Below, one piece after another: positions 1 to 64,000 of a stretch of DNA of 64,000 bases. The position numbers and the translations under genes were made by a program. The notes beneath the pieces were generated by a model. That model saw only the letters and a list, made by a program, of their open reading frames with translations. It did no database searches and was not told the origin of the DNA. This stretch comes from Xanthocytophaga agilis. GTDB taxonomy: Bacteria > Bacteroidota > Bacteroidia > Cytophagales > 172606-1. The stretch's first letter is position 1. The number at the start of each line of letters is the position of its first letter. The stretch spans positions 1-64,000 of the forward strand of contig NZ_JASJOU010000025.1 of assembly GCF_030068605.1 (NCBI RefSeq), written 5' to 3'.

Positions 1-12
1 CCAATTTTACAC

Positions 13-55
13 TGTAATAATGCAGTGTAATAATAATAATGCTGTGTAATAATAA
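13..55. repeat. Imperfect AT-rich tandem repeat
   Basis: Three imperfect copies of a TGTAATAATGC-like unit lie directly upstream of the first gene and end four bases before its ATG. The repeat occupies the expected 5' untranslated or promoter region, so copy-number change could alter expression. That effect is inference. Confidence 0.5.
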
Positions 56-58
56 AGT

Positions 59-538
59 ATGAAGACAGGAACAAAACTTATAGGTATCGCTGGCAGTTTT
101 CTTTTGTTGTGCACCTTTACCATAAAGCAAACCAATTACATTAATAAAGTGGAATGGCTTATCGGTACTTGGGAAAATAAAACTTCTAAAGGTAGCATCT
201 ATGAAACGTGGAGCAAGATAACCGACAATGAATTGTTAGGAAAAAGCTATATCGTAAAAGGAAAGGATACGATTGTCTTTGAAAATGTGCGATTGGTTCA
301 GCAACAAGATGAGCTGTTTTATAGCCCAACGGTTAAAGATCAAAATAACGGTTTGCCTGTTCGTTTTGCTGCCAAAATCATATCGGCAACTCAATTGGTT
401 TTTGAAAATGCACATCACGATTTCCCACAAATCATTTCCTATATAAAAATAAGTACTGATAGTTTAGTCGCTGAAATTTCGGGAGTAAGCAACGGAAAGG
501 AAAGGAAACAAACCTTTCCGATGAAACGAATAAAATAA
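59..538 (+). CDS. DUF6265-like lipocalin-type secreted protein
   Basis: A 159-residue protein. Residues 1-20 form a signal peptide (MKTG..., hydrophobic core LIGIAGSFLLLCTF). The rest matches my memory of the DUF6265 family: WLIGTWENK near the start, then ETWSK, GKSYIVKGKDT, a HHDFPQ motif around residue 119 and a C-terminal FPMKR. These proteins are predicted small beta-barrels in the periplasm or on the outer membrane, and no biochemical role is established. The start ATG is the first in frame and follows a short AT-rich repeat. No operon partner is visible, because the next real gene lies on the other strand beyond a decayed stretch. Confidence 0.75.
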   Translation: MKTGTKLIGIAGSFLLLCTFTIKQTNYINKVEWLIGTWENKTSKGSIYETWSKITDNELLGKSYIVKGKDTIVFENVRLVQQQDELFYSPTVKDQNNGLPVRFAAKIISATQLVFENAHHDFPQIISYIKISTDSLVAEISGVSNGKERKQTFPMKRIK

Positions 539-547
539 ACATTTTGT

Positions 548-830
548 CCATAAAAATTTGACGACAGATTTTTTTATTGACGCAAGGAATTCTTGCAGAA
601 AGCTAACCATTTTGAATGCTTCGTCTTTGAATGCTTGGTCAACAATCTGAGATACCTCATCCACAATTTTGTTTTCGTACTGACTTAATTCGGCAGTAAT
701 TTAGAATACGAACTACAATTGAATGAATTGTTCTTTACAAGATTAGGATTATCAATAGCTCTTTTTCCCAAGTTGTACTCAAGTTGGGTAAGATTTCCTT
801 CTAATTTAAACTCGATGAAATGACGGGCAA
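548..830 (-). pseudogene. Decayed gene fragment of unknown function
   Basis: The minus strand encodes protein-like sequence split over two frames. One frame reads GNLTQLEYNLGKRAIDNP near 740-800. A second reads ITAELSQYENKIVDEVSQ and continues as a helical, charged segment to a stop near 548. Neither part has a convincing start or full domain. It looks like the tail of a larger gene broken by a frameshift near 700. I do not recognise the family. Confidence 0.3.
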
Positions 831-1398
831 GATCAGATCAACTACGTTAACTGAGTTTCTGGATTCTGTCTCTTATTCAGGGAGATACCCCTGCATATAA
901 TGCTACCCGTTTAGTTTGATTAACCTGTTTTTTCATTTAATTTACCTATCGGAGTTCCTTTACAAAATGGATTAAAGGCGTTCAAAATCGGCTTTCTGCC
1001 ACCAAAAACACCTTTTTAATTATACACCCTTTTTGATGAGGAAATTTTTCGAGCTTAGAGTAAAAATCAGGCCATTTGTAACGAAACCCCTAGAATGAAT
1101 CCATCAGAATTGAACAATCTGAGTAGATAAGTACTGGCAGGTAAATAGTTTACCTTAAATTCCCGTGGTTTGTATGCCGCATACCATTGATGGTCAGCCT
1201 GTTGAATAGTATATGCGCCACAGACTACGATGAAAAATACTATAAATTAAATAGAGATGAGTACTTATGCTTCTTTTGCAAGAACATATATGGATAGAAA
1301 GCAATAAAGAAAAGTTCAATAAGGTAGTTTTTCGTACTCTTACTCATAAACAGCGAAAGAGGCTGTGCCAGATGGCTTTCTCCGAAAAAGTACTCACA
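831..1398. other. Non-coding stretch, no gene seen
   Basis: AT-rich sequence between a decayed fragment and the hydrolase gene. A short plus-strand ORF starts at 1267 and overlaps the 3' end of the hydrolase. It shows no domain and is treated as chance. Confidence 0.4.
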
Positions 1399-2835
1399 TT
1401 ATTTACCAGATGTAAGATGCTGAGAAATCCAATTGCTGATTATCTGTAAAGCTTCAGGCGAAAAAGTTTCTTCAAGTTCAAGTTCCTCTTCATTAGTACA
1501 GGTTTTACAATGTTGAAACAGATGATTTAATCCAGGCAATAAAACCGTTTTATAATCCTTGTTCCCTCCTTCTTTCAGATACTTATCAAAGCTTGCCAGG
1601 TTTTCTTTTCCTAGCACCATCAGATCTTTATCACCATTCAATGCCAGTACAGGTACTGTAATCCTGGTCACCACACGAGCGGGATCGTATTGGATCATAT
1701 ACCGATACCAGGGTGTAATAGCCTGTCGGACATACCGTTGTGTAAAATTATCCCCTTTATACTCCAGCAAATTCATCTTTGAAAGCAACTCCCGATCTTG
1801 TGTAGCTTTCCACGATGCAAAAGCATCTTTTATCTTGGTATCCAGGTCCGCAGCAGAGGCATTGTCTCGCACTGTAGTAAACCAAATTTTAAACAGTTCA
1901 TTGAATTTTTCAATATGTTCTTCTGAAAGTCTGGATTTTCTCAGTAGCGCGTCGTTTTGAGTAATCGTTACTTCCAGTCCGCTTAACCCCACTCCTGCCA
2001 GTGATACCATAAATGCCACATCAGGGGATGAAGCTGTCACCAGAGAAATCACGATTCCTCCTTCGCTATGCCCAATCAAACCAATCTGTTTGGGATCAAT
2101 GTCTTTCCGCAATTTCAGATACTCAATAGCTGTTTTCACATCTGCCGCAAAATCAGCTGTTGTTGCAGTTATATAGTTTCCAGTAGTCTCTCCTACTCCT
2201 CTATCATCCATTCGTAATACAGCGATTCCTTTTCGTGACAGATGATCTGCCAGTATCCAGAACATTTTATGTCTTGCCATTGTCCCATCTCTGTCCTGTG
2301 GACCTGTACCACTTACCAAGATTACCACTGGGTTCTTTTTACTCTTATCAGGTACAGTAACAGTAGCACCAAACCGAATGGAAGAATCCTTGTTTGAAAA
2401 GTGAACATTCTCTATCTGATAGGGAAATGGAGGTTTGGGGTCCTGAGGTGTTGAAATATCCATTATTTTAGAAACCCTGTGTAAGGAGAACAAAACCTTA
2501 GAGTCTCCCAGACTCGCCTGTCCCTGTAGTTGAGCACCTCTTTTCGAAAAAAACCCGTTAAATCCCATCCCCGACCTTTTACAGGAAACTGAAATACTAT
2601 CTCCATTCAGCGTCGCAATACCAGTATCAGGTACAGAATAATAGCTCTCAGGCTGTAGTATTACAACTGGAAATGATTTTTGTATTGAGGTATGCCATCT
2701 CAGGATCAATCGTTTCATCCCTGTCTGTCCCTGCCAGATAACAGAATCTGAAGGAGCAAAAGAGAAAGCCAGCAATGGGGTAAAACTGAATAGTGAAGAA
2801 ATTATACCAAGTAATAGAAAGAAAACGCTTTTCAT
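1399..2835 (-). CDS. Secreted alpha/beta hydrolase (serine esterase or peptidase type)
   Basis: About 478 residues with an N-terminal signal peptide (MKSVFFLLLGIISSLFSFTP). I chose the ATG at 2835 rather than the one 24 bases upstream because it gives a standard signal peptide. A beta-rich N-terminal part of about 130 residues precedes the hydrolase fold. That fold shows an oxyanion-type VSGTGPQDRDG, the MDDRGVGET strand-turn, the nucleophile elbow GHSEGG (Ser about 257), an acid in LNGDKD (about 402-404) and a histidine in GLNHLF (about 438). Related proteins are annotated as alpha/beta hydrolases or S9/S33-like peptidases, and the substrate cannot be read from sequence. A strong terminator between it and the redoxin gene upstream indicates a separate transcript. 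Confidence 0.85.
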   Translation of the reverse strand: MKSVFFLLLGIISSLFSFTPLLAFSFAPSDSVIWQGQTGMKRLILRWHTSIQKSFPVVILQPESYYSVPDTGIATLNGDSISVSCKRSGMGFNGFFSKRGAQLQGQASLGDSKVLFSLHRVSKIMDISTPQDPKPPFPYQIENVHFSNKDSSIRFGATVTVPDKSKKNPVVILVSGTGPQDRDGTMARHKMFWILADHLSRKGIAVLRMDDRGVGETTGNYITATTADFAADVKTAIEYLKLRKDIDPKQIGLIGHSEGGIVISLVTASSPDVAFMVSLAGVGLSGLEVTITQNDALLRKSRLSEEHIEKFNELFKIWFTTVRDNASAADLDTKIKDAFASWKATQDRELLSKMNLLEYKGDNFTQRYVRQAITPWYRYMIQYDPARVVTRITVPVLALNGDKDLMVLGKENLASFDKYLKEGGNKDYKTVLLPGLNHLFQHCKTCTNEEELELEETFSPEALQIISNWISQHLTSGK

Positions 2836-2866
2836 TATCAGTGAGGAAGAAGAATACAAGTATTTA

Positions 2867-2933
2867 GAGGCTACAAGAAAAAAGACAACAGGATTATGTT
2901 TAAGAGTAAATAATCCTGTTGTCAGAAGAAACG
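2867..2933 (-). terminator. Intrinsic terminator of the SusCD-redoxin operon
   Basis: A perfect 13-bp stem GACAACAGGATTA / TAATCCTGTTGTC with a 14-base loop. Read on the minus strand it is followed by TTTTTTCTTG. It starts about 25 bases after the redoxin stop codon and lies before the hydrolase start, so it separates the two transcripts. Confidence 0.85.
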
Positions 2934-2959
2934 CACCTTGTCATTTATCAGAAAAGAAT

Positions 2960-4969
2960 TTATTTGGCATTCCGGGTCATTTCAATCATTGCTGACATTT
3001 CATCCAGTAAAGCACTGGCGCTGCCTTTGTACCCTGTAGCTACAAAACGCAAATTGCCATTCTGATCAATAATCAGCTTTAAAGGAATACCTGATATACC
3101 CAATCCTTTGGAATATTGTGCATACACCTCTTCATTGGTTTTACTTCCGGCAGCTTTATTGTCAAACAAAACATTAAACGTATATTTATGATCTGTAATA
3201 TACTTCTTAACACTTTCCTGATAATTAACTTTAAACTCCTGAGTATCTACAAAATAGAACACAACATTTGGATCATTTTTATATTTATTGACTGCCAGCT
3301 GCATTCCAGGGAAGGAAGCGACACAGGGTCCACACCAGGTAGCCCAGAAATCAAGTACCACCACCTTACCTTTGAGTTTGGATAGTTCTACCAGATTACC
3401 ATTCATGTCTATCATCTTAAATTCAGGAAGTGGCTTTTTTATCATTTCTGCAGAAAGGGTTTCATTCATAGCAGAAAGTGATTGCTGGTCTTTCAGAGAA
3501 CTAAGGTATTTATCAAATCCCTGGTCTGACTTATTCTGTTTGATATATTCTTGTTTCAATCGATCCAGCATTTCAGGTGTAGCTGCATTTGCATGTACAC
3601 TGGCAGTCAACACGGTTGGAATTTGGTTGGCTCTTCCATTTTTTTCCAGCAGAGTAATGTATTCATCATTAAGCGTAGCCATCTTATACTGATAAATAGT
3701 TTCTGCCTTTTCGGCAAAAGCAAGAGCCTCTTTCACATTACCCGTTCGGTGTAGCAATCCTACATGAATAGGCAGCCACTGACAGATCATCGTATCCACT
3801 TTCGCTCTCCATTCCAGTGGAGAATAATACCACTCATTGGTGGTTGGCTGATTTCCTAATGCATCCATTCTTTCTATCAATAAAGAAGAATAAGGTAATA
3901 AATCAGCATCTGCCATTTGCTTATGCTTGACTGCTAGTTCAATCCCTTTATAATACGTAAAAATTAAAGCAGTTATTGGTGCAATAGGGATATACTGTTT
4001 TAGTGCCGGATAGTTTTTGGTAATAATAGCCTGTAACATTATATCCTGATAGACTCTGCCATAATCAAAATCGCGAGAAGCAGCTTCTCCACTTTTAGCA
4101 ACAAGAGCGGGATAGTCTTTCAGAAATTTCTCCAGAGCGGCTACTCTAACTTTAAAATCTCTTTCACCTTTGATAGCATCATAGGCTTTCTGACGGGCTA
4201 GAATCCCACTAGGATATTTTTTAAGAATGACAGCTTCTAACGAATCAGCAGAAGCGTTTTTTTGCAAATTATATTTAAGTATGTCCCAAACCTCGATCAG
4301 CTGCTTTTCTGTTGCATTTGGCTGTGATTTCACAAAAGTCACCCCTCTCTGAATATCAGCATTAGCAGCCTCCCCCTTGAAAGCTTTGATAGCCCGGGCA
4401 TACAAACCAAGTAGATTCATCTTGTTTTCAGCATCCGGGTAGGTTAGAATTTCCTGACTGAGCCAGTGAAAGGTAGCAGTATCACTGATGATTGTTTCCT
4501 CAGCAAAATATTCGGGTACACTGTGACCATAATTAGGAGAACGGAAAAGACCATAACCAGCATACGCGCCACGAGCTACTCTTCCACTTTTATCAACCAT
4601 CATATAGGTATATCCATTTGCCAGTTTGTCTCCTCCCAAATTTTTATCTTCCACAATTCCGGATCTGAATTTGAAAGCAACAAAACCCACTGTAGCAGGC
4701 ACAGTGACGTGTGCCTTCCAGACATTACCCTCTTCTGTAAGTGGAATATCTTTTACATCCCACTGGTAGTGATTGTACAAATAGAGAACACAACTAATCT
4801 TAGTCATTTCCTCCAGTGGAGTACCTTTGGGATCATAACTGAGTGTAAATGTATCTCCAGGTTTGGGCCTTTCAGGATCTATTGTCAGATGGTGCCGGGT
4901 ATCTTGTGCCTGTAGTGTATAACTTATAAGCAAAGCCATAAGTATCCATAGCCAGTTGTTCTTTGTCAT
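2960..4969 (-). CDS. TlpA-like thioredoxin-fold protein of a SusCD operon
   Basis: 669 residues. Residues 1-21 form a signal peptide ending near LQAQ. A long N-terminal part of about 500 residues starts with an Ig-like or DUF4369-like beta domain (HHLTIDPERPKPGDTFTL) and continues as helical, TPR-like sequence. The C-terminal 150 residues form a thioredoxin/AhpC-TSA domain with LKGKVVVLDFWATWCGPC. The redox pair WCGPC sits at about residues 545-549 and a cis-proline GISGIPLKLIID lies near the end. Such periplasmic thiol oxidoreductases are common downstream of SusC/SusD pairs. It lies 27 bases after the SusD gene and is the last gene before the terminator. The redox partner is unknown. Confidence 0.85.
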   Translation of the reverse strand: MTKNNWLWILMALLISYTLQAQDTRHHLTIDPERPKPGDTFTLSYDPKGTPLEEMTKISCVLYLYNHYQWDVKDIPLTEEGNVWKAHVTVPATVGFVAFKFRSGIVEDKNLGGDKLANGYTYMMVDKSGRVARGAYAGYGLFRSPNYGHSVPEYFAEETIISDTATFHWLSQEILTYPDAENKMNLLGLYARAIKAFKGEAANADIQRGVTFVKSQPNATEKQLIEVWDILKYNLQKNASADSLEAVILKKYPSGILARQKAYDAIKGERDFKVRVAALEKFLKDYPALVAKSGEAASRDFDYGRVYQDIMLQAIITKNYPALKQYIPIAPITALIFTYYKGIELAVKHKQMADADLLPYSSLLIERMDALGNQPTTNEWYYSPLEWRAKVDTMICQWLPIHVGLLHRTGNVKEALAFAEKAETIYQYKMATLNDEYITLLEKNGRANQIPTVLTASVHANAATPEMLDRLKQEYIKQNKSDQGFDKYLSSLKDQQSLSAMNETLSAEMIKKPLPEFKMIDMNGNLVELSKLKGKVVVLDFWATWCGPCVASFPGMQLAVNKYKNDPNVVFYFVDTQEFKVNYQESVKKYITDHKYTFNVLFDNKAAGSKTNEEVYAQYSKGLGISGIPLKLIIDQNGNLRFVATGYKGSASALLDEMSAMIEMTRNAK

Positions 4970-4996
4970 ATCTGAAATTGGTTTGTCAATTATGAG

Positions 4997-6409
4997 TTAT
5001 CTTGGATTTTGTTCTATTTCCGGATTATACTGTATATATTTCTCTCCTATTGGAAATACATATCGGTTGCCATTGGGTTCAAGAGTGTATTCGGTTCCCT
5101 GAAAATTTCGTTTCAGTGTTTTAGCAAAGCGAGAATCCTTGTTTAACCGCTTCAGATCAAACCACCGGAAACCACCATGGCAGAATAGCTCTTTTCGACG
5201 TTCTTCCAGTACTTTCACCAATGCATCCATTGCATCAGTGGCTATCAGGTCTGAATACTCCTCTGATTTGAATCGTTTTAATCGTAACTGATTAATCAGG
5301 TTCATAGCACCTGAAGCATCCTGATTACGAGCCAGCGCCTCTGCTTTGATGAGCATCATTTCACCTACAGAAGGACCTGTATTCCGGTTTTCGAACGTAA
5401 GGTAGTCTTTGTAGTAAGCCCTTCCGCTATATCCATAAGCCAGTGAAGATGTAGGAGCAGTAAATAGCACATATCTCAAGTCTTGAGTTCCCAAAAGATC
5501 CAGCATTTCATTGCTTAACCGCAAAACAGTAGGACTGTATCTAAAATTGGTTGAAGCTGTTTTAGATAGAATAATCTCCGGATCGCTGGTTGCCATTGGA
5601 TAGGTAGCATTCAGGTATTGTTGGAGATCCAGTAAGGTATTCTGAATCGCCAGCGCACTATCTGCATACTGTGCACCTTCATTATATTTCTCCATCCGGT
5701 GATACGTCCGTGCTAGAAGTGCAAAAGCAGCAGCTTTAGATGGCAATGAATTCACCGTATTAATTTGGGGTAAATAAGGAAGCGCTTTTTTCAAATCGTC
5801 AATTACCTGGTCATATACAGTTTGCACAGTAGCTCTGTTCAGTTTTGCATCCAGAGAAGGTTCTAAAAGTAACGGAACTCCCGGATCTGAGGCTGAAGTA
5901 GTCGCATCATAGGCTTTTGCATAGGTAGATATCAGACTCAAATATGCATCTGCCCGATGTACAAGGGCTTCTGCCCATATCTGATTCTTTTCTGCAGTTG
6001 TACCATTGATGCTACTTAATACTTCTGAAATGACAACATTTGCATTGTAAATAACCCCATATACTGGTTCCCAATCCATATCCGTTTCCAATGTTGTATA
6101 GAAAGATGCCCCCCACAAGTATCCATTCGCAAAATTAATCCGGGATACGGTGTTTAAAGAGGAAGAGGAAAGCGGTACAAGCAGGGCAGCTTGTTGTACA
6201 CTATCCACGATATCCACATCATCCGAACACACATCTGGTAGAGTTACAGAGCTTATTAACCCTGAGCGGTTATTCATCAGATACCGGTAGTTTTGTGTTT
6301 CTTTGGGAACCAAGGTGCCCTTAGTACGAATGTCCACATAATCCTTGCACCCTTCGAGCAATATGGTCAAACACACAAGTATAAAAAGTACTATATATTT
6401 TCTCATCAT
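4997..6409 (-). CDS. susD-like: SusD/RagB-type outer-membrane nutrient-binding lipoprotein
   Basis: 470 residues with a lipoprotein signal (lipobox LLEGC, Cys about 21). It shows SusD family features: an N-terminal segment after the Cys (DYVDIRTKGTLVPKETQNYR), TPR-like helices in the middle (ALLARTYHRMEKYNEGAQYADSAL) and a C-terminal SusD region with AGAMNLINQLR-like and EERRKELFCHGGFRWFDLKRL motifs, the last being a family signature. The protein should form the lid of the adjacent SusC channel on the cell surface. It is 53 bases after susC and 27 before the redoxin gene, consistent with one operon. The substrate is not deducible. A polysaccharide hydrolase is absent from the operon, so a peptide or other ligand is possible. 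Confidence 0.93.
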   Translation of the reverse strand: MMRKYIVLFILVCLTILLEGCKDYVDIRTKGTLVPKETQNYRYLMNNRSGLISSVTLPDVCSDDVDIVDSVQQAALLVPLSSSSLNTVSRINFANGYLWGASFYTTLETDMDWEPVYGVIYNANVVISEVLSSINGTTAEKNQIWAEALVHRADAYLSLISTYAKAYDATTSASDPGVPLLLEPSLDAKLNRATVQTVYDQVIDDLKKALPYLPQINTVNSLPSKAAAFALLARTYHRMEKYNEGAQYADSALAIQNTLLDLQQYLNATYPMATSDPEIILSKTASTNFRYSPTVLRLSNEMLDLLGTQDLRYVLFTAPTSSLAYGYSGRAYYKDYLTFENRNTGPSVGEMMLIKAEALARNQDASGAMNLINQLRLKRFKSEEYSDLIATDAMDALVKVLEERRKELFCHGGFRWFDLKRLNKDSRFAKTLKRNFQGTEYTLEPNGNRYVFPIGEKYIQYNPEIEQNPR

Positions 6410-6462
6410 AATTCACTGATTTACAAGTGGAAATAATCGCAAGTAAGAATCACTGCATTTCG

Positions 6463-9400
6463 TTAGAAATTAGCATTCAGGTTAAGTCCATATGATGTTG
6501 ATGGTGGTAACTGCAGATTGGAAGTTCCAACATTTGGAATAAAATCCGGATCTATCCCAGCTTTATTTGCTCTCCACAAAATACCCAGATTACGTACAAC
6601 CCCTGTTATGGTAACACCTTTTACAGGCACTCTACCAAACCATCTTTCTGGAATAGTATATCCCAGTGAAGCTTCACGCAAACGAATATGATCTCCCTTC
6701 TCGACATTGATATCAGAATATTGGTAATAAATATTCCCATAGGTTCCTTGTACCAGACCAGGAACATTGGTAGTAGCTTCATCTCCAGCCTGACGCCAGC
6801 GTTTGTCAATGGTATTGTATAAGCTATATCCAACACCACCATATCGGCTCGTTGACATTGGAGAGTAGGGTTGCATGAAAACATACCCCATCTTGTACAC
6901 TGTCTGAATAAAGAAAGTGAGGCGCTTGTATTTGATCGTATGGTTAAAGGATCCAAAATATTGAGGAGTAATGCGACCTGCGTATTTTAGATCGTTTAAA
7001 CTCTGAATAGCACTGGCACTATACACAGCCGATTTGATTACTTCCCCTTTTTCATTGTAAATTGTGGATTTACCTGCATCGTCCAATCCTGCCCATCTGA
7101 ATACAAACAGATTGTCAACCGGATAATTTATCAAGGCGCCCAGGTTACCAGCCGTTTGCAAACGGGATGTAGCAACAGCATATCTGGAATCTGTCACTTT
7201 GTGTGTATTGTAACTCATTATAAAAGAAGCATTCCACTGAAAATCATTGCTTCGAACAATGACACCATTCAAAGCTATTTCAACACCATGCCCATTCATG
7301 AAACCTGCGTTACGGGTCACACTCGAAATATTGGAGCCCAAATAGGTTGGATTAACAGGAAAATCGGCCAGCAAGTCGGTACTGCGCTTATAAAACACTT
7401 CAAAACTACCACCCAAACGCCCCTGAAATAGGCTATAGTCCAAGCCAAAATTCAATACTCTTGTCTTTTCCCACCGTAGAGCAGGATTAGCTGGGGTAAT
7501 AATACTTGCATAGGGTAACTGAGTCATATTGTCTGTACCCATTAAGGCTATACGAGTGAATGGAGAACTGCTTAAACTGATATTTCCATTAAAACCATAG
7601 GTAGCTCTAAGTTTCAGATTATCCAGCCAGGAAGAAAATTTATGCATAAAGTTTTCCTCAGACAGATTCCAGGCCATCCCTGTAGACCACAATGGAATAG
7701 CACGGTATTTACGATCCAGACCAAAATTGTTATAATCATCATATCGAACACTTCCCGAAAGGATATATTTGTTTTTCAGCGTGTAGGAAGCATTGGCAAA
7801 GTAAGACAGGAAACGATTACGGCGATCCAATACAGACTGAGCGGATGGAATTGAAACAGAATATCCCTGGAATGAAGTGGCAGTCTGACTTGGCACAGGA
7901 ACAGACAACAAATTATCATCATTGTAACCATATAATTTATTTCCATCACCCGTAATCCATGTCTGTCTGATTTCAGCACCAGCAAGTGCACTTATCAGGT
8001 GTTGTGAATTAAATGTACTAGTATAATTGATCTGCCCACGAAGACTATAGTTATCTGAACCGTAATTGTTATAGGTTAAAACGCCTCCTTTGGGGATTCC
8101 GTAACTAAGAGCACCTGTAGAACTAATACTTGTATAGGTATTGATCAAGTCACGGGTATAATAGGTTTCTACAGACTGGAATATCCGGTTTTTTACATAC
8201 GCCTTTTCGAGATAATACTGCCCTGATATAGTAATACCCTTATATACTGGTATATTCAAACCAATATTGGCGCTATAGTTATTGTCTTTTATCGTATTAT
8301 CCGATAATCGTAATTCATCCAGATAATTGTATTTCCAATTCAAATAGCCTTGCTTTTCAAAGGAATCAGTTACTTGTGAATAATATCCTCTGGCATAATT
8401 AATACTTTGTCCATTCGCATCCTTCAACAGGTTATATGGCATAAATGTGGTAGCACTATAACCCGCTAATGGAGTCAGTCCCAAACCATTATTCTTCTGA
8501 TCAAACAAAGTAGCTCTTAGAGATGTTGTCAGAACAACTTTTTTGAATAATTTAAAGTCCTGATTTACAGTCAGCGTATACCGATCACCACTTGTACCTA
8601 CGGCATAACTTCTCTCATTGGAAAAAGAACCTCCTATGTAGAATGTATATCCGTCATGCCCACCACTCATGGACAAGTTGTATTGTTGGGACACAGCTTT
8701 CTGTAACAAATATTGCTGAATCTGATCATATCCATTGATATTTCTCAATACATTCAAAGCTGAATCTCTCTGATCTGTTGTGATAGTACCCCGCCGTGCT
8801 CGGAAAATCCATTCAGCAGCAGAAGTAATAGGCAAAGCGTAAGCCACATTGTATGGATCATTCAATAGCTTTTTCTGAATAAGTTCCTGTTCCACATCAA
8901 TCATCTGGGCAGAATTCATGATAGGCAATGAACTTAAACGAGGTTTTCCGGAGATACTGGACATAACTGAAAAACTGATTCTGGGTGCAGACAGAGAGGC
9001 CCCTTTCTTGGTGGTAACTACTATTACCCCGTTTGCTGCTCTCACACCCCATATTGAAGCTGCTGCCGCATCTTTTAGAACTGTAATCTGTTCAATATCA
9101 TTGGGGTTCAGATTTCTGATATCCAGTTGGCTTGGAAATCCGTCGATAACCAGTAAAGGAGCCTGATTGCTGTTGATGGTGTTACGCCCTCGCAAAGCCA
9201 TACTCAAGGAAGTATTGGCATTCTCCACTCCTGTATACAACTTGTTAGAAGTAGTTGTGTACAAAAACGAGTTATCAGACTCACCAATAGTTAATAACAG
9301 TCCCGGTACATTTCCTTCCAGACGCTGAGCAATATTAGGAACCGGAATCTTCTCCAGTTCTTTTGCGGTAATAGTACTAAAAGAACCAGTTGCCCTTTCT

Positions 9401-10107
9401 TTTGGAAGATTCTGATATCCGGTAGAGACAATCTCTACTTCCATCAGCTCTTCTATTTTCATTTCCAGTGAAACCTCATAATGTGTTGCTGTCGAAAGAG
9501 GAATTTCTTTGGTGTTGAAACCAACATGTGAAAAAAGCAATGTACCGCCAGTCAAAGGAACCTGAATAGAAAATTCACCATTAGCATTAGTTCCGGATAC
9601 AGCTTTGGTATTTGCAACATAGATAGTGGCACCAACAACAGGCCTCTTCAAATCATCTTCTACCCGGCCATTTACAGTGCGCATTTCACTCACACTACTG
9701 AGAAAAGTACTCTCTCCTGTAGCAGGAGAAACAGGCGACGAATCTTTGTTATCTCTACTGATAATGGTGTAATGATTTTTGTCCACATAGAGAAACAACA
9801 AGTTATTGGGATACAATACGCTCTTTAATACCTCTTCTACTCCGCTTTTCTTCATTGCTTCCACATCCACACCTGTTGTCTTTCCTTCCAGCAATGATCT
9901 TTCATAAACAAACTGAGTTCCATAGATAGCACTAACCTTATTCAGTGCAGATTTAAGTGGAATCTGAGCAGATTTGGATGAATTGTCTGAATTTGTTTGC
10001 GCATAAATGGTATTATACCATCCTCCCTGGATGATCCCGAGAAAAAAACAAACTCGTAAAAGTAATCTGGTAGATTTTTTCATCATTAAACAAATGGTTG
10101 GTTTCAC
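6463..10107 (-). CDS. susC-like: SusC/RagA-type TonB-dependent transporter with STN domain
   Basis: 1,214 residues. Order: signal peptide (about 1-36), STN secretin/TonB N-terminal signalling domain (about 45-120), carboxypeptidase-regulatory-like beta domain (GRVEDDLKRPVVGATIYV, about 147-225), TonB plug (about 240-370, including the SusC-type LKDAAAASIWGVRAANGVIVVTTKKG), then a large beta-barrel ending in LNLNANF with a terminal Phe. The STN domain means it can signal to the FecR/sigma pair encoded just upstream. The longest start is at 10107. An ATG at 10086 (MMKKSTR) gives a more usual signal peptide. It should import a ligand captured with SusD, driven by TonB. Confidence 0.93.
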   Translation of the reverse strand: MKPTICLMMKKSTRLLLRVCFFLGIIQGGWYNTIYAQTNSDNSSKSAQIPLKSALNKVSAIYGTQFVYERSLLEGKTTGVDVEAMKKSGVEEVLKSVLYPNNLLFLYVDKNHYTIISRDNKDSSPVSPATGESTFLSSVSEMRTVNGRVEDDLKRPVVGATIYVANTKAVSGTNANGEFSIQVPLTGGTLLFSHVGFNTKEIPLSTATHYEVSLEMKIEELMEVEIVSTGYQNLPKERATGSFSTITAKELEKIPVPNIAQRLEGNVPGLLLTIGESDNSFLYTTTSNKLYTGVENANTSLSMALRGRNTINSNQAPLLVIDGFPSQLDIRNLNPNDIEQITVLKDAAAASIWGVRAANGVIVVTTKKGASLSAPRISFSVMSSISGKPRLSSLPIMNSAQMIDVEQELIQKKLLNDPYNVAYALPITSAAEWIFRARRGTITTDQRDSALNVLRNINGYDQIQQYLLQKAVSQQYNLSMSGGHDGYTFYIGGSFSNERSYAVGTSGDRYTLTVNQDFKLFKKVVLTTSLRATLFDQKNNGLGLTPLAGYSATTFMPYNLLKDANGQSINYARGYYSQVTDSFEKQGYLNWKYNYLDELRLSDNTIKDNNYSANIGLNIPVYKGITISGQYYLEKAYVKNRIFQSVETYYTRDLINTYTSISSTGALSYGIPKGGVLTYNNYGSDNYSLRGQINYTSTFNSQHLISALAGAEIRQTWITGDGNKLYGYNDDNLLSVPVPSQTATSFQGYSVSIPSAQSVLDRRNRFLSYFANASYTLKNKYILSGSVRYDDYNNFGLDRKYRAIPLWSTGMAWNLSEENFMHKFSSWLDNLKLRATYGFNGNISLSSSPFTRIALMGTDNMTQLPYASIITPANPALRWEKTRVLNFGLDYSLFQGRLGGSFEVFYKRSTDLLADFPVNPTYLGSNISSVTRNAGFMNGHGVEIALNGVIVRSNDFQWNASFIMSYNTHKVTDSRYAVATSRLQTAGNLGALINYPVDNLFVFRWAGLDDAGKSTIYNEKGEVIKSAVYSASAIQSLNDLKYAGRITPQYFGSFNHTIKYKRLTFFIQTVYKMGYVFMQPYSPMSTSRYGGVGYSLYNTIDKRWRQAGDEATTNVPGLVQGTYGNIYYQYSDINVEKGDHIRLREASLGYTIPERWFGRVPVKGVTITGVVRNLGILWRANKAGIDPDFIPNVGTSNLQLPPSTSYGLNLNANF

Positions 10108-10147
10108 TGATACGTTTCACTAAAAAACATAGCTGGTTGTTTCTTAC

Positions 10148-10155
10148 CAAAGATA
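10148..10155 (-). promoter_or_regulatory. Probable -7 box of the susC operon
   Basis: On the minus strand the sequence reads TATCTTTG, fitting the Bacteroidota TAnnTTTG -7 consensus, about 40 bases before the susC start. I could not find a well-spaced -33 TTTG, so the call rests on the -7 box and its position. Confidence 0.4.
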
Positions 10156-10284
10156 CTCTGGTCAATACATCCTTCACTTACTATTCAGACAAAGCGGTGC
10201 CATGCTGCCCCCGGAAGGCAGTGTAAACAAGCATTTGCTATGTGATGAATTGGTTAAGTGGTGGGCTTACTTATATCATAGTCA

Positions 10285-11325
10285 CTATCTTTTTCGCTTT
10301 TTGAAGATCAACACACTGTCTTTGCGTTCTATCTTTACATTGAGTATATTGGAAAGTACAAATAGAATACTTTTTTCGTTTTTCATCGGAATAGCCCCAT
10401 CTATCCTTCGACGGCCCAATTGCTCATCTTCCAGTACAACTGTATACCCATAGGTATCTTCCAATTCATGGATAATATCACTGACCGTTGTGTTGCTTAA
10501 GGCCAGTTTCTGTTCTGTCCAAGCGGTAGCGCTCTCAACAGCGGTATCCTTTTTCTCCCACACTCTTCGCTGTATATCATATTTTGCGGATTCACCAGGT
10601 TTGAGTTCAAATGAATCTTCCCGGCTACGACGCCCTTTTACCTGAATACGCCCCGATTGCAAAGCAATCTGAGACAATCCCCTCCTCTCTTTTATATTAA
10701 ACACCGTTCCAAGAACTTCTACTTCTATAGCATCTGTCTGCACCACAAACCGTTCAGACTCCTTGATAGCATTGGTATCCTGATTGAGGTGTTTTACATG
10801 AAATAACGCTTCTCCTTTCAGGTGCACTGTACGGGAGTCATCTGTCCATTTCCAGCGTTTGGGATAACTCACCGACGAATTAGCATTAAGGGTTATAATG
10901 GAACTATCCGGTAATGTTATAGTACGGGTCTGCCCATATCCTGTCCGAACAAACTCATTCCCCCAATACTGTGTATTGAGTACCCATACACATACAAGCA
11001 ACGCAACTATTGAGGCAGCTACCAGTATCCATTTTCTGGGTTGCGGATGTAAGGCAATGACCTGCTCTTCCTGATCATTAATATCTTTCTGTATCTGAGC
11101 CCACAAATTTGTCGCCAATGACTCTTCAGGAGTAATTCGCTGAACGGATAATAAAAACCGTAAGCTAGCTTCAGCTTCCTGCATTACACTAAGATTTGCT
11201 GGTTGCTGTAAGATCCACTCATTCCAGAACTCTTCTGATACCTGTGTACGGTATTTTACCCACTCCAGAAAGAAGTCATCTTCTAAGAAATCTTCTATAG
11301 TAAACAGATGGTACTGAGGTCTCAT
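10285..11325 (-). CDS. fecR-like: FecR-family anti-sigma factor
   Basis: 346 residues. The cytoplasmic N-terminus (about 1-90) should bind the sigma factor. A single membrane helix lies at about 93-112 (KWILVAASIVALLVCVWVL). The periplasmic FecR domain follows (GYGQTRTITLPDSSIITLNANS, through VQTDAIEVEVLGTVFNI and ALQSGRIQVKG, about 118-235). The C-terminal DUF4974 domain (LALSNTTVSDIIHELEDTYG) is the part that contacts the STN domain of the transporter in related systems. It is separated from the sigma gene by about 400 bases, so it may have its own promoter. Together with the sigma factor it should switch on the downstream susC operon when ligand is bound. Confidence 0.93.
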   Translation of the reverse strand: MRPQYHLFTIEDFLEDDFFLEWVKYRTQVSEEFWNEWILQQPANLSVMQEAEASLRFLLSVQRITPEESLATNLWAQIQKDINDQEEQVIALHPQPRKWILVAASIVALLVCVWVLNTQYWGNEFVRTGYGQTRTITLPDSSIITLNANSSVSYPKRWKWTDDSRTVHLKGEALFHVKHLNQDTNAIKESERFVVQTDAIEVEVLGTVFNIKERRGLSQIALQSGRIQVKGRRSREDSFELKPGESAKYDIQRRVWEKKDTAVESATAWTEQKLALSNTTVSDIIHELEDTYGYTVVLEDEQLGRRRIDGAIPMKNEKSILFVLSNILNVKIERKDSVLIFKKRKR

Positions 11326-11724
11326 AAATGATTGAATCTTTCACATAGCTGGTTGAATTATACTTTTCTGCAGTTGAAATCAGATTAGTTCAGTGCTGTC
11401 TCCTACAAGTAATTCACAGTAAGGACGAAATGAAAAACGATTTTACCCCACACAGAGAAAAATATTTTTTATTTTTTTCGCAAGTGCAGAAAGAAAGGCT
11501 ACATATATACGCAGCAGACAATTAATACACACAACGCAATACAGAAAACACAGAATATTATTTCAAACGGAAAAGAGTTATTGAGGCAGTCACGAAACAA
11601 TAGTTGACTTTTCTTTATAGATTATTTTAAAGTTGGTAAATAATCTTTTCTTAAAAAGAAAGAGTAAGGCAGTTAGAACCTATTTTGACTTACTAAGGTC
11701 TAACATGGTTAATAAAATCTATTC
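11326..11724. other. AT-rich gap between sigma and fecR
   Basis: About 400 bases with long A/T runs near 11455-11480 and no ORF. It must hold the fecR promoter if the two genes are not co-transcribed. I could not pick out a convincing box. Confidence 0.4.
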
Positions 11725-12348
11725 TTAGTGTACAACTAGCCATTGACGAACTTCCATGAAAGTACTCACCAATAAAATTAAAAGCGTTTTTTTTGAAACA
11801 TTCAAAATTTCCCGCAATGCTTCCATCCCTCGCCCTACCAACTTATAGGTAGCTTTGACAGAAAGCTGCATTACCTCAGCAATCTCCTCATAGCTAAGTT
11901 CTTCGAAATAACGCAGATAGATAACCTCTTTCTGGCGAGGAGTTAACTGATTCAATGCATCTAATATTCCCTGGGTTTGCTGAGTAAAGTTTTCTTTGTC
12001 AATCCATTCAGATTCTGCAGAAAACACCATTTCAAAATGGTAATCTTCTTCAAGCTCCGTTGCTGGACGTCGACGCTGGGAGTTAAAGGTATCGTAGATA
12101 AGACCTCGTAAGGAAACCAAAAGATAGGATTTTATATTGGAGACATTTCCCAGATTACTTTTGTTACTCCACAGTTTGATAAACAAATCATGAATACAAT
12201 CCTTGACCAGATCTTCATCCTGGCAGAGTCGCATACCATATTCATACAGGCTTTTAAAGTACTGAAAATACAGAGCTGAGAAAGCTTCTGTGCTTCCTTC
12301 TTTAAAAGCAACCCAACCCGGTATTTTCTCTTGTGCTTTTTTACTCAT
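11725..12348 (-). CDS. ECF RNA polymerase sigma-70 factor
   Basis: 207 residues. Region 2 runs from about 20 to 90 (FSALYFQYFKSLYEYGMRLC, DLVKDCIHDLFIKLW, SNIKSYLLVSLRGLIYD). Region 4 runs from about 125 to 185 (LDALNQLTPRQKEVIYLRYF, LSYEEIAEVMQLSVKATYKL), a standard sigma-70 region-4 helix-turn-helix. The C-terminus carries an extra hydrophobic stretch (KKTLLILLVSTFMEV) seen in many Bacteroidota ECF factors. It is the first gene of the sigma / FecR / SusC set and should direct transcription of the transporter genes. Confidence 0.93.
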   Translation of the reverse strand: MSKKAQEKIPGWVAFKEGSTEAFSALYFQYFKSLYEYGMRLCQDEDLVKDCIHDLFIKLWSNKSNLGNVSNIKSYLLVSLRGLIYDTFNSQRRRPATELEEDYHFEMVFSAESEWIDKENFTQQTQGILDALNQLTPRQKEVIYLRYFEELSYEEIAEVMQLSVKATYKLVGRGMEALREILNVSKKTLLILLVSTFMEVRQWLVVH

Positions 12349-12523
12349 CCAAATTAATATCTATCTATCATACTGTAAAGTTAGCATTTGATTTTGAATT
12401 GATCTCAGGTGGAATGGATGAATAAAAGTTAGAGTCTTCAAAAAATGGTATGCAGCCGGCCAGATACATATTGAACTAGGCAAAAAGAGGTATTAGCTTT
12501 GTGGGTATGAATCCAACACAGGT

Positions 12524-12862
12524 ATGAATAGTTCACAAGCCAAACGAGAAAAAATGCTGTCGCTGATAGAAGCCTGGCGAAGTAGTGGTCAGACCCAAAA
12601 AAATTTTGCACCAAGCATAGGATCAAATTGGGAACCTCAAGCTGGTAGCTAGTTTGCAATCCTTTTTTATTTTTCCGCTCAGGTCGAATCGACGAGTATA
12701 CTTGTCTGAATCTGAGAAAGTTCTGGGACGCCATCAGCCGATCGAATCACTCCTTTTGGAAGAGAACCAATCCCAACTCGTTTGGTTGGAAGAAGTGGAT
12801 TTTCCGCTGATAGTGACTAACCAAATCTTCAAAAACGGAGATCAAATCAAGGGGGTGCTTTA
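12524..12862 (+). pseudogene. IS66-type accessory ORF relic
   Basis: The reading frame from ATG 12524 gives a protein with REKMLSLIEAWRSSGQTQKNF, typical of the small IS66-family ORF that precedes the transposase. It hits a stop near 12650. A second frame (12654-12862) keeps transposase-like sequence (SESEKVLGRHQPIESLLLEE). No other IS66 gene is left nearby, so this is a dead fragment. Confidence 0.5.
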
Positions 12863-13020
12863 ACTGGTAAGTAATGATTTGACTGCAGATGGGGTTACAA
12901 CAGGAAAATGTCTATTACAGCATTGTCTGCTTAGTTAAACCTTACCTCAGTATTCATAACTTTTTAATCCATCTAAAGAAATCTTAATTTGAGCTTAAGC
13001 TGCCCTTTATCTGGCTATTA

Positions 13021-13028
13021 TACTTTTG
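13021..13028 (+). promoter_or_regulatory. Probable -7 box of the FPPH operon
   Basis: TACTTTTG matches the TAnnTTTG consensus and lies 37 bases before the ATG of the first FPPH-domain gene. No properly spaced -33 element was recognised. Confidence 0.4.
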
Positions 13029-13065
13029 GATCAACAATCAATGTTTAACCAAAATCTATAAAGCC

Positions 13066-13722
13066 ATGAAAAAGTTTGTTAGTATCATAGCAGGATTTGT
13101 CTTCATTGCAGGTAGAACCTTTGCACAACCTCCTGTCCCCCCACAACCGCCAGTGCAACGGGAGTTGCAGTCTATGATAGCACAGGAAGGCACCCTGACC
13201 GAATGGATAACCAATGAGGATTACCTCTATGAGGGATTTTATCTGCAAACCTCACAGGAGAAAATCCCTGTAAAGTTTCCTCCGCATTTGGGCAGCCAGA
13301 TTACCAGTCAGCTGAAAGTGGGAAACAAAATACGGGTCAATGGCCTATCCGAAATTTCGCCAGCAGGAATAAAAGAATTCCGGATGATGGATGTAAGCGT
13401 CAATGGACATACCATTTACGATACCCCTCCACAGATGGCAGCTCCAGTTGTCGAAAAGTTTACAACCGGAAAAGAAAATATTGTCAGTGTTCAGAAGAAC
13501 AGAGAAGGCGATATGGTGGGACTAGTCCTTTCCCATAAAATGATATTACGCATTCCGCCTCATCTGCTTCGACAATTGGCGGCTAGTGTACAACCAGGCG
13601 GAGTAGTCGAATTTACCGGACTAATCAACAACCGCCAAGTTGGAGAAGCGGTGGCTGATGCCTATATGGTAGTACATTGCCAAACAATTACTCTCAACGG
13701 AACTTCGTATATAACCCGCTAA
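13066..13722 (+). CDS. Secreted protein with two FPPH-type repeats
   Basis: 218 residues. Signal peptide about 1-20 (FVSIIAGFVFIAGRTFA), then a proline-rich linker (QPPVPPQPPVQ). Two similar beta-rich domains follow: about 40-118 with FPPH at 71-74, and about 136-218 with IPPH at 163-166. Each runs as G-x-[VIL] start, a strand ending before the [FI]PPH turn, a helix, a G-x-[IV]-x-[FV]-x-G strand and a final 'T/S-[IL]-x-[NL]-[NG]' strand. I do not recognise the family; an OB-like fold is a guess. A second protein with the same two-domain plan is encoded 1.8 kb downstream (15498-16277), suggesting a shared role at the cell envelope. Confidence 0.75.
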   Translation: MKKFVSIIAGFVFIAGRTFAQPPVPPQPPVQRELQSMIAQEGTLTEWITNEDYLYEGFYLQTSQEKIPVKFPPHLGSQITSQLKVGNKIRVNGLSEISPAGIKEFRMMDVSVNGHTIYDTPPQMAAPVVEKFTTGKENIVSVQKNREGDMVGLVLSHKMILRIPPHLLRQLAASVQPGGVVEFTGLINNRQVGEAVADAYMVVHCQTITLNGTSYITR

Positions 13723-13859
13723 AGCAGAGTACGGGAAATAGGTTCTCTTATGAAATTTGTTTTGTGCCGTCCTGATGGTAGAAGGTATTCAAAGTTCCTT
13801 TGAACCGGCAGAGATCCTTCTACCTATCCCTTTCTTTTTCACCAAACATACCCTTTTCG

Positions 13860-14231
13860 ATGAAAAGTATAATCACGATAGCTTTGCTCATTCTGTCCAA
13901 TGCCTTTATGACACTGGCCTGGTATGGACACCTTAAATTCTTTGACAAAACCCAGACAACTCCATCCAAATTTGCACTCATTGTGCTATCCAGTTGGGGA
14001 CTCGCCTTTTTTGAGTATTGTTTTCAGGTGCCTGCCAACCGGATAGGATACGAACAAAATGGAGGCCCCTTCTCTTTATTGCAGTTAAAAGTAATTCAGG
14101 AAGTGATTTCGCTTACTGTTTTTATGGTTTTTGCCATGACTGTATTTAAAAACACAAAGTTCTCTTATAACCATCTGATAGGGCTTGGCCTGTTGGTTCT
14201 ATCTGTATATTTCATTTTCAGAAAGGGTTAG
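13860..14231 (+). CDS. DUF486/DMT-like small membrane protein
   Basis: 123 residues from ATG 13860. An earlier in-frame ATG at 13800 would add 20 residues that look non-coding. Four hydrophobic helices: IITIALLILSNAFMTLAWYG, KFALIVLSSWGLAFFEYC, a third around LQLKVIQEVISLTVFMVFAM, and IGLGLLVLSVYFIF. The motif FEYCFQVPANRIGY matches the DUF486 family, placed among drug/metabolite transporter-like proteins. Function unknown. It lies four bases before the MFS start and is probably co-transcribed with it. Confidence 0.85.
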   Translation: MKSIITIALLILSNAFMTLAWYGHLKFFDKTQTTPSKFALIVLSSWGLAFFEYCFQVPANRIGYEQNGGPFSLLQLKVIQEVISLTVFMVFAMTVFKNTKFSYNHLIGLGLLVLSVYFIFRKG

Positions 14232-14235
14232 TCAC

Positions 14236-15501
14236 ATGGTAGACGAAAAGCACATAAAGTCCAGTTCACAAAAAGGGCTTGACTATCTGAATTTCTTTCT
14301 GGCTGATGTACGGGCAGGTATAGGTCCATACCTGAGTATTTATCTGCTATCCATACATCACTGGAGCTTAAAAGATATTGGTATTGTCAGTTCCGTGGGT
14401 TCACTTGCAGGTGTACTGGCTCAGACCCCGGCCGGAGCGCTGGTAGACAGACTGGCTAGTAAACACTCCATTATTGTGATTGCCAGCCTGATGATTGGAG
14501 GCTCCGTTGTATGGATGCTCCTTGACCCTATCCCTGCATATGTAGTAATCTCACAACTGATTATAGGAATAGCGGCAGCGTTTCTCGCACCAGCTGTTGC
14601 ATCGCTAACCTTGGGAATTTTTGGATACGCTGCACTGGAAAAGCGCATGGGTAGAAACGAAACATTCAATCATGCAGGCAATGTTGTGGCCGCATGCTTA
14701 TCCGGATTTCTTGGATATTTCTTTCATATCAAGGCAGTATTTGTCTTAATCGTTTTTATGTGTGTGGCCAGTATCTGCTCACTAAAGCTGATTGATAAAA
14801 CACAAGTTGACAGCCAATTGGCACGAGGATACGTGACTAATTCAATGATGAATAGCTCAACGGTGAATAGTTCAGGACTGGCAGATAAAAATAATCTGCC
14901 AGTCCTTCTTCAAAACAAACAGCTAGTAATTTTTACTCTGTGCTGTCTGATTTACCATTTTTCCAATGCGGCTATGTTACCTCTGGCAGGTCAATATATT
15001 GTGATTGCAAATAAAGTAGATGCTTCTGTTTATATGTCTGCCTGTATTGTTATTGCCCAGCTGGTAATGGTCCCTGTTGCTTTCTGGTGTGGCAAAGAGG
15101 CTAAAAAGGGTAGAAAACCGTTACTCTTTCTCTGCTTTTTGATTTTACCTTTCAGAGGCTTTTTATATCTACTAAGCAGCAATCCCTTCTATATAGTTTC
15201 TATTCAGGTACTGGACGGAGTATCTGCCGGGATCTTTGGGGTAGTATCTATACTCATCTTGTCCGATCTGACAAAAGGGACAGGTCATTTTAATCTGGTT
15301 AACGGACTCGTCGCTACAGCTATCGGACTTGGCGCATCGATGAGTAACCTGACAGGTAACTGGCTGGCAGAATCATACTCGTTTCCTGTAGCCTTTCTAT
15401 GTCTGGCAAGTATTGCCTTACTCCCTGTTCTTTTATCGATTTTCTTTTTCAAAGAAAGTTATTCTGAAGATAACCTTTTCTCTATTCAGTCAATAGTATG
15501 A
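14236..15501 (+). CDS. Major facilitator superfamily transporter
   Basis: About 421 residues from ATG 14236, just after the DUF486 stop; the longer in-frame start would overlap that gene by 47 bases. Twelve predicted helices in two halves with a cytoplasmic loop near residues 180-220. Motif A-like sequence GALVDRLASKHS follows helix 2. Helix-rich segments such as LIIGIAAAFLAPAVASLTLG and GVVSILILSDLTKGTG are typical of MFS exporters. The substrate is unknown. Its stop overlaps the next start by four bases (ATGA), indicating translational coupling to the FPPH membrane protein. Confidence 0.9.
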   Translation: MVDEKHIKSSSQKGLDYLNFFLADVRAGIGPYLSIYLLSIHHWSLKDIGIVSSVGSLAGVLAQTPAGALVDRLASKHSIIVIASLMIGGSVVWMLLDPIPAYVVISQLIIGIAAAFLAPAVASLTLGIFGYAALEKRMGRNETFNHAGNVVAACLSGFLGYFFHIKAVFVLIVFMCVASICSLKLIDKTQVDSQLARGYVTNSMMNSSTVNSSGLADKNNLPVLLQNKQLVIFTLCCLIYHFSNAAMLPLAGQYIVIANKVDASVYMSACIVIAQLVMVPVAFWCGKEAKKGRKPLLFLCFLILPFRGFLYLLSSNPFYIVSIQVLDGVSAGIFGVVSILILSDLTKGTGHFNLVNGLVATAIGLGASMSNLTGNWLAESYSFPVAFLCLASIALLPVLLSIFFFKESYSEDNLFSIQSIV

Positions 15502-16277
15502 ACATACTGACGTCTTCTACGATAAAAGTGATTATTTTTAGCGTAGTAATTTTAGGCCTGATCACACTAGATCCTATGCTGATTGACATTCCACCACATA
15601 GTAGAAATATAATCTGGTTGATTTTTCTTGTATCTGGTCTGCTGTTGCTTCTGCATTACAGCAAATTGGGTGTAAAGTCTGAACCAAACCCATTACCCGG
15701 ACAGGAAAAACACCATAGAGTAGAAAATACGCTGAAGGGAAACGTGGTAGAATATGGCAGTAATCGTATAGGAGACATTGATAAGATCCTTATCAGGGTC
15801 AACCAGGTAGATCACTGGCTGCATTTCCCTCCTCATACAGCCAGGCAAGTTCTGAACATAGCACCTGAACAAACATATGTTGTAGCTCAGGTAAGAAAAG
15901 GAAAGGCTAAACTTTTTGGAAACATTTTTATCCATGAACTGGTTTTTATTCATTCTGTGTCACTGGAAAAAAGTGTGCAGGTTGACCGGATAGTTCCACC
16001 ACCACCAGTCAAAGGAGAATCCATTACGCTGTCTGGCACAATCAAACAATTTAAGCTGGACGAGAAAGGACAAGTTTCGGGCTTTATTATCGATAAGTAT
16101 ATAGTGGATTTACCACCCGGAATGGGAGAAACGATGGCCTCGTTACTAAAAAATGCAAAAGAGTTGAGTGTCAATGGATACGTGAGAAGCCCCGAAGATG
16201 GATTTGTCAATACCAGCAGGCTTTTACTGATCAAACCCTACTCACTGATCATTGACAACACAGACTATCTGTTGTAA
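15498..16277 (+). CDS. Membrane protein with two FPPH-type repeats
   Basis: 259 residues. Two N-terminal helices (about 8-25 and 38-53), a linker, then two beta-rich domains, about 78-153 with FPPH at 110-113 and about 174-259 with LPPG at 205-208. Both domains follow the same plan as the two in the secreted protein at 13066-13722 and end with similar strands. The C-terminal half begins with GESITLSGTIKQF, which parallels EGTLTEW in the other protein. Translation is coupled to the MFS gene by a four-base overlap. I do not recognise the family. Context suggests an accessory to transport or a sensor linked to the following two-component system. Confidence 0.75.
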   Translation: MNILTSSTIKVIIFSVVILGLITLDPMLIDIPPHSRNIIWLIFLVSGLLLLLHYSKLGVKSEPNPLPGQEKHHRVENTLKGNVVEYGSNRIGDIDKILIRVNQVDHWLHFPPHTARQVLNIAPEQTYVVAQVRKGKAKLFGNIFIHELVFIHSVSLEKSVQVDRIVPPPPVKGESITLSGTIKQFKLDEKGQVSGFIIDKYIVDLPPGMGETMASLLKNAKELSVNGYVRSPEDGFVNTSRLLLIKPYSLIIDNTDYLL

Positions 16278-16308
16278 AGAATCTGCTAGCACGCAGAAGA
16301 TATCTTAT

Positions 16309-16986
16309 ATGAAAATACTACTCATTGAAGACGAACAAAATCTGGCCGATTTTATGGCAAAAGGATTACTTCAGGCCGGCCATATTGTGGAAGTTTCTCA
16401 TAATGGAGCAAAAGGATTGGAAATTGCAGGCTCTGATACATTTGATCTCATCCTGCTTGATCTGATGCTCCCTGGAACCAATGGATACGATATACTCACC
16501 AACCTTCGTTCCTTTAACATCTTTATCCCTGTTTTGATAATCAGTGCATTAAGTGATAGCTCACATGTGGTAAAAGGATTAGACATGGGAGCAGTGGACT
16601 ATATAAAAAAACCGTTTGACTGGGAAGAATTGCTTGCCCGCATCCGAGTGATTCAAAAGAAACTGATCAATATACAGACACCTAAAATCATTATTGAGGA
16701 TATGACCATTGATCTGGGCAGTCGGAAAGTGACACGGGCCGAGAAGGAGATCCGACTCACAGCCAAGGAATTTGTATTACTGGAATACCTGGCAAGAAAT
16801 GCCAACCGGATTGTGAGTAAAAATCAGATTATGGAAAATGTATGGGAAATGGATTTTGACCCAGGAAGCAATATCGTAGAGGTACATATTCATGGGTTGC
16901 GCAAAAAGATAGATAAGGGGTCAGACAATCCCCTGATAGAAACAGTACTGGGATTAGGATATAGCTTAAAAGGAGAAAAATCATAA
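16309..16986 (+). CDS. OmpR-family response regulator
   Basis: 225 residues from ATG 16309; the upstream in-frame ATG at 16252 would overlap the previous gene. The receiver shows acidic pair E7/D8, phospho-acceptor D51 (LILLDLMLPG) and the conserved Lys in YIKKPFDWEEL. The C-terminal winged helix contains RLTAKEFVLLEYLARNANRI, VWEMDFDPGSNIVEVHI and TVLGLGYSL, diagnostic of OmpR/PhoB regulators and close to CusR/RprY types. It pairs with the histidine kinase 51 bases downstream. The 31-base gap to the FPPH membrane gene suggests it belongs to the same operon. Confidence 0.95.
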   Translation: MKILLIEDEQNLADFMAKGLLQAGHIVEVSHNGAKGLEIAGSDTFDLILLDLMLPGTNGYDILTNLRSFNIFIPVLIISALSDSSHVVKGLDMGAVDYIKKPFDWEELLARIRVIQKKLINIQTPKIIIEDMTIDLGSRKVTRAEKEIRLTAKEFVLLEYLARNANRIVSKNQIMENVWEMDFDPGSNIVEVHIHGLRKKIDKGSDNPLIETVLGLGYSLKGEKS

Positions 16987-16989
16987 AAT

Positions 16990-17028
16990 CATCTCACATA
17001 AGTCATCTCACATAAGTCATCTCACATA
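16990..17028. repeat. 14-bp tandem repeat between regulator and kinase
   Basis: The unit CATCTCACATAAGT occurs twice exactly and a third time as its first 11 bases, filling the space between the regulator stop and the kinase start. A change in copy number would alter spacing and possibly translation of the kinase. Confidence 0.9.
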
Positions 17029-17037
17029 ATTGTGATA

Positions 17038-18405
17038 ATGAAACTCAACTGGCCGACCCTGAACCTTCGGAAAAAAGCGGCTGTTTTTTTTGCCGCTGCT
17101 TTTTTAGTTCTCTGGTCATGTGCCAGCTTTTTGTTTTTTCAGCGACTAAAGAAAACATTGTATGCCACCCTGGATGGCCAGTTGAAAGCCAGGGCTACTA
17201 TCGTGACTGAAAAAACAAGTCTGCACCCGAAAATAGTACCGTTGCCCCAAAACAATGAATCTTTTCTTATTCTCTATCAGCATACGGACTTTTACCACCC
17301 TAATCTAACGGATACAGTCTTTAAACCGGTTTCCTTACCTTTTACTGTTAGGTCAGACTCTGCCTTTAGTGAAAATCACTGGCGGGTTATCCGCCAGAAA
17401 ACACATCTGGAAAACAGAGGGTACCTGATTGTAGTCTATGGGGTGCCAGCCAATGCAGTTGAAGAAGAAATTCGTTCACTCACATGTATAAACTGGTTAT
17501 TGCTTGTATGCGGCTTTCTACTCTCATTGGTAGTGGCCAATTGGCTGACCGGACGTTTACTAAGTCCGTTGCAGAAAGTGATTGCATTAACCCAAGCCAT
17601 CAATTTTAAAACAATAACCCTGCTGGATGACCCCTCTACAAAGGATGAAATCAATGACCTGGTCGTTTCGTTTAACCGTATGCTGTTGCGCATAAAAGAA
17701 CAATCCGATAAGCAAACCGCTTTTTTCGCTTCGGCCTCCCATGAGTTACGCACTCCTCTGAGTGTGATGCAAACCAGATTGCAGGTCTGGTTACAAAGTG
17801 AAGCAATCTCACCAGAAATAAAATCGCTCTTTGAACAGCAGCTTACAGAAGTAAAACGCATGACAAAGATGACAAATGATTTTCTGCTGTTAAGTCAATT
17901 AAAAAGCGGACAGATACTCACTACCGGGACTGTAACTAATCTATCAGATCTGGTAGCTGTCTCACTCACCTATTTTAAATCAAAAGCTGATCAGAAAAAC
18001 ACAACCTTTAAAATTGAATACTCTTCATTGGAAGCAGACTGGGATGTGGTAATGGATGCCGAGAAAACAACAATCATTGTCAACAATCTGCTTGAGAACG
18101 CTATTAAGTATTCTCCGGATAAAGAAAAAATAACGATCCGGTTTGAGCAGAGTGAAACAAGAGTAATGGTATGTATAGAAAATTATATACATGCCGATAT
18201 TAATCCAGTGATGGCTGATCTGAAAAATGAATTCTATCATTCCAAACCTTTGGATGGAGAAGGGTTTGGTCTGGGGCTCTGGATTGCCAATCAGCTTGCC
18301 ACAATCCAGCAAATGTCTCTGGAATTATATATACAAAATGGATGCTTTCAGGCCTGGCTTTCTATCCCTGTTACAAAATCAGAAAACTTGATACGGGCTA
18401 TCTAA
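17038..18405 (+). CDS. Two-component sensor histidine kinase
   Basis: About 455 residues. I prefer the ATG at 17038 over a GTG six bases earlier. Two membrane helices (about 14-32 and 150-168) enclose a periplasmic sensor of about 115 residues with no recognised fold. HAMP follows (LLSPLQKVIALTQAINFKTI), then HisKA with ASASHELRTPLS (phospho-His about 235) and HATPase_c with NNLLENAIKYSPD and the G-box GEGFGLGLWIANQL. The partner is the OmpR regulator encoded immediately upstream. The operon context suggests it controls, or is controlled through, the FPPH/transport genes, which is inference. Confidence 0.93.
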   Translation: MKLNWPTLNLRKKAAVFFAAAFLVLWSCASFLFFQRLKKTLYATLDGQLKARATIVTEKTSLHPKIVPLPQNNESFLILYQHTDFYHPNLTDTVFKPVSLPFTVRSDSAFSENHWRVIRQKTHLENRGYLIVVYGVPANAVEEEIRSLTCINWLLLVCGFLLSLVVANWLTGRLLSPLQKVIALTQAINFKTITLLDDPSTKDEINDLVVSFNRMLLRIKEQSDKQTAFFASASHELRTPLSVMQTRLQVWLQSEAISPEIKSLFEQQLTEVKRMTKMTNDFLLLSQLKSGQILTTGTVTNLSDLVAVSLTYFKSKADQKNTTFKIEYSSLEADWDVVMDAEKTTIIVNNLLENAIKYSPDKEKITIRFEQSETRVMVCIENYIHADINPVMADLKNEFYHSKPLDGEGFGLGLWIANQLATIQQMSLELYIQNGCFQAWLSIPVTKSENLIRAI

Positions 18406-18541
18406 CCTGACAATAGCTATCTAATTAGATGTTGCTTTACAGAGAAACTGTGCACTTAGCTATAAACTGCCTAGCTGCTTTCATAAAAATATAAACGGCT
18501 TCAGCGTTGTCTATATCAGTTTCGTTTTAATCGATGTATCT

Positions 18542-19393
18542 ATGTAGGGTTGCTGGTCAGTGTATGGAAAATCCAAGCAGGTAGCGCTCACATTGGATCG
18601 AACCGAATATAAACAGAGAGGCCAATGGGTTCAGATCCTCATGATTGGGGTTGCTTATAAAGGGATGAGTATTGCTTTACTGTGGCATACGGCCAACCGA
18701 AAAGGCAATTGTAGCCAGTTGGCCAGCAGGGATCTTTTAAGTAATTTTCAAAAATGGATTCAATTGGATAAAGGACAAAATATCTATCTGACTGCTGATT
18801 GGGAATTTATTGGTATGCATATTTGACAGACCTTTGTCAAGACAGCCTTTCATGTGGTGATTCGAGTGTGAGCCAATGCCTTACTTAGTAACATAAAACC
18901 GGAGAAGGCATTCTCTAAAGTCACAGTTAAATTCTATCGAGCGGAGCAAATATTCACCAAAAATCGATGGGTCTTACTACGAAAACCCCCTTGGATTTAT
19001 GGACAAAGTATTTATACAGCAGGTATCAAACTACCCAATGGCGAACATGTAAATTTAATGAGTAGCGAGTATTTACCTACTATTGCTCAGATTTATAGAC
19101 AACGTTGGCAAATTGAAACTTTATTTGGTGCTTTTAAATCCAGAGGCTTGAATCTTGCTGGGGTCAATAACTATAAACGAATTAATACATTCCTTTTTGT
19201 GGAGAGTATAAGATTAACTTGGGCGATTCGTAGTATGGTTACTTAGTAAAGAAAAGCTATTCCCATCAAAAAGTTTAACTCTGCCAGCCAACCCATAGTT
19301 TCTATATTCAGACAAGGATTAAACTATTTACGAAATTTAGCCCTGAATATCAACCACTTTGAATGCCTTGAGCATCTTTTGTCCTGTACTTAG
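18542..19393 (+). pseudogene. IS4-family transposase relic with four in-frame stops
   Basis: A single reading frame carries the C-terminal part of an IS4-like DDE transposase: LTLDRTEYKQRGQWVQILM, LTADWEFIG, NGEHVNLMSSEYLPTIAQIY, then YRQRWQIETLFGAFKSRGLN (the Y-R-E-K-like region) and a tail ending EHLLSCT. The frame is broken only by TGA at 18824, TGA near 18869, TAG at 19244 and TAA at 19247. The reading continues in register throughout, so decay was by point mutation without frameshift. The N-terminal third is missing. No terminal repeats were identified. Confidence 0.75.
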
Positions 19394-19620
19394 ACCAATC
19401 AATATTAAAGATATATATACAATAGCACTAAGAACTTGCAAACAACTGGCTGGATAATCCTATCTACCAAAGCCATTCAGTCCGTATCTTTAGTTTCCAA
19501 GCATAGTGTGGGCATTTTTCGCCTGCAGTATCACCACAAGTTTACTCTATATCTATATAGAGTCTTATGTACAGAGGAAGAAGACACAAATAAAAAAGAT
19601 AGAATTAAAGCTAGGAATGC
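19394..19620. other. Intergenic, no gene seen
   Basis: Sequence between the IS4 relic and the first copy of the dispersed RNA unit. A 75-codon ORF (19436-19663) overlaps that unit and has no recognisable domain. Confidence 0.3.
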
Positions 19621-19623
19621 AGC

Positions 19624-19683
19624 GACAAAAGTGAAGACATCTGTAAATAAGCACCTATTATAGAGAACGAAAGAATAGCTTTG
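19624..19683 (+). promoter_or_regulatory. Upstream block and -7 box, RNA unit copy 1
   Basis: GACAAAA-N5-GACA at 19624-19639, followed 30 bases after the GACATCTGTA segment by TAGCTTTG (19676-19683), a Bacteroidota -7 box. The same arrangement recurs at five other places in the window. Confidence 0.6.
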
Positions 19684-19689
19684 TCTCAT

Positions 19690-19756
19690 TCTCTTTACAG
19701 GAGTGTTGTATATAGTTATGTTGAAAAAGTAGCTGTAATCTACAGCTACTTTTTTT
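19690..19756 (+). ncRNA. Predicted small RNA, dispersed family copy 1
   Basis: Predicted transcript from about seven bases after the -7 box to the end of a terminator. The terminator has stem AGTAGCTGTA / TACAGCTACT (19728-19750), extended by A and T runs. It is a variant of the AAAAGTTGCTGTA stem in the other copies and has the shortest body (about 67 nt). No ORF of use lies inside. Length and start are estimates. Confidence 0.5.
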
Positions 19757-20108
19757 ATGAGTGTTGAAATTTAGTTGTAATTCCTGAAGCCTAGTACAAA
19801 GTAACTTTACCTATTAAAAAGGTGTTGATGTTAATGTACAATTCCATGAAGCGTTAGAAAATTTATCACCAGTCTAATTTAAACAACGGCAAGATCAGCA
19901 GCGGGCGGTGAAGAGTGGAAAAAAGCATCAGAAAATTGCCAGACACAAAACCAGTCCTGGAATTTCCCACAATTCACAGCCTTGGTAGTAGTAATTGAAA
20001 AAAATAATTAATTCAAATTTTCTATTTCAAATCTGTTTGAAAACAGGGGACTCGACAATATAGAATATTGAAATCATCGTTGTTTTTTGAAGTCATCAAC
20101 TCTTGATC
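19757..20108. other. Intergenic with possible transposase scrap
   Basis: Near 19885-19980 the plus strand reads a basic peptide (QDQQRAVKSGKKHQKIARHK) without start or domain. It may be a fragment of a mobile-element gene. Nothing else is supportable. Confidence 0.25.
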
Positions 20109-20149
20109 CTTTATTCTGTTATTTTTTAATAAAAAATAACAGAATAAAG
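20109..20149. repeat. 41-bp perfect inverted repeat
   Basis: Two 20-base arms starting CTTTATTCTGTTATT, separated by one base. It could form a cruciform or act as a bidirectional terminator (T- and A-rich core). It lies about 110 bases upstream of the GC-rich island genes. Confidence 0.85.
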
Positions 20150-20192
20150 TCAGTAAGTAAAAAAGAGCAAATAGCTAGTATCTTCATAGTGC

Positions 20193-20200
20193 TAATTTTG
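20193..20200 (+). promoter_or_regulatory. Possible -7 box of the HEYSH gene
   Basis: TAATTTTG fits TAnnTTTG and lies about 60 bases before the preferred ATG. It is host-type although the gene body is GC-rich. Confidence 0.35.
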
Positions 20201-20261
20201 CCGCTATCTATTTGAATAATTGCATTATAAAAGAAGTAATCCCTATTTAACCAATCAACGC

Positions 20262-21139
20262 ATGGAAACCAGTCTGAAACAAAAAGAAGAAAAACTCGAA
20301 AAACAGATAGGACTTCTTCGAGACGAGAAAACGGAAATCAGTACTTCTGAAATCTGCTTTAAGACGACCTATCGCGACCTGACTTTGTTCAGCGTTATGA
20401 CATCAACATTGATCATAATCGCGCACGCAGTCGCTTACATGACGCACGAATATAGCCATAGCTTCACGGCTTGGGCGCTTGGGTGGATGGCGAACCCTCT
20501 TGCGCTTGATTACGGACCCGCCACGCTCAGCAATATTCTCTTCCTCAGAGATGTAAGCGACAACGTCAGCTATGATCAGATATTTGCGGGTGGACAGGCA
20601 TGCAAGCTGCAACCATTGCCCTAGCCGGCATGGTGCTCGGTAACGCTGCTCTTTACTTTGTTTTGTACTCCCTTGCCAAATCGTCTTGGGCGGCTGGGAA
20701 TGCGGCGAGGATGTCGATCGTGTTTTGGCTCTCCCTGATGTGCGCAGGCAACGTCTGGAGCTACGTTCCTATCAGGGCATTGACGACGCACGCCGACATC
20801 GCCCTTGCCGCTCGCGGATTTGGGGTGTCTACCTGGGTGCAGTTCCCCTTTGTGCTGGTTCCGGCGTTGTTCGTCGTCTGGCATTTCTTCCAGCGTATGT
20901 GCGCGCGATCTTTTGTGATTATTGCAGGCGAATCCAGCGCTAAGGTTGCCTTTCTTGTCGCCGTGACGTCCTATTGGTTCTTTGTCTTCTTCGTGGGAGA
21001 TGCGGTAGGAGGTGATTATGGAACTGTGAGTCTAGTGATGGCGATCATCTCCAAATACCTTCTTTTTCCTCTCGCCACCATTTGGCTCTGGCAACGGTAT
21101 GGAGCGCGAGCGAAAAGCGGTCATGCTCCGTACCTATAG
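20262..21139 (+). pseudogene. Frameshifted HEYSH (M50-like) membrane protein
   Basis: One gene split in two frames. The first frame runs to about 20605 and the second from 20600 to 21139. Restoring one base before the ATGCAAGC at about 20600 gives a continuous FAGGQGMQAATIALAG join. The product would be about 290 residues: a polar, charged N-terminus, a helix containing the zinc-type motif HEYSH (HExxH) and about five further membrane helices with WSYVPIRALTTHADI between them. HExxH in a membrane helix suggests an M50-like intramembrane metalloprotease, but the usual NPxxDG partner motif was not seen. The body is clearly richer in GC than its surroundings, which suggests transfer, while the first 40 codons and promoter look host-like. 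Confidence 0.6.
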
Positions 21140-21173
21140 CAGACCTGGGATAGCTCGGCGTTGAGCTTTACTC

Positions 21174-21665
21174 TCAAAAGGACGACCTTCGGATCAGGGC
21201 TGCGAGTGAGGGTGAATGCCAGAGCGGCATTTCACAGAAATCCAGGGTGCGACACGCACCTCGAGCTTCCCGAAGCTTCGTCCTTAACATTCCAATAAAG
21301 GCTTCCGGGGCGTTTTCCAGTCCGTTTATTTCGTCCTCAAGGTATTCGTCCTCAAGATATGTGATTTGGCCACGCGTGCCCCAGCCGTACATGTCACGGC
21401 GGAATTCAGCTTCCCGATGCAGCCAGTCGGTGATGACGACCCCTTCCACCCGCAAGTGCTTGTGCAGCAGGGCTCTCATCAAGGCAAGGGTTTGATCCGG
21501 TCTGGGCGGCGCTTCTGCCAAGTTGTACCACGCGATCAAACTACAGACGGCGATCAAGGCCGCCAGTAACACCCCGCTGACGTTCCCGATATACACCTCC
21601 GCACTCTCTGGAACCGCAGCGGCCAAAGGGGTCGCGAGATCAGGTGTCGGGTGATTTTTTGCCAT
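21174..21665 (-). CDS. Hypothetical single-pass membrane protein, GC-rich
   Basis: 163 residues, intact. A short N-terminal tail, one helix at about 30-50 (GVLLAALIAVCSLIAWYNLA) and a cytoplasmic or periplasmic charged domain of about 110 residues (LMRALLHKHLRVEGVVITDW, MYGWGTRGQITYL). A 15-base tandem duplication gives the repeated EDEYLEDE. The gene is convergent with the HEYSH gene (34-base gap) and shares its GC-rich composition. It begins only 26 bases after the end of the Rhs relic on the same strand, the place where an immunity gene usually sits. The family is not recognised, and the composition argues that it arrived with the HEYSH gene. Confidence 0.55.
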   Translation of the reverse strand: MAKNHPTPDLATPLAAAVPESAEVYIGNVSGVLLAALIAVCSLIAWYNLAEAPPRPDQTLALMRALLHKHLRVEGVVITDWLHREAEFRRDMYGWGTRGQITYLEDEYLEDEINGLENAPEAFIGMLRTKLREARGACRTLDFCEMPLWHSPSLAALIRRSSF

Positions 21666-21691
21666 TGCACTCAGTTGATTAATTGCACTAT

Positions 21692-22352
21692 TTAGCCTTG
21701 TCTGACGTTTTTGGTTTCTTCTAGCTTTATGTCTATTGGACCATCATCTGCCTCTTCACCTTCTTTACCATCTCGATCAATTATGTTTAATGGATTGTTA
21801 AATGCGTAATTATAGGGTGAGTATCCAGGATACTTTTCACTCAACGGGTCAATTACATGCCAACGGCCAAGTTGTGCATCTTATATACTAGCTCCATAAT
21901 CACTCCAATTCAGCCCAAACTCTTCCTGCTTTTCTTTCCCATTATATTGAAACTTGTGATTTGCATTTCCCTGTGTCTCAATGCCAGCCAGATTCAATCC
22001 CCACGGATCATAATGATTCTCCTAGACTATCAGATCTCTACTATCGCTAATCTTGATATCATCAAACTAGGCAGATTTTGCACTCTCATTAGCCACCAGA
22101 ATCTGCACATATCCATCCTGCTCTGCTACATAGGATAAGTGTAACTCTTTCCAACCTTCTTCTGCTGCCTCTGTAACTTGGCGAATCTTACTAGCTATCA
22201 AATTATAATCCTTATTGTAGATTAGTATCTTCAGATAAGGCAAATCTATTCTTTTGCAAGAAGAATCATAGGCAACCAATTCGATGTCTTCTCTTTTGTC
22301 TCTACCAAATTTATCTCTACTAAAGTTGTCTTTACTAACTTTGTCTTTACTT
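21692..22352 (-). pseudogene. Rhs/YD-repeat core C-terminal relic
   Basis: One minus-strand frame carries the end of an Rhs-type polymorphic toxin. A conserved beta segment (LPYLKILIYNKDYNLI, EGWKELHLSYVAEQDGY) is followed by the Rhs core hallmarks [45 protein letters not shown] and [17 protein letters not shown]. The tail after DGK is only about 20 residues. Stops replace conserved residues: TAG for Trp at 22067, TAG before NHYDPWG, and TAA for Tyr in the ASIYDAQ region. All are in one register, so decay is by point mutation. No start or N-terminal repeats remain. A period-15 repeat marks the 5' edge. Confidence 0.8.
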
Positions 22353-22354
22353 AA
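22295..22354. repeat. Period-15 tandem repeat, four imperfect units
   Basis: Four 15-base units resembling TTGTCTTTACTAACT sit at the 5' edge of the Rhs relic. On the minus strand they encode a repeated S/K/R-D-K/N pattern in frame with the Rhs sequence. Confidence 0.8.
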
Positions 22355-23104
22355 AATGGAAATGTATTATCGATAAATTAGGTTGGTAAAGACAACTCTT
22401 CAGTATGGATTCTAATTCGTAACAGATAAAGAAATTATCATTGTTTATCAATTTTATAATGCCTTTGCTCAAAAACAAGAGAACAAGTTTAAATTCAACC
22501 TATATTCTATAATTTGGGTCAAAGTGGTTTCTATATCTTTCCGGTTATAAAACAGTTTGCAGTTGTTTGAATCGGATTATGTTTCTTAGTTTAATAGCTT
22601 GTCGATTCAAGCCTTTAGATGATATTTTCTCTACTATTCATATGGGGTTGTTGGATGCTGTATTTCATTATCATTTGCTACGACAAACGAAAAACAAAAG
22701 TTACTCTTTACTAAAAGGGTAAGGTAATTTGTTTTACCTAAGGCAAAAAATTATGAGAATTAAACTCCAACTGGTAGCAAAGTGTATGAGCCTTCAGTTG
22801 AAAACACACGGAGAAGTACTATTTAATCGCTCTCAGGCCAGTTTTATTCGCTGTCCAAGACCGAATTATCATGACAGACAAAGCCAATAGTAATCAAAAG
22901 TTAAACCAGCAAATTATAGATCGAGTATTATTCTCAAATTATTAATGCATTAAAAAGAATCAAAAAATTTTATCTAATGACACAATCACAAACCAATAGT
23001 ACCAAATCCTCAAAATACAATTTACCAAATATTATTACTCATTAAAATTAACGGTATTTCTGATCCGTATTCTATTCAACAATTTACCATAAAACCAACT
23101 TCTT
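22355..23104. other. Intergenic, no gene seen
   Basis: AT-rich sequence with short broken frames near 22560-22720 that might be an old mobile-element scrap. No domain or start is supported. Confidence 0.3.
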
Positions 23105-23557
23105 ATGAGTAAAAAAGAGCAAGAGAAGAAAAAGGCTGTCAATAAAAGCTCCCTTAAAAAGCAACTTCTGTCTCAACTAACTACCCAGATCCTACAAGTA
23201 TTGAATACAAACAGCCAAACTGATGATTCAGGTAAGATTAGACTTAAAGACTTAAAGCTTAAAAAAGTTATTAAAAAAGCGGGTAAAGCGGCCCGTAAGC
23301 AATTCCTAAAATTGGCAAGGAAAGTGGAAGTGAAAAAAGTAGATACCCCAAAAGTGGTTATCAAAAAGAAAACCGATCTGAACACAACAAACAACCCAAC
23401 AGTACCTGTAGAAAAAGACAACTCAGCAGAAGCTGAAAAAACAAGCAAACCAGTACCTGTTCAGGCAAATACAAAGAGCAAAAAAAGTGTAAAGAACAAA
23501 CAAGCATCAAAAGTAGCTAAGTTCGCTGTTACTTCACAGCAAACTGCGAAGTCTTAA
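23105..23557 (+). CDS. Lysine-rich basic protein, histone-like composition
   Basis: 150 residues, strongly basic. Residues 1-100 contain many KK pairs (KEQEKKKAVNKSSLKKQLL, LKLKKVIKKAGKAARKQFLK). A Pro/Lys/Ala/Thr-rich tail follows (SKPVPVQANTKSKKSVKNKQ). No signal peptide or membrane segment. The composition resembles H1-like nucleoid proteins, but the short-helix N-terminal part could be a folded domain, so DNA or RNA binding is only a suggestion. It has no close neighbours on the strand and sits in a gene-poor stretch. Confidence 0.6.
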   Translation: MSKKEQEKKKAVNKSSLKKQLLSQLTTQILQVLNTNSQTDDSGKIRLKDLKLKKVIKKAGKAARKQFLKLARKVEVKKVDTPKVVIKKKTDLNTTNNPTVPVEKDNSAEAEKTSKPVPVQANTKSKKSVKNKQASKVAKFAVTSQQTAKS

Positions 23558-23985
23558 ATCCCAAAAAGACTTTTCTCAAAAGATGTTTCTATAATCTGTC
23601 TGTTCAGCTACCAGTGATGTATACCATTCCCTCTAATCAAAGCCAATCCATGGCATGATTAGCTTTGGTATTCCAATATCCTTCAACTTTCATACAACGC
23701 TTAGAGCAAAACGATAGCTAAAAACACATAAATTATGGTCATCTATTATAACAAAATTTATAAACTAACTTTTTAATTATGAACGCTACAACAAGCAGAT
23801 TATAAAAGTTTCTCAATGGTAAATACCTATTTTATCAGTCATCATTTTTGCCAACACATGTTTCTTAAGTCTTATAGAACTGTTGATCATATGGAAAATG
23901 ATCTTCCGGAAAAAATTGTCTTCATTACTCAGTCCTCATTACTCATTCTGGCTGCGAGGTAATCAGTTAAAGTCTATAGGGATAC
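23558..23985. other. Intergenic, no gene seen
   Basis: AT-rich spacer between the lysine-rich gene and RNA unit copy 2. Confidence 0.3.
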
Positions 23986-24045
23986 GACAAAAAAGCAGAC
24001 ATTTAGCCACCAGCTTTTAGGAAAAAAAACCAAAGGCTACATTTG
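23986..24045 (+). promoter_or_regulatory. Upstream block and -7 box, RNA unit copy 2
   Basis: GACAAAA-N5-GACA at 23986-24001, then TACATTTG at 24038-24045, with the same 30-base spacing as other copies. Confidence 0.55.
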
Positions 24046-24051
24046 TAATGT

Positions 24052-24241
24052 AGAAGTTGGAAGATTGACTATCTCCAAACATGGTTTATGCACAAACAAA
24101 TTTCAGACAACCCAATGTATCTTTCGTAAGGTATAGGGTTGAAGCAGAAAATGTAAACCTGTGTGAGATGATTTTTTGTAAGTGTTGGATTTAGTATAAT
24201 AAGTCAGAAAGGATACGGCATAATGCTGTATCCTTTCTTTA
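24052..24241 (+). ncRNA. Predicted small RNA, dispersed family copy 2 (divergent)
   Basis: The first hairpin of the family is not recognisable here. The downstream hairpin is strong: GAAAGGATACGGCA / TGCTGTATCCTTTC (24207-24237) followed by TTT. It matches the second hairpin of copies 3, 5 and 6. The transcript would be about 190 nt. Lower confidence because the body is longer and unlike the others. Confidence 0.35.
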
Positions 24242-24769
24242 AGAACCAAATTCGAGTATTGACAGGGACACAAGCTGAATAATGCCTGTTACAAAAGTAT
24301 ACAGCACATAAGATCTGCCATTTTATTCTTACCAGATAATCATCCTTATCAGATTAATCTTCAATTAAAGAATGGTATATAAAGATTGCCATCGGATGGA
24401 AGCCCAATACGTTAATCGAAACTATCTTCAAACAATATTTACAAAGGTGGATTTGCAAAGATAGATTTACTCTCTGAGTTAGTAAAAAATTACCCCAACT
24501 ATCCCTTGCTGGAGAATTGGGGTAAAGCTGATGCTTAATTTTATTCACACTATTGCTCTATATCGATAGATATTTTTTGTTTATAAAAGGTCAAATTTTA
24601 TAAACAATCCTACAAAGGCGGGATGATCCTTTGCTAAAGGATTATATTTACTAAAGAAACATATTGCCCGGTATAATAGTTGGTATTCACTTACCAAAGA
24701 GAGGTATTCAAACTTAATCCTTATCCAACTTGATACTTATCCATTGTACTAACACAATTATAGTAAAGT
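24242..24769. other. Intergenic, no gene seen
   Basis: AT-rich sequence. A 64-codon minus-strand ORF (24354-24548) shows no domain. Confidence 0.3.
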
Positions 24770-25233
24770 TTAATAGTAATAATCAACCACGTATTCCATT
24801 TCAATTCTTTTGTAGAAACCCTTTTTGAGAAAAGAGAACCTGACCATCCCCGCCTCCGGATCAAAAATAACCCTGGAAATAGCCTGAATGTAAAACTTTT
24901 CCTGCCCAATAGGTGTATAGGCAAGCTTGACCTGATAAGATACTTGCTTAATTGGAATGCTTAACAACCTACTTATCAAGGATGGTATAGAAGTCTTATT
25001 TAAAGGAAAGAATATTGCCTTTTCTCAGGAATGAGACCGGTTTTATGGATATAAAATATAGATTGCCTTTCTTTATAGCTTGTAAAAGTAAATACGTTCC
25101 GACTATTTATCTGGTAATGATTTACTGAATAATTTACTGAATAAGTTTGTCCATTGAGGTGTTGTGCTTTTAAGCTGTTCCCATAACAGTACAAACAAGC
25201 AAGCAAAATAATTAATCGTACTGGAAGAAACAT
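24770..25233 (-). pseudogene. Frameshifted small secreted protein
   Basis: The 5' part (25233 to about 25000) encodes a signal peptide (LPVRLIILLACLYCYGNSLKAQ) and a beta-type stretch. A second frame (to 24770) continues with a beta-rich tail (YQVKLAYTPIGQEKFYIQA, ISRVIFDPEAGMVRF, MEYVVDYYY). A single frameshift near 25020 would join them into a protein of about 155 residues. The YSVNYSVN repeat comes from a short tandem duplication. The family is not recognised. Two separate genes are possible but the second has no convincing start. Confidence 0.45.
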
Positions 25234-25540
25234 TTCTCTGATATTTTCTACTAGTTATTTACATGCTTACACCTCGGTAGATTTCATTGGGTTTACCATT
25301 AACCAGTATTCCATTACGACCAGTATTCCATTCAATCCAGTACTAAAGGCTTGTCGGGCTTATAGTCCTGTAAACGTTTTAATCCCAAAAGGGATAAAAG
25401 AGTGAATAGACTTGATCAATGTGAATAGACTTGATGTCAGCCGTTTTAATCTTTACATCAGCTACAAGGATTCTATAGTGTAACCCTTACAGGTTATACT
25501 TCCAATAAGTATCCTCATAGAAGTATCTTCATAGAAAATC
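25234..25540. other. Spacer with several short tandem duplications
   Basis: Contains CCAGTATTCCATT twice (25302-25333) and GTGAATAGACTTGAT twice (about 25402-25435). It lies downstream of cheW and holds no gene. Confidence 0.5.
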
Positions 25541-26101
25541 TTACAGGTGAGAAAGCAATGAATCCAGATCCGAAACAGTGATTAGTTGAGTTGGAGAAAA
25601 AACTTTATCTGTATCCAGCAGTAAAATAAGCTCTTTTCCAACTTGACAAGTTTCTTTGATTGGAGTGGCATTCAAGTCAATTCCCAGATCTGGTAATGGT
25701 TTGATCTGATCTTCGGATAAGTCAAATACCTCTACTACAGAATCAACAAGTACACCTATAGTATAATTTTGTTTAATTTTGCTATTGGCTTCCAGATAAT
25801 GAACCGTTACAACAATAAGACAATTATTCTCTAAGCTATCGAAATCAGACTTCTTTATAGCAGGTTCATGTATAGCAGGTTTACCCATGACAGGGATTGC
25901 CAACTTTACATGCAAGTCAATTACAGGTAAGGTAGCCCCATCCAGATGAATGATCCCTCGAATACAAGCAGGTGTGTGTGGAGTATAGGTAACTTTACCA
26001 ATTTGAACAATTTTGTTAACTCTCAACACGTTAATAGCAAACATCTCTTCTCCCAATTTGAAAGACAAGTACGAAGAACTTGATGTAAATTCTGTTTTCA
26101 T
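25541..26101 (-). CDS. cheW-like: CheW-like coupling protein (first)
   Basis: 186 residues, essentially one CheW domain: YLSFKLGEEMFAINVLRVNK, TYTPHTPACIRGIIHLDGAT, LPVIDLHVKL, then IVVTVHYLEANS, YTIGVLVDSVVEVFDLSEDQ and a final ELILLLDTDKVF strand. CheW couples chemoreceptors to the kinase CheA at the cytoplasmic membrane. About 20 residues are inserted after the second subdomain compared with a minimal CheW. It follows a receiver gene and an MCP on the same strand and is probably transcribed with them. A paralogue lies at 33226-33723. No CheA gene is in the window. Confidence 0.92.
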   Translation of the reverse strand: MKTEFTSSSSYLSFKLGEEMFAINVLRVNKIVQIGKVTYTPHTPACIRGIIHLDGATLPVIDLHVKLAIPVMGKPAIHEPAIKKSDFDSLENNCLIVVTVHYLEANSKIKQNYTIGVLVDSVVEVFDLSEDQIKPLPDLGIDLNATPIKETCQVGKELILLLDTDKVFSPTQLITVSDLDSLLSHL

Positions 26102-26201
26102 AGATTAAATTGTTTTTTCACACGTGAACTTGTTAAAGAAGTAACAAACAGATATAATAAACAGGTATGTATATCTTTTATCGCTTTGTTATCGGCCAAG
26201 T

Positions 26202-26564
26202 TCAGCATCTGACAATTTTTTTTACACTGGCAAGTAAGGTTTCAACCTGAAAAGGCTTTTGGATAAATACCGTAACTCCTGCCTCGATGGCAGGCCGGTC
26301 TTGATTCGACTTGGTTGAGAGCATAATTACCGGTATATATCTGTAGATGGCGTGTGCTCGGATGGCTTTAACCAGTTCGATTCCATCCATATTAGGCATA
26401 TTCAGATCAGTAATAATTAAATCAAAGCATCGCCCATCCAAATACGTTTGCGCATCTACTCCGTCTTCAGCACTCATAACCAGACATCCTGCTTTTGTGA
26501 GTAGTTTGTCAAGTAAGTTGCGTGAGATTTCAAAATCATCTACTATCAGTATGTTCTTTTTCAT
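26202..26564 (-). CDS. cheY-like: Stand-alone receiver (CheY-like)
   Basis: 120 residues, a single receiver domain. Acidic pair D9/D10, phospho-acceptor D53 (LIITDLNMPNMDG), T/S at STKS and conserved K103 in FIQKPFQ. No output domain, so it should act by protein contact as CheY does, or as a phosphate sink. It lies between the MCP and CheW genes. A close, broken copy sits at 59450-59777 and a more distant intact relative at 59070-59432. Confidence 0.93.
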   Translation of the reverse strand: MKKNILIVDDFEISRNLLDKLLTKAGCLVMSAEDGVDAQTYLDGRCFDLIITDLNMPNMDGIELVKAIRAHAIYRYIPVIMLSTKSNQDRPAIEAGVTVFIQKPFQVETLLASVKKIVRC

Positions 26565-26902
26565 TTTAAGAAAGGTGGTTTACTTGTTTATCAGTTTTTT
26601 TTATTGTAAAAAGCATTCGGTTTCGTCTATAGCCCTCATAACCTTATTTGGCTATCTTATACTGTTACTTTATATCGTTCTGCTTGTAAGAGATAACGTA
26701 TCCACACGTGCCTAACCATTGTATTTTCAACTAATTTACTTTTAAGTATAATTAATACATAAATTTACATAGGCAAGTATTTATCCCTAAATCAGAACAG
26801 ATAAAAGAGTATGCAGCTTGATTTGTGTGTTCTGTCTTAGGTTCTTGCCCTAACTGGTACTAGTATTTTCACTAATACGTACTTATTTTTCACTAATACC
26901 TA
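26565..26902. other. Spacer with TTTTCACTAATAC duplication
   Basis: 338 bases between the MCP and receiver genes. It contains repeated TTTTCACTAATAC-type units near 26867-26911 at the MCP stop. A receiver promoter could lie here. No gene is visible. Confidence 0.4.
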
Positions 26903-28675
26903 CTAGTATTTACAATAGTCTTTGTCAAGAGAATCTTCTTTGAGCGAAAGTTTGACACCTTGTCTGCTAGATTTTGGGGCAACGACAGAGAGCCCAACAG
27001 AGTTACTACTAGTAGCTATACTGTTTTTTGTGAGTTTTTTTTCAGGTTGGGAAAAAGTATGTTCAATTCTAAAAAACATCATGGCTTGTTTGAGTTGCTG
27101 AGCCTGTAAGGAAAGTTCTTCTGCGCTACTGGCCATCTGTTCGGATGAAGCTGCATTCTGTTGTATTACCTGATTGAGTTGTTCGATCGCCTGACTAATC
27201 TGTCCTGTTGCCGAACTCTGCTCCTGACTGGATGCCGATATTTCCTGCACCAGCAAAGAGGTTTTTTGAATACTGGGTACAAGTAGTTCCAATATCTTTC
27301 CTGACTTTTCAGCTGTGGTTACACTTGAACGCGAAATTGCATCAATCTCAGTGGCTGCAAGTTGACTGCGCTCAGCCAGTTTGCGGACTTCGGCTGCAAC
27401 AACGGCAAATCCCTTTCCATGTTCACCCGCTCGTGCAGCTTCCACCGCCGCATTCAAGGCCAGCAGGTTGGTTTGACGGGCTATATCCCCTACAATACCA
27501 ATCTTTGATGCAATATTTTTCATCGAGAAAACCGTATTATTTACAGATTGATTGCCTTCCTCTATTTGGTTGACAGCTGTTAAGGCAATCTTTTTTGTCT
27601 GCTGCGCATTATCTGTATTCTGATCGATATTCGAACACATTTGTTCGATAGAAGTGGATACTTCTTCAATGGAAGCAGCCTGTTCGCTTGCACCCTGGGA
27701 TACTTGTTGAGCAGCTATGCTCATCTGTAAGCTGGCAGCTGCAATTGTATCTGCACCCTGCACGATACTTGCCATCATTTCCTGCAGGCGGATAACCATT
27801 TCACCCAGCGCTGTGTCAAGCTCACCTTCTATTGTATGATTGTGCGTTATGGTCAAATCTCCAGCCGAAACCCGTTTGGCCAGATCTACACTATTTTTCA
27901 GTTTTGCAATCATATATTTTATCTGATCCAGTAAAGTGCCTATTTCATCATCACTATAATCTTCTACTGTTATGGAGAAATTACCGGATGCCAAATGCGT
28001 AATGGCAACATATGCCTGTGTAAGAGATCTTTGCAATGAGGATATAATCCAGTAAATAATACCACAAGCTACTACTACACTGATTCCAATCATAACAAGC
28101 ATATCTCTTTGGCCTTGTGTATATAGAGCTGCCGTTTCCTGGCTGGCATTAACCAATGCAGCTTCATTACGGTTCACTATTTTGTTCATAATGTCTGTAG
28201 CCTGATCGGAAACACGCCTGGTGACGGTTGAAGATAACTTATAGGCTGCCTGATTGCTTGAATCTGTATTCACAATATAAGCCAGATGTTTCACTCTGGA
28301 ATAAAGCCGGATATAGTCTTTCCATACAAGCTGGAACTGCTCAAGCAATTCTTTATCTTGCGGACTGGACAGATTCTGCAATTCTTCAATCCGTTTATTC
28401 ATTTGAGGTGTTCGGGTATCTATGTCCTCAAGACACTCTTCCATTTGTTCCTGGTCCCTGTTAATGATCAAATCCTTTTCCCGCTTGGTAATAAACTGTA
28501 TATCTTCAGCAACCTTGGCAGAAAGGCTGATTAATCTGGCATTGACATGAACAATGTTGTCAACACGGGTATTAAGTGTGTTCAGGTTGCTGTTACCAAG
28601 AAAGAAAATGATAGCTGACAGAAAAAGAAGAAATGTAAAAGCAAGTATGAGTTTAATTTTAATTGTAAAGCGCAT
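26903..28675 (-). CDS. Methyl-accepting chemotaxis protein
   Basis: 590 residues. Membrane helices at about 7-27 and 193-213 bracket a four-helix-bundle periplasmic sensor (4HB_MCP). HAMP follows (about 214-267), plus a second HAMP-like stretch ([20 protein letters not shown]). The signalling domain (about 300-545) has the hairpin tip [20 protein letters not shown] and [15 protein letters not shown]. The C-terminal tail of about 45 residues is basic and has no CheR pentapeptide that I could see. It should signal through a CheW/CheA complex and is grouped with a receiver and CheW. A 13-bp dyad lies 37 bases upstream of its start. Confidence 0.95.
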
Positions 28676-28712
28676 GGGCTAAGTTATATAGGGTGAACAA
28701 TCAGACTTGTAA

Positions 28713-28748
28713 TTGAGTAATCAATCAAGCAATCAATTGATTACTCAA
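28713..28748. promoter_or_regulatory. 13-bp perfect dyad upstream of mcp
   Basis: Arms TTGAGTAATCAAT / ATTGATTACTCAA with a 10-base spacer. It is 37 bases before the MCP start, just after a TACATTTTTG box on the minus strand. It could be an operator overlapping the transcription start or a 5' leader hairpin. It has no U-run towards the gene. Confidence 0.6.
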
Positions 28749-29778
28749 AAATGTAGTAAGCCATAAGACTTGGGCTGTCAATGTTTGTCTGTGCCAGCGA
28801 CCATATAGAATGAAAGTATATTCCTGTTTTGACCTTGTGCTCTACCCTGCTATCCAAAACAGGGTCCTAACTGATGCAATCGTGTCAATTTAGAAACTAT
28901 ACATTCTTGTATAGGCGACAAAATTCTTCCTGGAAGATTACAATGATGACAACTCAAAAGCTTAGACTCACTTACTACAAAGCTTTTAATTTATAGAGCT
29001 GCAAAGCAGTTTAGGCAAGCCAAGCGAATCAACTGATTCGTTTGTAGCAGAAGGACTTATAACAGGTCTGCTTGTAGAATGGTTTGTCCCAATTTGGGAT
29101 GGTTGACAAAGTAAAACAGATCTGAGTAAAAGATAATAAAACTGCATAGAGACAAAAAGAGCGACAAGTTGCTTTTTTTCGTTTGCAGGGATAAGCAAAG
29201 AGAAGTACATATCAAAAACGAGCAGTTATCCAGGCATCAATCTGTTGAGTATCAAACTAGACTGGAAGAGTAAAGTAAATTCCCATGTTATATTCATCCC
29301 ATTACTGTCTGCAGATTACCTGAAATATATAATATGATTGCAGGCAAGTCGGAATTTGATAGATGTATTTGTGTATATCTTTTTGTCCTCTTTTTTGTCT
29401 AAAATGGCATGCAAATAATTGAAAATTTTACCATTCGATTACAGATTTTACCTTTGCATTCATTCAACAGGTATGTGTATCTAACCCTAAATTGAATGTA
29501 TACTAAATAGCCGCATAAAGTTTGCCCTACATTTTGGCTGTCTGGCTATACCTGTTACACTCCCTACAGCTGCAAAAAGTAATCTTTTGAACATTGATTC
29601 GTCGATCATCACTTACTATTCACTGATCATCACTTACTATTCACTAGTATGGAGCAGGGTTTATTTCGTATCTTCATTTCCTTTAAAAAGGGTAAAAAAC
29701 ACATTATCGTACCTTTCTGACTAATATTTTATACCTGCAATCACACGGGCTATGTATTGAGTCAGCACATAATCGCAT
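28749..29778. other. Non-coding stretch with two orphan GACAAAA blocks
   Basis: GACAAAA-N5-GACA occurs at 29151-29166 (+) and 29384-29399 (-), neither followed by the -7 box. A 21-base unit GATCATCACTTACTATTCAC(T) is repeated exactly at 29604-29645. A 74-codon minus ORF (28986-29210) has no domain and is not called. Confidence 0.4.
29604..29645. repeat. Exact 21-bp tandem duplication
   Basis: Two adjacent exact copies of a 21-base unit beginning GATCATCACTTACTATTCAC. This is the longest of many such duplications in the intergenic DNA here. Confidence 0.9.
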
Positions 29779-30186
29779 TTATTGTCCATGTTTTACAAAT
29801 AAAGTTGTTAATAGTTGCCTTGTCATCGGTTTGTGTAAGAACTGTCGCACTCTTGGAAAAGTACTTACTTTCTCTTTATCTAAATAGTGAATCGAGCTGC
29901 TTAATATATAAAGTATACAATTATTATTCAGCAAAGAAGGGTTTTCGGATAAAATGGAAAGAAAATCAAAGCCATTTTTATCAGGCATATCCAGATCCAA
30001 AAACATAACCTGGGGTTGCTCAGCCAAAGAGCAAGTGGAAAGAAATCTAATGGCTGCATCAACAGAATTATACACTATTACCGTAGTTACCAATCCAGAA
30101 TGATGCAGCAATTTTTGGGCTATAATTGCATCTACCTCGTTGTCATCTACAACCAGAACAGTTTGAATTTTTTCGAAAATCTTCAT
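29779..30186 (-). CDS. Stand-alone receiver, Rcp1-like type
   Basis: 135 residues from ATG 30186; the longer in-frame start adds an unlikely N-terminus. Receiver features: DD at 14-15, phospho-acceptor D64 (QVMFLDLDMPDKNG), SS at 97-98 and K119 in FLHKPMT. The pattern PQVMFLDL..MP...FDFL.IL..NPSLLN.NCILY is shared with the receiver at 33965-34405, so the two are paralogues of a type often paired with membrane kinases. No output domain. It lies upstream of the MCP group on the same strand but 1.1 kb away. Confidence 0.92.
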   Translation of the reverse strand: MKIFEKIQTVLVVDDNEVDAIIAQKLLHHSGLVTTVIVYNSVDAAIRFLSTCSLAEQPQVMFLDLDMPDKNGFDFLSILSENPSLLNNNCILYILSSSIHYLDKEKVSTFPRVRQFLHKPMTRQLLTTLFVKHGQ

Positions 30187-31415
30187 ATCATTTATTTTAC
30201 AAGCTTGAATTATTAATAAAAACAGATGAATATTCATCTGAACTTTTTATAGTCAGAGTTAAGCTGAACAACTATTTTTTTGGCATTACATAGTATCCTG
30301 TATGTTATAGATAGTTACTATGGATAGCTTCTACAGATAGTCTTTTTCTGAATTGACTAAAGCATTTGTATTGTATAGAACACGTAAGAAACGGTTAACG
30401 GCCATGTAAATGAACGACCATGTAAATGGTCGAAATACCCATGCTTGCAGTAATAAATCACTGCATTTTCGATTTACTTTTGTGGTGATTTCTCAGAGTT
30501 AGAAATGAAGGGTATGCAAATTGATTGCCAGTAAGTTATTACTGCAAGATATCTCCTGGAGTAGTCTTTTTCTCCCATACACATTTACTCACCAGGCCTT
30601 TACTTATATAGAAGAAAACAATTATTATTTACTCAACGAAATAGAAGTGAAAGCAGGGAATTTGTTTAGCAGGCATTCAGCTTACTTAACTAGTGTAATT
30701 TCCAATTATTTCTTCTAGTCAATACGTTTGTGGGTTGCCAAATACTGACCAATTTAACGACTGACCAGTTTCAGGCTATAATAGATTTCCCACTTATCCG
30801 GGTTAGACCATTTCAGAATCTTAAAAGAATATGTTCTCCTCTGACCAGCCAGAAAATTTAAGTAAAGGTAGAACAGTAATCTGAAAAAGAGCAGATAGAT
30901 AATTAGACAAAAAAGAAGACTTATTAAGTTTATCAACTTCCTATTTGAACATAGATATGTCCAATGTTTCACTTGCAAGGTTTCTGATCGCTTGCAGAGT
31001 GTTCATATCTAAATTCATATCTAAAACTTCTAATTAAGATTCACTCAGTTTATATCCGTCCTGTAAGGAAAAAAGTGTGACAGATAATTTTTTGAGACGT
31101 GTTCGGCCAAGCCAAACAAACTCAATACAAACTCAATGTCTCTGCATTTGTCTAGTTAACTAGAGATTGAAATGTAAAGAAGTTTTTTTTGCTTTGCGGC
31201 CTGCAGTTTTCCTACCAAAATGCCGTAAAGTACATGCAAATTTCCCATAAAGGAAATATGCTTAGACAAAACACTATGTATCTGCTTTCTGACCTCAATA
31301 CTATCACACAGCATTTGTATTATCAAATCTGGTTGTTTTTGTGTTTTGACAGCACCTGTTCATAAAAATCTGCAAGTTCAAAATCTATAATCGATGAATC
31401 TAAAATTTTAAAAAG
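30187..31415. other. Non-coding stretch, no gene seen
   Basis: AT-rich with duplicated segments (CCATGTAAATG near 30402-30428, TTCATATCTAAA near 31003-31024). Two short ORFs (30521-30718 +, 30754-30978 -) have no domain or supporting start signal. Confidence 0.35.
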
Positions 31416-31721
31416 ATGGTATACCGCAACCAAAGATTAACTCTGCAGACGATTTTGCAAGAAATAGAACAACAAGAAATAGAACAAATTGAAAGCGGAA
31501 TAATTGATTTAACTATGGTTTTGTCACTTATTGACCAGGCTCGGACAGTTATCGAAACAGCGGGTAGTTCTTCCACAAAAGAAAGAGTTATCTTACACCT
31601 TATACAATCAAAAGAGAATATAGTCAAATACAATGAAGGCAGAGCGGACAAAGAGATGGATTTTATTGATATGACTAATGCTGTGTATGTAACGATAGAA
31701 GCATTTTTATATTTTCTCTAA
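31416..31721 (+). CDS. Small hypothetical helical protein
   Basis: 101 residues, predicted mostly helical and acidic. A short duplication gives EIEQQEIEQIE near residue 20. No signal peptide, membrane segment or recognised domain. The ATG is preceded by an A/T-rich leader as usual in this phylum. An 83-codon ORF lies on the opposite strand. I prefer the plus frame because of its codon pattern and balanced amphipathic helices. Function unknown. Confidence 0.45.
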   Translation: MVYRNQRLTLQTILQEIEQQEIEQIESGIIDLTMVLSLIDQARTVIETAGSSSTKERVILHLIQSKENIVKYNEGRADKEMDFIDMTNAVYVTIEAFLYFL

Positions 31722-31835
31722 CCATAGGTTAATTAACTACCAAAGGTTGTAACCGCTGTATTTGTTTCTAGTATTGACCAGAGAAGCCACTAATTTACTC
31801 CCAGTTCACGAGCCTTATTTACAAGCCTTCTTATA

Positions 31836-31895
31836 GACAAAAGAATGGACATCTGTTGTTACAACATTACCATATAGATTATACAAATACCTTTG
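31836..31895 (+). promoter_or_regulatory. Upstream block and -7 box, RNA unit copy 3
   Basis: TATAGACAAAA-N5-GACATCTG (core 31836-31851), then TACCTTTG at 31888-31895 after the conserved 30-base interval. Confidence 0.65.
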
Positions 31896-31901
31896 TGTCA
31901 G

Positions 31902-31986
31902 AGTGCCCTCCTCTAAGGACATATCTAATTATGTATTCAAACAAGTTGTGTTGTAAAAGTTGCTGTAACATACAGCAACTTTTCTT
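31902..31986 (+). ncRNA. Predicted small RNA, dispersed family copy 3
   Basis: Ends in hairpin AAAAGTTGCTGTA / TACAGCAACTTTT (31955-31983), preceded by GTTGTGTTG, a segment shared with copies 4 and 5. A second hairpin (GAAAGG..TACTACA / TGTAGTAGCCTTTC, 32019-32049) follows, as in copies 5 and 6. About 85 nt to the first terminator. Confidence 0.6.
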
Positions 31987-32049
31987 GTAATTATTTGGGT
32001 TTAAAGTATAACTAATCCGAAAGGTTACTACATTTTGTAGTAGCCTTTC

Positions 32050-33225
32050 TTTCTTAAAAGAACATCCTATTGAGAAAATGATAGCTTATCCCAGTATATT
32101 GTCGGATAAGTTATGATTTTAGATAAATTATCATTTGTGCCTGAATCTGTATCCTATTGCTACCTTTATCTGTTAAATATGAAAAGATAGAAAATGATAG
32201 TTAGGCAGTTACTCTACCATATATATTAGCTTCATACTCGCTGCTTCAGGTTTACCAGCTTATTGTGCTGATTGGCTTAACCCTAATCAAACTTCTCCTG
32301 GCGTTTTTGTTTCTATCGGTCATACCCAGTCATTCCAAATGACTATCCTATCCGACCTGTATATTCTTTTCGATAAAGCCTAATGTACCCAGATCTCTTT
32401 ATATCCGTTGTCAGCTTACTAGTATGGGCTTGATATGAGCGTGACATAGTTCTTTCTTACTAAGGTAATCCATCGTATTAATCAGGCATATTCTGTATCT
32501 CAGACTTCTGCTTAACAGGAGCCCGATAGGATATAGATATAAATACCTGTAAATACATTGTTTCCTCTGTAGATACATTGGCAGATACATAGTTTCCCCA
32601 GAGATGATGTACTCTCTTTTGTCTATATACCGTGCTAACATCCTATCCCAGCTTGTTGGTAGATTTGCATCCTATTTTACTTGTCGATTCACTTTATATA
32701 TGGATTCTATATTTTGTTAAAAACAGTAGTTTAACAGTAGTAATTTCAAGCGATCCTTCTAAGAGCTTCAAGCAGATTTACATTAATACAATAGTTTGGA
32801 GTAGTTTGAATCACTATGGAGAGAACAATTCTTACACAAGACCCTACCATATGATGCTGAGCGTTCATTAAATCTAGTAGAGAAAACGCTTAAAAAGGAT
32901 TTCTGATCCTAAACGGTAGGGCGAACACTGAGGATTGATTCATTTGAAAGAAAATTGAATTTGCATCCATGATACAAAACCTTTTCAGCTAGAAATATTG
33001 CCGGCAAATACAAGCAAAGTCTTCAATAAAGGTATGATTAACTCAATGTTTGAATTTTTATGAGAAATTGAAATTAGAACTTTTGAAAATATAGCTAAAT
33101 AAGATCGAATCCAATACCAAGTCTCTTCTATCCTACCATAGGGCAGTAAAGGGTCTGTTGATCGCACTAGCAGAGGCTAGTTTATTAATAATAAGGACAA
33201 TTTTGAATCTACCTATTGATTTAGT
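32050..33225. other. Non-coding stretch, no gene seen
   Basis: AT-rich. Short ORFs on both strands (32411-32641 -, 32632-32871 +, 32985-33167 -) lack domains. A near-match to the GACAAAA block occurs at about 32600 on the minus strand (second half TACA). Confidence 0.35.
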
Positions 33226-33723
33226 ATGAGTACAGTGCCAATAAAAAGGCAATCCTATCTTTCTTTTAACTTAGGTGAGGAAAAATTTGCCACTAATGAA
33301 TTAAGAGTAAGAGAAGTATTGAAAGTAACCAAAATTACTATTGTTCCTGACACTCCTCCCTTTGTCAGAGGCATAACCAATCTGAGAGGAATGATTATGC
33401 CAGTAATTGATACCCGCATAAAATGTGGAATGGTTTCAGTACCAACTACACAGGATAGTTGCCTACTAGTACTGACAATTACAAAAAGCAATGAAAAGCA
33501 AAGTGAGTTTATTACCATCGGCGCATTGGTGGACTCAGTTATAGAAGTGTTTGAAGCAGATCAGCATCAGATTAAATCTTTGCCAATTATTAACTCTGAA
33601 TACCAAGACAAGTTCATTCAGGGCACTTTCAAAATTGGAGATGACTTTATTATGTATCTGAATATAGACGAGCTTTTCTCCTTGGATGAAAAGGAGAACC
33701 TTTCCCATTTAGGATTACAATAA
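33226..33723 (+). CDS. cheW-like: CheW-like coupling protein (second)
   Basis: 165 residues, one CheW domain: YLSFNLGEEKFATNELRVRE, VPDTPPFVRGITNLRGMIMP, VIDTRIK, then FITIGALVDSVIEVFEADQH and DFIMYLNIDELFSL. It retains the NLRG turn typical of CheW, whereas its paralogue at 25541 has HLDG. The two are clearly related over their length. A stand-alone receiver gene follows 241 bases downstream, repeating the CheW/receiver pairing of the first group. Expected role: receptor-kinase coupling at polar or membrane arrays. Confidence 0.92.
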   Translation: MSTVPIKRQSYLSFNLGEEKFATNELRVREVLKVTKITIVPDTPPFVRGITNLRGMIMPVIDTRIKCGMVSVPTTQDSCLLVLTITKSNEKQSEFITIGALVDSVIEVFEADQHQIKSLPIINSEYQDKFIQGTFKIGDDFIMYLNIDELFSLDEKENLSHLGLQ

Positions 33724-33964
33724 AAGTCTAAAACACCACTTAGATAGTATCTCAACTAGCAGAATTTATATAGTGTGGCGGCTACTCATTTTGCTGTATC
33801 AGATCAGACAATGCTTTGAAAACATCATATTTTGAATAGACAAGGTGTTGAATACACTTAAACTATAGTCTCTGTACGCTCAAAAACAACGAATCAGATC
33901 AGCACTGTTCAAACATGGTATTGACGATTCACAATAACACAATTCATTAAACCATAGATCACAT

Positions 33965-34405
33965 ATGATGAAAGTATCAGGTCCAGATTTGCCTTCTATA
34001 CATACAACAGTGCTTTTGGTAGATGATGATCCAATTGATAGATTAATTGGGGAAACAATTTTCATTAAAACCAGGTTTGCAAACACTGTCATTACTCAGA
34101 ATTCCATTGTCTCTACCGTAAATTTTCTTTCTGATCTAACAAATAGAGACCTTCCACAAGTCATGTTCCTGGATCTGAATATGCCTTTTATGGACGGATA
34201 TGATTTTTTAGCCATTTTGAAAAACAATCCTTCTTTACTGAATGAAAATTGCATTTTGTATGTACTCACTAACTCAATAAGTTTTATTGATAAAGAGCGA
34301 ATCACTCACTTTCCCAGAGTAAGAAAACTTCTAACAAAACCCATGACAAAAGCATTGATAGAACAGATTCTAAAAGATATGAAAAGACTTTCGCTCTCAG
34401 ATTAG
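33965..34405 (+). CDS. Stand-alone receiver, Rcp1-like type (paralogue)
   Basis: 146 residues. DD at 20-21, phospho-acceptor D70 (QVMFLDLNMPFMDG), T102 and K125 in LLTKPMT. It shares long identical stretches with the receiver at 29779-30186 (FDFL or YDFL, NPSLLN.NCILY, FPRVR..L.KPMT), so they arose by duplication within this region. No output domain. The start is one of two adjacent ATGs. It probably works with the neighbouring CheW or with a hybrid kinase elsewhere. Confidence 0.92.
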   Translation: MMKVSGPDLPSIHTTVLLVDDDPIDRLIGETIFIKTRFANTVITQNSIVSTVNFLSDLTNRDLPQVMFLDLNMPFMDGYDFLAILKNNPSLLNENCILYVLTNSISFIDKERITHFPRVRKLLTKPMTKALIEQILKDMKRLSLSD

Positions 34406-34742
34406 TTTTCTTTCTCCAAATACTAAGTCCTAAAGTGATTCTGGCTGCTTACATTAGTCCGGAATTTACGTTATTTTAGTTATTTCCACTAATTCCCCTC
34501 CACTGATTCACCTTCTCATCAATTTTTTCGGAACGGTACTCCACTAAAGAAAACTGAAAAATCTATCCGAGCATAATCACTATCACATTCTGAAATAATT
34601 TTGGTTAGCTCATCATTCAATCCTGACCAGTTTCACTATATATTTGCCACCTGAGCCAAATGTCCTACTCACCATAAGCGGACCAGAGATTTTTTGCCAG
34701 TAGATTTATCTGAACCATTTTCTTATAGACAACTTTCTTATG
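34406..34742. other. Intergenic, no gene seen
   Basis: Spacer between the receiver and RNA unit copy 4. A second, degraded TAGACAA...GGACA motif immediately precedes the unit. Confidence 0.3.
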
Positions 34743-34803
34743 GACAAATAAGAAGACATCTGTATATACAGCTGTAAGTTTACCTGGCAATATGCTAGCT
34801 TTG
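34743..34803 (+). promoter_or_regulatory. Upstream block and -7 box, RNA unit copy 4
   Basis: GACAAAT-N5-GACA (34743-34758; one mismatch to the consensus), then TAGCTTTG at 34796-34803 after 31 bases. Confidence 0.65.
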
Positions 34804-34809
34804 TTAGGG

Positions 34810-34888
34810 AGTCCATACAGTGCATTTAGGTTACATTCCCAAATTAGTTGTGTTAGAAAAGTTGCTGTATGTTACAGCAACTTTTTTG
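34810..34888 (+). ncRNA. Predicted small RNA, dispersed family copy 4
   Basis: Body includes AGTCCATACA, shared with copy 6, and AGTTGTGTTAG before the terminator. Terminator stem AAAAGTTGCTGTA / TACAGCAACTTTT with loop TGT (34857-34885), then T run. About 79 nt. This is the cleanest copy. Confidence 0.65.
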
Positions 34889-35008
34889 AATAATAAGTTT
34901 GTAAGTACTAAGTTTTTGGGTATAAACTCATCTAGTTGTCTGTATTGACGCATCTAATAAGAACAAAAGACCTTTTTAATATAAACGATTTCTGATTAAA
35001 TACTTACT

Positions 35009-35161
35009 ATGATCAGGCATTCACAAGTAAATCTATTTGCTGCTAGAACGGAAAACGAACGCTTATCAAAACAAATCCTCAAATTGCGTGAGGAACTCGA
35101 TTTTTTACAAAAGAAATATTCCTATTTACCATTAACTCCCTTTTCAGTGACTAAGTCTTGA
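35009..35161 (+). CDS. Possible 50-residue coiled-coil peptide
   Basis: Starts ATG 35009 and reads a charged helix (ENERLSKQILKLREELDFLQ) that would form a coiled coil, then a short tail. No family is recognised. It may be a truncated end of a larger sensor protein. It lies between RNA unit copy 4 and the IS3 relic. Confidence 0.35.
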   Translation: MIRHSQVNLFAARTENERLSKQILKLREELDFLQKKYSYLPLTPFSVTKS

Positions 35162-35280
35162 TTGCTTAAAGTCATTGGCCTCCCCCCATAAAAATGGACC
35201 TACGCTGCTATTTCATAGGGAAGTAGAAAAAATAAGTGATTTTACTTAGTGTACACATAAAGAAAATCGCCATGAAAACC

Positions 35281-35312
35281 AGATCATCTCAGATAAACAA
35301 TCATCTCAGATC
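35281..35312. repeat. Inserted ATCATCTCAGAT unit, two copies in orfA
   Basis: The start of orfA is interrupted by two ATCATCTCAGAT units. The same core recurs as GGATCATCTCTGAT at 35580 and 35897. Confidence 0.6.
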
Positions 35313-35579
35313 CAATAGTTTACTAAAGCACAAATCGCGTTTGCATTGAAGCAGGCCGAGAGAGGGGTCTCAGTTGAAGAAGTCTGTCGAAAAATGGGTA
35401 TTAATGAACCGTATCTGGTTCACATGCCACATTTTATAACTGGAAGAAGAAGTTTGGTGGGTTAGGCGTTTCAATCTGATACCTTCAAAGCGTTTTGGCT
35501 GGGACCACATGGGCTTGAATTACGCCATCTGCGCCAATTGGAAGAAGAAAATGCCAAACTCAAGCAACTGGTAGCCGAT

Positions 35580-35597
35580 GGATCATCTCTGATATGC
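35580..35597. repeat. Hairpin-type insertion in orfA
   Basis: GGATCATCTCTGATATGC interrupts the reading of LVAD-LSLD in the IS3 orfA. The core GGATCA-TCTC-TGAT is the same as at 35897. Confidence 0.6.
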
Positions 35598-35896
35598 GAG
35601 CCTGGACAAACAAATGCTACAGGATGTGAACGGATCAAAGATGCTCCGGTAAAAAAAATTTTTAAAACCAGCTTGACTTCGCAAAGTAGCTGCGTAAGCT
35701 GGGTACCCAAGTGATGGACGATGTTCTCACATACCCGTTACCGCATTTCATCCCGCAGAGCCTGTTCAGTGCTAGGCTTGCAGCGGTCAGTGTGGTACTA
35801 TCAAAAGAAAAAACGCAAATCCGATGTTATGAAGCAGATCTGCTTTATTCACGTAGCAGCTAGACGATACAGTACTCAAAAGGCGGATCAAGGAGC

Positions 35897-35912
35897 GGAT
35901 CATCTCTGATCC
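35897..35912. repeat. Perfect hairpin insertion GGATCA-TCTC-TGATCC
   Basis: 6-bp stem with 4-base loop inside the orfB relic, at a point where transposase similarity is interrupted. Confidence 0.65.
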
Positions 35913-36003
35913 GTAGCAGCTGTGCGGATTAGAGATGGATATGACTTCGCAGAGATGCTGCGGATCTATACTCTTTTACGTCGTGAAGGATGGCGTGATA
36001 ATG

Positions 36004-36021
36004 CAGATCATATCCGATCTG
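36004..36021. repeat. Perfect hairpin insertion CAGATC-ATATCC-GATCTG
   Basis: An 18-base in-frame insertion between RRDEGWRDN-type and VKRVYRL sequence of orfB, forming a 6-bp stem with a 6-base loop. It adds six residues (ADHIRS). Confidence 0.7.
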
Positions 36022-36282
36022 TTAAACGAGTGTATCGGTTATACAAGGAAGAAGGCCTGAATCTTCGCAACAAACCTCCGATCACAACTGAGACGCTCGT
36101 AATCGGTCAGCCAATCATCGAATGGAAAGGGTGATGCCGTTAAGAAAAAATCAGACCTCATAGTTCACTATCTGAGCTGAGACGCTGGACTTACACCCTG
36201 CCAGATAGAAGAACAATCGCAAGTGTTCAATACCACCGATTTTTCCACTTCTGACCGGTCTTAAATTTGGGTGGACGTCAAT

Positions 36283-36742
36283 AACCATTTTTCTTTATTT
36301 TTCACTGGCTCACTTTATAGGGAAGCCTACATTACTAAAAGCTTGTATTAAACGCTGACGATTTAACTTATTGTATACCTTTAGTAGTTACTATTATTAG
36401 TTATTTTAATTAGTCTGTTTTGCGTGTTTTTTCAGCAAAGTTGTAGGGCAAAACTATTTACATCGTTAGAGCCCATAGTTACGTAACGAATATCTCTTCT
36501 TTGTCTATCAAAAAGCACTTTTCTGTAACCTGTTGTCTATAACCTGTTATTTGTAACCTGTTATTCTTTATCCATTAGAAGAATAACAGGTTATACGCTC
36601 TACATTCGATCAGTCAAAGAATGGATCGGCCAAAGACAGGTCAGCTATGAACTTTTCTAAAAAAATAGCTTATATGCGCTTTGTCAGGTTCCGCATCAAT
36701 GAGACACTTCGACCACTTCTATTATAGTTGTAAAGAACTTTA
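36283..36742. other. Spacer with AACCTGTT repeats and a hairpin
   Basis: Three spaced AACCTGTT copies (36527-36562) lead into a 14-bp stem AACCTGTTATTCTT / AAGAATAACAGGTT (36555-36592). It is downstream of the GAF/PAS gene and may end its transcript, though no long U run follows. Confidence 0.5.
36555..36592 (-). terminator. Possible terminator of the GAF/PAS gene
   Basis: 14-bp perfect stem with 10-base loop, about 150 bases after the stop codon at 36743. The lack of a U-rich tail makes termination uncertain. Confidence 0.35.
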
Positions 36743-39085
36743 CTAATTCTCAAATGAATGGAGCATAGGAGAAAAGGCAATCACTTTAACTAGCTTTCCC
36801 TGAAAATCAAATACAGGTGAGTAAACTACACTTATCCATTTTTCTTCACCACTGTGAGTAATTCGGACAAGTTTACCAACTTGAGAGATGCCTTTTTTTA
36901 ATGATTCCCAAAATTCACTATAGTTTAGGCTACGACTGTACTCACTCTCAATCAAAGATGAGTGATGGCAACCTCGGATTTCATTTAATTGGTAGTCAAG
37001 CAAGTTGAGAAAATTTTGATTTGCCGAAAGGATTATACCTTCATGACTGATTTCAACAGTAGCCAGCGTTGAATCAATAGCAGCCGATAACCCTAGTAAG
37101 TCCACTTGCTCCTGAATATCAATTAGTGTACCCGCAACCCTGAGGGGTTTTCCTGTTTCATCCCGTAGTGTATTACCTACTGCGCGGAACCAACGGTAAT
37201 CTGCTGTACGTGTTTTTACCTGATATTTTATATCATAAGGCGTCTTTCCAGTAAAATCAAGCAAGTGTGCAGAAAAGGCAGTTAACGTTCTTTCTTTATC
37301 ATCTGGATGCAGTAGGTTTGACCATGATCCGAGTTTATTGGGAAAATCGCTTACACTGACATACCCAAGCATTCTGCGAAAATTATCAGTCCATTCAAAA
37401 TGAGTCTCATCGGTAAATTCTAAATTTGCCGGAACACGCATATCCCACAGACCTTCGGTGGTGGTTTTAGCTGCCAGATCAAACCGCTGGAGTAGTTCGT
37501 TATTTTGTTTCTGCTGGCGAGACATCTCATCTTGCGTTGAAGAAAGTTCTTCCATGTTCTGTCGAATTTCTTCTTCCGTAGCTTTGAGTTCTTCTGTTTG
37601 CTGTTGTGTTTGCTGGAGTAGCAGTCGAATTTTCAAATTGGTTCTTACACCGTTCAGCTCTGAAGCAATTACATTGGAAGCGTCATTGAGAAAGTTGACC
37701 TGATGCTCATTCAACGTTTCAAACAAGGCTAATTCTATGGCTCCTTCGACCTGATTTTCATACAAAAGTGGTAAAATAATCAAACAACTAGGAGTAGCCT
37801 CGCCCAAGCCGCTGGTAATTTGGGTGTATCCCTGCGGAATTTCAGTCATATAGATCATCTGCTTTTCCAGACAAGCTGCACCAAGTAATCCTTCCCCCCA
37901 TTGTATGCGTGTATGCCCAAATTTTTGACGATCGTAGGCGTATGTTGCCACAGATACCAATTCCTGTTCACTATCGGAACTATTGATAATAAAGAACGAT
38001 CCTTGATTAGCTCCCACATATTTAACCAGAAACCGAAGCACAGAAAAGGCCATTTGGTTTAAGTCTTCCTCTTTTTTTCGTAAAATCAGACTTAACTTAG
38101 ATATGCCCTCATTATACCAGTTCTTGTTAGCATTCTGCACAGCAGACTCTTCTAAACTGTTTCGCATACGTATGAGTGATGCCACTACCGGACCATTGCC
38201 ACCAAACATGTCTGCTTCCACACCAAAGTTTTCCTGTGCCACAGCTTCTGTAAAGCGGACGAGTCTTTTCTGGTTGTCTAGTAATACCAATAAGGCTCGT
38301 AACATGTCTGAAATTTCATCTTTTCCATGTACCATGTGAATAGAAGGTATTTCTCCTAAGGAAAGGCGTTGGAGACAATCTTTGGCATTATGTACAGGTT
38401 GAACGATTGATTGCGTGATTATTCTGAAGAAAAAAACGATTCCTACTATTGACAAGACGATAAAAATGGCACTTAACAGTAGAATTTGTTTGCTCTTATG
38501 ATCTGCGTCTTTAATTAATATCTCATTTTGTCTGCTTAACGCCAGTTCAAGTTTATTTGACTGATCTGTCAACTCTTGAAACGAAGTAGTGTACTGGTCA
38601 AAAAGAAAGCTCTTCAGTTCAATAAAATTAGTTGTGCTCGAATCTGCAGCAGTTACTGACAAGACCTGGTCAAATTTACTTTGATTCAATTGTTGGAAGT
38701 GCTCCAGACTGATCAGAAAACTATCTCTTTGTTGCAAAAGATTGACAGGTAAATCCGTATATCCTTTAAGCCTTTGTATAAAACGAACCAGACTCTGATT
38801 GCGTGAAGTAAACCAATCGACAAGTTTGACAGAGTTTACCGGATCAGTTTCCGAGCTTATAATAAAAGCAAAACCAAAATCGCCTCGCATCGAGTTGTAC
38901 ATACCTCTGATTTCGGAAATGTCTCTGCTAAAACTTCCATAAGAGATAATATGTTGTCTGAGTTGTTGATTGCGTACAGACATATGATAAAGTAGCATTC
39001 CGATTACGCAGAAAAAGAAAAGGGTAATAAATAGTGTTATAGAAAGCCGACGGGCCACAGTAAAGCGTTGGAGAAACTCTCTCAT
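36743..39085 (-). CDS. Membrane GAF/PAS sensor protein without output domain
   Basis: 780 residues. Two membrane helices (about 14-36 and 200-222) flank a four-helix periplasmic sensor. HAMP about 223-280. GAF about 335-480 (KYVGANQGSFFII, YAYDRQKFGHTRIQWGEGLL, TSGLGEATPSCLIILPL). A Gln/Glu-rich coiled coil follows (QTQQQTEELKATEEEIRQNM). PAS 1 about 545-665, and PAS 2 about 668-775 (IDSTLATVEISHEGIILSAN). It lacks a kinase, MCP, cyclase or DNA-binding domain, so its signal must pass through a partner. A shorter soluble paralogue is at 53602-55326. Three exact 16-bp repeats lie just before its start codon. Confidence 0.85.
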   Translation of the reverse strand: MREFLQRFTVARRLSITLFITLFFFCVIGMLLYHMSVRNQQLRQHIISYGSFSRDISEIRGMYNSMRGDFGFAFIISSETDPVNSVKLVDWFTSRNQSLVRFIQRLKGYTDLPVNLLQQRDSFLISLEHFQQLNQSKFDQVLSVTAADSSTTNFIELKSFLFDQYTTSFQELTDQSNKLELALSRQNEILIKDADHKSKQILLLSAIFIVLSIVGIVFFFRIITQSIVQPVHNAKDCLQRLSLGEIPSIHMVHGKDEISDMLRALLVLLDNQKRLVRFTEAVAQENFGVEADMFGGNGPVVASLIRMRNSLEESAVQNANKNWYNEGISKLSLILRKKEEDLNQMAFSVLRFLVKYVGANQGSFFIINSSDSEQELVSVATYAYDRQKFGHTRIQWGEGLLGAACLEKQMIYMTEIPQGYTQITSGLGEATPSCLIILPLLYENQVEGAIELALFETLNEHQVNFLNDASNVIASELNGVRTNLKIRLLLQQTQQQTEELKATEEEIRQNMEELSSTQDEMSRQQKQNNELLQRFDLAAKTTTEGLWDMRVPANLEFTDETHFEWTDNFRRMLGYVSVSDFPNKLGSWSNLLHPDDKERTLTAFSAHLLDFTGKTPYDIKYQVKTRTADYRWFRAVGNTLRDETGKPLRVAGTLIDIQEQVDLLGLSAAIDSTLATVEISHEGIILSANQNFLNLLDYQLNEIRGCHHSSLIESEYSRSLNYSEFWESLKKGISQVGKLVRITHSGEEKWISVVYSPVFDFQGKLVKVIAFSPMLHSFEN

Positions 39086-39091
39086 AATAGA

Positions 39092-39139
39092 AATTTGAAT
39101 GGAAACTAATTTGAATGGAAACTAATTTGAATGGAAACT
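39092..39139. repeat. Three exact 16-bp repeats before the sensor start
   Basis: Unit AATTTGAATGGAAACT three times without mismatch, beginning six bases upstream of the start codon at 39085. It fills the ribosome-binding and leader region, so copy number could tune translation. Confidence 0.95.
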
Positions 39140-39534
39140 AAGTAAACTATTTCCGAATAGGTACCTGACCCGGTAGAGGATTACCATCCTTAGAGTGCAA
39201 ACTCAGTAAAAAAGGATTGACTTTGTAAATACAGATAATGCTATAAGGGAAATTATGTTTAATTTTTAAACTGTCTTATCTATACTGGATAGACAAAAGA
39301 TTTCGGTAAGTGGAAGGGTGAGGCAAAGTTATGGGTAAGTTAGTGTAGAAGGTTAATTCTGGCCATAGACAAAAAAGGAGACATTGACGTGGGATTAAGT
39401 TGAAATAGTCCCCTTTTTTGAGACTGTTCCCAATAGTAGGCGCAATATAACACAGTGAAATCTGGCACAATAAAACTGTACGCACACTTTGAAATTGGTC
39501 TTCAATTACATACATCTTCCCCATTTTTATCTGG
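39140..39534. other. Spacer with an orphan GACAAAA block
   Basis: Holds GACAAAA-N5-GACA at 39368-39383 and no -7 box at the expected distance. No gene is supported. Confidence 0.35.
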
Positions 39535-39760
39535 ACAGGTAATCGGGTCTACGGGATAAGTCTTCCAATCCCTTCTACTGCTCTGGTTTGACCCATCGCT
39601 GTAAGGTTAAACGGGCGATGCTAAATTTTTGGGTGGATTTGCTGGCAGAGCCTAGCTGCTGGTATCTTCTAGCTGCTGGTAGACTTTGAGCCAATATCGA
39701 CGGCTACTACCTTGTGAGCTTTGGATTGGATAGACGAGTCAATAGTAGGAGAACAGAAAA
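39535..39760 (-). pseudogene. Helix-turn-helix transposase scrap
   Basis: On the minus strand one frame reads a transposase-like HTH segment (TLQRWVKPEQ, stop, KGLEDLSRRPDYLS) resembling the N-terminal domain of IS481/IS630-type transposases. Stops and frame changes break it. No ends were found. Confidence 0.35.
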
Positions 39761-39782
39761 TAAAAGGTGCTAAAAGCAAAAA

Positions 39783-39832
39783 AGTGGTGTACTTATGGAC
39801 AACTCGATCGAGTTACTTATAAGTACACCACT
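39783..39832 (-). terminator. Strong hairpin with U run
   Basis: 14-bp arms AGTGGTGTACTTAT / ATAAGTACACCACT around a nested palindrome AACTCGATCGAGTT. Read on the minus strand it is followed by TTTTTT. It is about 210 bases after the histidine kinase stop and could end that transcript. Confidence 0.6.
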
Positions 39833-40041
39833 ATAATAGCAATAATTTAAAATTTTTAAAAGGAAATTAACTATAGTACATCTTTTGAACCTTTACTCTT
39901 TATCTATCAGGAAGCAATGTTTTGAGTCGGTTTATAAACGTATGAGATTTATTTCACTTTTGAAATTAGCCCTATATTTTAAATAGCACTATGTCACAAT
40001 CATACAAATGCTATGACAAGTTTTGTATCCCATTCTCAGAA
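39833..40041. other. Short spacer, no gene seen
   Basis: AT-rich 3' region of the histidine kinase gene. Confidence 0.3.
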
Positions 40042-41697
40042 CTATCTTAATTCAACTATAAATGTTGTTCCCAATCCAACTACGGATTTCACATGTATAG
40101 AGCCACCTAAAGCAGTCACTGTTTCCTTTACAATGTAAAGGCCTAGTCCAGATCCCACTGATTTGTGAGAAACCTTAAAAAACATATCAAAAATCCGGCT
40201 CAGATATTCTGGTTCTATTCCAATACCATTATCAGTAATAGTAATCTTTGCCTTATCATCATTGACAACAACTGTTATTTCTACAAAAGAGGCCACTTGT
40301 AAGGAACGATACCGTACAGCATTAGACAACAGATTACCAATCACTGACCTCACTCTTTCTTCATCACTATAGAAGGCTTTATCCTGGATAATAGTTACTT
40401 TAAAGTCAATACTTTGTGCATTTTTAGCAAATCGCAATGACTCTATTAATTCATTAACTATTTCTGAAAAATACAATGGCTGATTTCTGATTTCAAGTTT
40501 TCTATTCTTGGCGTATTGAGTAATGTCAATTAATAACTGATCTAACTTATGTACACTCTTACCAATCATTGCTATATACTCCTCCCGTTCTGATTCATCT
40601 TCCTCCGTCTGAAATAATTCGACCAACCCCAATACAGATGCTAGCGGAGCTCGCATATCATGTGAAGACCGATAGATAAAATGATCCAGTTCATGATTTA
40701 ACTTGGTAAGAATCGCATTTGTCTCACTAAGATTTTTTTCATAGTTTTTACGCTCAGAAATATCTAAAACAGAAAAGGCTACATTATGTATTTCGCCTCT
40801 TTTGTTTACAACAGGAACAAAATTCAAACTCATCCAGGTAGGAACATTTCCCATCATCACCAACATATCTTTTTGAATAGTCTGGCCAGAAAATGCTTTA
40901 TCCAAAGCATCTGCTTCCATTTCCCGATTTTGTGGATTTCCATAATCTGGATAATTACCTCCTATCTGCAACGTGTTTCCATATACAGTTTGACAATAAT
41001 CAAAAAACCGCCGATTAAAAAGTTCTATCTTCCTCTCCTTGTTAATCAGCATCAACATCTGATTGTTACTATCCAAGACTGATTTTAGCTTTTCCTGCTC
41101 ATGTACGATAGAACTCGTCCGTATTTGTTGCAGGATCAAATACACAAATACGATTGTAATACACAATGATGTAACCATGCAAAAAATAAAAAGTCCGTGC
41201 AGCGTTTCATAACCATGTTTTTTTGAATAATAGAGTGAATGGTATGTCAATTCCATTACTCCCCATCCTGCAATTGTGACTAGCAGATGGCAAATTATAA
41301 AGAGTTTATTTTTATAGGAAAAGGTGGAAAAGATTGCAAATACCAATGGAAAATAAAAGAAATATACGCCAGCCTGTATACCATACCGAGCATCATGTAC
41401 AAAAATAAGTGCGTTAATAATCAGAATAGATAATGTCGAAGTAAAGGTATAATACCCTTCATCCTGAACACACAAAATCCATAAAAAAATACAAAGGCCC
41501 ATCAGGATTGCATATCCCAACATATATTCGGCAACTATAAAATCAAGAATAGCAGCTAGTAAGAAAACACCTGTACAAACTAAAGTAAACTGAAATGTTA
41601 TAATGGTTCTGAATTGGTTACCTGCTCGCTTCTGTGAAGGAATAGGATGTCCAAAGAAATTTCTCAGGAAGAAATCAAATGTATGAAAATGAGACAT
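40042..41697 (-). CDS. Orphan membrane histidine kinase with PAS domain
   Basis: 551 residues. Six predicted helices in the first 190 residues (FTLVCTGVFLLAAILDFIVA, through ITIVFVYLILQQI) form a membrane sensor. One PAS domain follows (about 205-320: SVLDSNNQMLMLINKERKIE, FSVLDISERKNYE), then HisKA with RSSHDMRAPLASVLGL (phospho-His about 348) and HATPase_c with NLLSNAVRYRS, DNGIGI and GSGLGLYIVKETV. It has no receiver and no regulator gene next to it, so its partner may be one of the stand-alone receivers in the window. That is inference. Confidence 0.92.
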   Translation of the reverse strand: MSHFHTFDFFLRNFFGHPIPSQKRAGNQFRTIITFQFTLVCTGVFLLAAILDFIVAEYMLGYAILMGLCIFLWILCVQDEGYYTFTSTLSILIINALIFVHDARYGIQAGVYFFYFPLVFAIFSTFSYKNKLFIICHLLVTIAGWGVMELTYHSLYYSKKHGYETLHGLFIFCMVTSLCITIVFVYLILQQIRTSSIVHEQEKLKSVLDSNNQMLMLINKERKIELFNRRFFDYCQTVYGNTLQIGGNYPDYGNPQNREMEADALDKAFSGQTIQKDMLVMMGNVPTWMSLNFVPVVNKRGEIHNVAFSVLDISERKNYEKNLSETNAILTKLNHELDHFIYRSSHDMRAPLASVLGLVELFQTEEDESEREEYIAMIGKSVHKLDQLLIDITQYAKNRKLEIRNQPLYFSEIVNELIESLRFAKNAQSIDFKVTIIQDKAFYSDEERVRSVIGNLLSNAVRYRSLQVASFVEITVVVNDDKAKITITDNGIGIEPEYLSRIFDMFFKVSHKSVGSGLGLYIVKETVTALGGSIHVKSVVGLGTTFIVELR

Positions 41698-42709
41698 TCG
41701 GATAGGGTGAATCTAACTATTTAAGAAATATAGGATTTTTTTACGTTTTTGCACAAGATGACTATCCTCACACAACTACGCTATTTCAATAGTAATCTGT
41801 AGGGTCGTGCTCTCAGGGTCAGGGTTGTGCTCTCAAGCTGATCTTCAGTATAATTTATCGCATTACAAGTTAACTTTATCACACAAATCAGTCACATAGA
41901 TTGCCCAACGAGATTCCATTTGCTCCGAAATAGCACAATCAACTCTGCATTAATTATACTTAGTAAAGTAAATTAATGGTTAGTATAGTCTTCATTTTAG
42001 GCCAGTTTGGATAATTAATCAGTAGGGATAATTTTCTTTTGGCGGGAAAGCAATAACACCATTAGTGGATCCGGGCAAAAATGTAATCGTATGTAGGTGT
42101 AATCGTATGTAGGTGCAGTGGTTTGGTTGTTAATTTTAAATATGAAATAGTATAATGTAGCGAACAGATTGTTAGCAATCGATGATACAAAGCTAAAAGT
42201 ATAGGTTTGTACTCTTGGATTTTCCATCTAGACAAAAATGAGGACAATAAATCTTTGTAAAGAGAATAACAAAAAAGGGCATAGGTATCAGATATATATG
42301 AGAATAAACTTTATATCCCTATTGATTTTTTAACAGGAATATAAACAAGCTATAAAAAATATGGATCTACCCTCACGCACACAATTATCTCATTATCAAT
42401 ACATTACAAGGTATTTGTAATAGATATTTATCAACATTAGCTTTACTATTCCTTCTCGCTATATATAGGTCAGCTTTAAAATAGTCATTGTTTTTGTCTC
42501 CTTGTGTGTGGTTGGGTTTTAATCCGATAAGTATATTTCCCTTATAGATTTTCCTTTATACCTCTATACTATCTTGGGACATAGCATTCTGTATCATACT
42601 TGGTAGGGTTCTTTGATTGAAATTGTATTGTTCTCGGCTGAATTTTCTTTATATGCGTTCTTTTTTATTTAGCATTGACAAGATATTTTGAAGCGTATCT
42701 TGGCTGGAT
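41698..42709. other. Non-coding stretch with duplications and orphan block
   Basis: Contains TGTAATCGTATGTAGG twice (42082-42113), an imperfect 20-base duplication at 41801-41840, and GACAAAA-N5-GACA at 42231-42246 without a -7 box. Short overlapping minus ORFs (42015-42247) are not supported. Confidence 0.4.
42082..42113. repeat. Exact 16-bp tandem duplication
   Basis: Two adjacent exact copies of TGTAATCGTATGTAGG in intergenic DNA. Confidence 0.9.
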
Positions 42710-43612
42710 TCAGGTAGAGAGTATAACGACCTCAAAAGGCACTTGCTGAGGCATTGATACAAATGCGAGAGCATGCGGGGGCAGAAAAAACCAATGCATC
42801 TGGATTACTGAAGGGCTTACGCAGTTTGTAGATATTTTGTACACCATGCAGATATACAAACAGAAATACAATAACTCTATGATTAGATTCTGACTTCTCT
42901 TATCAAATATGTAAAAGCCAATCAGGGAGGTTTGTCTGCTGTCATAGAGCAAGAGGCAATAAAGATAATGAGTATGGACAATGGAATAATGCACACAGAA
43001 GAGCTGTTACAGCATCATAAATAAAAGAATAGAGATGTCAACAAACTTGACAGCCGTAGTGCCCGGACCAATAGTACAGTATGTTTAGCTCATCGAGGGT
43101 GTTGATCAACAATAGAAACATCTTTTCCAAAATAAACTATGACCTGTGGCAAATACCACACTAGAGCATACACTTTACTGGACCCTAGACACTTTCGGGC
43201 AAAACCAGAAAACGAGTATAAGAAGGTCTTTTGATAAAATACAAGCGGGTAAGCAGACCGGATTGTACAAATGTCAAAGTGCCTTATAGTATAAAAACTG
43301 CTAAGGTGGTCTAATTGTTAAGTTGGCCTAATTGCGGCTATTTTAGTAAGATTGGAAGCTGGTAATTAAACCATTAACTTTGATCGTTGATTTTCACTAA
43401 TTGGGTTTTGCAAGTAGGATTGAGTTACCTGTGTTTTTAATTGAACAAAGCAAAACCAGTTTCTTCTCAATCCTTTACCTTTTATACAATCCAGATCTAA
43501 CGTTAAACAAAGGATGAATAAAGAAAATCTCCGGCCTATTTTACCAGCATCATTACCTTAGAAAAGTTCTCGTAGAGCAATCTTTTACTTTTTAACTTGT
43601 CTACAGAGAAGA
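42710..43612. other. Probably degraded coding remnants
   Basis: Near 42715-42830 a plus frame reads ALAEALIQMREHAGAEKTNA, protein-like but lacking a start and interrupted by stops. Family not recognised. The rest, up to the rhamnosidase stop, holds no supported gene. Confidence 0.25.
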
Positions 43613-45958
43613 TTATACTCCTTTTTTCGTTGTGATAAAATATTCACCAGCGAAAAGCTTAAAAGTTGTGAAAGAGGCTTTCTGCCATTGTTTTTCTACA
43701 CAGAGTTGTCTTTCTGTGAGCAACTTCTTATTCACATAAACTTTTACATCCTTACCTAAACGGACAATTGCTGTTGTACCTGTCGGGACAGTTAATTTTA
43801 ATTGAAACTCGCTGATTTCTTTTTCAAATGACACACTAATCATTCCTTTCACAGTTGGAACTGTAAGCGATCCTGAAGTAAAGGTAGCAGGATTGGGTTC
43901 AACAAGAAAGGTCTTATAAGCTGCTTGTAGTGGTTTAACACCAAAAACGCACTGGGCGATTACAATCTGCGCGCCTCCGCTCCAAGCATGGTTGGTTGTG
44001 CCTCCACCAAATCCTCTTTCGCCTATCCCCCACCCTTCAAACAAAGTCGTGTAATCCGGATTTTTCACCATTTCAGAGAAACGTTCCTTCGTTCGTTGCA
44101 AGGCATATTTTCCTTGCCCCATCACAAATAATGCTTCCATTACATATTTTTCCATATATGGGCTGGCATGAAACTGTGTTTTTAATATAGCAAGGATAGA
44201 AGGATATTTTGATAAATCAGCTATTCCGGAAATGACTGCAATGGCTTGTACCCTGTCATCGGTTTTTCCCTGATAAGAAGAGTGACGGTAGGCATAGCCA
44301 TTCCAGCATTTGTTGTATCCGGCTTTTACTTGTGCCATAATCAACCGATAGCCAGTTGCATCTATATCTTTGTCAAGCAGGTCTGCCATTTTTGCCGCAC
44401 CATCTAAGGCCAGGTAGTGCCAGCCAGCTATAATCAGTCTTATGTCTTTGTTATCTCCCCAATCACCCCAAAGCCAATCTCCCTGACGCAATACGGTAAG
44501 GCCTGTATCATCAGTTTTCCACAGGGAAAGATATTTTTTTACAGCAGGGTAAACCTCTTCTATTGTCTTGCGGTCACCTGTATTTAGATAGTAATTCCAA
44601 AAACCATAGTATCCAATACTGGTAAGCATCTGATCAGGCAGTTCTTTGTTAAAGTTTCCGGGGATCGGAGAAAATAATTCTCCTTCTGTTCGCTGCCAGG
44701 CTGCCAGTTCATGTATGGCTTTACGCATCAACGCATGGGTAGAGGTAGAATAGGTATAAAAGCTTTCCCCCATAAGTAATACTGCATCTGCCCACCATTG
44801 CGCGCGTTCTCTGTCTGGACAATCAAAATAGTTGTCACGCATATTGACATATAAGGTGCGCAGTGCCTTTTTCCAAAACAGATTATAAAATTCATCACTG
44901 CATGTAAAACTACCAACAGGTTCTGTATTATATCCTGTTTGACGATACTTGATAGCGATGACCTCAATGTCAGAAGCAACAGTAAGCAAAATTTTCTCAC
45001 CATTTAGCCAGCCATATGACTCATATTCCTGATAGCCTTTGGTTGTTATATATTCTGCCCGTAAGTTATTGGTTCCACCAGCTACACTGTGATCTGTACT
45101 AATTCCAATCCTATGCCCACCTGTATTGTCTTTTACAATAATAATTGGGGTCATTTGCATATTGTAGGGCAAAGGAGCGAAAATTGTATCTATCCCATTT
45201 CCATGATGCCGTTTAAAGGACAACTTTTTAATTCCGAAATCTTTCCATTGGGGAATCGGACGCTCTACTAAACCATTCCATGGTGCATCGCCGGGCCGGC
45301 CAATCTGTTGGGCTGCTTTAAAATCAGGTAAGGAATTTAACGACATTGTTTGCCAAGAGCCCATATCATTTCGGGCGTCAAAACGAATATTTGATTCGGG
45401 AAGCCGAAAGTTAGGAGACGGTTCATCCGTTGTGCTGTAAGCGGGATGAATCCGACATACCCATTTGTTATCACTGTAAAAGGTTACTTTGTCTGCTTGC
45501 ATAGAGAAAAAAAGTCCGGCACGTCCGCTGTTTAGATGTGAAAATCCATCTTTTCCCAAATGCCAGACTAAGATAGCAATTTGGTTATTTCCTTTTTTCA
45601 GGTAAGGGGCCAGATCAACCTTATCATAATACGTATCCTGTGGATTGGGGCCGCGTTTAAGCCCACCTTCAAATAGGATAAGCTGTCCGTTAATCCAAAG
45701 CCAGTACTTTGTATCTGTAGCTATCATAGCTATTGCTTGACTAGGTTTCGCTGGCAAAATGATATCCTGACGAAAGGCTATCCAGGTATTGGGTTTATCA
45801 CTTTTTTCCGATAATGAGGAAATCCAATAGCCTGACATATTTGTATCCGAGGCGAAAAGAGGCTGAAAACTATATAGCAGAAAACCTAGAAGTAAGAGAA
45901 TGGTGCGCGTTTTGATTTTTAACTGTATGGTTTGAAGACGTATTTTTAGAGTGATCAT
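43613..45958 (-). CDS. Alpha-L-rhamnosidase-like glycoside hydrolase (GH78)
   Basis: About 781 residues from ATG 45958; a longer start at 46012 adds an unlikely N-terminus. A signal peptide ends near QPLFA. N-terminal beta-sandwich domains follow (WIAFRQDIILP, KYWLWINGQLILFEGG, FARAGLFFS-type strands). The (alpha/alpha)6 catalytic part has NYFDCPDRERAQWWADA, a GH78 hallmark with likely catalytic or binding acids, then GDWLWGDWG, and GIGERGFGGGTTNHAWSGG near the C-terminus. GH78 enzymes release alpha-L-rhamnose from plant or microbial glycans. The C-terminal beta domain ends in EYFITTKKGV. It is the only carbohydrase in the window and sits next to the large type IX surface protein. Confidence 0.85.
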   Translation of the reverse strand: MITLKIRLQTIQLKIKTRTILLLLGFLLYSFQPLFASDTNMSGYWISSLSEKSDKPNTWIAFRQDIILPAKPSQAIAMIATDTKYWLWINGQLILFEGGLKRGPNPQDTYYDKVDLAPYLKKGNNQIAILVWHLGKDGFSHLNSGRAGLFFSMQADKVTFYSDNKWVCRIHPAYSTTDEPSPNFRLPESNIRFDARNDMGSWQTMSLNSLPDFKAAQQIGRPGDAPWNGLVERPIPQWKDFGIKKLSFKRHHGNGIDTIFAPLPYNMQMTPIIIVKDNTGGHRIGISTDHSVAGGTNNLRAEYITTKGYQEYESYGWLNGEKILLTVASDIEVIAIKYRQTGYNTEPVGSFTCSDEFYNLFWKKALRTLYVNMRDNYFDCPDRERAQWWADAVLLMGESFYTYSTSTHALMRKAIHELAAWQRTEGELFSPIPGNFNKELPDQMLTSIGYYGFWNYYLNTGDRKTIEEVYPAVKKYLSLWKTDDTGLTVLRQGDWLWGDWGDNKDIRLIIAGWHYLALDGAAKMADLLDKDIDATGYRLIMAQVKAGYNKCWNGYAYRHSSYQGKTDDRVQAIAVISGIADLSKYPSILAILKTQFHASPYMEKYVMEALFVMGQGKYALQRTKERFSEMVKNPDYTTLFEGWGIGERGFGGGTTNHAWSGGAQIVIAQCVFGVKPLQAAYKTFLVEPNPATFTSGSLTVPTVKGMISVSFEKEISEFQLKLTVPTGTTAIVRLGKDVKVYVNKKLLTERQLCVEKQWQKASFTTFKLFAGEYFITTKKGV

Positions 45959-46074
45959 ATTCGGCAACCCAAGTATGTTGAAAACAAGTAGGGAATAATA
46001 GATAGAAACCAATAATAATAATTAAGAAATGGGAAGTGGCTCATACATCCCCTTTGGATTATGAACCACTATTT

Positions 46075-46108
46075 TTGACCAACTAAGAGCATTGACCAAC
46101 TAAGAGCA
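46075..46108. repeat. Exact 17-bp tandem duplication
   Basis: TTGACCAACTAAGAGCA occurs twice in a row between the rhamnosidase and surface-protein genes. Confidence 0.9.
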
Positions 46109-46150
46109 AATTCTAGTAAGAATTTATTTTTTGCTTTAGAAAGCAATGAA

Positions 46151-49100
46151 TTACTCTATGACAATCTTATGTAAAGAAACCTTTGTACCTGTCTGCACAG
46201 TAATTACATACAAACCAGCAGGAAGTATAATTGATGGAGAAATATCTAAGGTGTTGCCATTAGCCATTACTGTTTGCTCTCCCAATTTTACACCAAGCAG
46301 ATTGGTTATGCTAATCTGCACCTTACCCTGATAGTTTGTATACAGATACAACTGTTTACCATCGGAAGGATTAGGGAATATATCCACTTTGATTTCAGAA
46401 AGAGTTAACTGAATGGAAATTACTTTCGATAAAGTAGTCTGATAATCGGTATCTACCTGATCGAGACGATAGTAATTAATTGCCATTGGATTTTGATCGA
46501 CGAAAGCATAACTATATGCAGACGAAGATTCTCCCTGAGCAGGAACTTTCCCGATTACAGAGAAATGAATTCCATCACTGCTTCGCATCACATTAAAGTA
46601 AGCACTATTTTTTTCATTTGTGGTTGACCAGTTCAAGTGTACTGTCTGCTTTTCTATGCTACCTGTAAAGGTAAGCATCTGTACAGGTAGTGGATTGTAT
46701 CCGGACACAGTCCCAAATGTATAAGGGCTGAATGAACCAATCTCAGCTGAAGTTATATACCCATTTTCTTTCGTTGCCCCAGCTCCAATAGCACTATTGC
46801 CCCGGCTTTGCCAAATCCCTGCAGCAGGCGATATACCTTCCTGTGTTGTATCCGGAAGGGCGCTATAACGGGTCACGCGCAGATCTTTCCAACCAGCAGC
46901 AAGGGGCGAAACAGCACTGTAGGACGACCAGTGCAAGGAAATTTTACCTTTGCTAGTGCCAGAAACACGTTCCATACGCCAGTATTCCAAAGCACTTATA
47001 TAGCCAAGAGGGAGTTGGACTACCCTGCCTAACTCATACGGATTCTGCCTGAAATATTGAGCTTTAAAGGTGTTGTAGTTTGATGAAGAAGGTTGTATGC
47101 CAATCTCTCCAAGTGCCCCACTGCTACCAACAGGGAAGGTGAATGCAGTTGTGCCTGCTGTAATCTTAGCCATTGGACCATTTATATGGCTCGCATTTGA
47201 CCCTCCGGAAACATGTTCAGAAGCACCACTGACCGTAGAAGTCTGATCTAACGTCAATAAATTACTGTTATCGGTAGTAATGATTCCATTTGTCAATGTT
47301 AATGCATTTATACCACCTACTAATTGTAATGGTGTTCCTAATATAATTTGTCCACCAGCACGGTCTATTACCAGGGATTTAAGTTGCTGTGCACCTGGAG
47401 AGAAAAGGAGCCGCCCCCCTGTATCTCCGCTACCACCAACAACAATGGAAGAGGTATTACTGCCCTTAATAGTACCCGAGCTGGTAGAAAGGGTTCCATT
47501 CAAATAAAGTGTGTTACCATTTATGTCCAATTTGTCCGAGCTCTTTTTAATATCCAAAAGTCCATTGACAGTAATAGCACTAGTTTGACTAACCACAGTT
47601 GTTGCCCACTTTGCCTGATCAGTAGATTTTCCCTGATCAATGGCCAGATTATTAAACACACCACTACCGGAGATATTCTGTATGTCATTTCCAAAGAAAA
47701 CGATAGTGCCTGTGGTATTGGTAATGACCGATCCATTGTTGTTCATATTACCACAAATACGCAGCATATAGGAATCATTAACAGTCAAAGTGGCTCCTGT
47801 CTCTATGGTAATATTTCGTACCTGTGCTGCAGTATTCGGTAATGAACCAGTAAAACTATTGTTGATATTAGTCCCCCCATAACTATTAATAGAAGAAGGA
47901 GAGCGTGTTTGATAGTTTTTACTAATTACCGGATACACCCTGCCACCAGGCAGGGTAGCCGGAATGACCACATCATCACCGCAAGTAGGCAGATTGGGAG
48001 CACACACGCCCCAGTTATCAGAATTAAACCAATCGGACGTATATCCTTTCCAGACAAATTTATTCACTACAGCAAAGTTGTTTCCAGTACTGGTTTTACT
48101 ACTACATTCATATAGCTCTATGTTATCAAAAGCGACATCGTTTCCCAAACCCGATGCACTGATATTTCCTATCCCTAAGGTGAGTTGGGTCTGATTGCCC
48201 GTATTGAGCTGTACAGAATATTTTGACCAGTTACAGGACGAAGCATAGTTATCCACAATATCATCTCCCATTCGGTAGCAATCTACATACACGGCAAACT
48301 GAAGTGTATTTTGCGAATACCGGTCCAGACTTGCGGCCCAAAAGGTAAAAACATAATTGGTGTATGGCTTCAGATTGGTTATGGTTTGTCGCCAGGCAAT
48401 AGCAGACCCAGAAGTGGGTGCATCGGCGATAAGCATATTTCCTCCGTCAATCGTTTTTCCATTACTATCTTTTGTTGGAGCTCTGTTGCCATTATTCATG
48501 TCACAAAAGCCAACATAGTACCAGTTTGGATTGGTACTAACGGTATAGTCTCCTATTGGCCAGCCATACGAATGAGCATTAGGATCGTGCTGGTTAAATT
48601 CAGATTCAAAATCACCCTGATCAAATTCAATGATTCCGTTTCCATTAATATCATTAATGCCTTTACCCACACCATATTTGCCCACTTTGCTAAAATCACC
48701 ATTTTTAATCAGATTGCCAGTGCCTGAACAATTGACAACAATCTTTTTTGCATTACTCATACAACCAGATGTACTTACGGCTACCAGATAATATTCTCCC
48801 GTACCGGGAAAATCTGATAATCTGGGAGTGTAACTATTCCCTGATGCAGAGGGTATTTTAATGATCTTAGTATCTGTAGAGCCATAGGTATACCCCCAGT
48901 AGGCTGTAACATACTTCCCTGATTCATAAGCCCTGACAACAGACAGAGTCGGAAAGTTCGGGTCAATGGATTCAGGTCCGGGATTAGCTATATAATACAT
49001 GGGATAATCATTATTAGCACTTACTAGCAGCAAATCCGTACTAATTACCCGGTACCGATAATTGTTACCCAGATCTTTTATCCCTACATCTGAATATTTA

Positions 49101-51922
49101 TCAGGAAAAGTCGTACTGATAGTAAAAACTGTCGAAGAAGTTGGATCAGCTGGGGTTAAGGTTCCATAAATATCCTGTGTAAGATCTTGGTTAAACACTC
49201 CATTTGCGTTAGACCTTTGTACTTTGAAAACAGTTCCTGCATTAAATCCTCCACCTGGGCCGATAGTGCTTAGTGTCACCGGAATAGCGACAGGCTGCCC
49301 TCCATACCAGCATATAGGGGAAATACTTAGTTTTGCAATAGGATTGATTCGTAAATCATTCAGCTTGATGCTCGCAATTCCCGTTGTTAGAGCAAACTTT
49401 ACTTCTCCAATAGGGTTAGAACCAGCTGTAATAGCTATACCTGTAGTTACAATAGCTCCATTATACCATAAGTCTGAGGTATTACTGTTTATCGGATACG
49501 AGTTTCCGTTGGGTCCTGTGTAGGTTTGGTCAGCTCCACTACGATTAACTACCCACCAGAACTCTTTATCTGGGTTAGTATAATCCCCACTTGTATAATT
49601 TCCATTAAGTGAACTAATAGATAAGGTATTATTATTTTTAAGATTAAATACAAGTCCGGCAATGGCATTAACAGAAGAGGTATTATCTTCCATATTACTT
49701 CCCAAAAGTAGTTGAGCCCTACCATTGGCACTACTTGTAGTACCCTGTAGGCTAAATCGTACAATAGCTGTCGTCGGCACCGGACTCAGATCCCGGCTAC
49801 GAAGTGCATACACTTCTCCTGACCCAGAATGAGTAAAAGTAAAATTAGTGGTATTTGTAGCACTAACAGTGTTGCCTTCATCACCGCTTGCACTCAGACG
49901 ATCAAATTTGTTAAAAAATGCCCTCGATTCATTGTTAAACGCTCTGGCAGTATAGGACTTGGCAACAGTTAACGGGTAGGAAGTTGTGGCATTGACAAAT
50001 TTACCACCAGGAGCAATAACTGGGTTAGCAATCAGAATATCTGCTCCTACCGCAGAGCCATTACTGGCTGTATAGGATCCACTAAAAGTAGCAAATGGAA
50101 TGGATAAAATAATGTTTGAGGTAATGATTTTATTAGTACCTGTAAAAGTATAGACTCCTGTACCCGCAGCGAAGGACACCCCTGCATTAATTGTCAGATT
50201 ACCTGTAATTGTGATAGATTCATTGACATTATTATTCCATCCGATCTTATCAAGCCAAGGACTTGACAAAGTAATGTTATTAAATACTTTTGCTCCCAAA
50301 ACATTGGTGAACTGAAGCCCTCCATTTTGAATAATAGTTTCTCCACCGACAGTGAGAGTAACCGAACCAAGAGTAATAGCTTGGCTAGAAGTAATAAATT
50401 TTCCGCTGATATTAATAACACCAGCTTCACTTCCTCCTCCATTGTCAATACTACTGCCACTGCTTATCTCCAAATTTGTAAGATTAGTGATACCTACAGA
50501 TGAATTATCAAGTAATTTTCCATAAGAGGGTATCGAAGTCCTACCAAACACAGTCAGGTCATTTCCTCCAATTTGTAAAGCTGTATTGTTGAAAACGGTT
50601 AACTCATTTGTTATGCTTGTTGTACCGGTAAGGGATTTTGTTGCTCCAGTTAAAAACAAATTGCAATAGGTTGTAGCCTTTATGCTCTGGTTTGATCCTT
50701 GATATTGGACTGTATTTAGACAGGAACCTGCCAGAAGGCTTCCTGTTGACATAGGAATTATACTATTTCTGTAAACAAGTAAAGTCTTATTTTCAAAGAC
50801 AGATCCGGCATCGTTTCCATTCAACATACCCGATATACTTACCCCACTTGTAGCTTCAGTAATTTGATTGGTAACTCTGATGGAGCCAACAATGAGCACA
50901 TTGCCTCCAATTAAGAGAGATTTGCTGCCGGATAAAGTCTGATCTTTTTCAGAAAAAGTAAGTTGGGAACCAGTAGTTGAGAAGGTACCATTGTTTGTGA
51001 TACCTCCCTTAAAAATAAGGGATGAACTACCTGTTATTGAGAATGAGCCTGTGTTGGTAATATTTACTGTACCTGTAAAGGTATTCACACCCTGATTGTG
51101 TATATCTTTAAAATTTCCTGCAATGACAGTATTGCCAACAATATTCAGATTGTAGGTAGTAACATCTACTGTAGTATTTTTTCCAATGGATAGATCTCCG
51201 TTTATCTGTGTATCTCCCTGAAGAGTTTTGGTATTACTACCAAGCGTGCTTACATTAATATAGTTACTACTGGCAAACACCATCTGGTTAGTATTGCCAC
51301 TGTAGATAACCGTACTATTGGAAGTAGCGCTGGTAGTGAAAATGCCTACTGTATTGGATGTGCCTGCCAGGTTAAGGATATGATCTAAATCTCCACTACT
51401 GATATCAATTGTTCCATTGGATGCCAATAAATTTCCAGTTACCGTTACAGTCTGTGTAGCCTGGGCATTAAAAACCAGTATGGCTCCATTGCCAATGCTC
51501 AGATCTGCAGCCAGAGACAGATTAAGCCTGGACGTTCCAAGAAAAGTTAAAGAGGAATTTGGATTAAGATCAATGCTATTGCCACTACCAGCAGTTACCA
51601 CCAATGTTTTTCCATTAGCATTTGTACTGGCAGTCAAGCTCACTTTAACACCGCTCCTGACTATAATTCTTCCAATGGAATCAGCAGACACATTAATAAT
51701 AGGCGAAACAGGTGTTGCATTAAACTGAATAATATCACTGCTAGCTGGCGAATTTCTGGCAGGAGTCCAGTTGGCAGGTTCATTCCAATCAGAATTGAGG
51801 GTTGCCGCATTCCAACTATAGGTGGTCTGGGCAGAAGCTGTTAGCATGGCAAATGCATCTGCTATCAGAAATAAAACGAAAAGTATAAACCTTCGTCCAC
51901 TATTTGTAAAAAGATCAAACAT
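46151..51922 (-). CDS. Giant type IX-secreted surface protein
   Basis: 1,923 residues. Signal peptide about 1-31. Residues 32-900 are low-complexity Ser/Thr/Asn/Gly beta sequence starting TTYSWNAATLNSDWNEPANW, like beta-helix adhesins. A carbohydrate-binding-like domain at about 1120-1320 (NLIKNGDFSKVGKYGVGKG ... AFDNIELYEC) contains an EF-hand-like calcium loop DINGNGIIEFDQ. A second W-SDNW module starts near 1340 (FVWKGYTSDWFNSDNW). A fibronectin-like domain lies at about 1750-1840 (HLNWSTTNEKNSAYFNVMRS). The C-terminal type A sorting domain (VDIFPNPSDGKQLYLYTN ... HKIVIE) directs export by the type IX system and surface attachment. Adhesion or glycan binding is likely. Confidence 0.85.
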   Translation of the reverse strand: MFDLFTNSGRRFILFVLFLIADAFAMLTASAQTTYSWNAATLNSDWNEPANWTPARNSPASSDIIQFNATPVSPIINVSADSIGRIIVRSGVKVSLTASTNANGKTLVVTAGSGNSIDLNPNSSLTFLGTSRLNLSLAADLSIGNGAILVFNAQATQTVTVTGNLLASNGTIDISSGDLDHILNLAGTSNTVGIFTTSATSNSTVIYSGNTNQMVFASSNYINVSTLGSNTKTLQGDTQINGDLSIGKNTTVDVTTYNLNIVGNTVIAGNFKDIHNQGVNTFTGTVNITNTGSFSITGSSSLIFKGGITNNGTFSTTGSQLTFSEKDQTLSGSKSLLIGGNVLIVGSIRVTNQITEATSGVSISGMLNGNDAGSVFENKTLLVYRNSIIPMSTGSLLAGSCLNTVQYQGSNQSIKATTYCNLFLTGATKSLTGTTSITNELTVFNNTALQIGGNDLTVFGRTSIPSYGKLLDNSSVGITNLTNLEISSGSSIDNGGGSEAGVINISGKFITSSQAITLGSVTLTVGGETIIQNGGLQFTNVLGAKVFNNITLSSPWLDKIGWNNNVNESITITGNLTINAGVSFAAGTGVYTFTGTNKIITSNIILSIPFATFSGSYTASNGSAVGADILIANPVIAPGGKFVNATTSYPLTVAKSYTARAFNNESRAFFNKFDRLSASGDEGNTVSATNTTNFTFTHSGSGEVYALRSRDLSPVPTTAIVRFSLQGTTSSANGRAQLLLGSNMEDNTSSVNAIAGLVFNLKNNNTLSISSLNGNYTSGDYTNPDKEFWWVVNRSGADQTYTGPNGNSYPINSNTSDLWYNGAIVTTGIAITAGSNPIGEVKFALTTGIASIKLNDLRINPIAKLSISPICWYGGQPVAIPVTLSTIGPGGGFNAGTVFKVQRSNANGVFNQDLTQDIYGTLTPADPTSSTVFTISTTFPDKYSDVGIKDLGNNYRYRVISTDLLLVSANNDYPMYYIANPGPESIDPNFPTLSVVRAYESGKYVTAYWGYTYGSTDTKIIKIPSASGNSYTPRLSDFPGTGEYYLVAVSTSGCMSNAKKIVVNCSGTGNLIKNGDFSKVGKYGVGKGINDINGNGIIEFDQGDFESEFNQHDPNAHSYGWPIGDYTVSTNPNWYYVGFCDMNNGNRAPTKDSNGKTIDGGNMLIADAPTSGSAIAWRQTITNLKPYTNYVFTFWAASLDRYSQNTLQFAVYVDCYRMGDDIVDNYASSCNWSKYSVQLNTGNQTQLTLGIGNISASGLGNDVAFDNIELYECSSKTSTGNNFAVVNKFVWKGYTSDWFNSDNWGVCAPNLPTCGDDVVIPATLPGGRVYPVISKNYQTRSPSSINSYGGTNINNSFTGSLPNTAAQVRNITIETGATLTVNDSYMLRICGNMNNNGSVITNTTGTIVFFGNDIQNISGSGVFNNLAIDQGKSTDQAKWATTVVSQTSAITVNGLLDIKKSSDKLDINGNTLYLNGTLSTSSGTIKGSNTSSIVVGGSGDTGGRLLFSPGAQQLKSLVIDRAGGQIILGTPLQLVGGINALTLTNGIITTDNSNLLTLDQTSTVSGASEHVSGGSNASHINGPMAKITAGTTAFTFPVGSSGALGEIGIQPSSSNYNTFKAQYFRQNPYELGRVVQLPLGYISALEYWRMERVSGTSKGKISLHWSSYSAVSPLAAGWKDLRVTRYSALPDTTQEGISPAAGIWQSRGNSAIGAGATKENGYITSAEIGSFSPYTFGTVSGYNPLPVQMLTFTGSIEKQTVHLNWSTTNEKNSAYFNVMRSSDGIHFSVIGKVPAQGESSSAYSYAFVDQNPMAINYYRLDQVDTDYQTTLSKVISIQLTLSEIKVDIFPNPSDGKQLYLYTNYQGKVQISITNLLGVKLGEQTVMANGNTLDISPSIILPAGLYVITVQTGTKVSLHKIVIE

Positions 51923-53501
51923 ACCACTGGTGAAAAAGAATTGTAGAGTATAAAAGGAAACACAACTTCCGAAGCTCGTTTAGAAATACAAAAAGCATAA
52001 GGAGTAACAAAGTTATAGAGATCACGAATCAGACTCTTTTCCCCTATGAAGACAAAAGTGTAGACACCTGGCGGAGGTAATGTATAAACCTGACAATGTG
52101 CACATTAAAAACACATATATACATCTATAATGTACTTATTGAGGTAGTCAGATTTTTAAGCACATTCTCTTAACTTACACATCTAATCAGAATATTACAT
52201 GATCTGTCGTTCTAAGATGTATAGCAGAGTCAATTTGAAAATTGTGCTTTTGATTAGATTATTTAAGAACATCCTTCCATCTGACGTATTATAAGCAGAT
52301 CTATTAGAACTATAGAAAGGAACTACTTTTATAGCACTTGGTTCTGATAAAAAGCACTATGCTTGTAAATCCAGTGTCAATGAGCTGGCTATTCAAACGT
52401 ATGCTTCTATTAGATGTGAGACATTATCTGACTTATTTTATCAACCTTATATATCACAGAGAAATATATACATTTAAAAAAATAACTATAAATAACATCT
52501 ATAAACACATATTCATATAATAAAACACAATCCTTGCTTTAGTTTAAAAGTCCAAACATAAAGAATACTTACATAAAGGCTTTTTATGATAGCAACACAG
52601 TATGTCCCTGTTTTAGTCTTCTTTTATTTAGTCGTTTTCAGTTATTTACAAGTGAGTCTATAGATCTTACCCAAATGAGGTATCAACTTGTTTTTCCAAC
52701 AACAAATAATGGCAAATAAACCAGCAAGGATCTATAAAAAGAGCGATAGCTTTGGATGTATAAATTCGCTTCCTATAAGGAGATAATAGCAGATTGTAAT
52801 TAATCCTATTCGATTTTTCAAGCAAACCTGAGTATAAGAAACAAATCATCAGTAGGCTTCTCAACTACAATACTTTATCAATACACTATTCCTTATCATT
52901 GCACTATGAGTTGTAAGTAAAAAAGTTAAGACACTAGCTTCGTTGGCAACTGATCATTTAGTGCTTGCGTAGAGCAGAGCTATTGGATAAGGTATAGTTT
53001 TTAGTACAATTCTATCAAGCAGATTAGAGCTATTACCAGATTGATCTTCTTCAGTTTTGATTTTTTTGATGCAAAAACTCCGGTAACTGAATAAATAAAA
53101 TGTCAACAAAGAACCGTAGACGTTATGTCATGGATTTCCAGGTTGAGATACTCTGATATTCTTACTCCTGCAGTGTGATACCGGCAAAAGAATCAGTAGG
53201 ATTTTATCGGGAATATCTGCTAGTTAGTATGAATCAGGGGTATATTAACTAGGGGTATATTAACTAGGGGTATATTAACTAGGCCGGAAATAACGTAAAA
53301 GGTTATCTTCGAGATCCAATCCTGCAGGATTAATTTACGAGCTATAAAAGCGTTGCTTATCATCTGTCTGGCACAAGAAAACCTGAAAGATGATAAGACC
53401 CTGATAGCATTTGAATGTATTCCAAGGTTTAGAAAAGCTTGTGATTATAGAGATATTTCCCATTAAAAGGTAGTAAAAAGTAAATCCTTTGGCTATACCA
53501 T
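51923..53501. other. Non-coding stretch with triple repeat and orphan block
   Basis: GACAAAA-N5-GACA at 52051-52066 without a -7 box. AGGGGTATATTAACT occurs three times exactly at 53236-53280. Near 53101 a frame reads STKNRRRYVMDFQVEIL, like the start of an IS3-type OrfA, but it stops after 19 codons. Confidence 0.4.
53236..53280. repeat. Three exact 15-bp tandem repeats
   Basis: AGGGGTATATTAACT three times without mismatch, in intergenic DNA downstream of the second GAF/PAS gene. Confidence 0.95.
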
Positions 53502-53534
53502 AAAAAAGGTATAGTCATAAACTATACCTTTTTT
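53502..53534. terminator. Bidirectional terminator of the second GAF/PAS gene
   Basis: 14-bp perfect stem AAAAAAGGTATAGT / ACTATACCTTTTTT with a 5-base loop, about 70 bases after the gene's stop codon. The A/T flanks allow it to work on either strand. Confidence 0.85.
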
Positions 53535-53601
53535 ACTCTCTCATTTTAACTACGTAACTAATACCAACTTTAAATCCGAGTAATTATTTCTGAGTAATTA
53601 T

Positions 53602-55326
53602 TCAGGACTGACTAGAAAATGCAGTGACTTTCTGGGCAAATTTAATAATCCGTACTACTGTATTCTCCAGATCGAATACAGGTGTATAACTGGCATTTAA
53701 CAACATACATTCCCCGGCATATGTGATACGTTCTACCTCCCCTACCTGAGCTACTCCCTGTCTGAGCTCTTCCCAAAACTGAGTATACTCTTTTGTTTGC
53801 CTGTAATCGGGATTGACCAAAATCCGGTGATGTTTACCTTGAATCTGTGAGAGGGTATACCCCATTAAATGTAAAAAGTTATCATTGGCAGAAATAACAT
53901 AGCCATTCCTATCGAATTCAATGGTAGCAAGCGTTGAGTTAACTGCTGCAGATAATGCGTGCAGCTGCTTGCTCTGTCGTTCGATTTCCTCCTGAGTTGA
54001 AACTAATTCCTCCATGTTTTGCCGCAACTCTTCTTCCTGAGCACGCAACTCTTCTACTTGTTGTTGAGAAAAAATTTCAAGTTCTTTCTGACGGGTAATG
54101 TCATTGGCCAGTTTAATCACTTTTGTATACTTTCCATCCCTGTCTTTCACAGGAGCATAAGAGACCTGCATCCAGATTGATTGTTGATCTTTGGAATAGC
54201 GAACTACCTGTCCCATAAAGACATTACCGTTTTGAAGGTTTTGCCAGAATTGGATGTAGTCTGCCGATTGTGCATACAGCGGGTCAACAAAGATCCGATG
54301 ATGTTTTCCTCTGATTTCTTCTGAGCGGTAGCCCATAGCCAGAAGAAAGTTTTCATTGGCCTCCAGTATATTTCCCTGCATATCAAATTCGATGCTGGCA
54401 AATGTATTGGTAACAGTTTGAAAAGCCAGGAGCAGATTTTGAGATTCTATTTCTCTCCGCCTGACTTCTTCCTGGCTGGCAGCAAGTTCTTCCAGGTTTT
54501 GCTTGAGCTCTTCCTGCTGTGCTTTTAATTCTTCGGTTTGTTGTTGAGATTGCAACAGCAATTGTTGAGTTTGCTGATGAACCCGGTTTGAAGAAATACT
54601 GGAGGCAATACTTTCTCCCAGCTTTTCAATAAATTCGATCTGATAGGAATAAAATAGATTAAATGATGCCAGTTCTACAATAGCCAGAACCTGTTCATTA
54701 AGCTTGAAAGGAATCAATACCAAACTACGTGGGTTTGCATCTCCCAAGCCAGAGGTTATCGATATATAATTAGCAGGGATATCAGTCAGATGTATGCTTT
54801 CAGCCTCCAGATAACATTGCCCAACAAGCCCTTCTCCGATTTGTATTGTCTGTTCTGTGTATTTTTTACGATCATAGGCATAACAGGCCACCTGTCTTAA
54901 AAACTGAGCTGGCCTATTTTGCTCAATATCCACAACAAACAAACTACCTTGATTGGCCCCTATGTATTTTACCAGACTGGCCAGCAGTATATCATACAAG
55001 GAGGCATTATTTTGTTGATCACGCAAAATGTCTGTAAAATAGGCTAGTCCTTCACTTGCCCATTTCCTCTGGTTCTCCTGCAGGGCGATAGCTTTCATTT
55101 GTTCCCGCATCTGCATCAGTGAGCAAGCCAATGAATCGGCTTGCTGAGGAAAATCGGTTTTATCATCTTTTAAACCAGGATAAGCAAGTGTAAGATTGCC
55201 TTCCTGTATGGCTTTAATAAATCGAAGCGCATTGCTAATTTGGCTTTGAGCTACTGTAAGTTGTTCTGAAGCTGAATAAAGTCTTTTTAACTGATTTGAT
55301 TTAATAATTGTAAACATGTTCATCAT
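53602..55326 (-). CDS. Cytoplasmic GAF/PAS sensor without output domain
   Basis: About 574 residues from ATG 55326 (MMNMFTIIK). The longer ORF start at 55425 adds a basic stretch with no clear role. An N-terminal helical HAMP-like region is followed by GAF at about 105-250 (KYIGANQGSLFVVD, YAYDRKKYTEQTIQIGEGLV, TSGLGDANPRSLVLIPF), a Gln/Glu-rich coiled coil (QSQQQTEELKAQQEELKQNL), PAS 1, a second coiled coil (QQVEELRAQEEELRQNMEEL) and PAS 2 (NSTLATIEFDRNGYVISAND). No membrane helix. GAF, coiled coil and PAS 2 match those of the sensor at 36743-39085. No output domain, so it probably acts as a scaffold or feeds a partner kinase. Confidence 0.82.
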   Translation of the reverse strand: MMNMFTIIKSNQLKRLYSASEQLTVAQSQISNALRFIKAIQEGNLTLAYPGLKDDKTDFPQQADSLACSLMQMREQMKAIALQENQRKWASEGLAYFTDILRDQQNNASLYDILLASLVKYIGANQGSLFVVDIEQNRPAQFLRQVACYAYDRKKYTEQTIQIGEGLVGQCYLEAESIHLTDIPANYISITSGLGDANPRSLVLIPFKLNEQVLAIVELASFNLFYSYQIEFIEKLGESIASSISSNRVHQQTQQLLLQSQQQTEELKAQQEELKQNLEELAASQEEVRRREIESQNLLLAFQTVTNTFASIEFDMQGNILEANENFLLAMGYRSEEIRGKHHRIFVDPLYAQSADYIQFWQNLQNGNVFMGQVVRYSKDQQSIWMQVSYAPVKDRDGKYTKVIKLANDITRQKELEIFSQQQVEELRAQEEELRQNMEELVSTQEEIERQSKQLHALSAAVNSTLATIEFDRNGYVISANDNFLHLMGYTLSQIQGKHHRILVNPDYRQTKEYTQFWEELRQGVAQVGEVERITYAGECMLLNASYTPVFDLENTVVRIIKFAQKVTAFSSQS

Positions 55327-56403
55327 ATTGGGGGTTAATAATAATTTAATGCGCCAAACCAAAGTAACCTGCTTGTCTTTTATGGTATTAAATTGTATCT
55401 GTTCTCTGGCAGTAAATCTGTACAATAGATTTATTGTATAGTAGATTTATTGTATAGTAGATTCTGATAAAAGGTGTATAGTTAGAATAATCAATTAAAG
55501 TTGCATAGTGGCAAGTCTGATCAAATCGCTTTTATCAGAAAGTTGACAGATCTTCCGATCTAACTTATAAAACTGTGTCCTGCCTGGATTATGCTCTTTA
55601 ACAAGGTATATTCTATTTGTAAGCACATTGGCTCTGTGCATAACTCCTGCTTTAAAGAAGGCCATATGACAGGCAGAACTATATAGTTCAGAATTATATA
55701 TTCCAACTCCTTTTCTTGAGGGAAAACGATTTTACTACCATTAATCATTGATAGATAGTATGGAAGTAAAAATCGCAGATTAAATGTAAGTGGTAATAAA
55801 GCATCCTTTTACCCTTGGTAAGATGCTTCATTTTCTAGAGTCTTACCAACCAGATCTGGGCATTATACGGGACATTATACGGGATCCTTTCTGCTTATAC
55901 AGGGTTCATTCTTACTGATAATACCAAAGACAGGTTGATAATACCAGTTTTTGTTTAAGCGAAAACCGAACCTGACAAAATTAGGTGAATAGCACTAGAA
56001 ACAGGATAAGTAATGCAGGACAAATACAGAGACAAGTGTTATTTGTCTACAAGGTAGCTCTTGAGCAAACCATGAATCAAGATGTTAGTGTAAGACTGTC
56101 CATTTACTGTCCACTTCTTCACTTACTGTTTTAGTAGCCATTAATGGCTCTATAGTAAATAACTTTAGTTAATAGTTAAGCAGTTAGTTGATTCAATCTG
56201 TTTGTGTTGTATGTATACCATCTGCTGGATGTAACTTTCAGGATGTATACTTTTCAGAGGAATATAAAAGCAACACAGACATAACTTGTCTTTACTTTTT
56301 CTTACATACGAAAACCACGCAGGACTATGCCAACCATGCAGAGAGTATTTTTTAAGGAGTATTCTTTAAGGAGCAGCTTTCCTATTTCTTTGGTAAACAG
56401 TAG
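55327..56403. other. Non-coding stretch with duplications and a hairpin
   Basis: TAGATTTATTGTATAG occurs twice and partly a third time at 55426-55463, in the leader of the GAF/PAS gene. CATTATACGGGA occurs twice at 55861-55884. A hairpin AAGCATC...GATGCTT spans 55799-55829. No gene is supported; the minus ORF 55560-55748 is doubtful. Confidence 0.4.
55799..55829. terminator. Possible hairpin terminator
   Basis: Stem AAGCATC / GATGCTT continued by TTTACC / GGTAA. It lies in non-coding DNA with no clear gene to terminate. Confidence 0.35.
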
Positions 56404-56733
56404 TTAAATAAAAGCTGATAATTGTGTAGTCAGTTTATTTAAAGCACAAAGCCAGGAATTAGAGCTTACACAAATCTCTTTTTGGTTCTGTTGATCATAA
56501 AGAGTGACATATAATTTTGTATAAAATAAGAATGATGTCTTTATTATTGTTTTTTTGCTGCCTGAGGGACTTACCTTATAACCAATCTCATTTAATACTG
56601 TAATTACATCTGGTTTTCGTTTAATAAAATGCCAGTATAATTTCTCCTGGGGAATTCCTACAAAGGTATAGTCTGTATACAAGTAGAATTGCTGACTATC
56701 TTTTAGAAAGACTAGATATGGCATATTTGACAA
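56404..56733 (-). CDS. Hypothetical small protein
   Basis: 109 residues. A beta-type N-terminal half (YLVFLKDSQQFYLYTDYTFV) is followed by a basic helix (EKLYWHFIKRKPDVITVLNE) and a strand-rich end. No signal peptide or membrane helix. The composition looks like a real folded protein, with a segment resembling LytTR-type sequence around LYWHFIKR, but no firm family assignment can be made. It is isolated on the minus strand in a gene-poor stretch. Confidence 0.45.
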   Translation of the reverse strand: MSNMPYLVFLKDSQQFYLYTDYTFVGIPQEKLYWHFIKRKPDVITVLNEIGYKVSPSGSKKTIIKTSFLFYTKLYVTLYDQQNQKEICVSSNSWLCALNKLTTQLSAFI

Positions 56734-57068
56734 ATAATTGTAAAGAAATCAGATACTACTCAAAAGGCGATGACAGGGTTTTCTCTTACTGGCTAAAAGT
56801 AAGATAACGAATTTATACCTGTGACTTTTCAACTAAAATCTAGTATAACTTTCTTATACAGAAACAGATAATGTAACATTTTTCGCTAGCGCATTTCTCC
56901 TTCTTTTGGCTAAGATAATTGTCTCAAACCATATTTTGCCAGATACATTTTATTACGATTCATTTGGCATAATAAGAGTTGAAAAAGAAGGATTAAAAAA
57001 GAATACCACAAGATGCAGTATTCTTTCTAAGAAGCTAGATGAGCTTAATTATTCATAAACCCGTTTTC
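56734..57068. other. 3' flank of RNA unit copy 5
   Basis: Contains the second hairpin of the unit on the minus strand (GAATAC...GTATTC, 56998-57026), followed on that strand by a T run. No gene. Confidence 0.4.
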
Positions 57069-57165
57069 CAAAAAAGTTGCTCTAACATACAGCAACTTTT
57101 CCAACACAACTAATTAAGAAATGTAACTTATACCAAACGCTGTGTTATAATTGCTGTGTTATAGT
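57069..57165 (-). ncRNA. Predicted small RNA, dispersed family copy 5
   Basis: Minus-strand copy. Hairpin AAAAGTTGCTGTA / TAGAGCAACTTTT (57072-57100, one mismatch), preceded by AGTTGTGTTGG as in copies 3 and 4. The body is longer (about 97 nt) because of a 14-base internal duplication of a TATAACACAGC-type unit. Without it the spacing equals that of copies 4 and 6. Confidence 0.6.
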
Positions 57166-57171
57166 TGAATA

Positions 57172-57232
57172 CAAAGTTATACTATCCCCACTTAGAGTAA
57201 TAGCTGCATATACAGATGTCTCATTTTTTGTC
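57172..57232 (-). promoter_or_regulatory. Upstream block and -7 box, RNA unit copy 5
   Basis: On the minus strand: GACAAAA-N5-GACA (57217-57232), then TAACTTTG (57172-57179) after 31 bases. Confidence 0.65.
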
Positions 57233-59069
57233 TATAAGAAATAGGATAGATTACCAAAGTGGACATACTCCATCTTCTATGCATCCATCGTTAATCATGC
57301 TGTAGTTAATCGTGCTGTAGTTAATCGTGCTGTTGATTTAAGATTTTCCAATTATGGAAAGGAAGCAAATGAACCAGATACGAATTATATCTCCCATTTT
57401 CTCTTGCATCCAAAACAACAGTCTAGCCTTATTGCTCCAGCCTGAGAATTTTCTATAGTTTAAGAATATAGATAATCTGAGATTCGGCAAAATTCATCTG
57501 TTCATACAAACCAGCAATGTAAAATAAATAAAATCATTTCTCTTTATGTTTCAGTGGGCCACTTTAAAGGCAAGCACTCAATTTGAGATATAAACTTTTT
57601 ATGATTGGGTTATAGCCGACTGACAGCAAAGTCTGATCAGGTAGGAATAATGATTGTTTAACCACCTGTGGAGAAATGTATTTTATTAAATGTATTTTAT
57701 TGAAGCAGTTAAAATGAGCTACTGTCTGCATTGTGCTGCAATAAAGCAGACTTTACTATTCTATACAGAACCTTACAAAGCATGGGGAAATTCGGCAACT
57801 AACGGGGAAAAATTCAGTAAATATTCTTAGAAAAGTTTTACAACAATCTGTTCAAATAAAAGGGAAGCATAGTTCTATCACCTTCTTGCTAAACTATAGA
57901 CAAAATAGATGACATTTAATAATAGTAATAAATACCTATATAAATACAGACAAGATTCTGATATTGGATCTGAGTACTTTTAGATAGTACTAAAAGAAGT
58001 TATAAAAAAAAATAGATCACAAATGGTAAGTAAACATTGTAATCCCTGACGTTTTTGTAAAATAAGTTGAATTATTTCACGATTTGCATAACACATTTCC
58101 TGAGAATATTTCAATAAATACAGCAAGTTGCTTTGTCATTCTTTTTGTCACTTTACAAGATAAGTAGTATTCTATTTTATTGTATTTACTTTGTTTAAAA
58201 TCGCACCTAAGCCTAGCGAATTAACCCAAAACAGAGATTCTAACAACAATGAACAGATATATTGTACTGTTGTTTGTTATTAGTTGAGAGGTTAATTCCA
58301 ATGAAAAAATGGTATCTTAAAATTTTAAAGTTATCGGTATTTTCTAAAAAGAGAACAATTTTATCTATTGATATGATTTTAACAAATCAGTCAAATGCAA
58401 GAATCAATCTCGATAGGATTTTTCTAACGCTCATCTATTTAGCATATACTTATGCAACTACCAGATCTGAGCCCAGCAGTATAAATCAATATCCATACGT
58501 AAGGTAATCTTGATTCACACTGTTATAAAAATAATAGTGATATAAATTTATTTTATGTATTATTTATACTTAAAAATATTTCGTTCATTAATTACACCTT
58601 TTCAATTCTATGCATTTACTACGTAGACTAAAACTAATTATAGTTCTTACTTTTTTATCCATCTGTGTTGATCTTTTGACTTAGCCCTACTGCTAGTAGT
58701 ATACGGATAGTAGTATACGAAATATCTATGGCAATGAAAGTGCAGGTAGCAATGCCAGTTAGCAATGCCAGGAAACAAGCTTATCAGCCGAAGACATGTA
58801 ATTAAGCAAGAAAAAACAGTCTTTCTACAAAGAGCGCAATAAAACTAATCTTATAAATATGCACAAATCTTTCAAAAATCATATAACCATTCAACTCTAT
58901 AAATAAACTATATGAATAGGTGATGGATTAAAAAAAGGATAGCTACAATTAAAATAACAAGGGTCTATACCTAAACAAACTAATCTTTAGTCAACTATCA
59001 AATTATAACTATCGGTATAAAAAAAGGTCACAAAAGATAATTCTCTATAATTTTTTGCATTACAACTCC
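57233..59069. other. Long non-coding stretch
   Basis: Includes TGCTGTAGTTAATCG repeats (57298-57333), an orphan GACAAAA-N5-GACA at 57899-57914 and TAGCAATGCCAGT twice (58747-58772). An ORF at 58262-58507 has a poor start and no domain. Nothing else is supported. Confidence 0.35.
57298..57333. repeat. 15-bp tandem repeat, two copies plus partial
   Basis: TGCTGTAGTTAATCG twice exactly, followed by TGCTGTT and preceded by a related GTTAATCA. Confidence 0.85.
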
Positions 59070-59432
59070 ATGAAAAAAACAATTCTTTTAGTTGACGACG
59101 AAGTTATCAGTCGTACCATACTCACTTTTATACTCCAACGAGAAGGATATCAGGTCTTAACAGCGATAGATGGTCTAGATGCACAAGGCCATTTGCAAGG
59201 AAAAAGCATTGATCTGATAATAACCGATCTGAATATGCCCAATATGGATGGAATTACCTTAATTGGAGAGATCCGGATTCGGGATGCCTATAAATACACC
59301 CCCATTGTCTTATTTACTTCAGAATCTGAATGGCAGAAAAAGAAAGCCATAGAGGCTGGCGCTAATGGGTCAATAGACAAGTCCTTTCAAACAAAACAGA
59401 TACTTACCACAATTAAAGCCATGATAAATTAA
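59070..59432 (+). CDS. Stand-alone receiver (CheY-like)
   Basis: 120 residues from ATG 59070; the earlier in-frame ATG adds only MHYNS. Acidic pair D9/D10, phospho-acceptor D53 (LIITDLNMPNMDG), T/S in LFTSES and K104. The usual KPF is changed to DKSFQ, so the Lys-Pro pair is partly altered. It is most similar to the receiver at 26202-26564 (same LIITDLNMPNMDG block). No output domain. A broken close copy of the 26.2-kb receiver follows directly. Confidence 0.9.
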   Translation: MKKTILLVDDEVISRTILTFILQREGYQVLTAIDGLDAQGHLQGKSIDLIITDLNMPNMDGITLIGEIRIRDAYKYTPIVLFTSESEWQKKKAIEAGANGSIDKSFQTKQILTTIKAMIN

Positions 59433-59449
59433 TAAAAATCATTACTCAA

Positions 59450-59777
59450 ATACAGAAGCATATTCTTACCGTAGATGATGATTACCCGTAACATACTCAA
59501 CAAACTACTCACAAAAGCAGGATGTCTGGTTATGAGTGCTGAAGACGGAGTAAATGCGCAAACGTATCTGGATGGACGCTTTTTTAATTTAATCATACCC
59601 GATCTGAATATGCTTACTATGGATGGAATCGAACTGGTTAAAGCCATTAGAGCGCACGCCATCTACAGATATATACTGTTAATTATGATCTCAACCAAGT
59701 CGAATCAAGATCGGCCTGCCCTCGAAGCAGGAGGTACTGTTTTAATCAAAAGCCTTTTCAGGTTTAATCCTTACTAG
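59450..59777 (+). pseudogene. Decayed recent copy of the 26.2-kb receiver gene
   Basis: The central part is nearly identical to the receiver at 26202-26564, at protein level (KLLTKAGCLVMSAEDGV, MDGIELVKAIRAHAIYRYI) and at nucleotide level. A frameshift near 59475 separates the start (HILTVDD) from the rest, and a second near 59755 destroys the conserved KPF Lys-Pro. The residue before the phospho-acceptor Asp is changed from T to P. The orientation is opposite to the parent, 33 kb away. It should not make a working receiver. Confidence 0.8.
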
Positions 59778-59975
59778 TCAGTATAAAGAAAAAGGTTATA
59801 AACCCGAATAGGGGTCTTTCAGTATAGACAGTTACTACGTTCATCCTAACAGTCTAAAAGCATATAAGCAAAAAAAGGTAGAGCAAGAAAGATAGCAGTT
59901 TTTATCTATTTAGCTTTTATTCTAAAATAAGAAATTGTTCTCATAAGTATTTCATTCTGTCTAAAACAATATAGC

Positions 59976-60371
59976 ATGAAGTCAATACTCAAAAGGCCAA
60001 TAGTAAGAACTATTATGTTAAGATTATGGAGCATTTCAGAAACATCTGTAACTGTTTTTATAATTTATCTGAGCCCTGAGATGTTTATTGAAGTAATCCT
60101 TATGTGTTTTATACTATGGATAAACGTGATATTTTTCTATTTAAGTAAAAGGATGCTGCATTCATTCATCAAGGTAATGAATGCAGTACTATTCATAGGT
60201 GCATTCTTTTGTTTACTAGTTTTACTTCTGGTCATGTTTGCTTTAAATCTCTGGATGTTTAGTTTACTGCTTTCTTTGCTTTTACCACTACACCTATTTG
60301 TTTTTTATCACTCTATCCAAACAGACACTTGCATAAGAAAAGCCTTTGTTTTATGGAATGACGAGAAATAA
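59976..60371 (+). CDS. Hypothetical four-helix membrane protein
   Basis: 131 residues with about four hydrophobic helices (SVTVFIIYLSPEMFIEVILM, CFILWINVIFFYL, VLFIGAFFCLLVLLLVMFAL, LLLSLLLPLHLFVF) and a short cytoplasmic tail. No recognised family. Basic residues at the N-terminus suggest the N-in orientation. It lies alone after the decayed receiver with no operon partner. Confidence 0.6.
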   Translation: MKSILKRPIVRTIMLRLWSISETSVTVFIIYLSPEMFIEVILMCFILWINVIFFYLSKRMLHSFIKVMNAVLFIGAFFCLLVLLLVMFALNLWMFSLLLSLLLPLHLFVFYHSIQTDTCIRKAFVLWNDEK

Positions 60372-61331
60372 TCAAATAGTATCATAATCTAAAATACTAT
60401 AGAAGTAAACCTAATAAGAATTAAACTCATGTATAGTCATACGAGATGTACCCACAAATACGCTGTATTTACTAAAGTAAATCTACGGCAAAGAGTAGAT
60501 CTTTTTATATAAATACTAGCCCCTGTGTCTTTGTTTTTAGAAAACCTTTTGGCGGTTTGAAAACAGAAAGGTTTGTTTAAATAACAGACTATGATCAGTC
60601 TTTTATGTAAAAGAAAGATTTATTCACAATATGTGAGAAGAAACGAAAATGCCATTAGTATAGTCAAACGGTGGTCTGGTTTAAATGTTGCGAATTGAAA
60701 TCAAGTTGTGAATAGAATTCGACAATCCAGTCAGCAATACATTATTAATTACCTGCAGGGCACACTATTGTATACTTCTACTTTCGGTATTGTATGCTTC
60801 AATGTTAAGTATTTATTATTTCTATCGAAAATCTTAAACAAAACTAGCCTTACAAAGGTTTAGTAGTATGTTAAATAACTCCAAATACAACTGACAATAA
60901 TAAGATCACTAGTCCTGAATGACAGATCTTACTTTGTTGATTGTTATAATCAATTTATTTTCTTTCTCTATTAATCTGTATTGAAATAAAATACGAAGTG
61001 TTAGTCAGATAAATAAGAGAACCAGTTGATTAGGCGAGATCTCTACAAAAAATATCCCATATCCAATATAAAGGGTTCAATAGAGGAACAACCTCTAAAG
61101 GATGTTGTGCGCTAAATTCCTGACTAAACCGATCGTTTTGAATTTTAGCAAAGCTAGTCATTAAACATACTATAAAAGATCAATGTAATTCTATTTCTGA
61201 ATAGATTATACGCAGTTTCGTGTGTCCGACTGTATGCTTTTGCCAATACCAGAGGGTAAGCTTTGTATTATATTTCGTATTCGGATAGATTTTAGAAAAT
61301 TTTATATTAAGTAATCCTTGTTATAAGTAAA
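60372..61331. other. Non-coding stretch, no gene seen
   Basis: AT-rich 960 bases before the sensor-HTH gene. It must contain that gene's promoter, but I could not assign a box. Confidence 0.35.
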
Positions 61332-62615
61332 ATGTTAAAACACGTTAGAGAAAGCTTCCTTTCAAAACATATCCTTTCTGCAAGCATTACAATCATTACC
61401 TTACTTCTGGCCTCGGATATTTTCATTACTTATTTCAACCATCAGGTGATGAAAGAAAATATTTTACGCCAAAATCAGGCAGAAAATGTCAAATTAGCCG
61501 TTTCTCATGCCATCTATTTGATCCATAATGCTGACTTGGCATTACGCGGATATGCTGCTTTTGAAGATACAACCTATCTTCCACCGCTTCGATTCGCCAT
61601 TGAAGATAAAGACTCGATTTACCATACTATTGAACAACCACTTCTCGATCAATATTATCCTTTGACTGAATTTGTTCTTTTAAAGGATTCGATCAATGTT
61701 TATCTGAACGAATGTCAGCAGATGAAGTCTTTGATTGAAGAAAAAAAATATATAGAGGTAAAAAAATGGTCTGCTCAAGCAAAAGGGTATCATTTATGGC
61801 TACAGTATAAGCGTTTTAAAAATCATATTGATCAGTTTCAGGACCAGGTAAAATCAGACGCACGCAGCGAATTTGATACAGCCATGCAGATCAATTACTG
61901 GATTGAAGCTGCGTTGCTAATGCTTTGTGTCCCTATTCTGGTACTTACTGCTGTTTTTGCACATAAACAACTGATAACAAGTCATAAACTGCAGCAGATT
62001 GAAGCACAAAACTCGCAATTGCTCTGCGAACAAAAAACTAAGTTGGAAGAGATGGTAATCCAGCGCACACAACAAATTCAACTACAAAATCACCAATTAA
62101 AAGAACAGCATGAACGTATCTTTCGGCAAAAAGAGCAATTAGCTATACAAGGGGAGGAACTTGCTCTGCAGTTTGAAGCATTGAAGCAATCCAAAAAAGA
62201 AAAGTTACAAGCTTATGCGCGAATTATTCAGGAGAAAACAATTACAATTGAAACAATTAAACAAGAGTTGGAGAAGGTAAGAAAAACACAGGTATGGGAT
62301 ATGCTTACCGACACAAACTTCAATAATTTATTGCATGCCCGCATTCATACAGAAGAATCCTGGCAACAGTTTAAAATTAACTTTGATGCAATTTATCCTA
62401 ATTTTTTTGCTAAGCTTCGTCAGCAATATCCAGATGTAACCTCAGCAGAACAGCGATTGGCGGCTCTAATTAAACTGAACCTATCTTCAAAAGAATGTGC
62501 TGACACACTAGGCATTAGCATAATTAGTGTTAGAAAAGCACGTTACCGACTTCGTAAAAAATTGCAAGTTGAAACTTCTGTATCACTTGAGGATTTTATT
62601 CAAACATCCTTCTAA
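61332..62615 (+). CDS. Membrane sensor fused to a C-terminal HTH
   Basis: 427 residues. Helices at about 16-34 and 193-212 enclose a helical periplasmic domain of about 155 residues (CHASE3- or 4HB-like). A long coiled coil follows (about 230-330, QQIQLQNHQLKEQHERIFRQ). The C-terminus (about 340-427) has FFAKLRQQYPDVTSAEQRLA and ALIKLNLSSKECADTLGISI, then SVRKARYRLRKKL. This is the LuxR/sigma-4-like HTH seen at the end of many Bacteroidota TPR and sensor proteins. A membrane-tethered DNA-binding regulator without phosphotransfer parts is implied. Whether it binds DNA while anchored is unknown. Confidence 0.85.
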   Translation: MLKHVRESFLSKHILSASITIITLLLASDIFITYFNHQVMKENILRQNQAENVKLAVSHAIYLIHNADLALRGYAAFEDTTYLPPLRFAIEDKDSIYHTIEQPLLDQYYPLTEFVLLKDSINVYLNECQQMKSLIEEKKYIEVKKWSAQAKGYHLWLQYKRFKNHIDQFQDQVKSDARSEFDTAMQINYWIEAALLMLCVPILVLTAVFAHKQLITSHKLQQIEAQNSQLLCEQKTKLEEMVIQRTQQIQLQNHQLKEQHERIFRQKEQLAIQGEELALQFEALKQSKKEKLQAYARIIQEKTITIETIKQELEKVRKTQVWDMLTDTNFNNLLHARIHTEESWQQFKINFDAIYPNFFAKLRQQYPDVTSAEQRLAALIKLNLSSKECADTLGISIISVRKARYRLRKKLQVETSVSLEDFIQTSF

Positions 62616-62854
62616 ATCTTTTTTTGCCTTGTTTAAATCTAACATCTACTTTAAGATAAGTTGGTGTATATATAGCTGAATATATATAGCTGATCAACTT
62701 ACTCAATAGCAATAAGATTATGTAAGGAATATCTTATTCTGTTTTTATATCTTTCTAAATTAAATTGACTACCGACTACCCATAAACATCTAAAATCCAC
62801 CACGAAGCTTATAGACAAAATGTTCCATCTTAGGCTTTCCTCCTACTTCTTATA
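62616..62854. other. Spacer before RNA unit copy 6
   Basis: Contains a short duplicated TATATATAGCTGA (62667-62692). No gene. Confidence 0.3.
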
Positions 62855-62915
62855 GACAAAAGGTAAGACATCTGTATACGTAACAGTGACTTTAACCAGT
62901 AATAATATAGCTTTG
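62855..62915 (+). promoter_or_regulatory. Upstream block and -7 box, RNA unit copy 6
   Basis: TATAGACAAAA-N5-GACATCTGTATA (core 62855-62870), then TAGCTTTG at 62908-62915 after 31 bases. Confidence 0.65.
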
Positions 62916-62921
62916 CCAGAT

Positions 62922-63004
62922 AGTCCATACACTTAGGGTGTATATAACTGTAATGTAAATTATTGGGGTAGAAAAGTTGCTGTATATTACATCAACTTTT
63001 TTGA
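62922..63004 (+). ncRNA. Predicted small RNA, dispersed family copy 6
   Basis: Body shares TAGTCCATACA with copy 4. Terminator stem AAAAGTTGCTGTA / TACATCAACTTTT (62972-63000, one mismatch) then T run. A second hairpin AAAAAGGATACTGCA / TGTAGTATCCTTTTT (63046-63079) follows, matching copies 2, 3 and 5. Confidence 0.6.
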
Positions 63005-63450
63005 GTAGTGAGTTTGTAAGTAATAGACTCATCATAGCTGGTTATAAAAAGGATACTGCATCTTGTAGTATCCTTTTTTTACAAAATATGAAAGGTCTTA
63101 TTTAGCCTAGTTCAAAGCAAGGTGAATAGCCCAATAAGAGTTTAAAGCTAAAATTCGCCTGATCAGAGAAAATAGTAACCTTTCACTTATGTATTAGGCA
63201 ACTTTTCTGACGTGACGTGGCGTTGCAGGTAATAGTATATAGGCTACCATCTGCTTTCCGATAGTTAAGTTAGAGATTATAGACAAAATTTACCTAATAC
63301 TGAAATAGACTATTCAGTTCTTCTCTATATACATCTATATATAGTTCTTTATAAGCTTCCCAATGATACATTTTCTATCCTTATATGAGGCTTTATATGA
63401 GGAAAAACAAACTATTAAGTAAAACCCGTTCAATACCCCGCTTTCCAAAA

Positions 63451-63480
63451 GTGAAACCAGCCCAAGTGAAACCAGCCCAA
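63451..63480. repeat. Exact 15-bp tandem duplication
   Basis: GTGAAACCAGCCCAA twice in a row in intergenic DNA. Confidence 0.95.
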
Positions 63481-63961
63481 CAACTAGTTCAATGTATTAT
63501 TTTGATATAGTATAAAGTTTATATACTGAGCCACTTAGATTCGCATTTTAAGGCTATTTTCAAACTTGTTCTACTCAATTTAATACACTCATACTAATGA
63601 ATTTAGCTCGATTTATATACAGTTAGAACATTTAGTATAATCGTGAGGCAATCTCTGTTAGACACAGATTAGGAATTTTTCTGACTATCTCATCAGTCAC
63701 GACTGATAGCTTTGCATTTACCTAAAACGATTGAGTGATATATATAGATAGTTGAGTAATATTACTCTGTTTCAAATGCAGGATCTAACGTATTAACATA
63801 TAGATATAAATAGGGTAATAAATGATTGGAGTAACTCTGATTATGATTATCTGGATTGGTTGCATGTAAGAAACGGTTTCTGAAGAACAAAGTGAAATTT
63901 CAAATTAAATGAGCATGTGTGTGTAGAACAAAATACAAACTGTCAGGATAGAGTATTTGCA

Positions 63962-63991
63962 TAAGATATGTTGGATTAAGATATGTTGGAT
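63962..63991. repeat. Exact 15-bp tandem duplication at window end
   Basis: TAAGATATGTTGGAT twice in a row. Confidence 0.95.
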
Positions 63992-64000
63992 CAAAACGTG

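Follow-up and report, generated by a model that had tools for sequence, protein, structure and literature searches.

A 16-bp asymmetric block, GACAAAA-N5-GACA, recurs in a 64,000-nt stretch of the Xanthocytophaga agilis genome (hereafter the window), where most copies stand at a fixed distance from a -7 box (Table 1). We consider it rather likely that the block is the activator site of a locus-restricted Xanthocytophaga regulon, probably bound by a membrane protein with a CHASE3-like region and an HTH domain. The position, spacing, conservation, clustering and co-occurrence of the block, all established by computation, point to protein binding, to activation rather than repression and to this protein as the binder.

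Table 1. Blocks, -7 boxes, small RNA bodies and candidate regulators (positions in the window; gaps in nt).
Feature	Position	Strand	-7 box	Gap	Target or remark
Forward block, RNA promoter	19624-19639	+	TAGCTTTG 19676-19683	36	
Forward block, RNA promoter	23986-24001	+	TACATTTG 24038-24045	36	
Forward block, RNA promoter	31836-31851	+	TACCTTTG 31888-31895	36	
Forward block, one mismatch, RNA promoter	34743-34758	+	TAGCTTTG 34796-34803	37	
Forward block, RNA promoter	57217-57232	-	TAACTTTG 57172-57179	37	
Forward block, RNA promoter	62855-62870	+	TAGCTTTG 62908-62915	37	
Small RNA body	19696-19816	+			behind block 19624; covariance model
Small RNA body	24118-24244	+			behind block 23986; covariance match, sequence left out of model building
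Small RNA body, two hairpins	31930-32056	+			behind block 31836; covariance model
Small RNA body	34832-34951	+			behind block 34743; covariance model
Small RNA body	56990-57125	-			behind block 57232; covariance model
Small RNA body	62945-63084	+			behind block 62855; covariance model
Reverse block	29151-29166	+	29107-29114 (minus, one mismatch)	36	chemoreceptor 26903-28675 (-)
Reverse block, one mismatch	30906-30921	+	30863-30870 (minus, one mismatch)	35	receiver 29779-30237 (-)
Reverse block, one mismatch	31137-31152	-	31189-31196 (plus, one mismatch)	36	101-aa ORF 31416-31721 (+)
Reverse block, one mismatch	32608-32623	-	TAGATTTG 32660-32667	36	CheW 33226-33723 (+), then receiver 33965-34405 (+)
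Reverse block	39368-39383	+	TAACTTTG 39324-39331 (minus)	36	GAF-PAS protein 36743-39085 (-)
Reverse block	42231-42246	+	TAGCTTTG 42188-42195 (minus)	35	PAS histidine kinase 40042-41697 (-)
Reverse block	52051-52066	+	TAACTTTG 52008-52015 (minus)	35	1923-aa protein with Por secretion tail 46151-51922 (-)
Reverse block, one mismatch	56019-56034	+	TAATTTTG 55976-55983 (minus)	35	GAF-PAS protein 53602-55425 (-)
Reverse block	58134-58149	-	58186-58193 (plus, one mismatch)	36	receiver 59055-59432 (+)
Block without -7 box	29384-29399	-			faces 29151 at 248 bp, upstream of that promoter
One-mismatch block without -7 box	42483-42498	-			faces 42231 at 267 bp
Weak one-mismatch block without -7 box	52603-52618	-			faces 52051 at 567 bp
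Block without -7 box at gap 34-37	57899-57914	+			faces 58134-58149 at 250 bp
Ambiguous exact block	22285-22300	-	exact boxes on both sides		in decayed Rhs-like coding remnant; boxes imperfect in sister species
Candidate regulator	61332-62615	+			two hydrophobic segments around CHASE3-like region, long helix, C-terminal NarL/LuxR-type HTH
Candidate-regulator paralog	64321-65640 of the contig				just beyond the window

The window holds 13 exact copies of the block, against a mean of 0.04 and a maximum of 1 in 100 shuffles, and 24 sites when one mismatch is allowed (shuffle mean 1.81, largest 8), which bears out, far above chance, the enrichment claimed by an earlier sequence-only reading. The sites that this reading had placed at 29151 (+), 29384 (-), 39368 (+), 42231 (+), 52051 (+) and 57899 (+) are all present on those strands. 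Its tally of eleven exact copies and one with a mismatch is reached if the six RNA-unit sites, for which it gave no coordinates, are those that we assign to it, namely 19624, 23986, 31836, 34743 (one mismatch), 57217-57232 (-) and 62855. It had overlooked exact copies at 58134-58149 (-) and 22285-22300 (-), as well as one-mismatch sites at 30906 (+), 31137-31152 (-), 32608-32623 (-) and 56019 (+) that behave like the rest, and its range of 23986-62870 leaves out the site at 19624. In keeping with the non-coding location it described, none of the 24 strong weight-matrix sites of the contig falls in the credible coding regions of our own list, which make up 51% of the interval from 19 to 71.7 kb. 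One of the 24, at 22285-22300, lies inside a decayed coding remnant; this ambiguous site was counted in the spacing, conservation and composite tests and excluded from the promoter list.

As expected of an upstream activator site, the block keeps a fixed distance from the core promoter, with gaps of 34-37 nt in both orientations. When sites are selected purely for an exact block, 12 of the 14 on the contig have the box TAnnTTTG with at most one mismatch at 34-37 nt on either side, and nine have it exactly. Exact forward boxes within 150 nt of the 24 matrix sites sit at a gap of 36-37 nt in 8 of 10 cases, and exact reverse boxes near these sites at 35-36 nt in 7 of 10. An exact box at 34-37 nt accompanies 14 of the 24 sites versus 0.11 at displaced positions, a level that none of 2000 trials reached, in a test that includes the ambiguous 22285-22300 and uses a matrix trained partly on sites picked for their box. 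Six sites had been described as lacking a -7 box; this is true of 29384-29399 (-) and 57899 (+), whereas 29151, 39368, 42231 and 52051 have a reversed box on their other side at a gap of 35-36 nt, with one mismatch at 29151. Both 29384-29399 (-) and 57899 (+) are oriented towards a box-bearing block and stand about 250 bp upstream of it. On the contig, five strong sites are without a box and do not enter the promoter count. The list of 18 promoters, made by requiring an exact or one-mismatch box, comprises 13 of the former and five of the latter. Sigma-70-type promoter scans found 62, 66 and 48 promoters versus 61, 74 and 46 in shuffles, and terminator-like sites numbered 18, 8 and 5 versus 10.7, 11.9 and 5.9, so an excess of the latter is seen only in 19-38 kb.

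In Flavobacterium psychrophilum the TAnnTTTG box has been described at -12 to -5 (PMC9723704); if this also applies here, the block would occupy about -65 to -47. The 18 promoters resemble Bacteroidota sigma-A promoters in their box, and differ from the usual form in that 16 of 18 have no TTG 15-23 nt upstream of it and carry the block at 34-37 nt instead. In all 18, about 47-50 nt separate the block from the expected start downstream of it, and in no case does the block reach into the -7 box. This position and the missing TTG near -33 fit with activator-dependent promoters, and both argue against a repressor operator or an architectural site. We regard such a role as improbable, although sequence alone cannot separate activation from repression and the facing pairs of blocks, 212-267 bp apart, resemble looping operators.

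The two orientations of the block precede different kinds of gene. Behind all seven forward promoters lies the body of an RNA belonging to one small-RNA family. With 150 of 5134 first-look candidates scored, the covariance model of this family yields seven strong matches genome-wide, each preceded by a forward block. Neither Rfam at gathering score nor a tRNA scan returned anything over the window. Behind all 11 reverse promoters, by contrast, the next coding region is on the transcribed strand, as judged on a CDS list of our own choosing from which the ORFs at 20220-21139 were left out. The putative targets encode sensors, kinases, receivers, CheW, a chemoreceptor and a secreted protein. Several leaders behind reverse promoters are long, up to 857 nt, and unseen promoters could therefore drive those genes. 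For four of the seven RNAs, unpaired stretches were matched by base pairing to the 11 leaders and to 10 control leaders, each against 30 shuffles, with no consistent excess. The 5' part of the RNA at 66168 gave z of -2.0 or lower in five of 11 leaders and one of 10 controls, which we discount as a result.

The sequence-only reading had offered two explanations for sites outside the RNA units. Our data support the first, a direct-repeat site that a factor probably binds and that is not limited to those units. That such sites are instead surviving parts of broken RNA units is most improbable: RNA units and other sites do share the block and a single island, but the reverse blocks come with boxes of their own at the same gap, are aimed at protein genes, and are followed by TCTGT in none of 11 cases as against six of seven forward blocks. 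Nor did the RNA model, searched locally against the window and adjoining stretches, match any reverse-promoter leader, weak matches (E 0.005-0.9) lying elsewhere.

Five pairs of blocks lie less than 350 bp apart, and all five face each other, at 212, 246, 248, 250 and 267 bp, spacings without clean helical phasing. Paired blocks may serve cooperative binding or looping, and we put forward looping between facing blocks as a suggestion. Alternatively, the blocks could be the terminal repeats of a small mobile element whose promoters point outward, in which case the facing pairs would mark its ends. We give this very little credence, as the sequences between the blocks of the four pairs in the window share no repeat of at least 25 bp, most blocks are single, and the sites and their order are the same in the sister species. 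Between these two species, which are 93-97% identical, an ortholog is present in the compared stretches for 22 of the 24 sites, and these 22 show changes in 1 of 242 fixed block letters, 0 of 110 N5 letters and 200 of 3520 flanking letters; the lone changed fixed letter belongs to block 29384-29399.

Across the genome, the bare block is not enriched. The sequence-only reading had named genome-wide counts no higher than chance as refuting it and, read literally, this is what was found, because the 21 exact copies in 9.77 Mb are fewer than the 44 of the reversed control pattern. Yet this 71.7-kb contig, with 0.73% of the genome, carries 14 of the 21, and both this clustering and the fixed position relative to -7 boxes are non-random. 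Wider use of the block, which had also been proposed, holds for the island and its sister loci and fails genome-wide. Composites of block and box with at most one mismatch number 16 in 9.77 Mb, 14 of them on this contig, in searches covering a reverse gap of 35 or 36 and a forward gap of 36 and counting the ambiguous 22285-22300 twice; at two mismatches the 11, 14 and 11 matches show no excess over reversed controls (13, 19 and 22).

Seven exact blocks lie elsewhere in this genome. Five are inside ORFs of 114-870 aa (C1, C3 twice, C19 and C20) and were set aside, the C20 block being coding yet having a one-mismatch box; the C13 block is non-coding with a one-mismatch box, and the C21 block is non-coding without one. 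In the sister genome (G001), blocks at C1, C8 and C13:124443 are inside ORFs of 253-743 aa, and that at C13:128955 is non-coding, its one-mismatch box being a T-run. Blocks at C62 and C63 of G001 are identical over 16 letters to the C21 and C3 blocks of this genome. No strong block is present in L053, the nearest relative from a related genus. A class-wide search for reverse composites in 395 genomes, excluding G001, returned eight matches, four on this contig and one each in four other genomes, versus six in all for the reversed control, and therefore found no second carrier clade. One of the four contig matches is the ambiguous site.

A candidate binder is encoded within the island. All loci with a close paralog of the HTH protein (47-51% identity), namely C25 and C13 here and C9 and C44 in the sister, carry exact blocks, and the families common to C25, C13 and C44, among ORFs of at least 90 aa from ATG, are the HTH membrane protein and a receiver. 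Near weaker relatives, such as that on C6 (30% over 239 aa), exact blocks are absent. The modelled HTH domain (pLDDT 91) matches LiaR, VraR, NarL and DegU domains with Foldseek probabilities near 1.0 and E-values of 0.06-1, so that the NarL/LuxR type is assigned by fold with no E-value below 0.05. Pfam GerE (HTH) and CHASE3 matches are below cut-offs, the CHASE3 match appearing in two of four paralogs. From these features, and from co-occurrence in two close species, the block is probably bound by the locus-encoded CHASE3-like membrane protein with its NarL/LuxR-type HTH.

Regulators of the OmpR type recognise direct repeats of about 10-12 bp, and one such regulator (16252-16986) and a kinase lie 2.6 and 1.2 kb to the left of the first block. 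This regulator, or a factor from elsewhere, could be the binder, the CHASE3-like/HTH proteins merely travelling along. Consistent with this, neither of the two HTH gene copies of the island is preceded within 1 kb by a reverse block of its own, and two non-coding blocks, at C21 here and C13:128955 in the sister, are far from any known HTH paralog. We nonetheless find it doubtful, if worth keeping in view: the OmpR/PhoB-type regulator at 16252-16986 has no relative among the ORFs listed for L050 and L051, block loci unlinked to this one, where the HTH protein and receiver are both present. LytTR sites consist of two 9-bp repeats about 21 bp apart. Comparison with them, which the sequence-only reading had recommended, gave no match, the two GACA words repeating with a period of 12 bp and Pfam finding no LytTR domain among 39 distinct proteins.

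We can thus propose a model in which the CHASE3-like/HTH protein, perhaps with its activity modulated by the stand-alone receiver and the kinase that are encoded alongside, would act as a dedicated activator. It would bind both GACA words, about one helical turn apart, with the block in either orientation, and would recruit sigma-A RNA polymerase to promoters that mostly have no recognisable -33 TTG. The regulon would comprise one signalling island and one or two sister loci, forward blocks serving the seven sibling small RNAs and reverse blocks the genes for the chemoreceptor, CheW, receivers, GAF/PAS sensors, histidine kinases and secreted protein. More tentatively, and with some doubt on our part, the block may form a private island code: a membrane CHASE3-like/NarL-type activator would sense the envelope and read one asymmetric site either way, a facing site about 250 bp upstream would loop at some promoters, the chemosensory set and the seven RNAs would be co-activated, and orientation would sort RNA from protein promoters.

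Parallels exist in other bacteria. At Bacillus subtilis aprE, DegU works through a direct repeat located at -70 to -52 (PMC2245950). The island recalls DegU/NarL-type activators in the HTH fold class of the candidate, the direct repeat just upstream of the promoter and the several site arrangements. It differs from them in that the candidate lacks a receiver of its own while having two hydrophobic segments and a CHASE3-like region, and also in its motif, its Bacteroidota-type promoters and a regulon confined to the island and sister loci. Sibling small RNAs under one activator are also familiar from Qrr of Vibrio and RsmY/RsmZ of Pseudomonas, in which several related RNAs share the same upstream site; unlike in those systems, the island site is also used by protein-coding sensor genes. 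We know of no sequence relation between the island RNAs and Qrr or RsmY/RsmZ.

To our knowledge, little is known of Bacteroidota activator sites outside polysaccharide loci. Here, one element readable by eye marks a regulon of receptors, kinases, receivers, a secreted protein and multi-copy small RNAs, and points to a candidate regulator. The asymmetric site, used in both orientations at one distance, offers a simple test case for contact between activator and RNA polymerase. Overall, an unannotated stretch from a little-studied genus becomes a testable circuit of one HTH domain, one 16-bp site and about eighteen promoters.

The GACAAAA-N5-GACA block is uncommon genome-wide but concentrated on contig C25, whose 71,746 bases (the window being the first 64,000) make up 0.73% of the 9.77-Mb genome. 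The window holds 13 exact blocks against a mean of 0.04 and a maximum of 1 in 100 dinucleotide shuffles, and 24 blocks with at most one mismatch against a shuffle mean of 1.81. The whole genome contains 21 exact blocks (these 13, a fourteenth at contig position 70900, and seven off the contig), while the reversed pattern, used as a genome-wide control, occurs 44 times. With 14 of the 21 on C25, the block is thus piled up locally rather than common throughout the genome, and the strong enrichment claimed in the sequence-only reading holds for the window and fails genome-wide. Five of the seven off-contig blocks lie inside open reading frames of 114-870 aa. A weight matrix, trained on 21 contig sites of which some were chosen for having a -7 box, finds 24 strong sites (score of at least 16) on the contig, none of them in our list of credible coding regions.

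In the sequence-only reading, a -7 box (TAnnTTTG) was seen only behind the RNA-unit sites. A look at both sides corrects this: at forward sites the box lies 36 or 37 nt 3' of the block, and most of the remaining sites carry a reversed box on the opposite side, 34-36 nt before the block. Among the 14 exact contig sites, the least biased set for this count, nine have an exact box at a gap of 34-37 nt on either side, and 12 have one with at most one mismatch. At the 24 matrix sites, exact boxes at this gap number 14, against 0.11 for randomly displaced positions, and boxes with at most one mismatch number 19, against 2.3; none of 2000 trials reached either count. Within 150 nt of these sites there are ten exact forward boxes, eight at a gap of 36-37 nt, and ten exact reverse boxes, seven at 35-36 nt. 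The resulting two-class split, which excludes one ambiguous site, is listed in the table. No TTG is present 15-23 nt upstream of the -7 box in 16 of the 18 promoters. A study of Flavobacterium psychrophilum (PMC9723704) places TAnnTTTG at -12 to -5, which would put the block at about -65 to -47.

Block sites and neighbouring features (contig C25 unless stated; a trailing minus marks the minus strand)
Feature	Position	Remarks
Forward promoters (7)	19624, 23986, 31836, 34743, 57232-, 62855, 66168-	66168- outside window
Reverse promoters within window (9)	29151, 30906, 31152-, 32623-, 39368, 42231, 52051, 56019, 58149-	
Reverse promoters outside window (2)	66915-, 70900	
Box-less strong sites (5)	29399-, 42498-, 52618-, 57899, 66703	
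Ambiguous exact block	22285-22300-	exact -7 boxes both sides here, imperfect in sister species
Decayed reading frame	21692-22500-	several stops; Rhs-like by eye; holds block 22285-22300
Stretch missing at matching place in sister species	20061-22242	about 2.2 kb; two ORFs without Pfam match, 20600-21139 and 21174-21665
G+C-rich stretch	20001-22000	47.5% G+C against 37.7% for window
HTH proteins	61332-62615; 64321-65640	two hydrophobic segments, CHASE3-like region between, long helix, C-terminal HTH
Receiver genes	26202-26564; 59475-59777	oppositely oriented; 88% alike across 272 nt; the second, aligned to only 10-90 of the 111 profile positions, is perhaps a fragment
Weak RNA-model match	53471-53556-	E 0.005; just past end of GAF-PAS gene 53602-55425-; may be no more than a terminator hairpin
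Broken transposase-like reading frames	18560-19246; 35009-36134	from translations, by eye
Short tandem array	53228-53283	15-bp units
Exact non-coding block, G000 C21	120467-120482 (L054, a stretch of C21, 7468)	no good -7 box; identical 16 letters on C62 of sister species
BLUF (blue-light sensor) protein, sister species locus L051	11227-11652	own block and exact -7 box

One RNA family lies downstream of all seven forward promoters. In three cases the coding region that comes next runs on the opposite strand; in the other four it shares the promoter's strand, at a distance of 434-3417 nt. The coding list used for this omitted ORFs at 20220-21139, of which the first starts 532 nt past the point where the 19624 unit is expected to begin. 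With six of the seven RNAs as input, a covariance model (150 of 5134 first-look candidates scored in the genome) yields 17 matches with E no higher than 1; the seven below 1e-5 each lie behind a forward block, including the RNA at 24118-24244, which was not among the model-building sequences. Most of the weaker matches come from the complementary strand of these hairpins, and others lie on contigs C29 (0.02) and C11 (0.3). In the hairpin alignment 97% of cells are paired, and the two hairpins show both-sided changes at 5 pairs against 1.8 after shuffling (a count of 5 is reached in 3 of 500 shuffles), in a test of six sequences with the structure derived from the same alignment. Among 39 genomes searched at E up to 0.001, with 88 candidates scored per genome, matches occur only here (seven) and in the sister species, Xanthocytophaga flavus YF14B1 (eight). 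A duplex test with four of the RNAs showed no consistent sign of RNA targets.

The sites outside this family had been suggested to be surviving parts of broken RNA units. A local search of the window and nearby stretches found no RNA-model match in the leader of any reverse promoter, which speaks against that reading. All 11 reverse promoters have their next coding region on the transcribed strand, behind leaders of 34-857 nt, and these regions are a 101-aa ORF and genes for a chemoreceptor, three receivers, CheW (with another receiver gene after it), two GAF-PAS proteins, a PAS histidine kinase, another kinase and a 1923-aa protein bearing a Por secretion tail. Similarity gave the names of the 67707 receiver and the 69932 kinase, and the other domain names come from Pfam. 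The forward class may represent copies of one ancestral RNA unit including its promoter, so the orientation rule (7/7 versus 11/11) need not be mechanistic.

Blocks also occur in a particular arrangement relative to one another. Five pairs are less than 350 bp apart, every one facing, at spacings of 212-267 bp; random placement in non-coding DNA gives a mean of 0.35 such pairs at 200-280 bp, and none of 5000 trials reaches five. Four of the pairs join a boxed member to a box-less partner, and the fifth (30906/31152) has promoters in both directions with one-mismatch boxes. The fifth box-less site, 52618-, faces 52051 at 567 bp, and all five box-less strong sites therefore lie upstream of, and facing, a boxed site. 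Cooperative binding or looping between facing blocks is a natural guess.

Long aligned stretches of C25 are 93-97% identical to the sister species. Across 22 of the 24 sites, changes affect 1 of 242 fixed letters, 0 of 110 N5 letters and 200 of 3520 flanking letters. Of the flank changes, 54 belong to the ambiguous site, which borders the end of an alignable stretch; leaving that site out gives 146 of 3360. The sole fixed-letter change falls in 29384-29399, a box-less site.

The candidate regulator is the HTH protein encoded at 61332-62615, which is 47% identical to the other island copy and 49-51% identical to paralogs on C13 in this genome and on C9 and C44 in the sister species. CHASE3 falls below the Pfam cut-off in two of four paralogs and is unmatched in the other two, and the long helix comes from a structure model (mean pLDDT 74). 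The HTH domain model (pLDDT 91) resembles NarL/LuxR-type domains, with LiaR and VraR at TM 0.80 over the target (Foldseek E-values 0.06 to 1, probabilities near 1.0), and the best solved sequence match is StyR (E 0.022).

Exact blocks are found at every close-paralog locus. C13 and C9 each carry one, with a one-mismatch box at a gap of 34 nt, upstream of a gene row of receiver, 401-aa protein and HTH gene (the C13 receiver being below its own Pfam cut-off). C44 has three, with exact boxes at gaps of 35, 35 and 34 nt, in front of a receiver, a BLUF-domain protein and a kinase-like ORF; a BLUF protein with its own block hints at light as one input of the system. By ORF comparison, the HTH protein and the receiver are the families common to C25, C13 and C44. 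C25 and C44 additionally share a kinase (72% over 109 aa) and a weak PAS match, and C25 and C13 share weakly similar SusC/SusD/FecR/sigma genes, which in C25 lie at least 7 kb from the first block. Against the link to the HTH protein, non-coding exact blocks on C21 here and at C13:128955 in the sister species lie away from known paralogs, and exact blocks are missing at the protein's weaker relatives (C6). No HTH paralog was found among the paralog-search matches on C21.

Block and box stand in a fixed geometry, in both orientations, on one island and at its sister loci in the two genomes, and co-occur with one DNA-binding protein family. Direct-repeat sites are used by regulators of the NarL/LuxR type, the class that the candidate's HTH resembles: DegU has such a repeat spanning -70 to -52 at aprE, and the sites of NarL comprise direct, single, inverted or divergent motifs (PMC2245950). 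Literature searches on the genus, on the motif with promoters in Bacteroidetes, on sibling small RNAs in Bacteroidetes, and on CHASE3 with LuxR or membrane-bound transcription, in a collection with few subscription papers, gave no account of the system. It would belong to a known kind, the direct-repeat activator sites of NarL/LuxR-type regulators, as a variant not described in the papers searched. We propose that the membrane regulator would sense an envelope signal, perhaps modulated by the receiver and kinase, bind both GACA words, whose spacing is near one helical turn, and recruit polymerase to the block promoters (16/18 without a TTG 15-23 nt before the box). The output would be a chemosensory and sensor gene set together with seven sibling RNAs.
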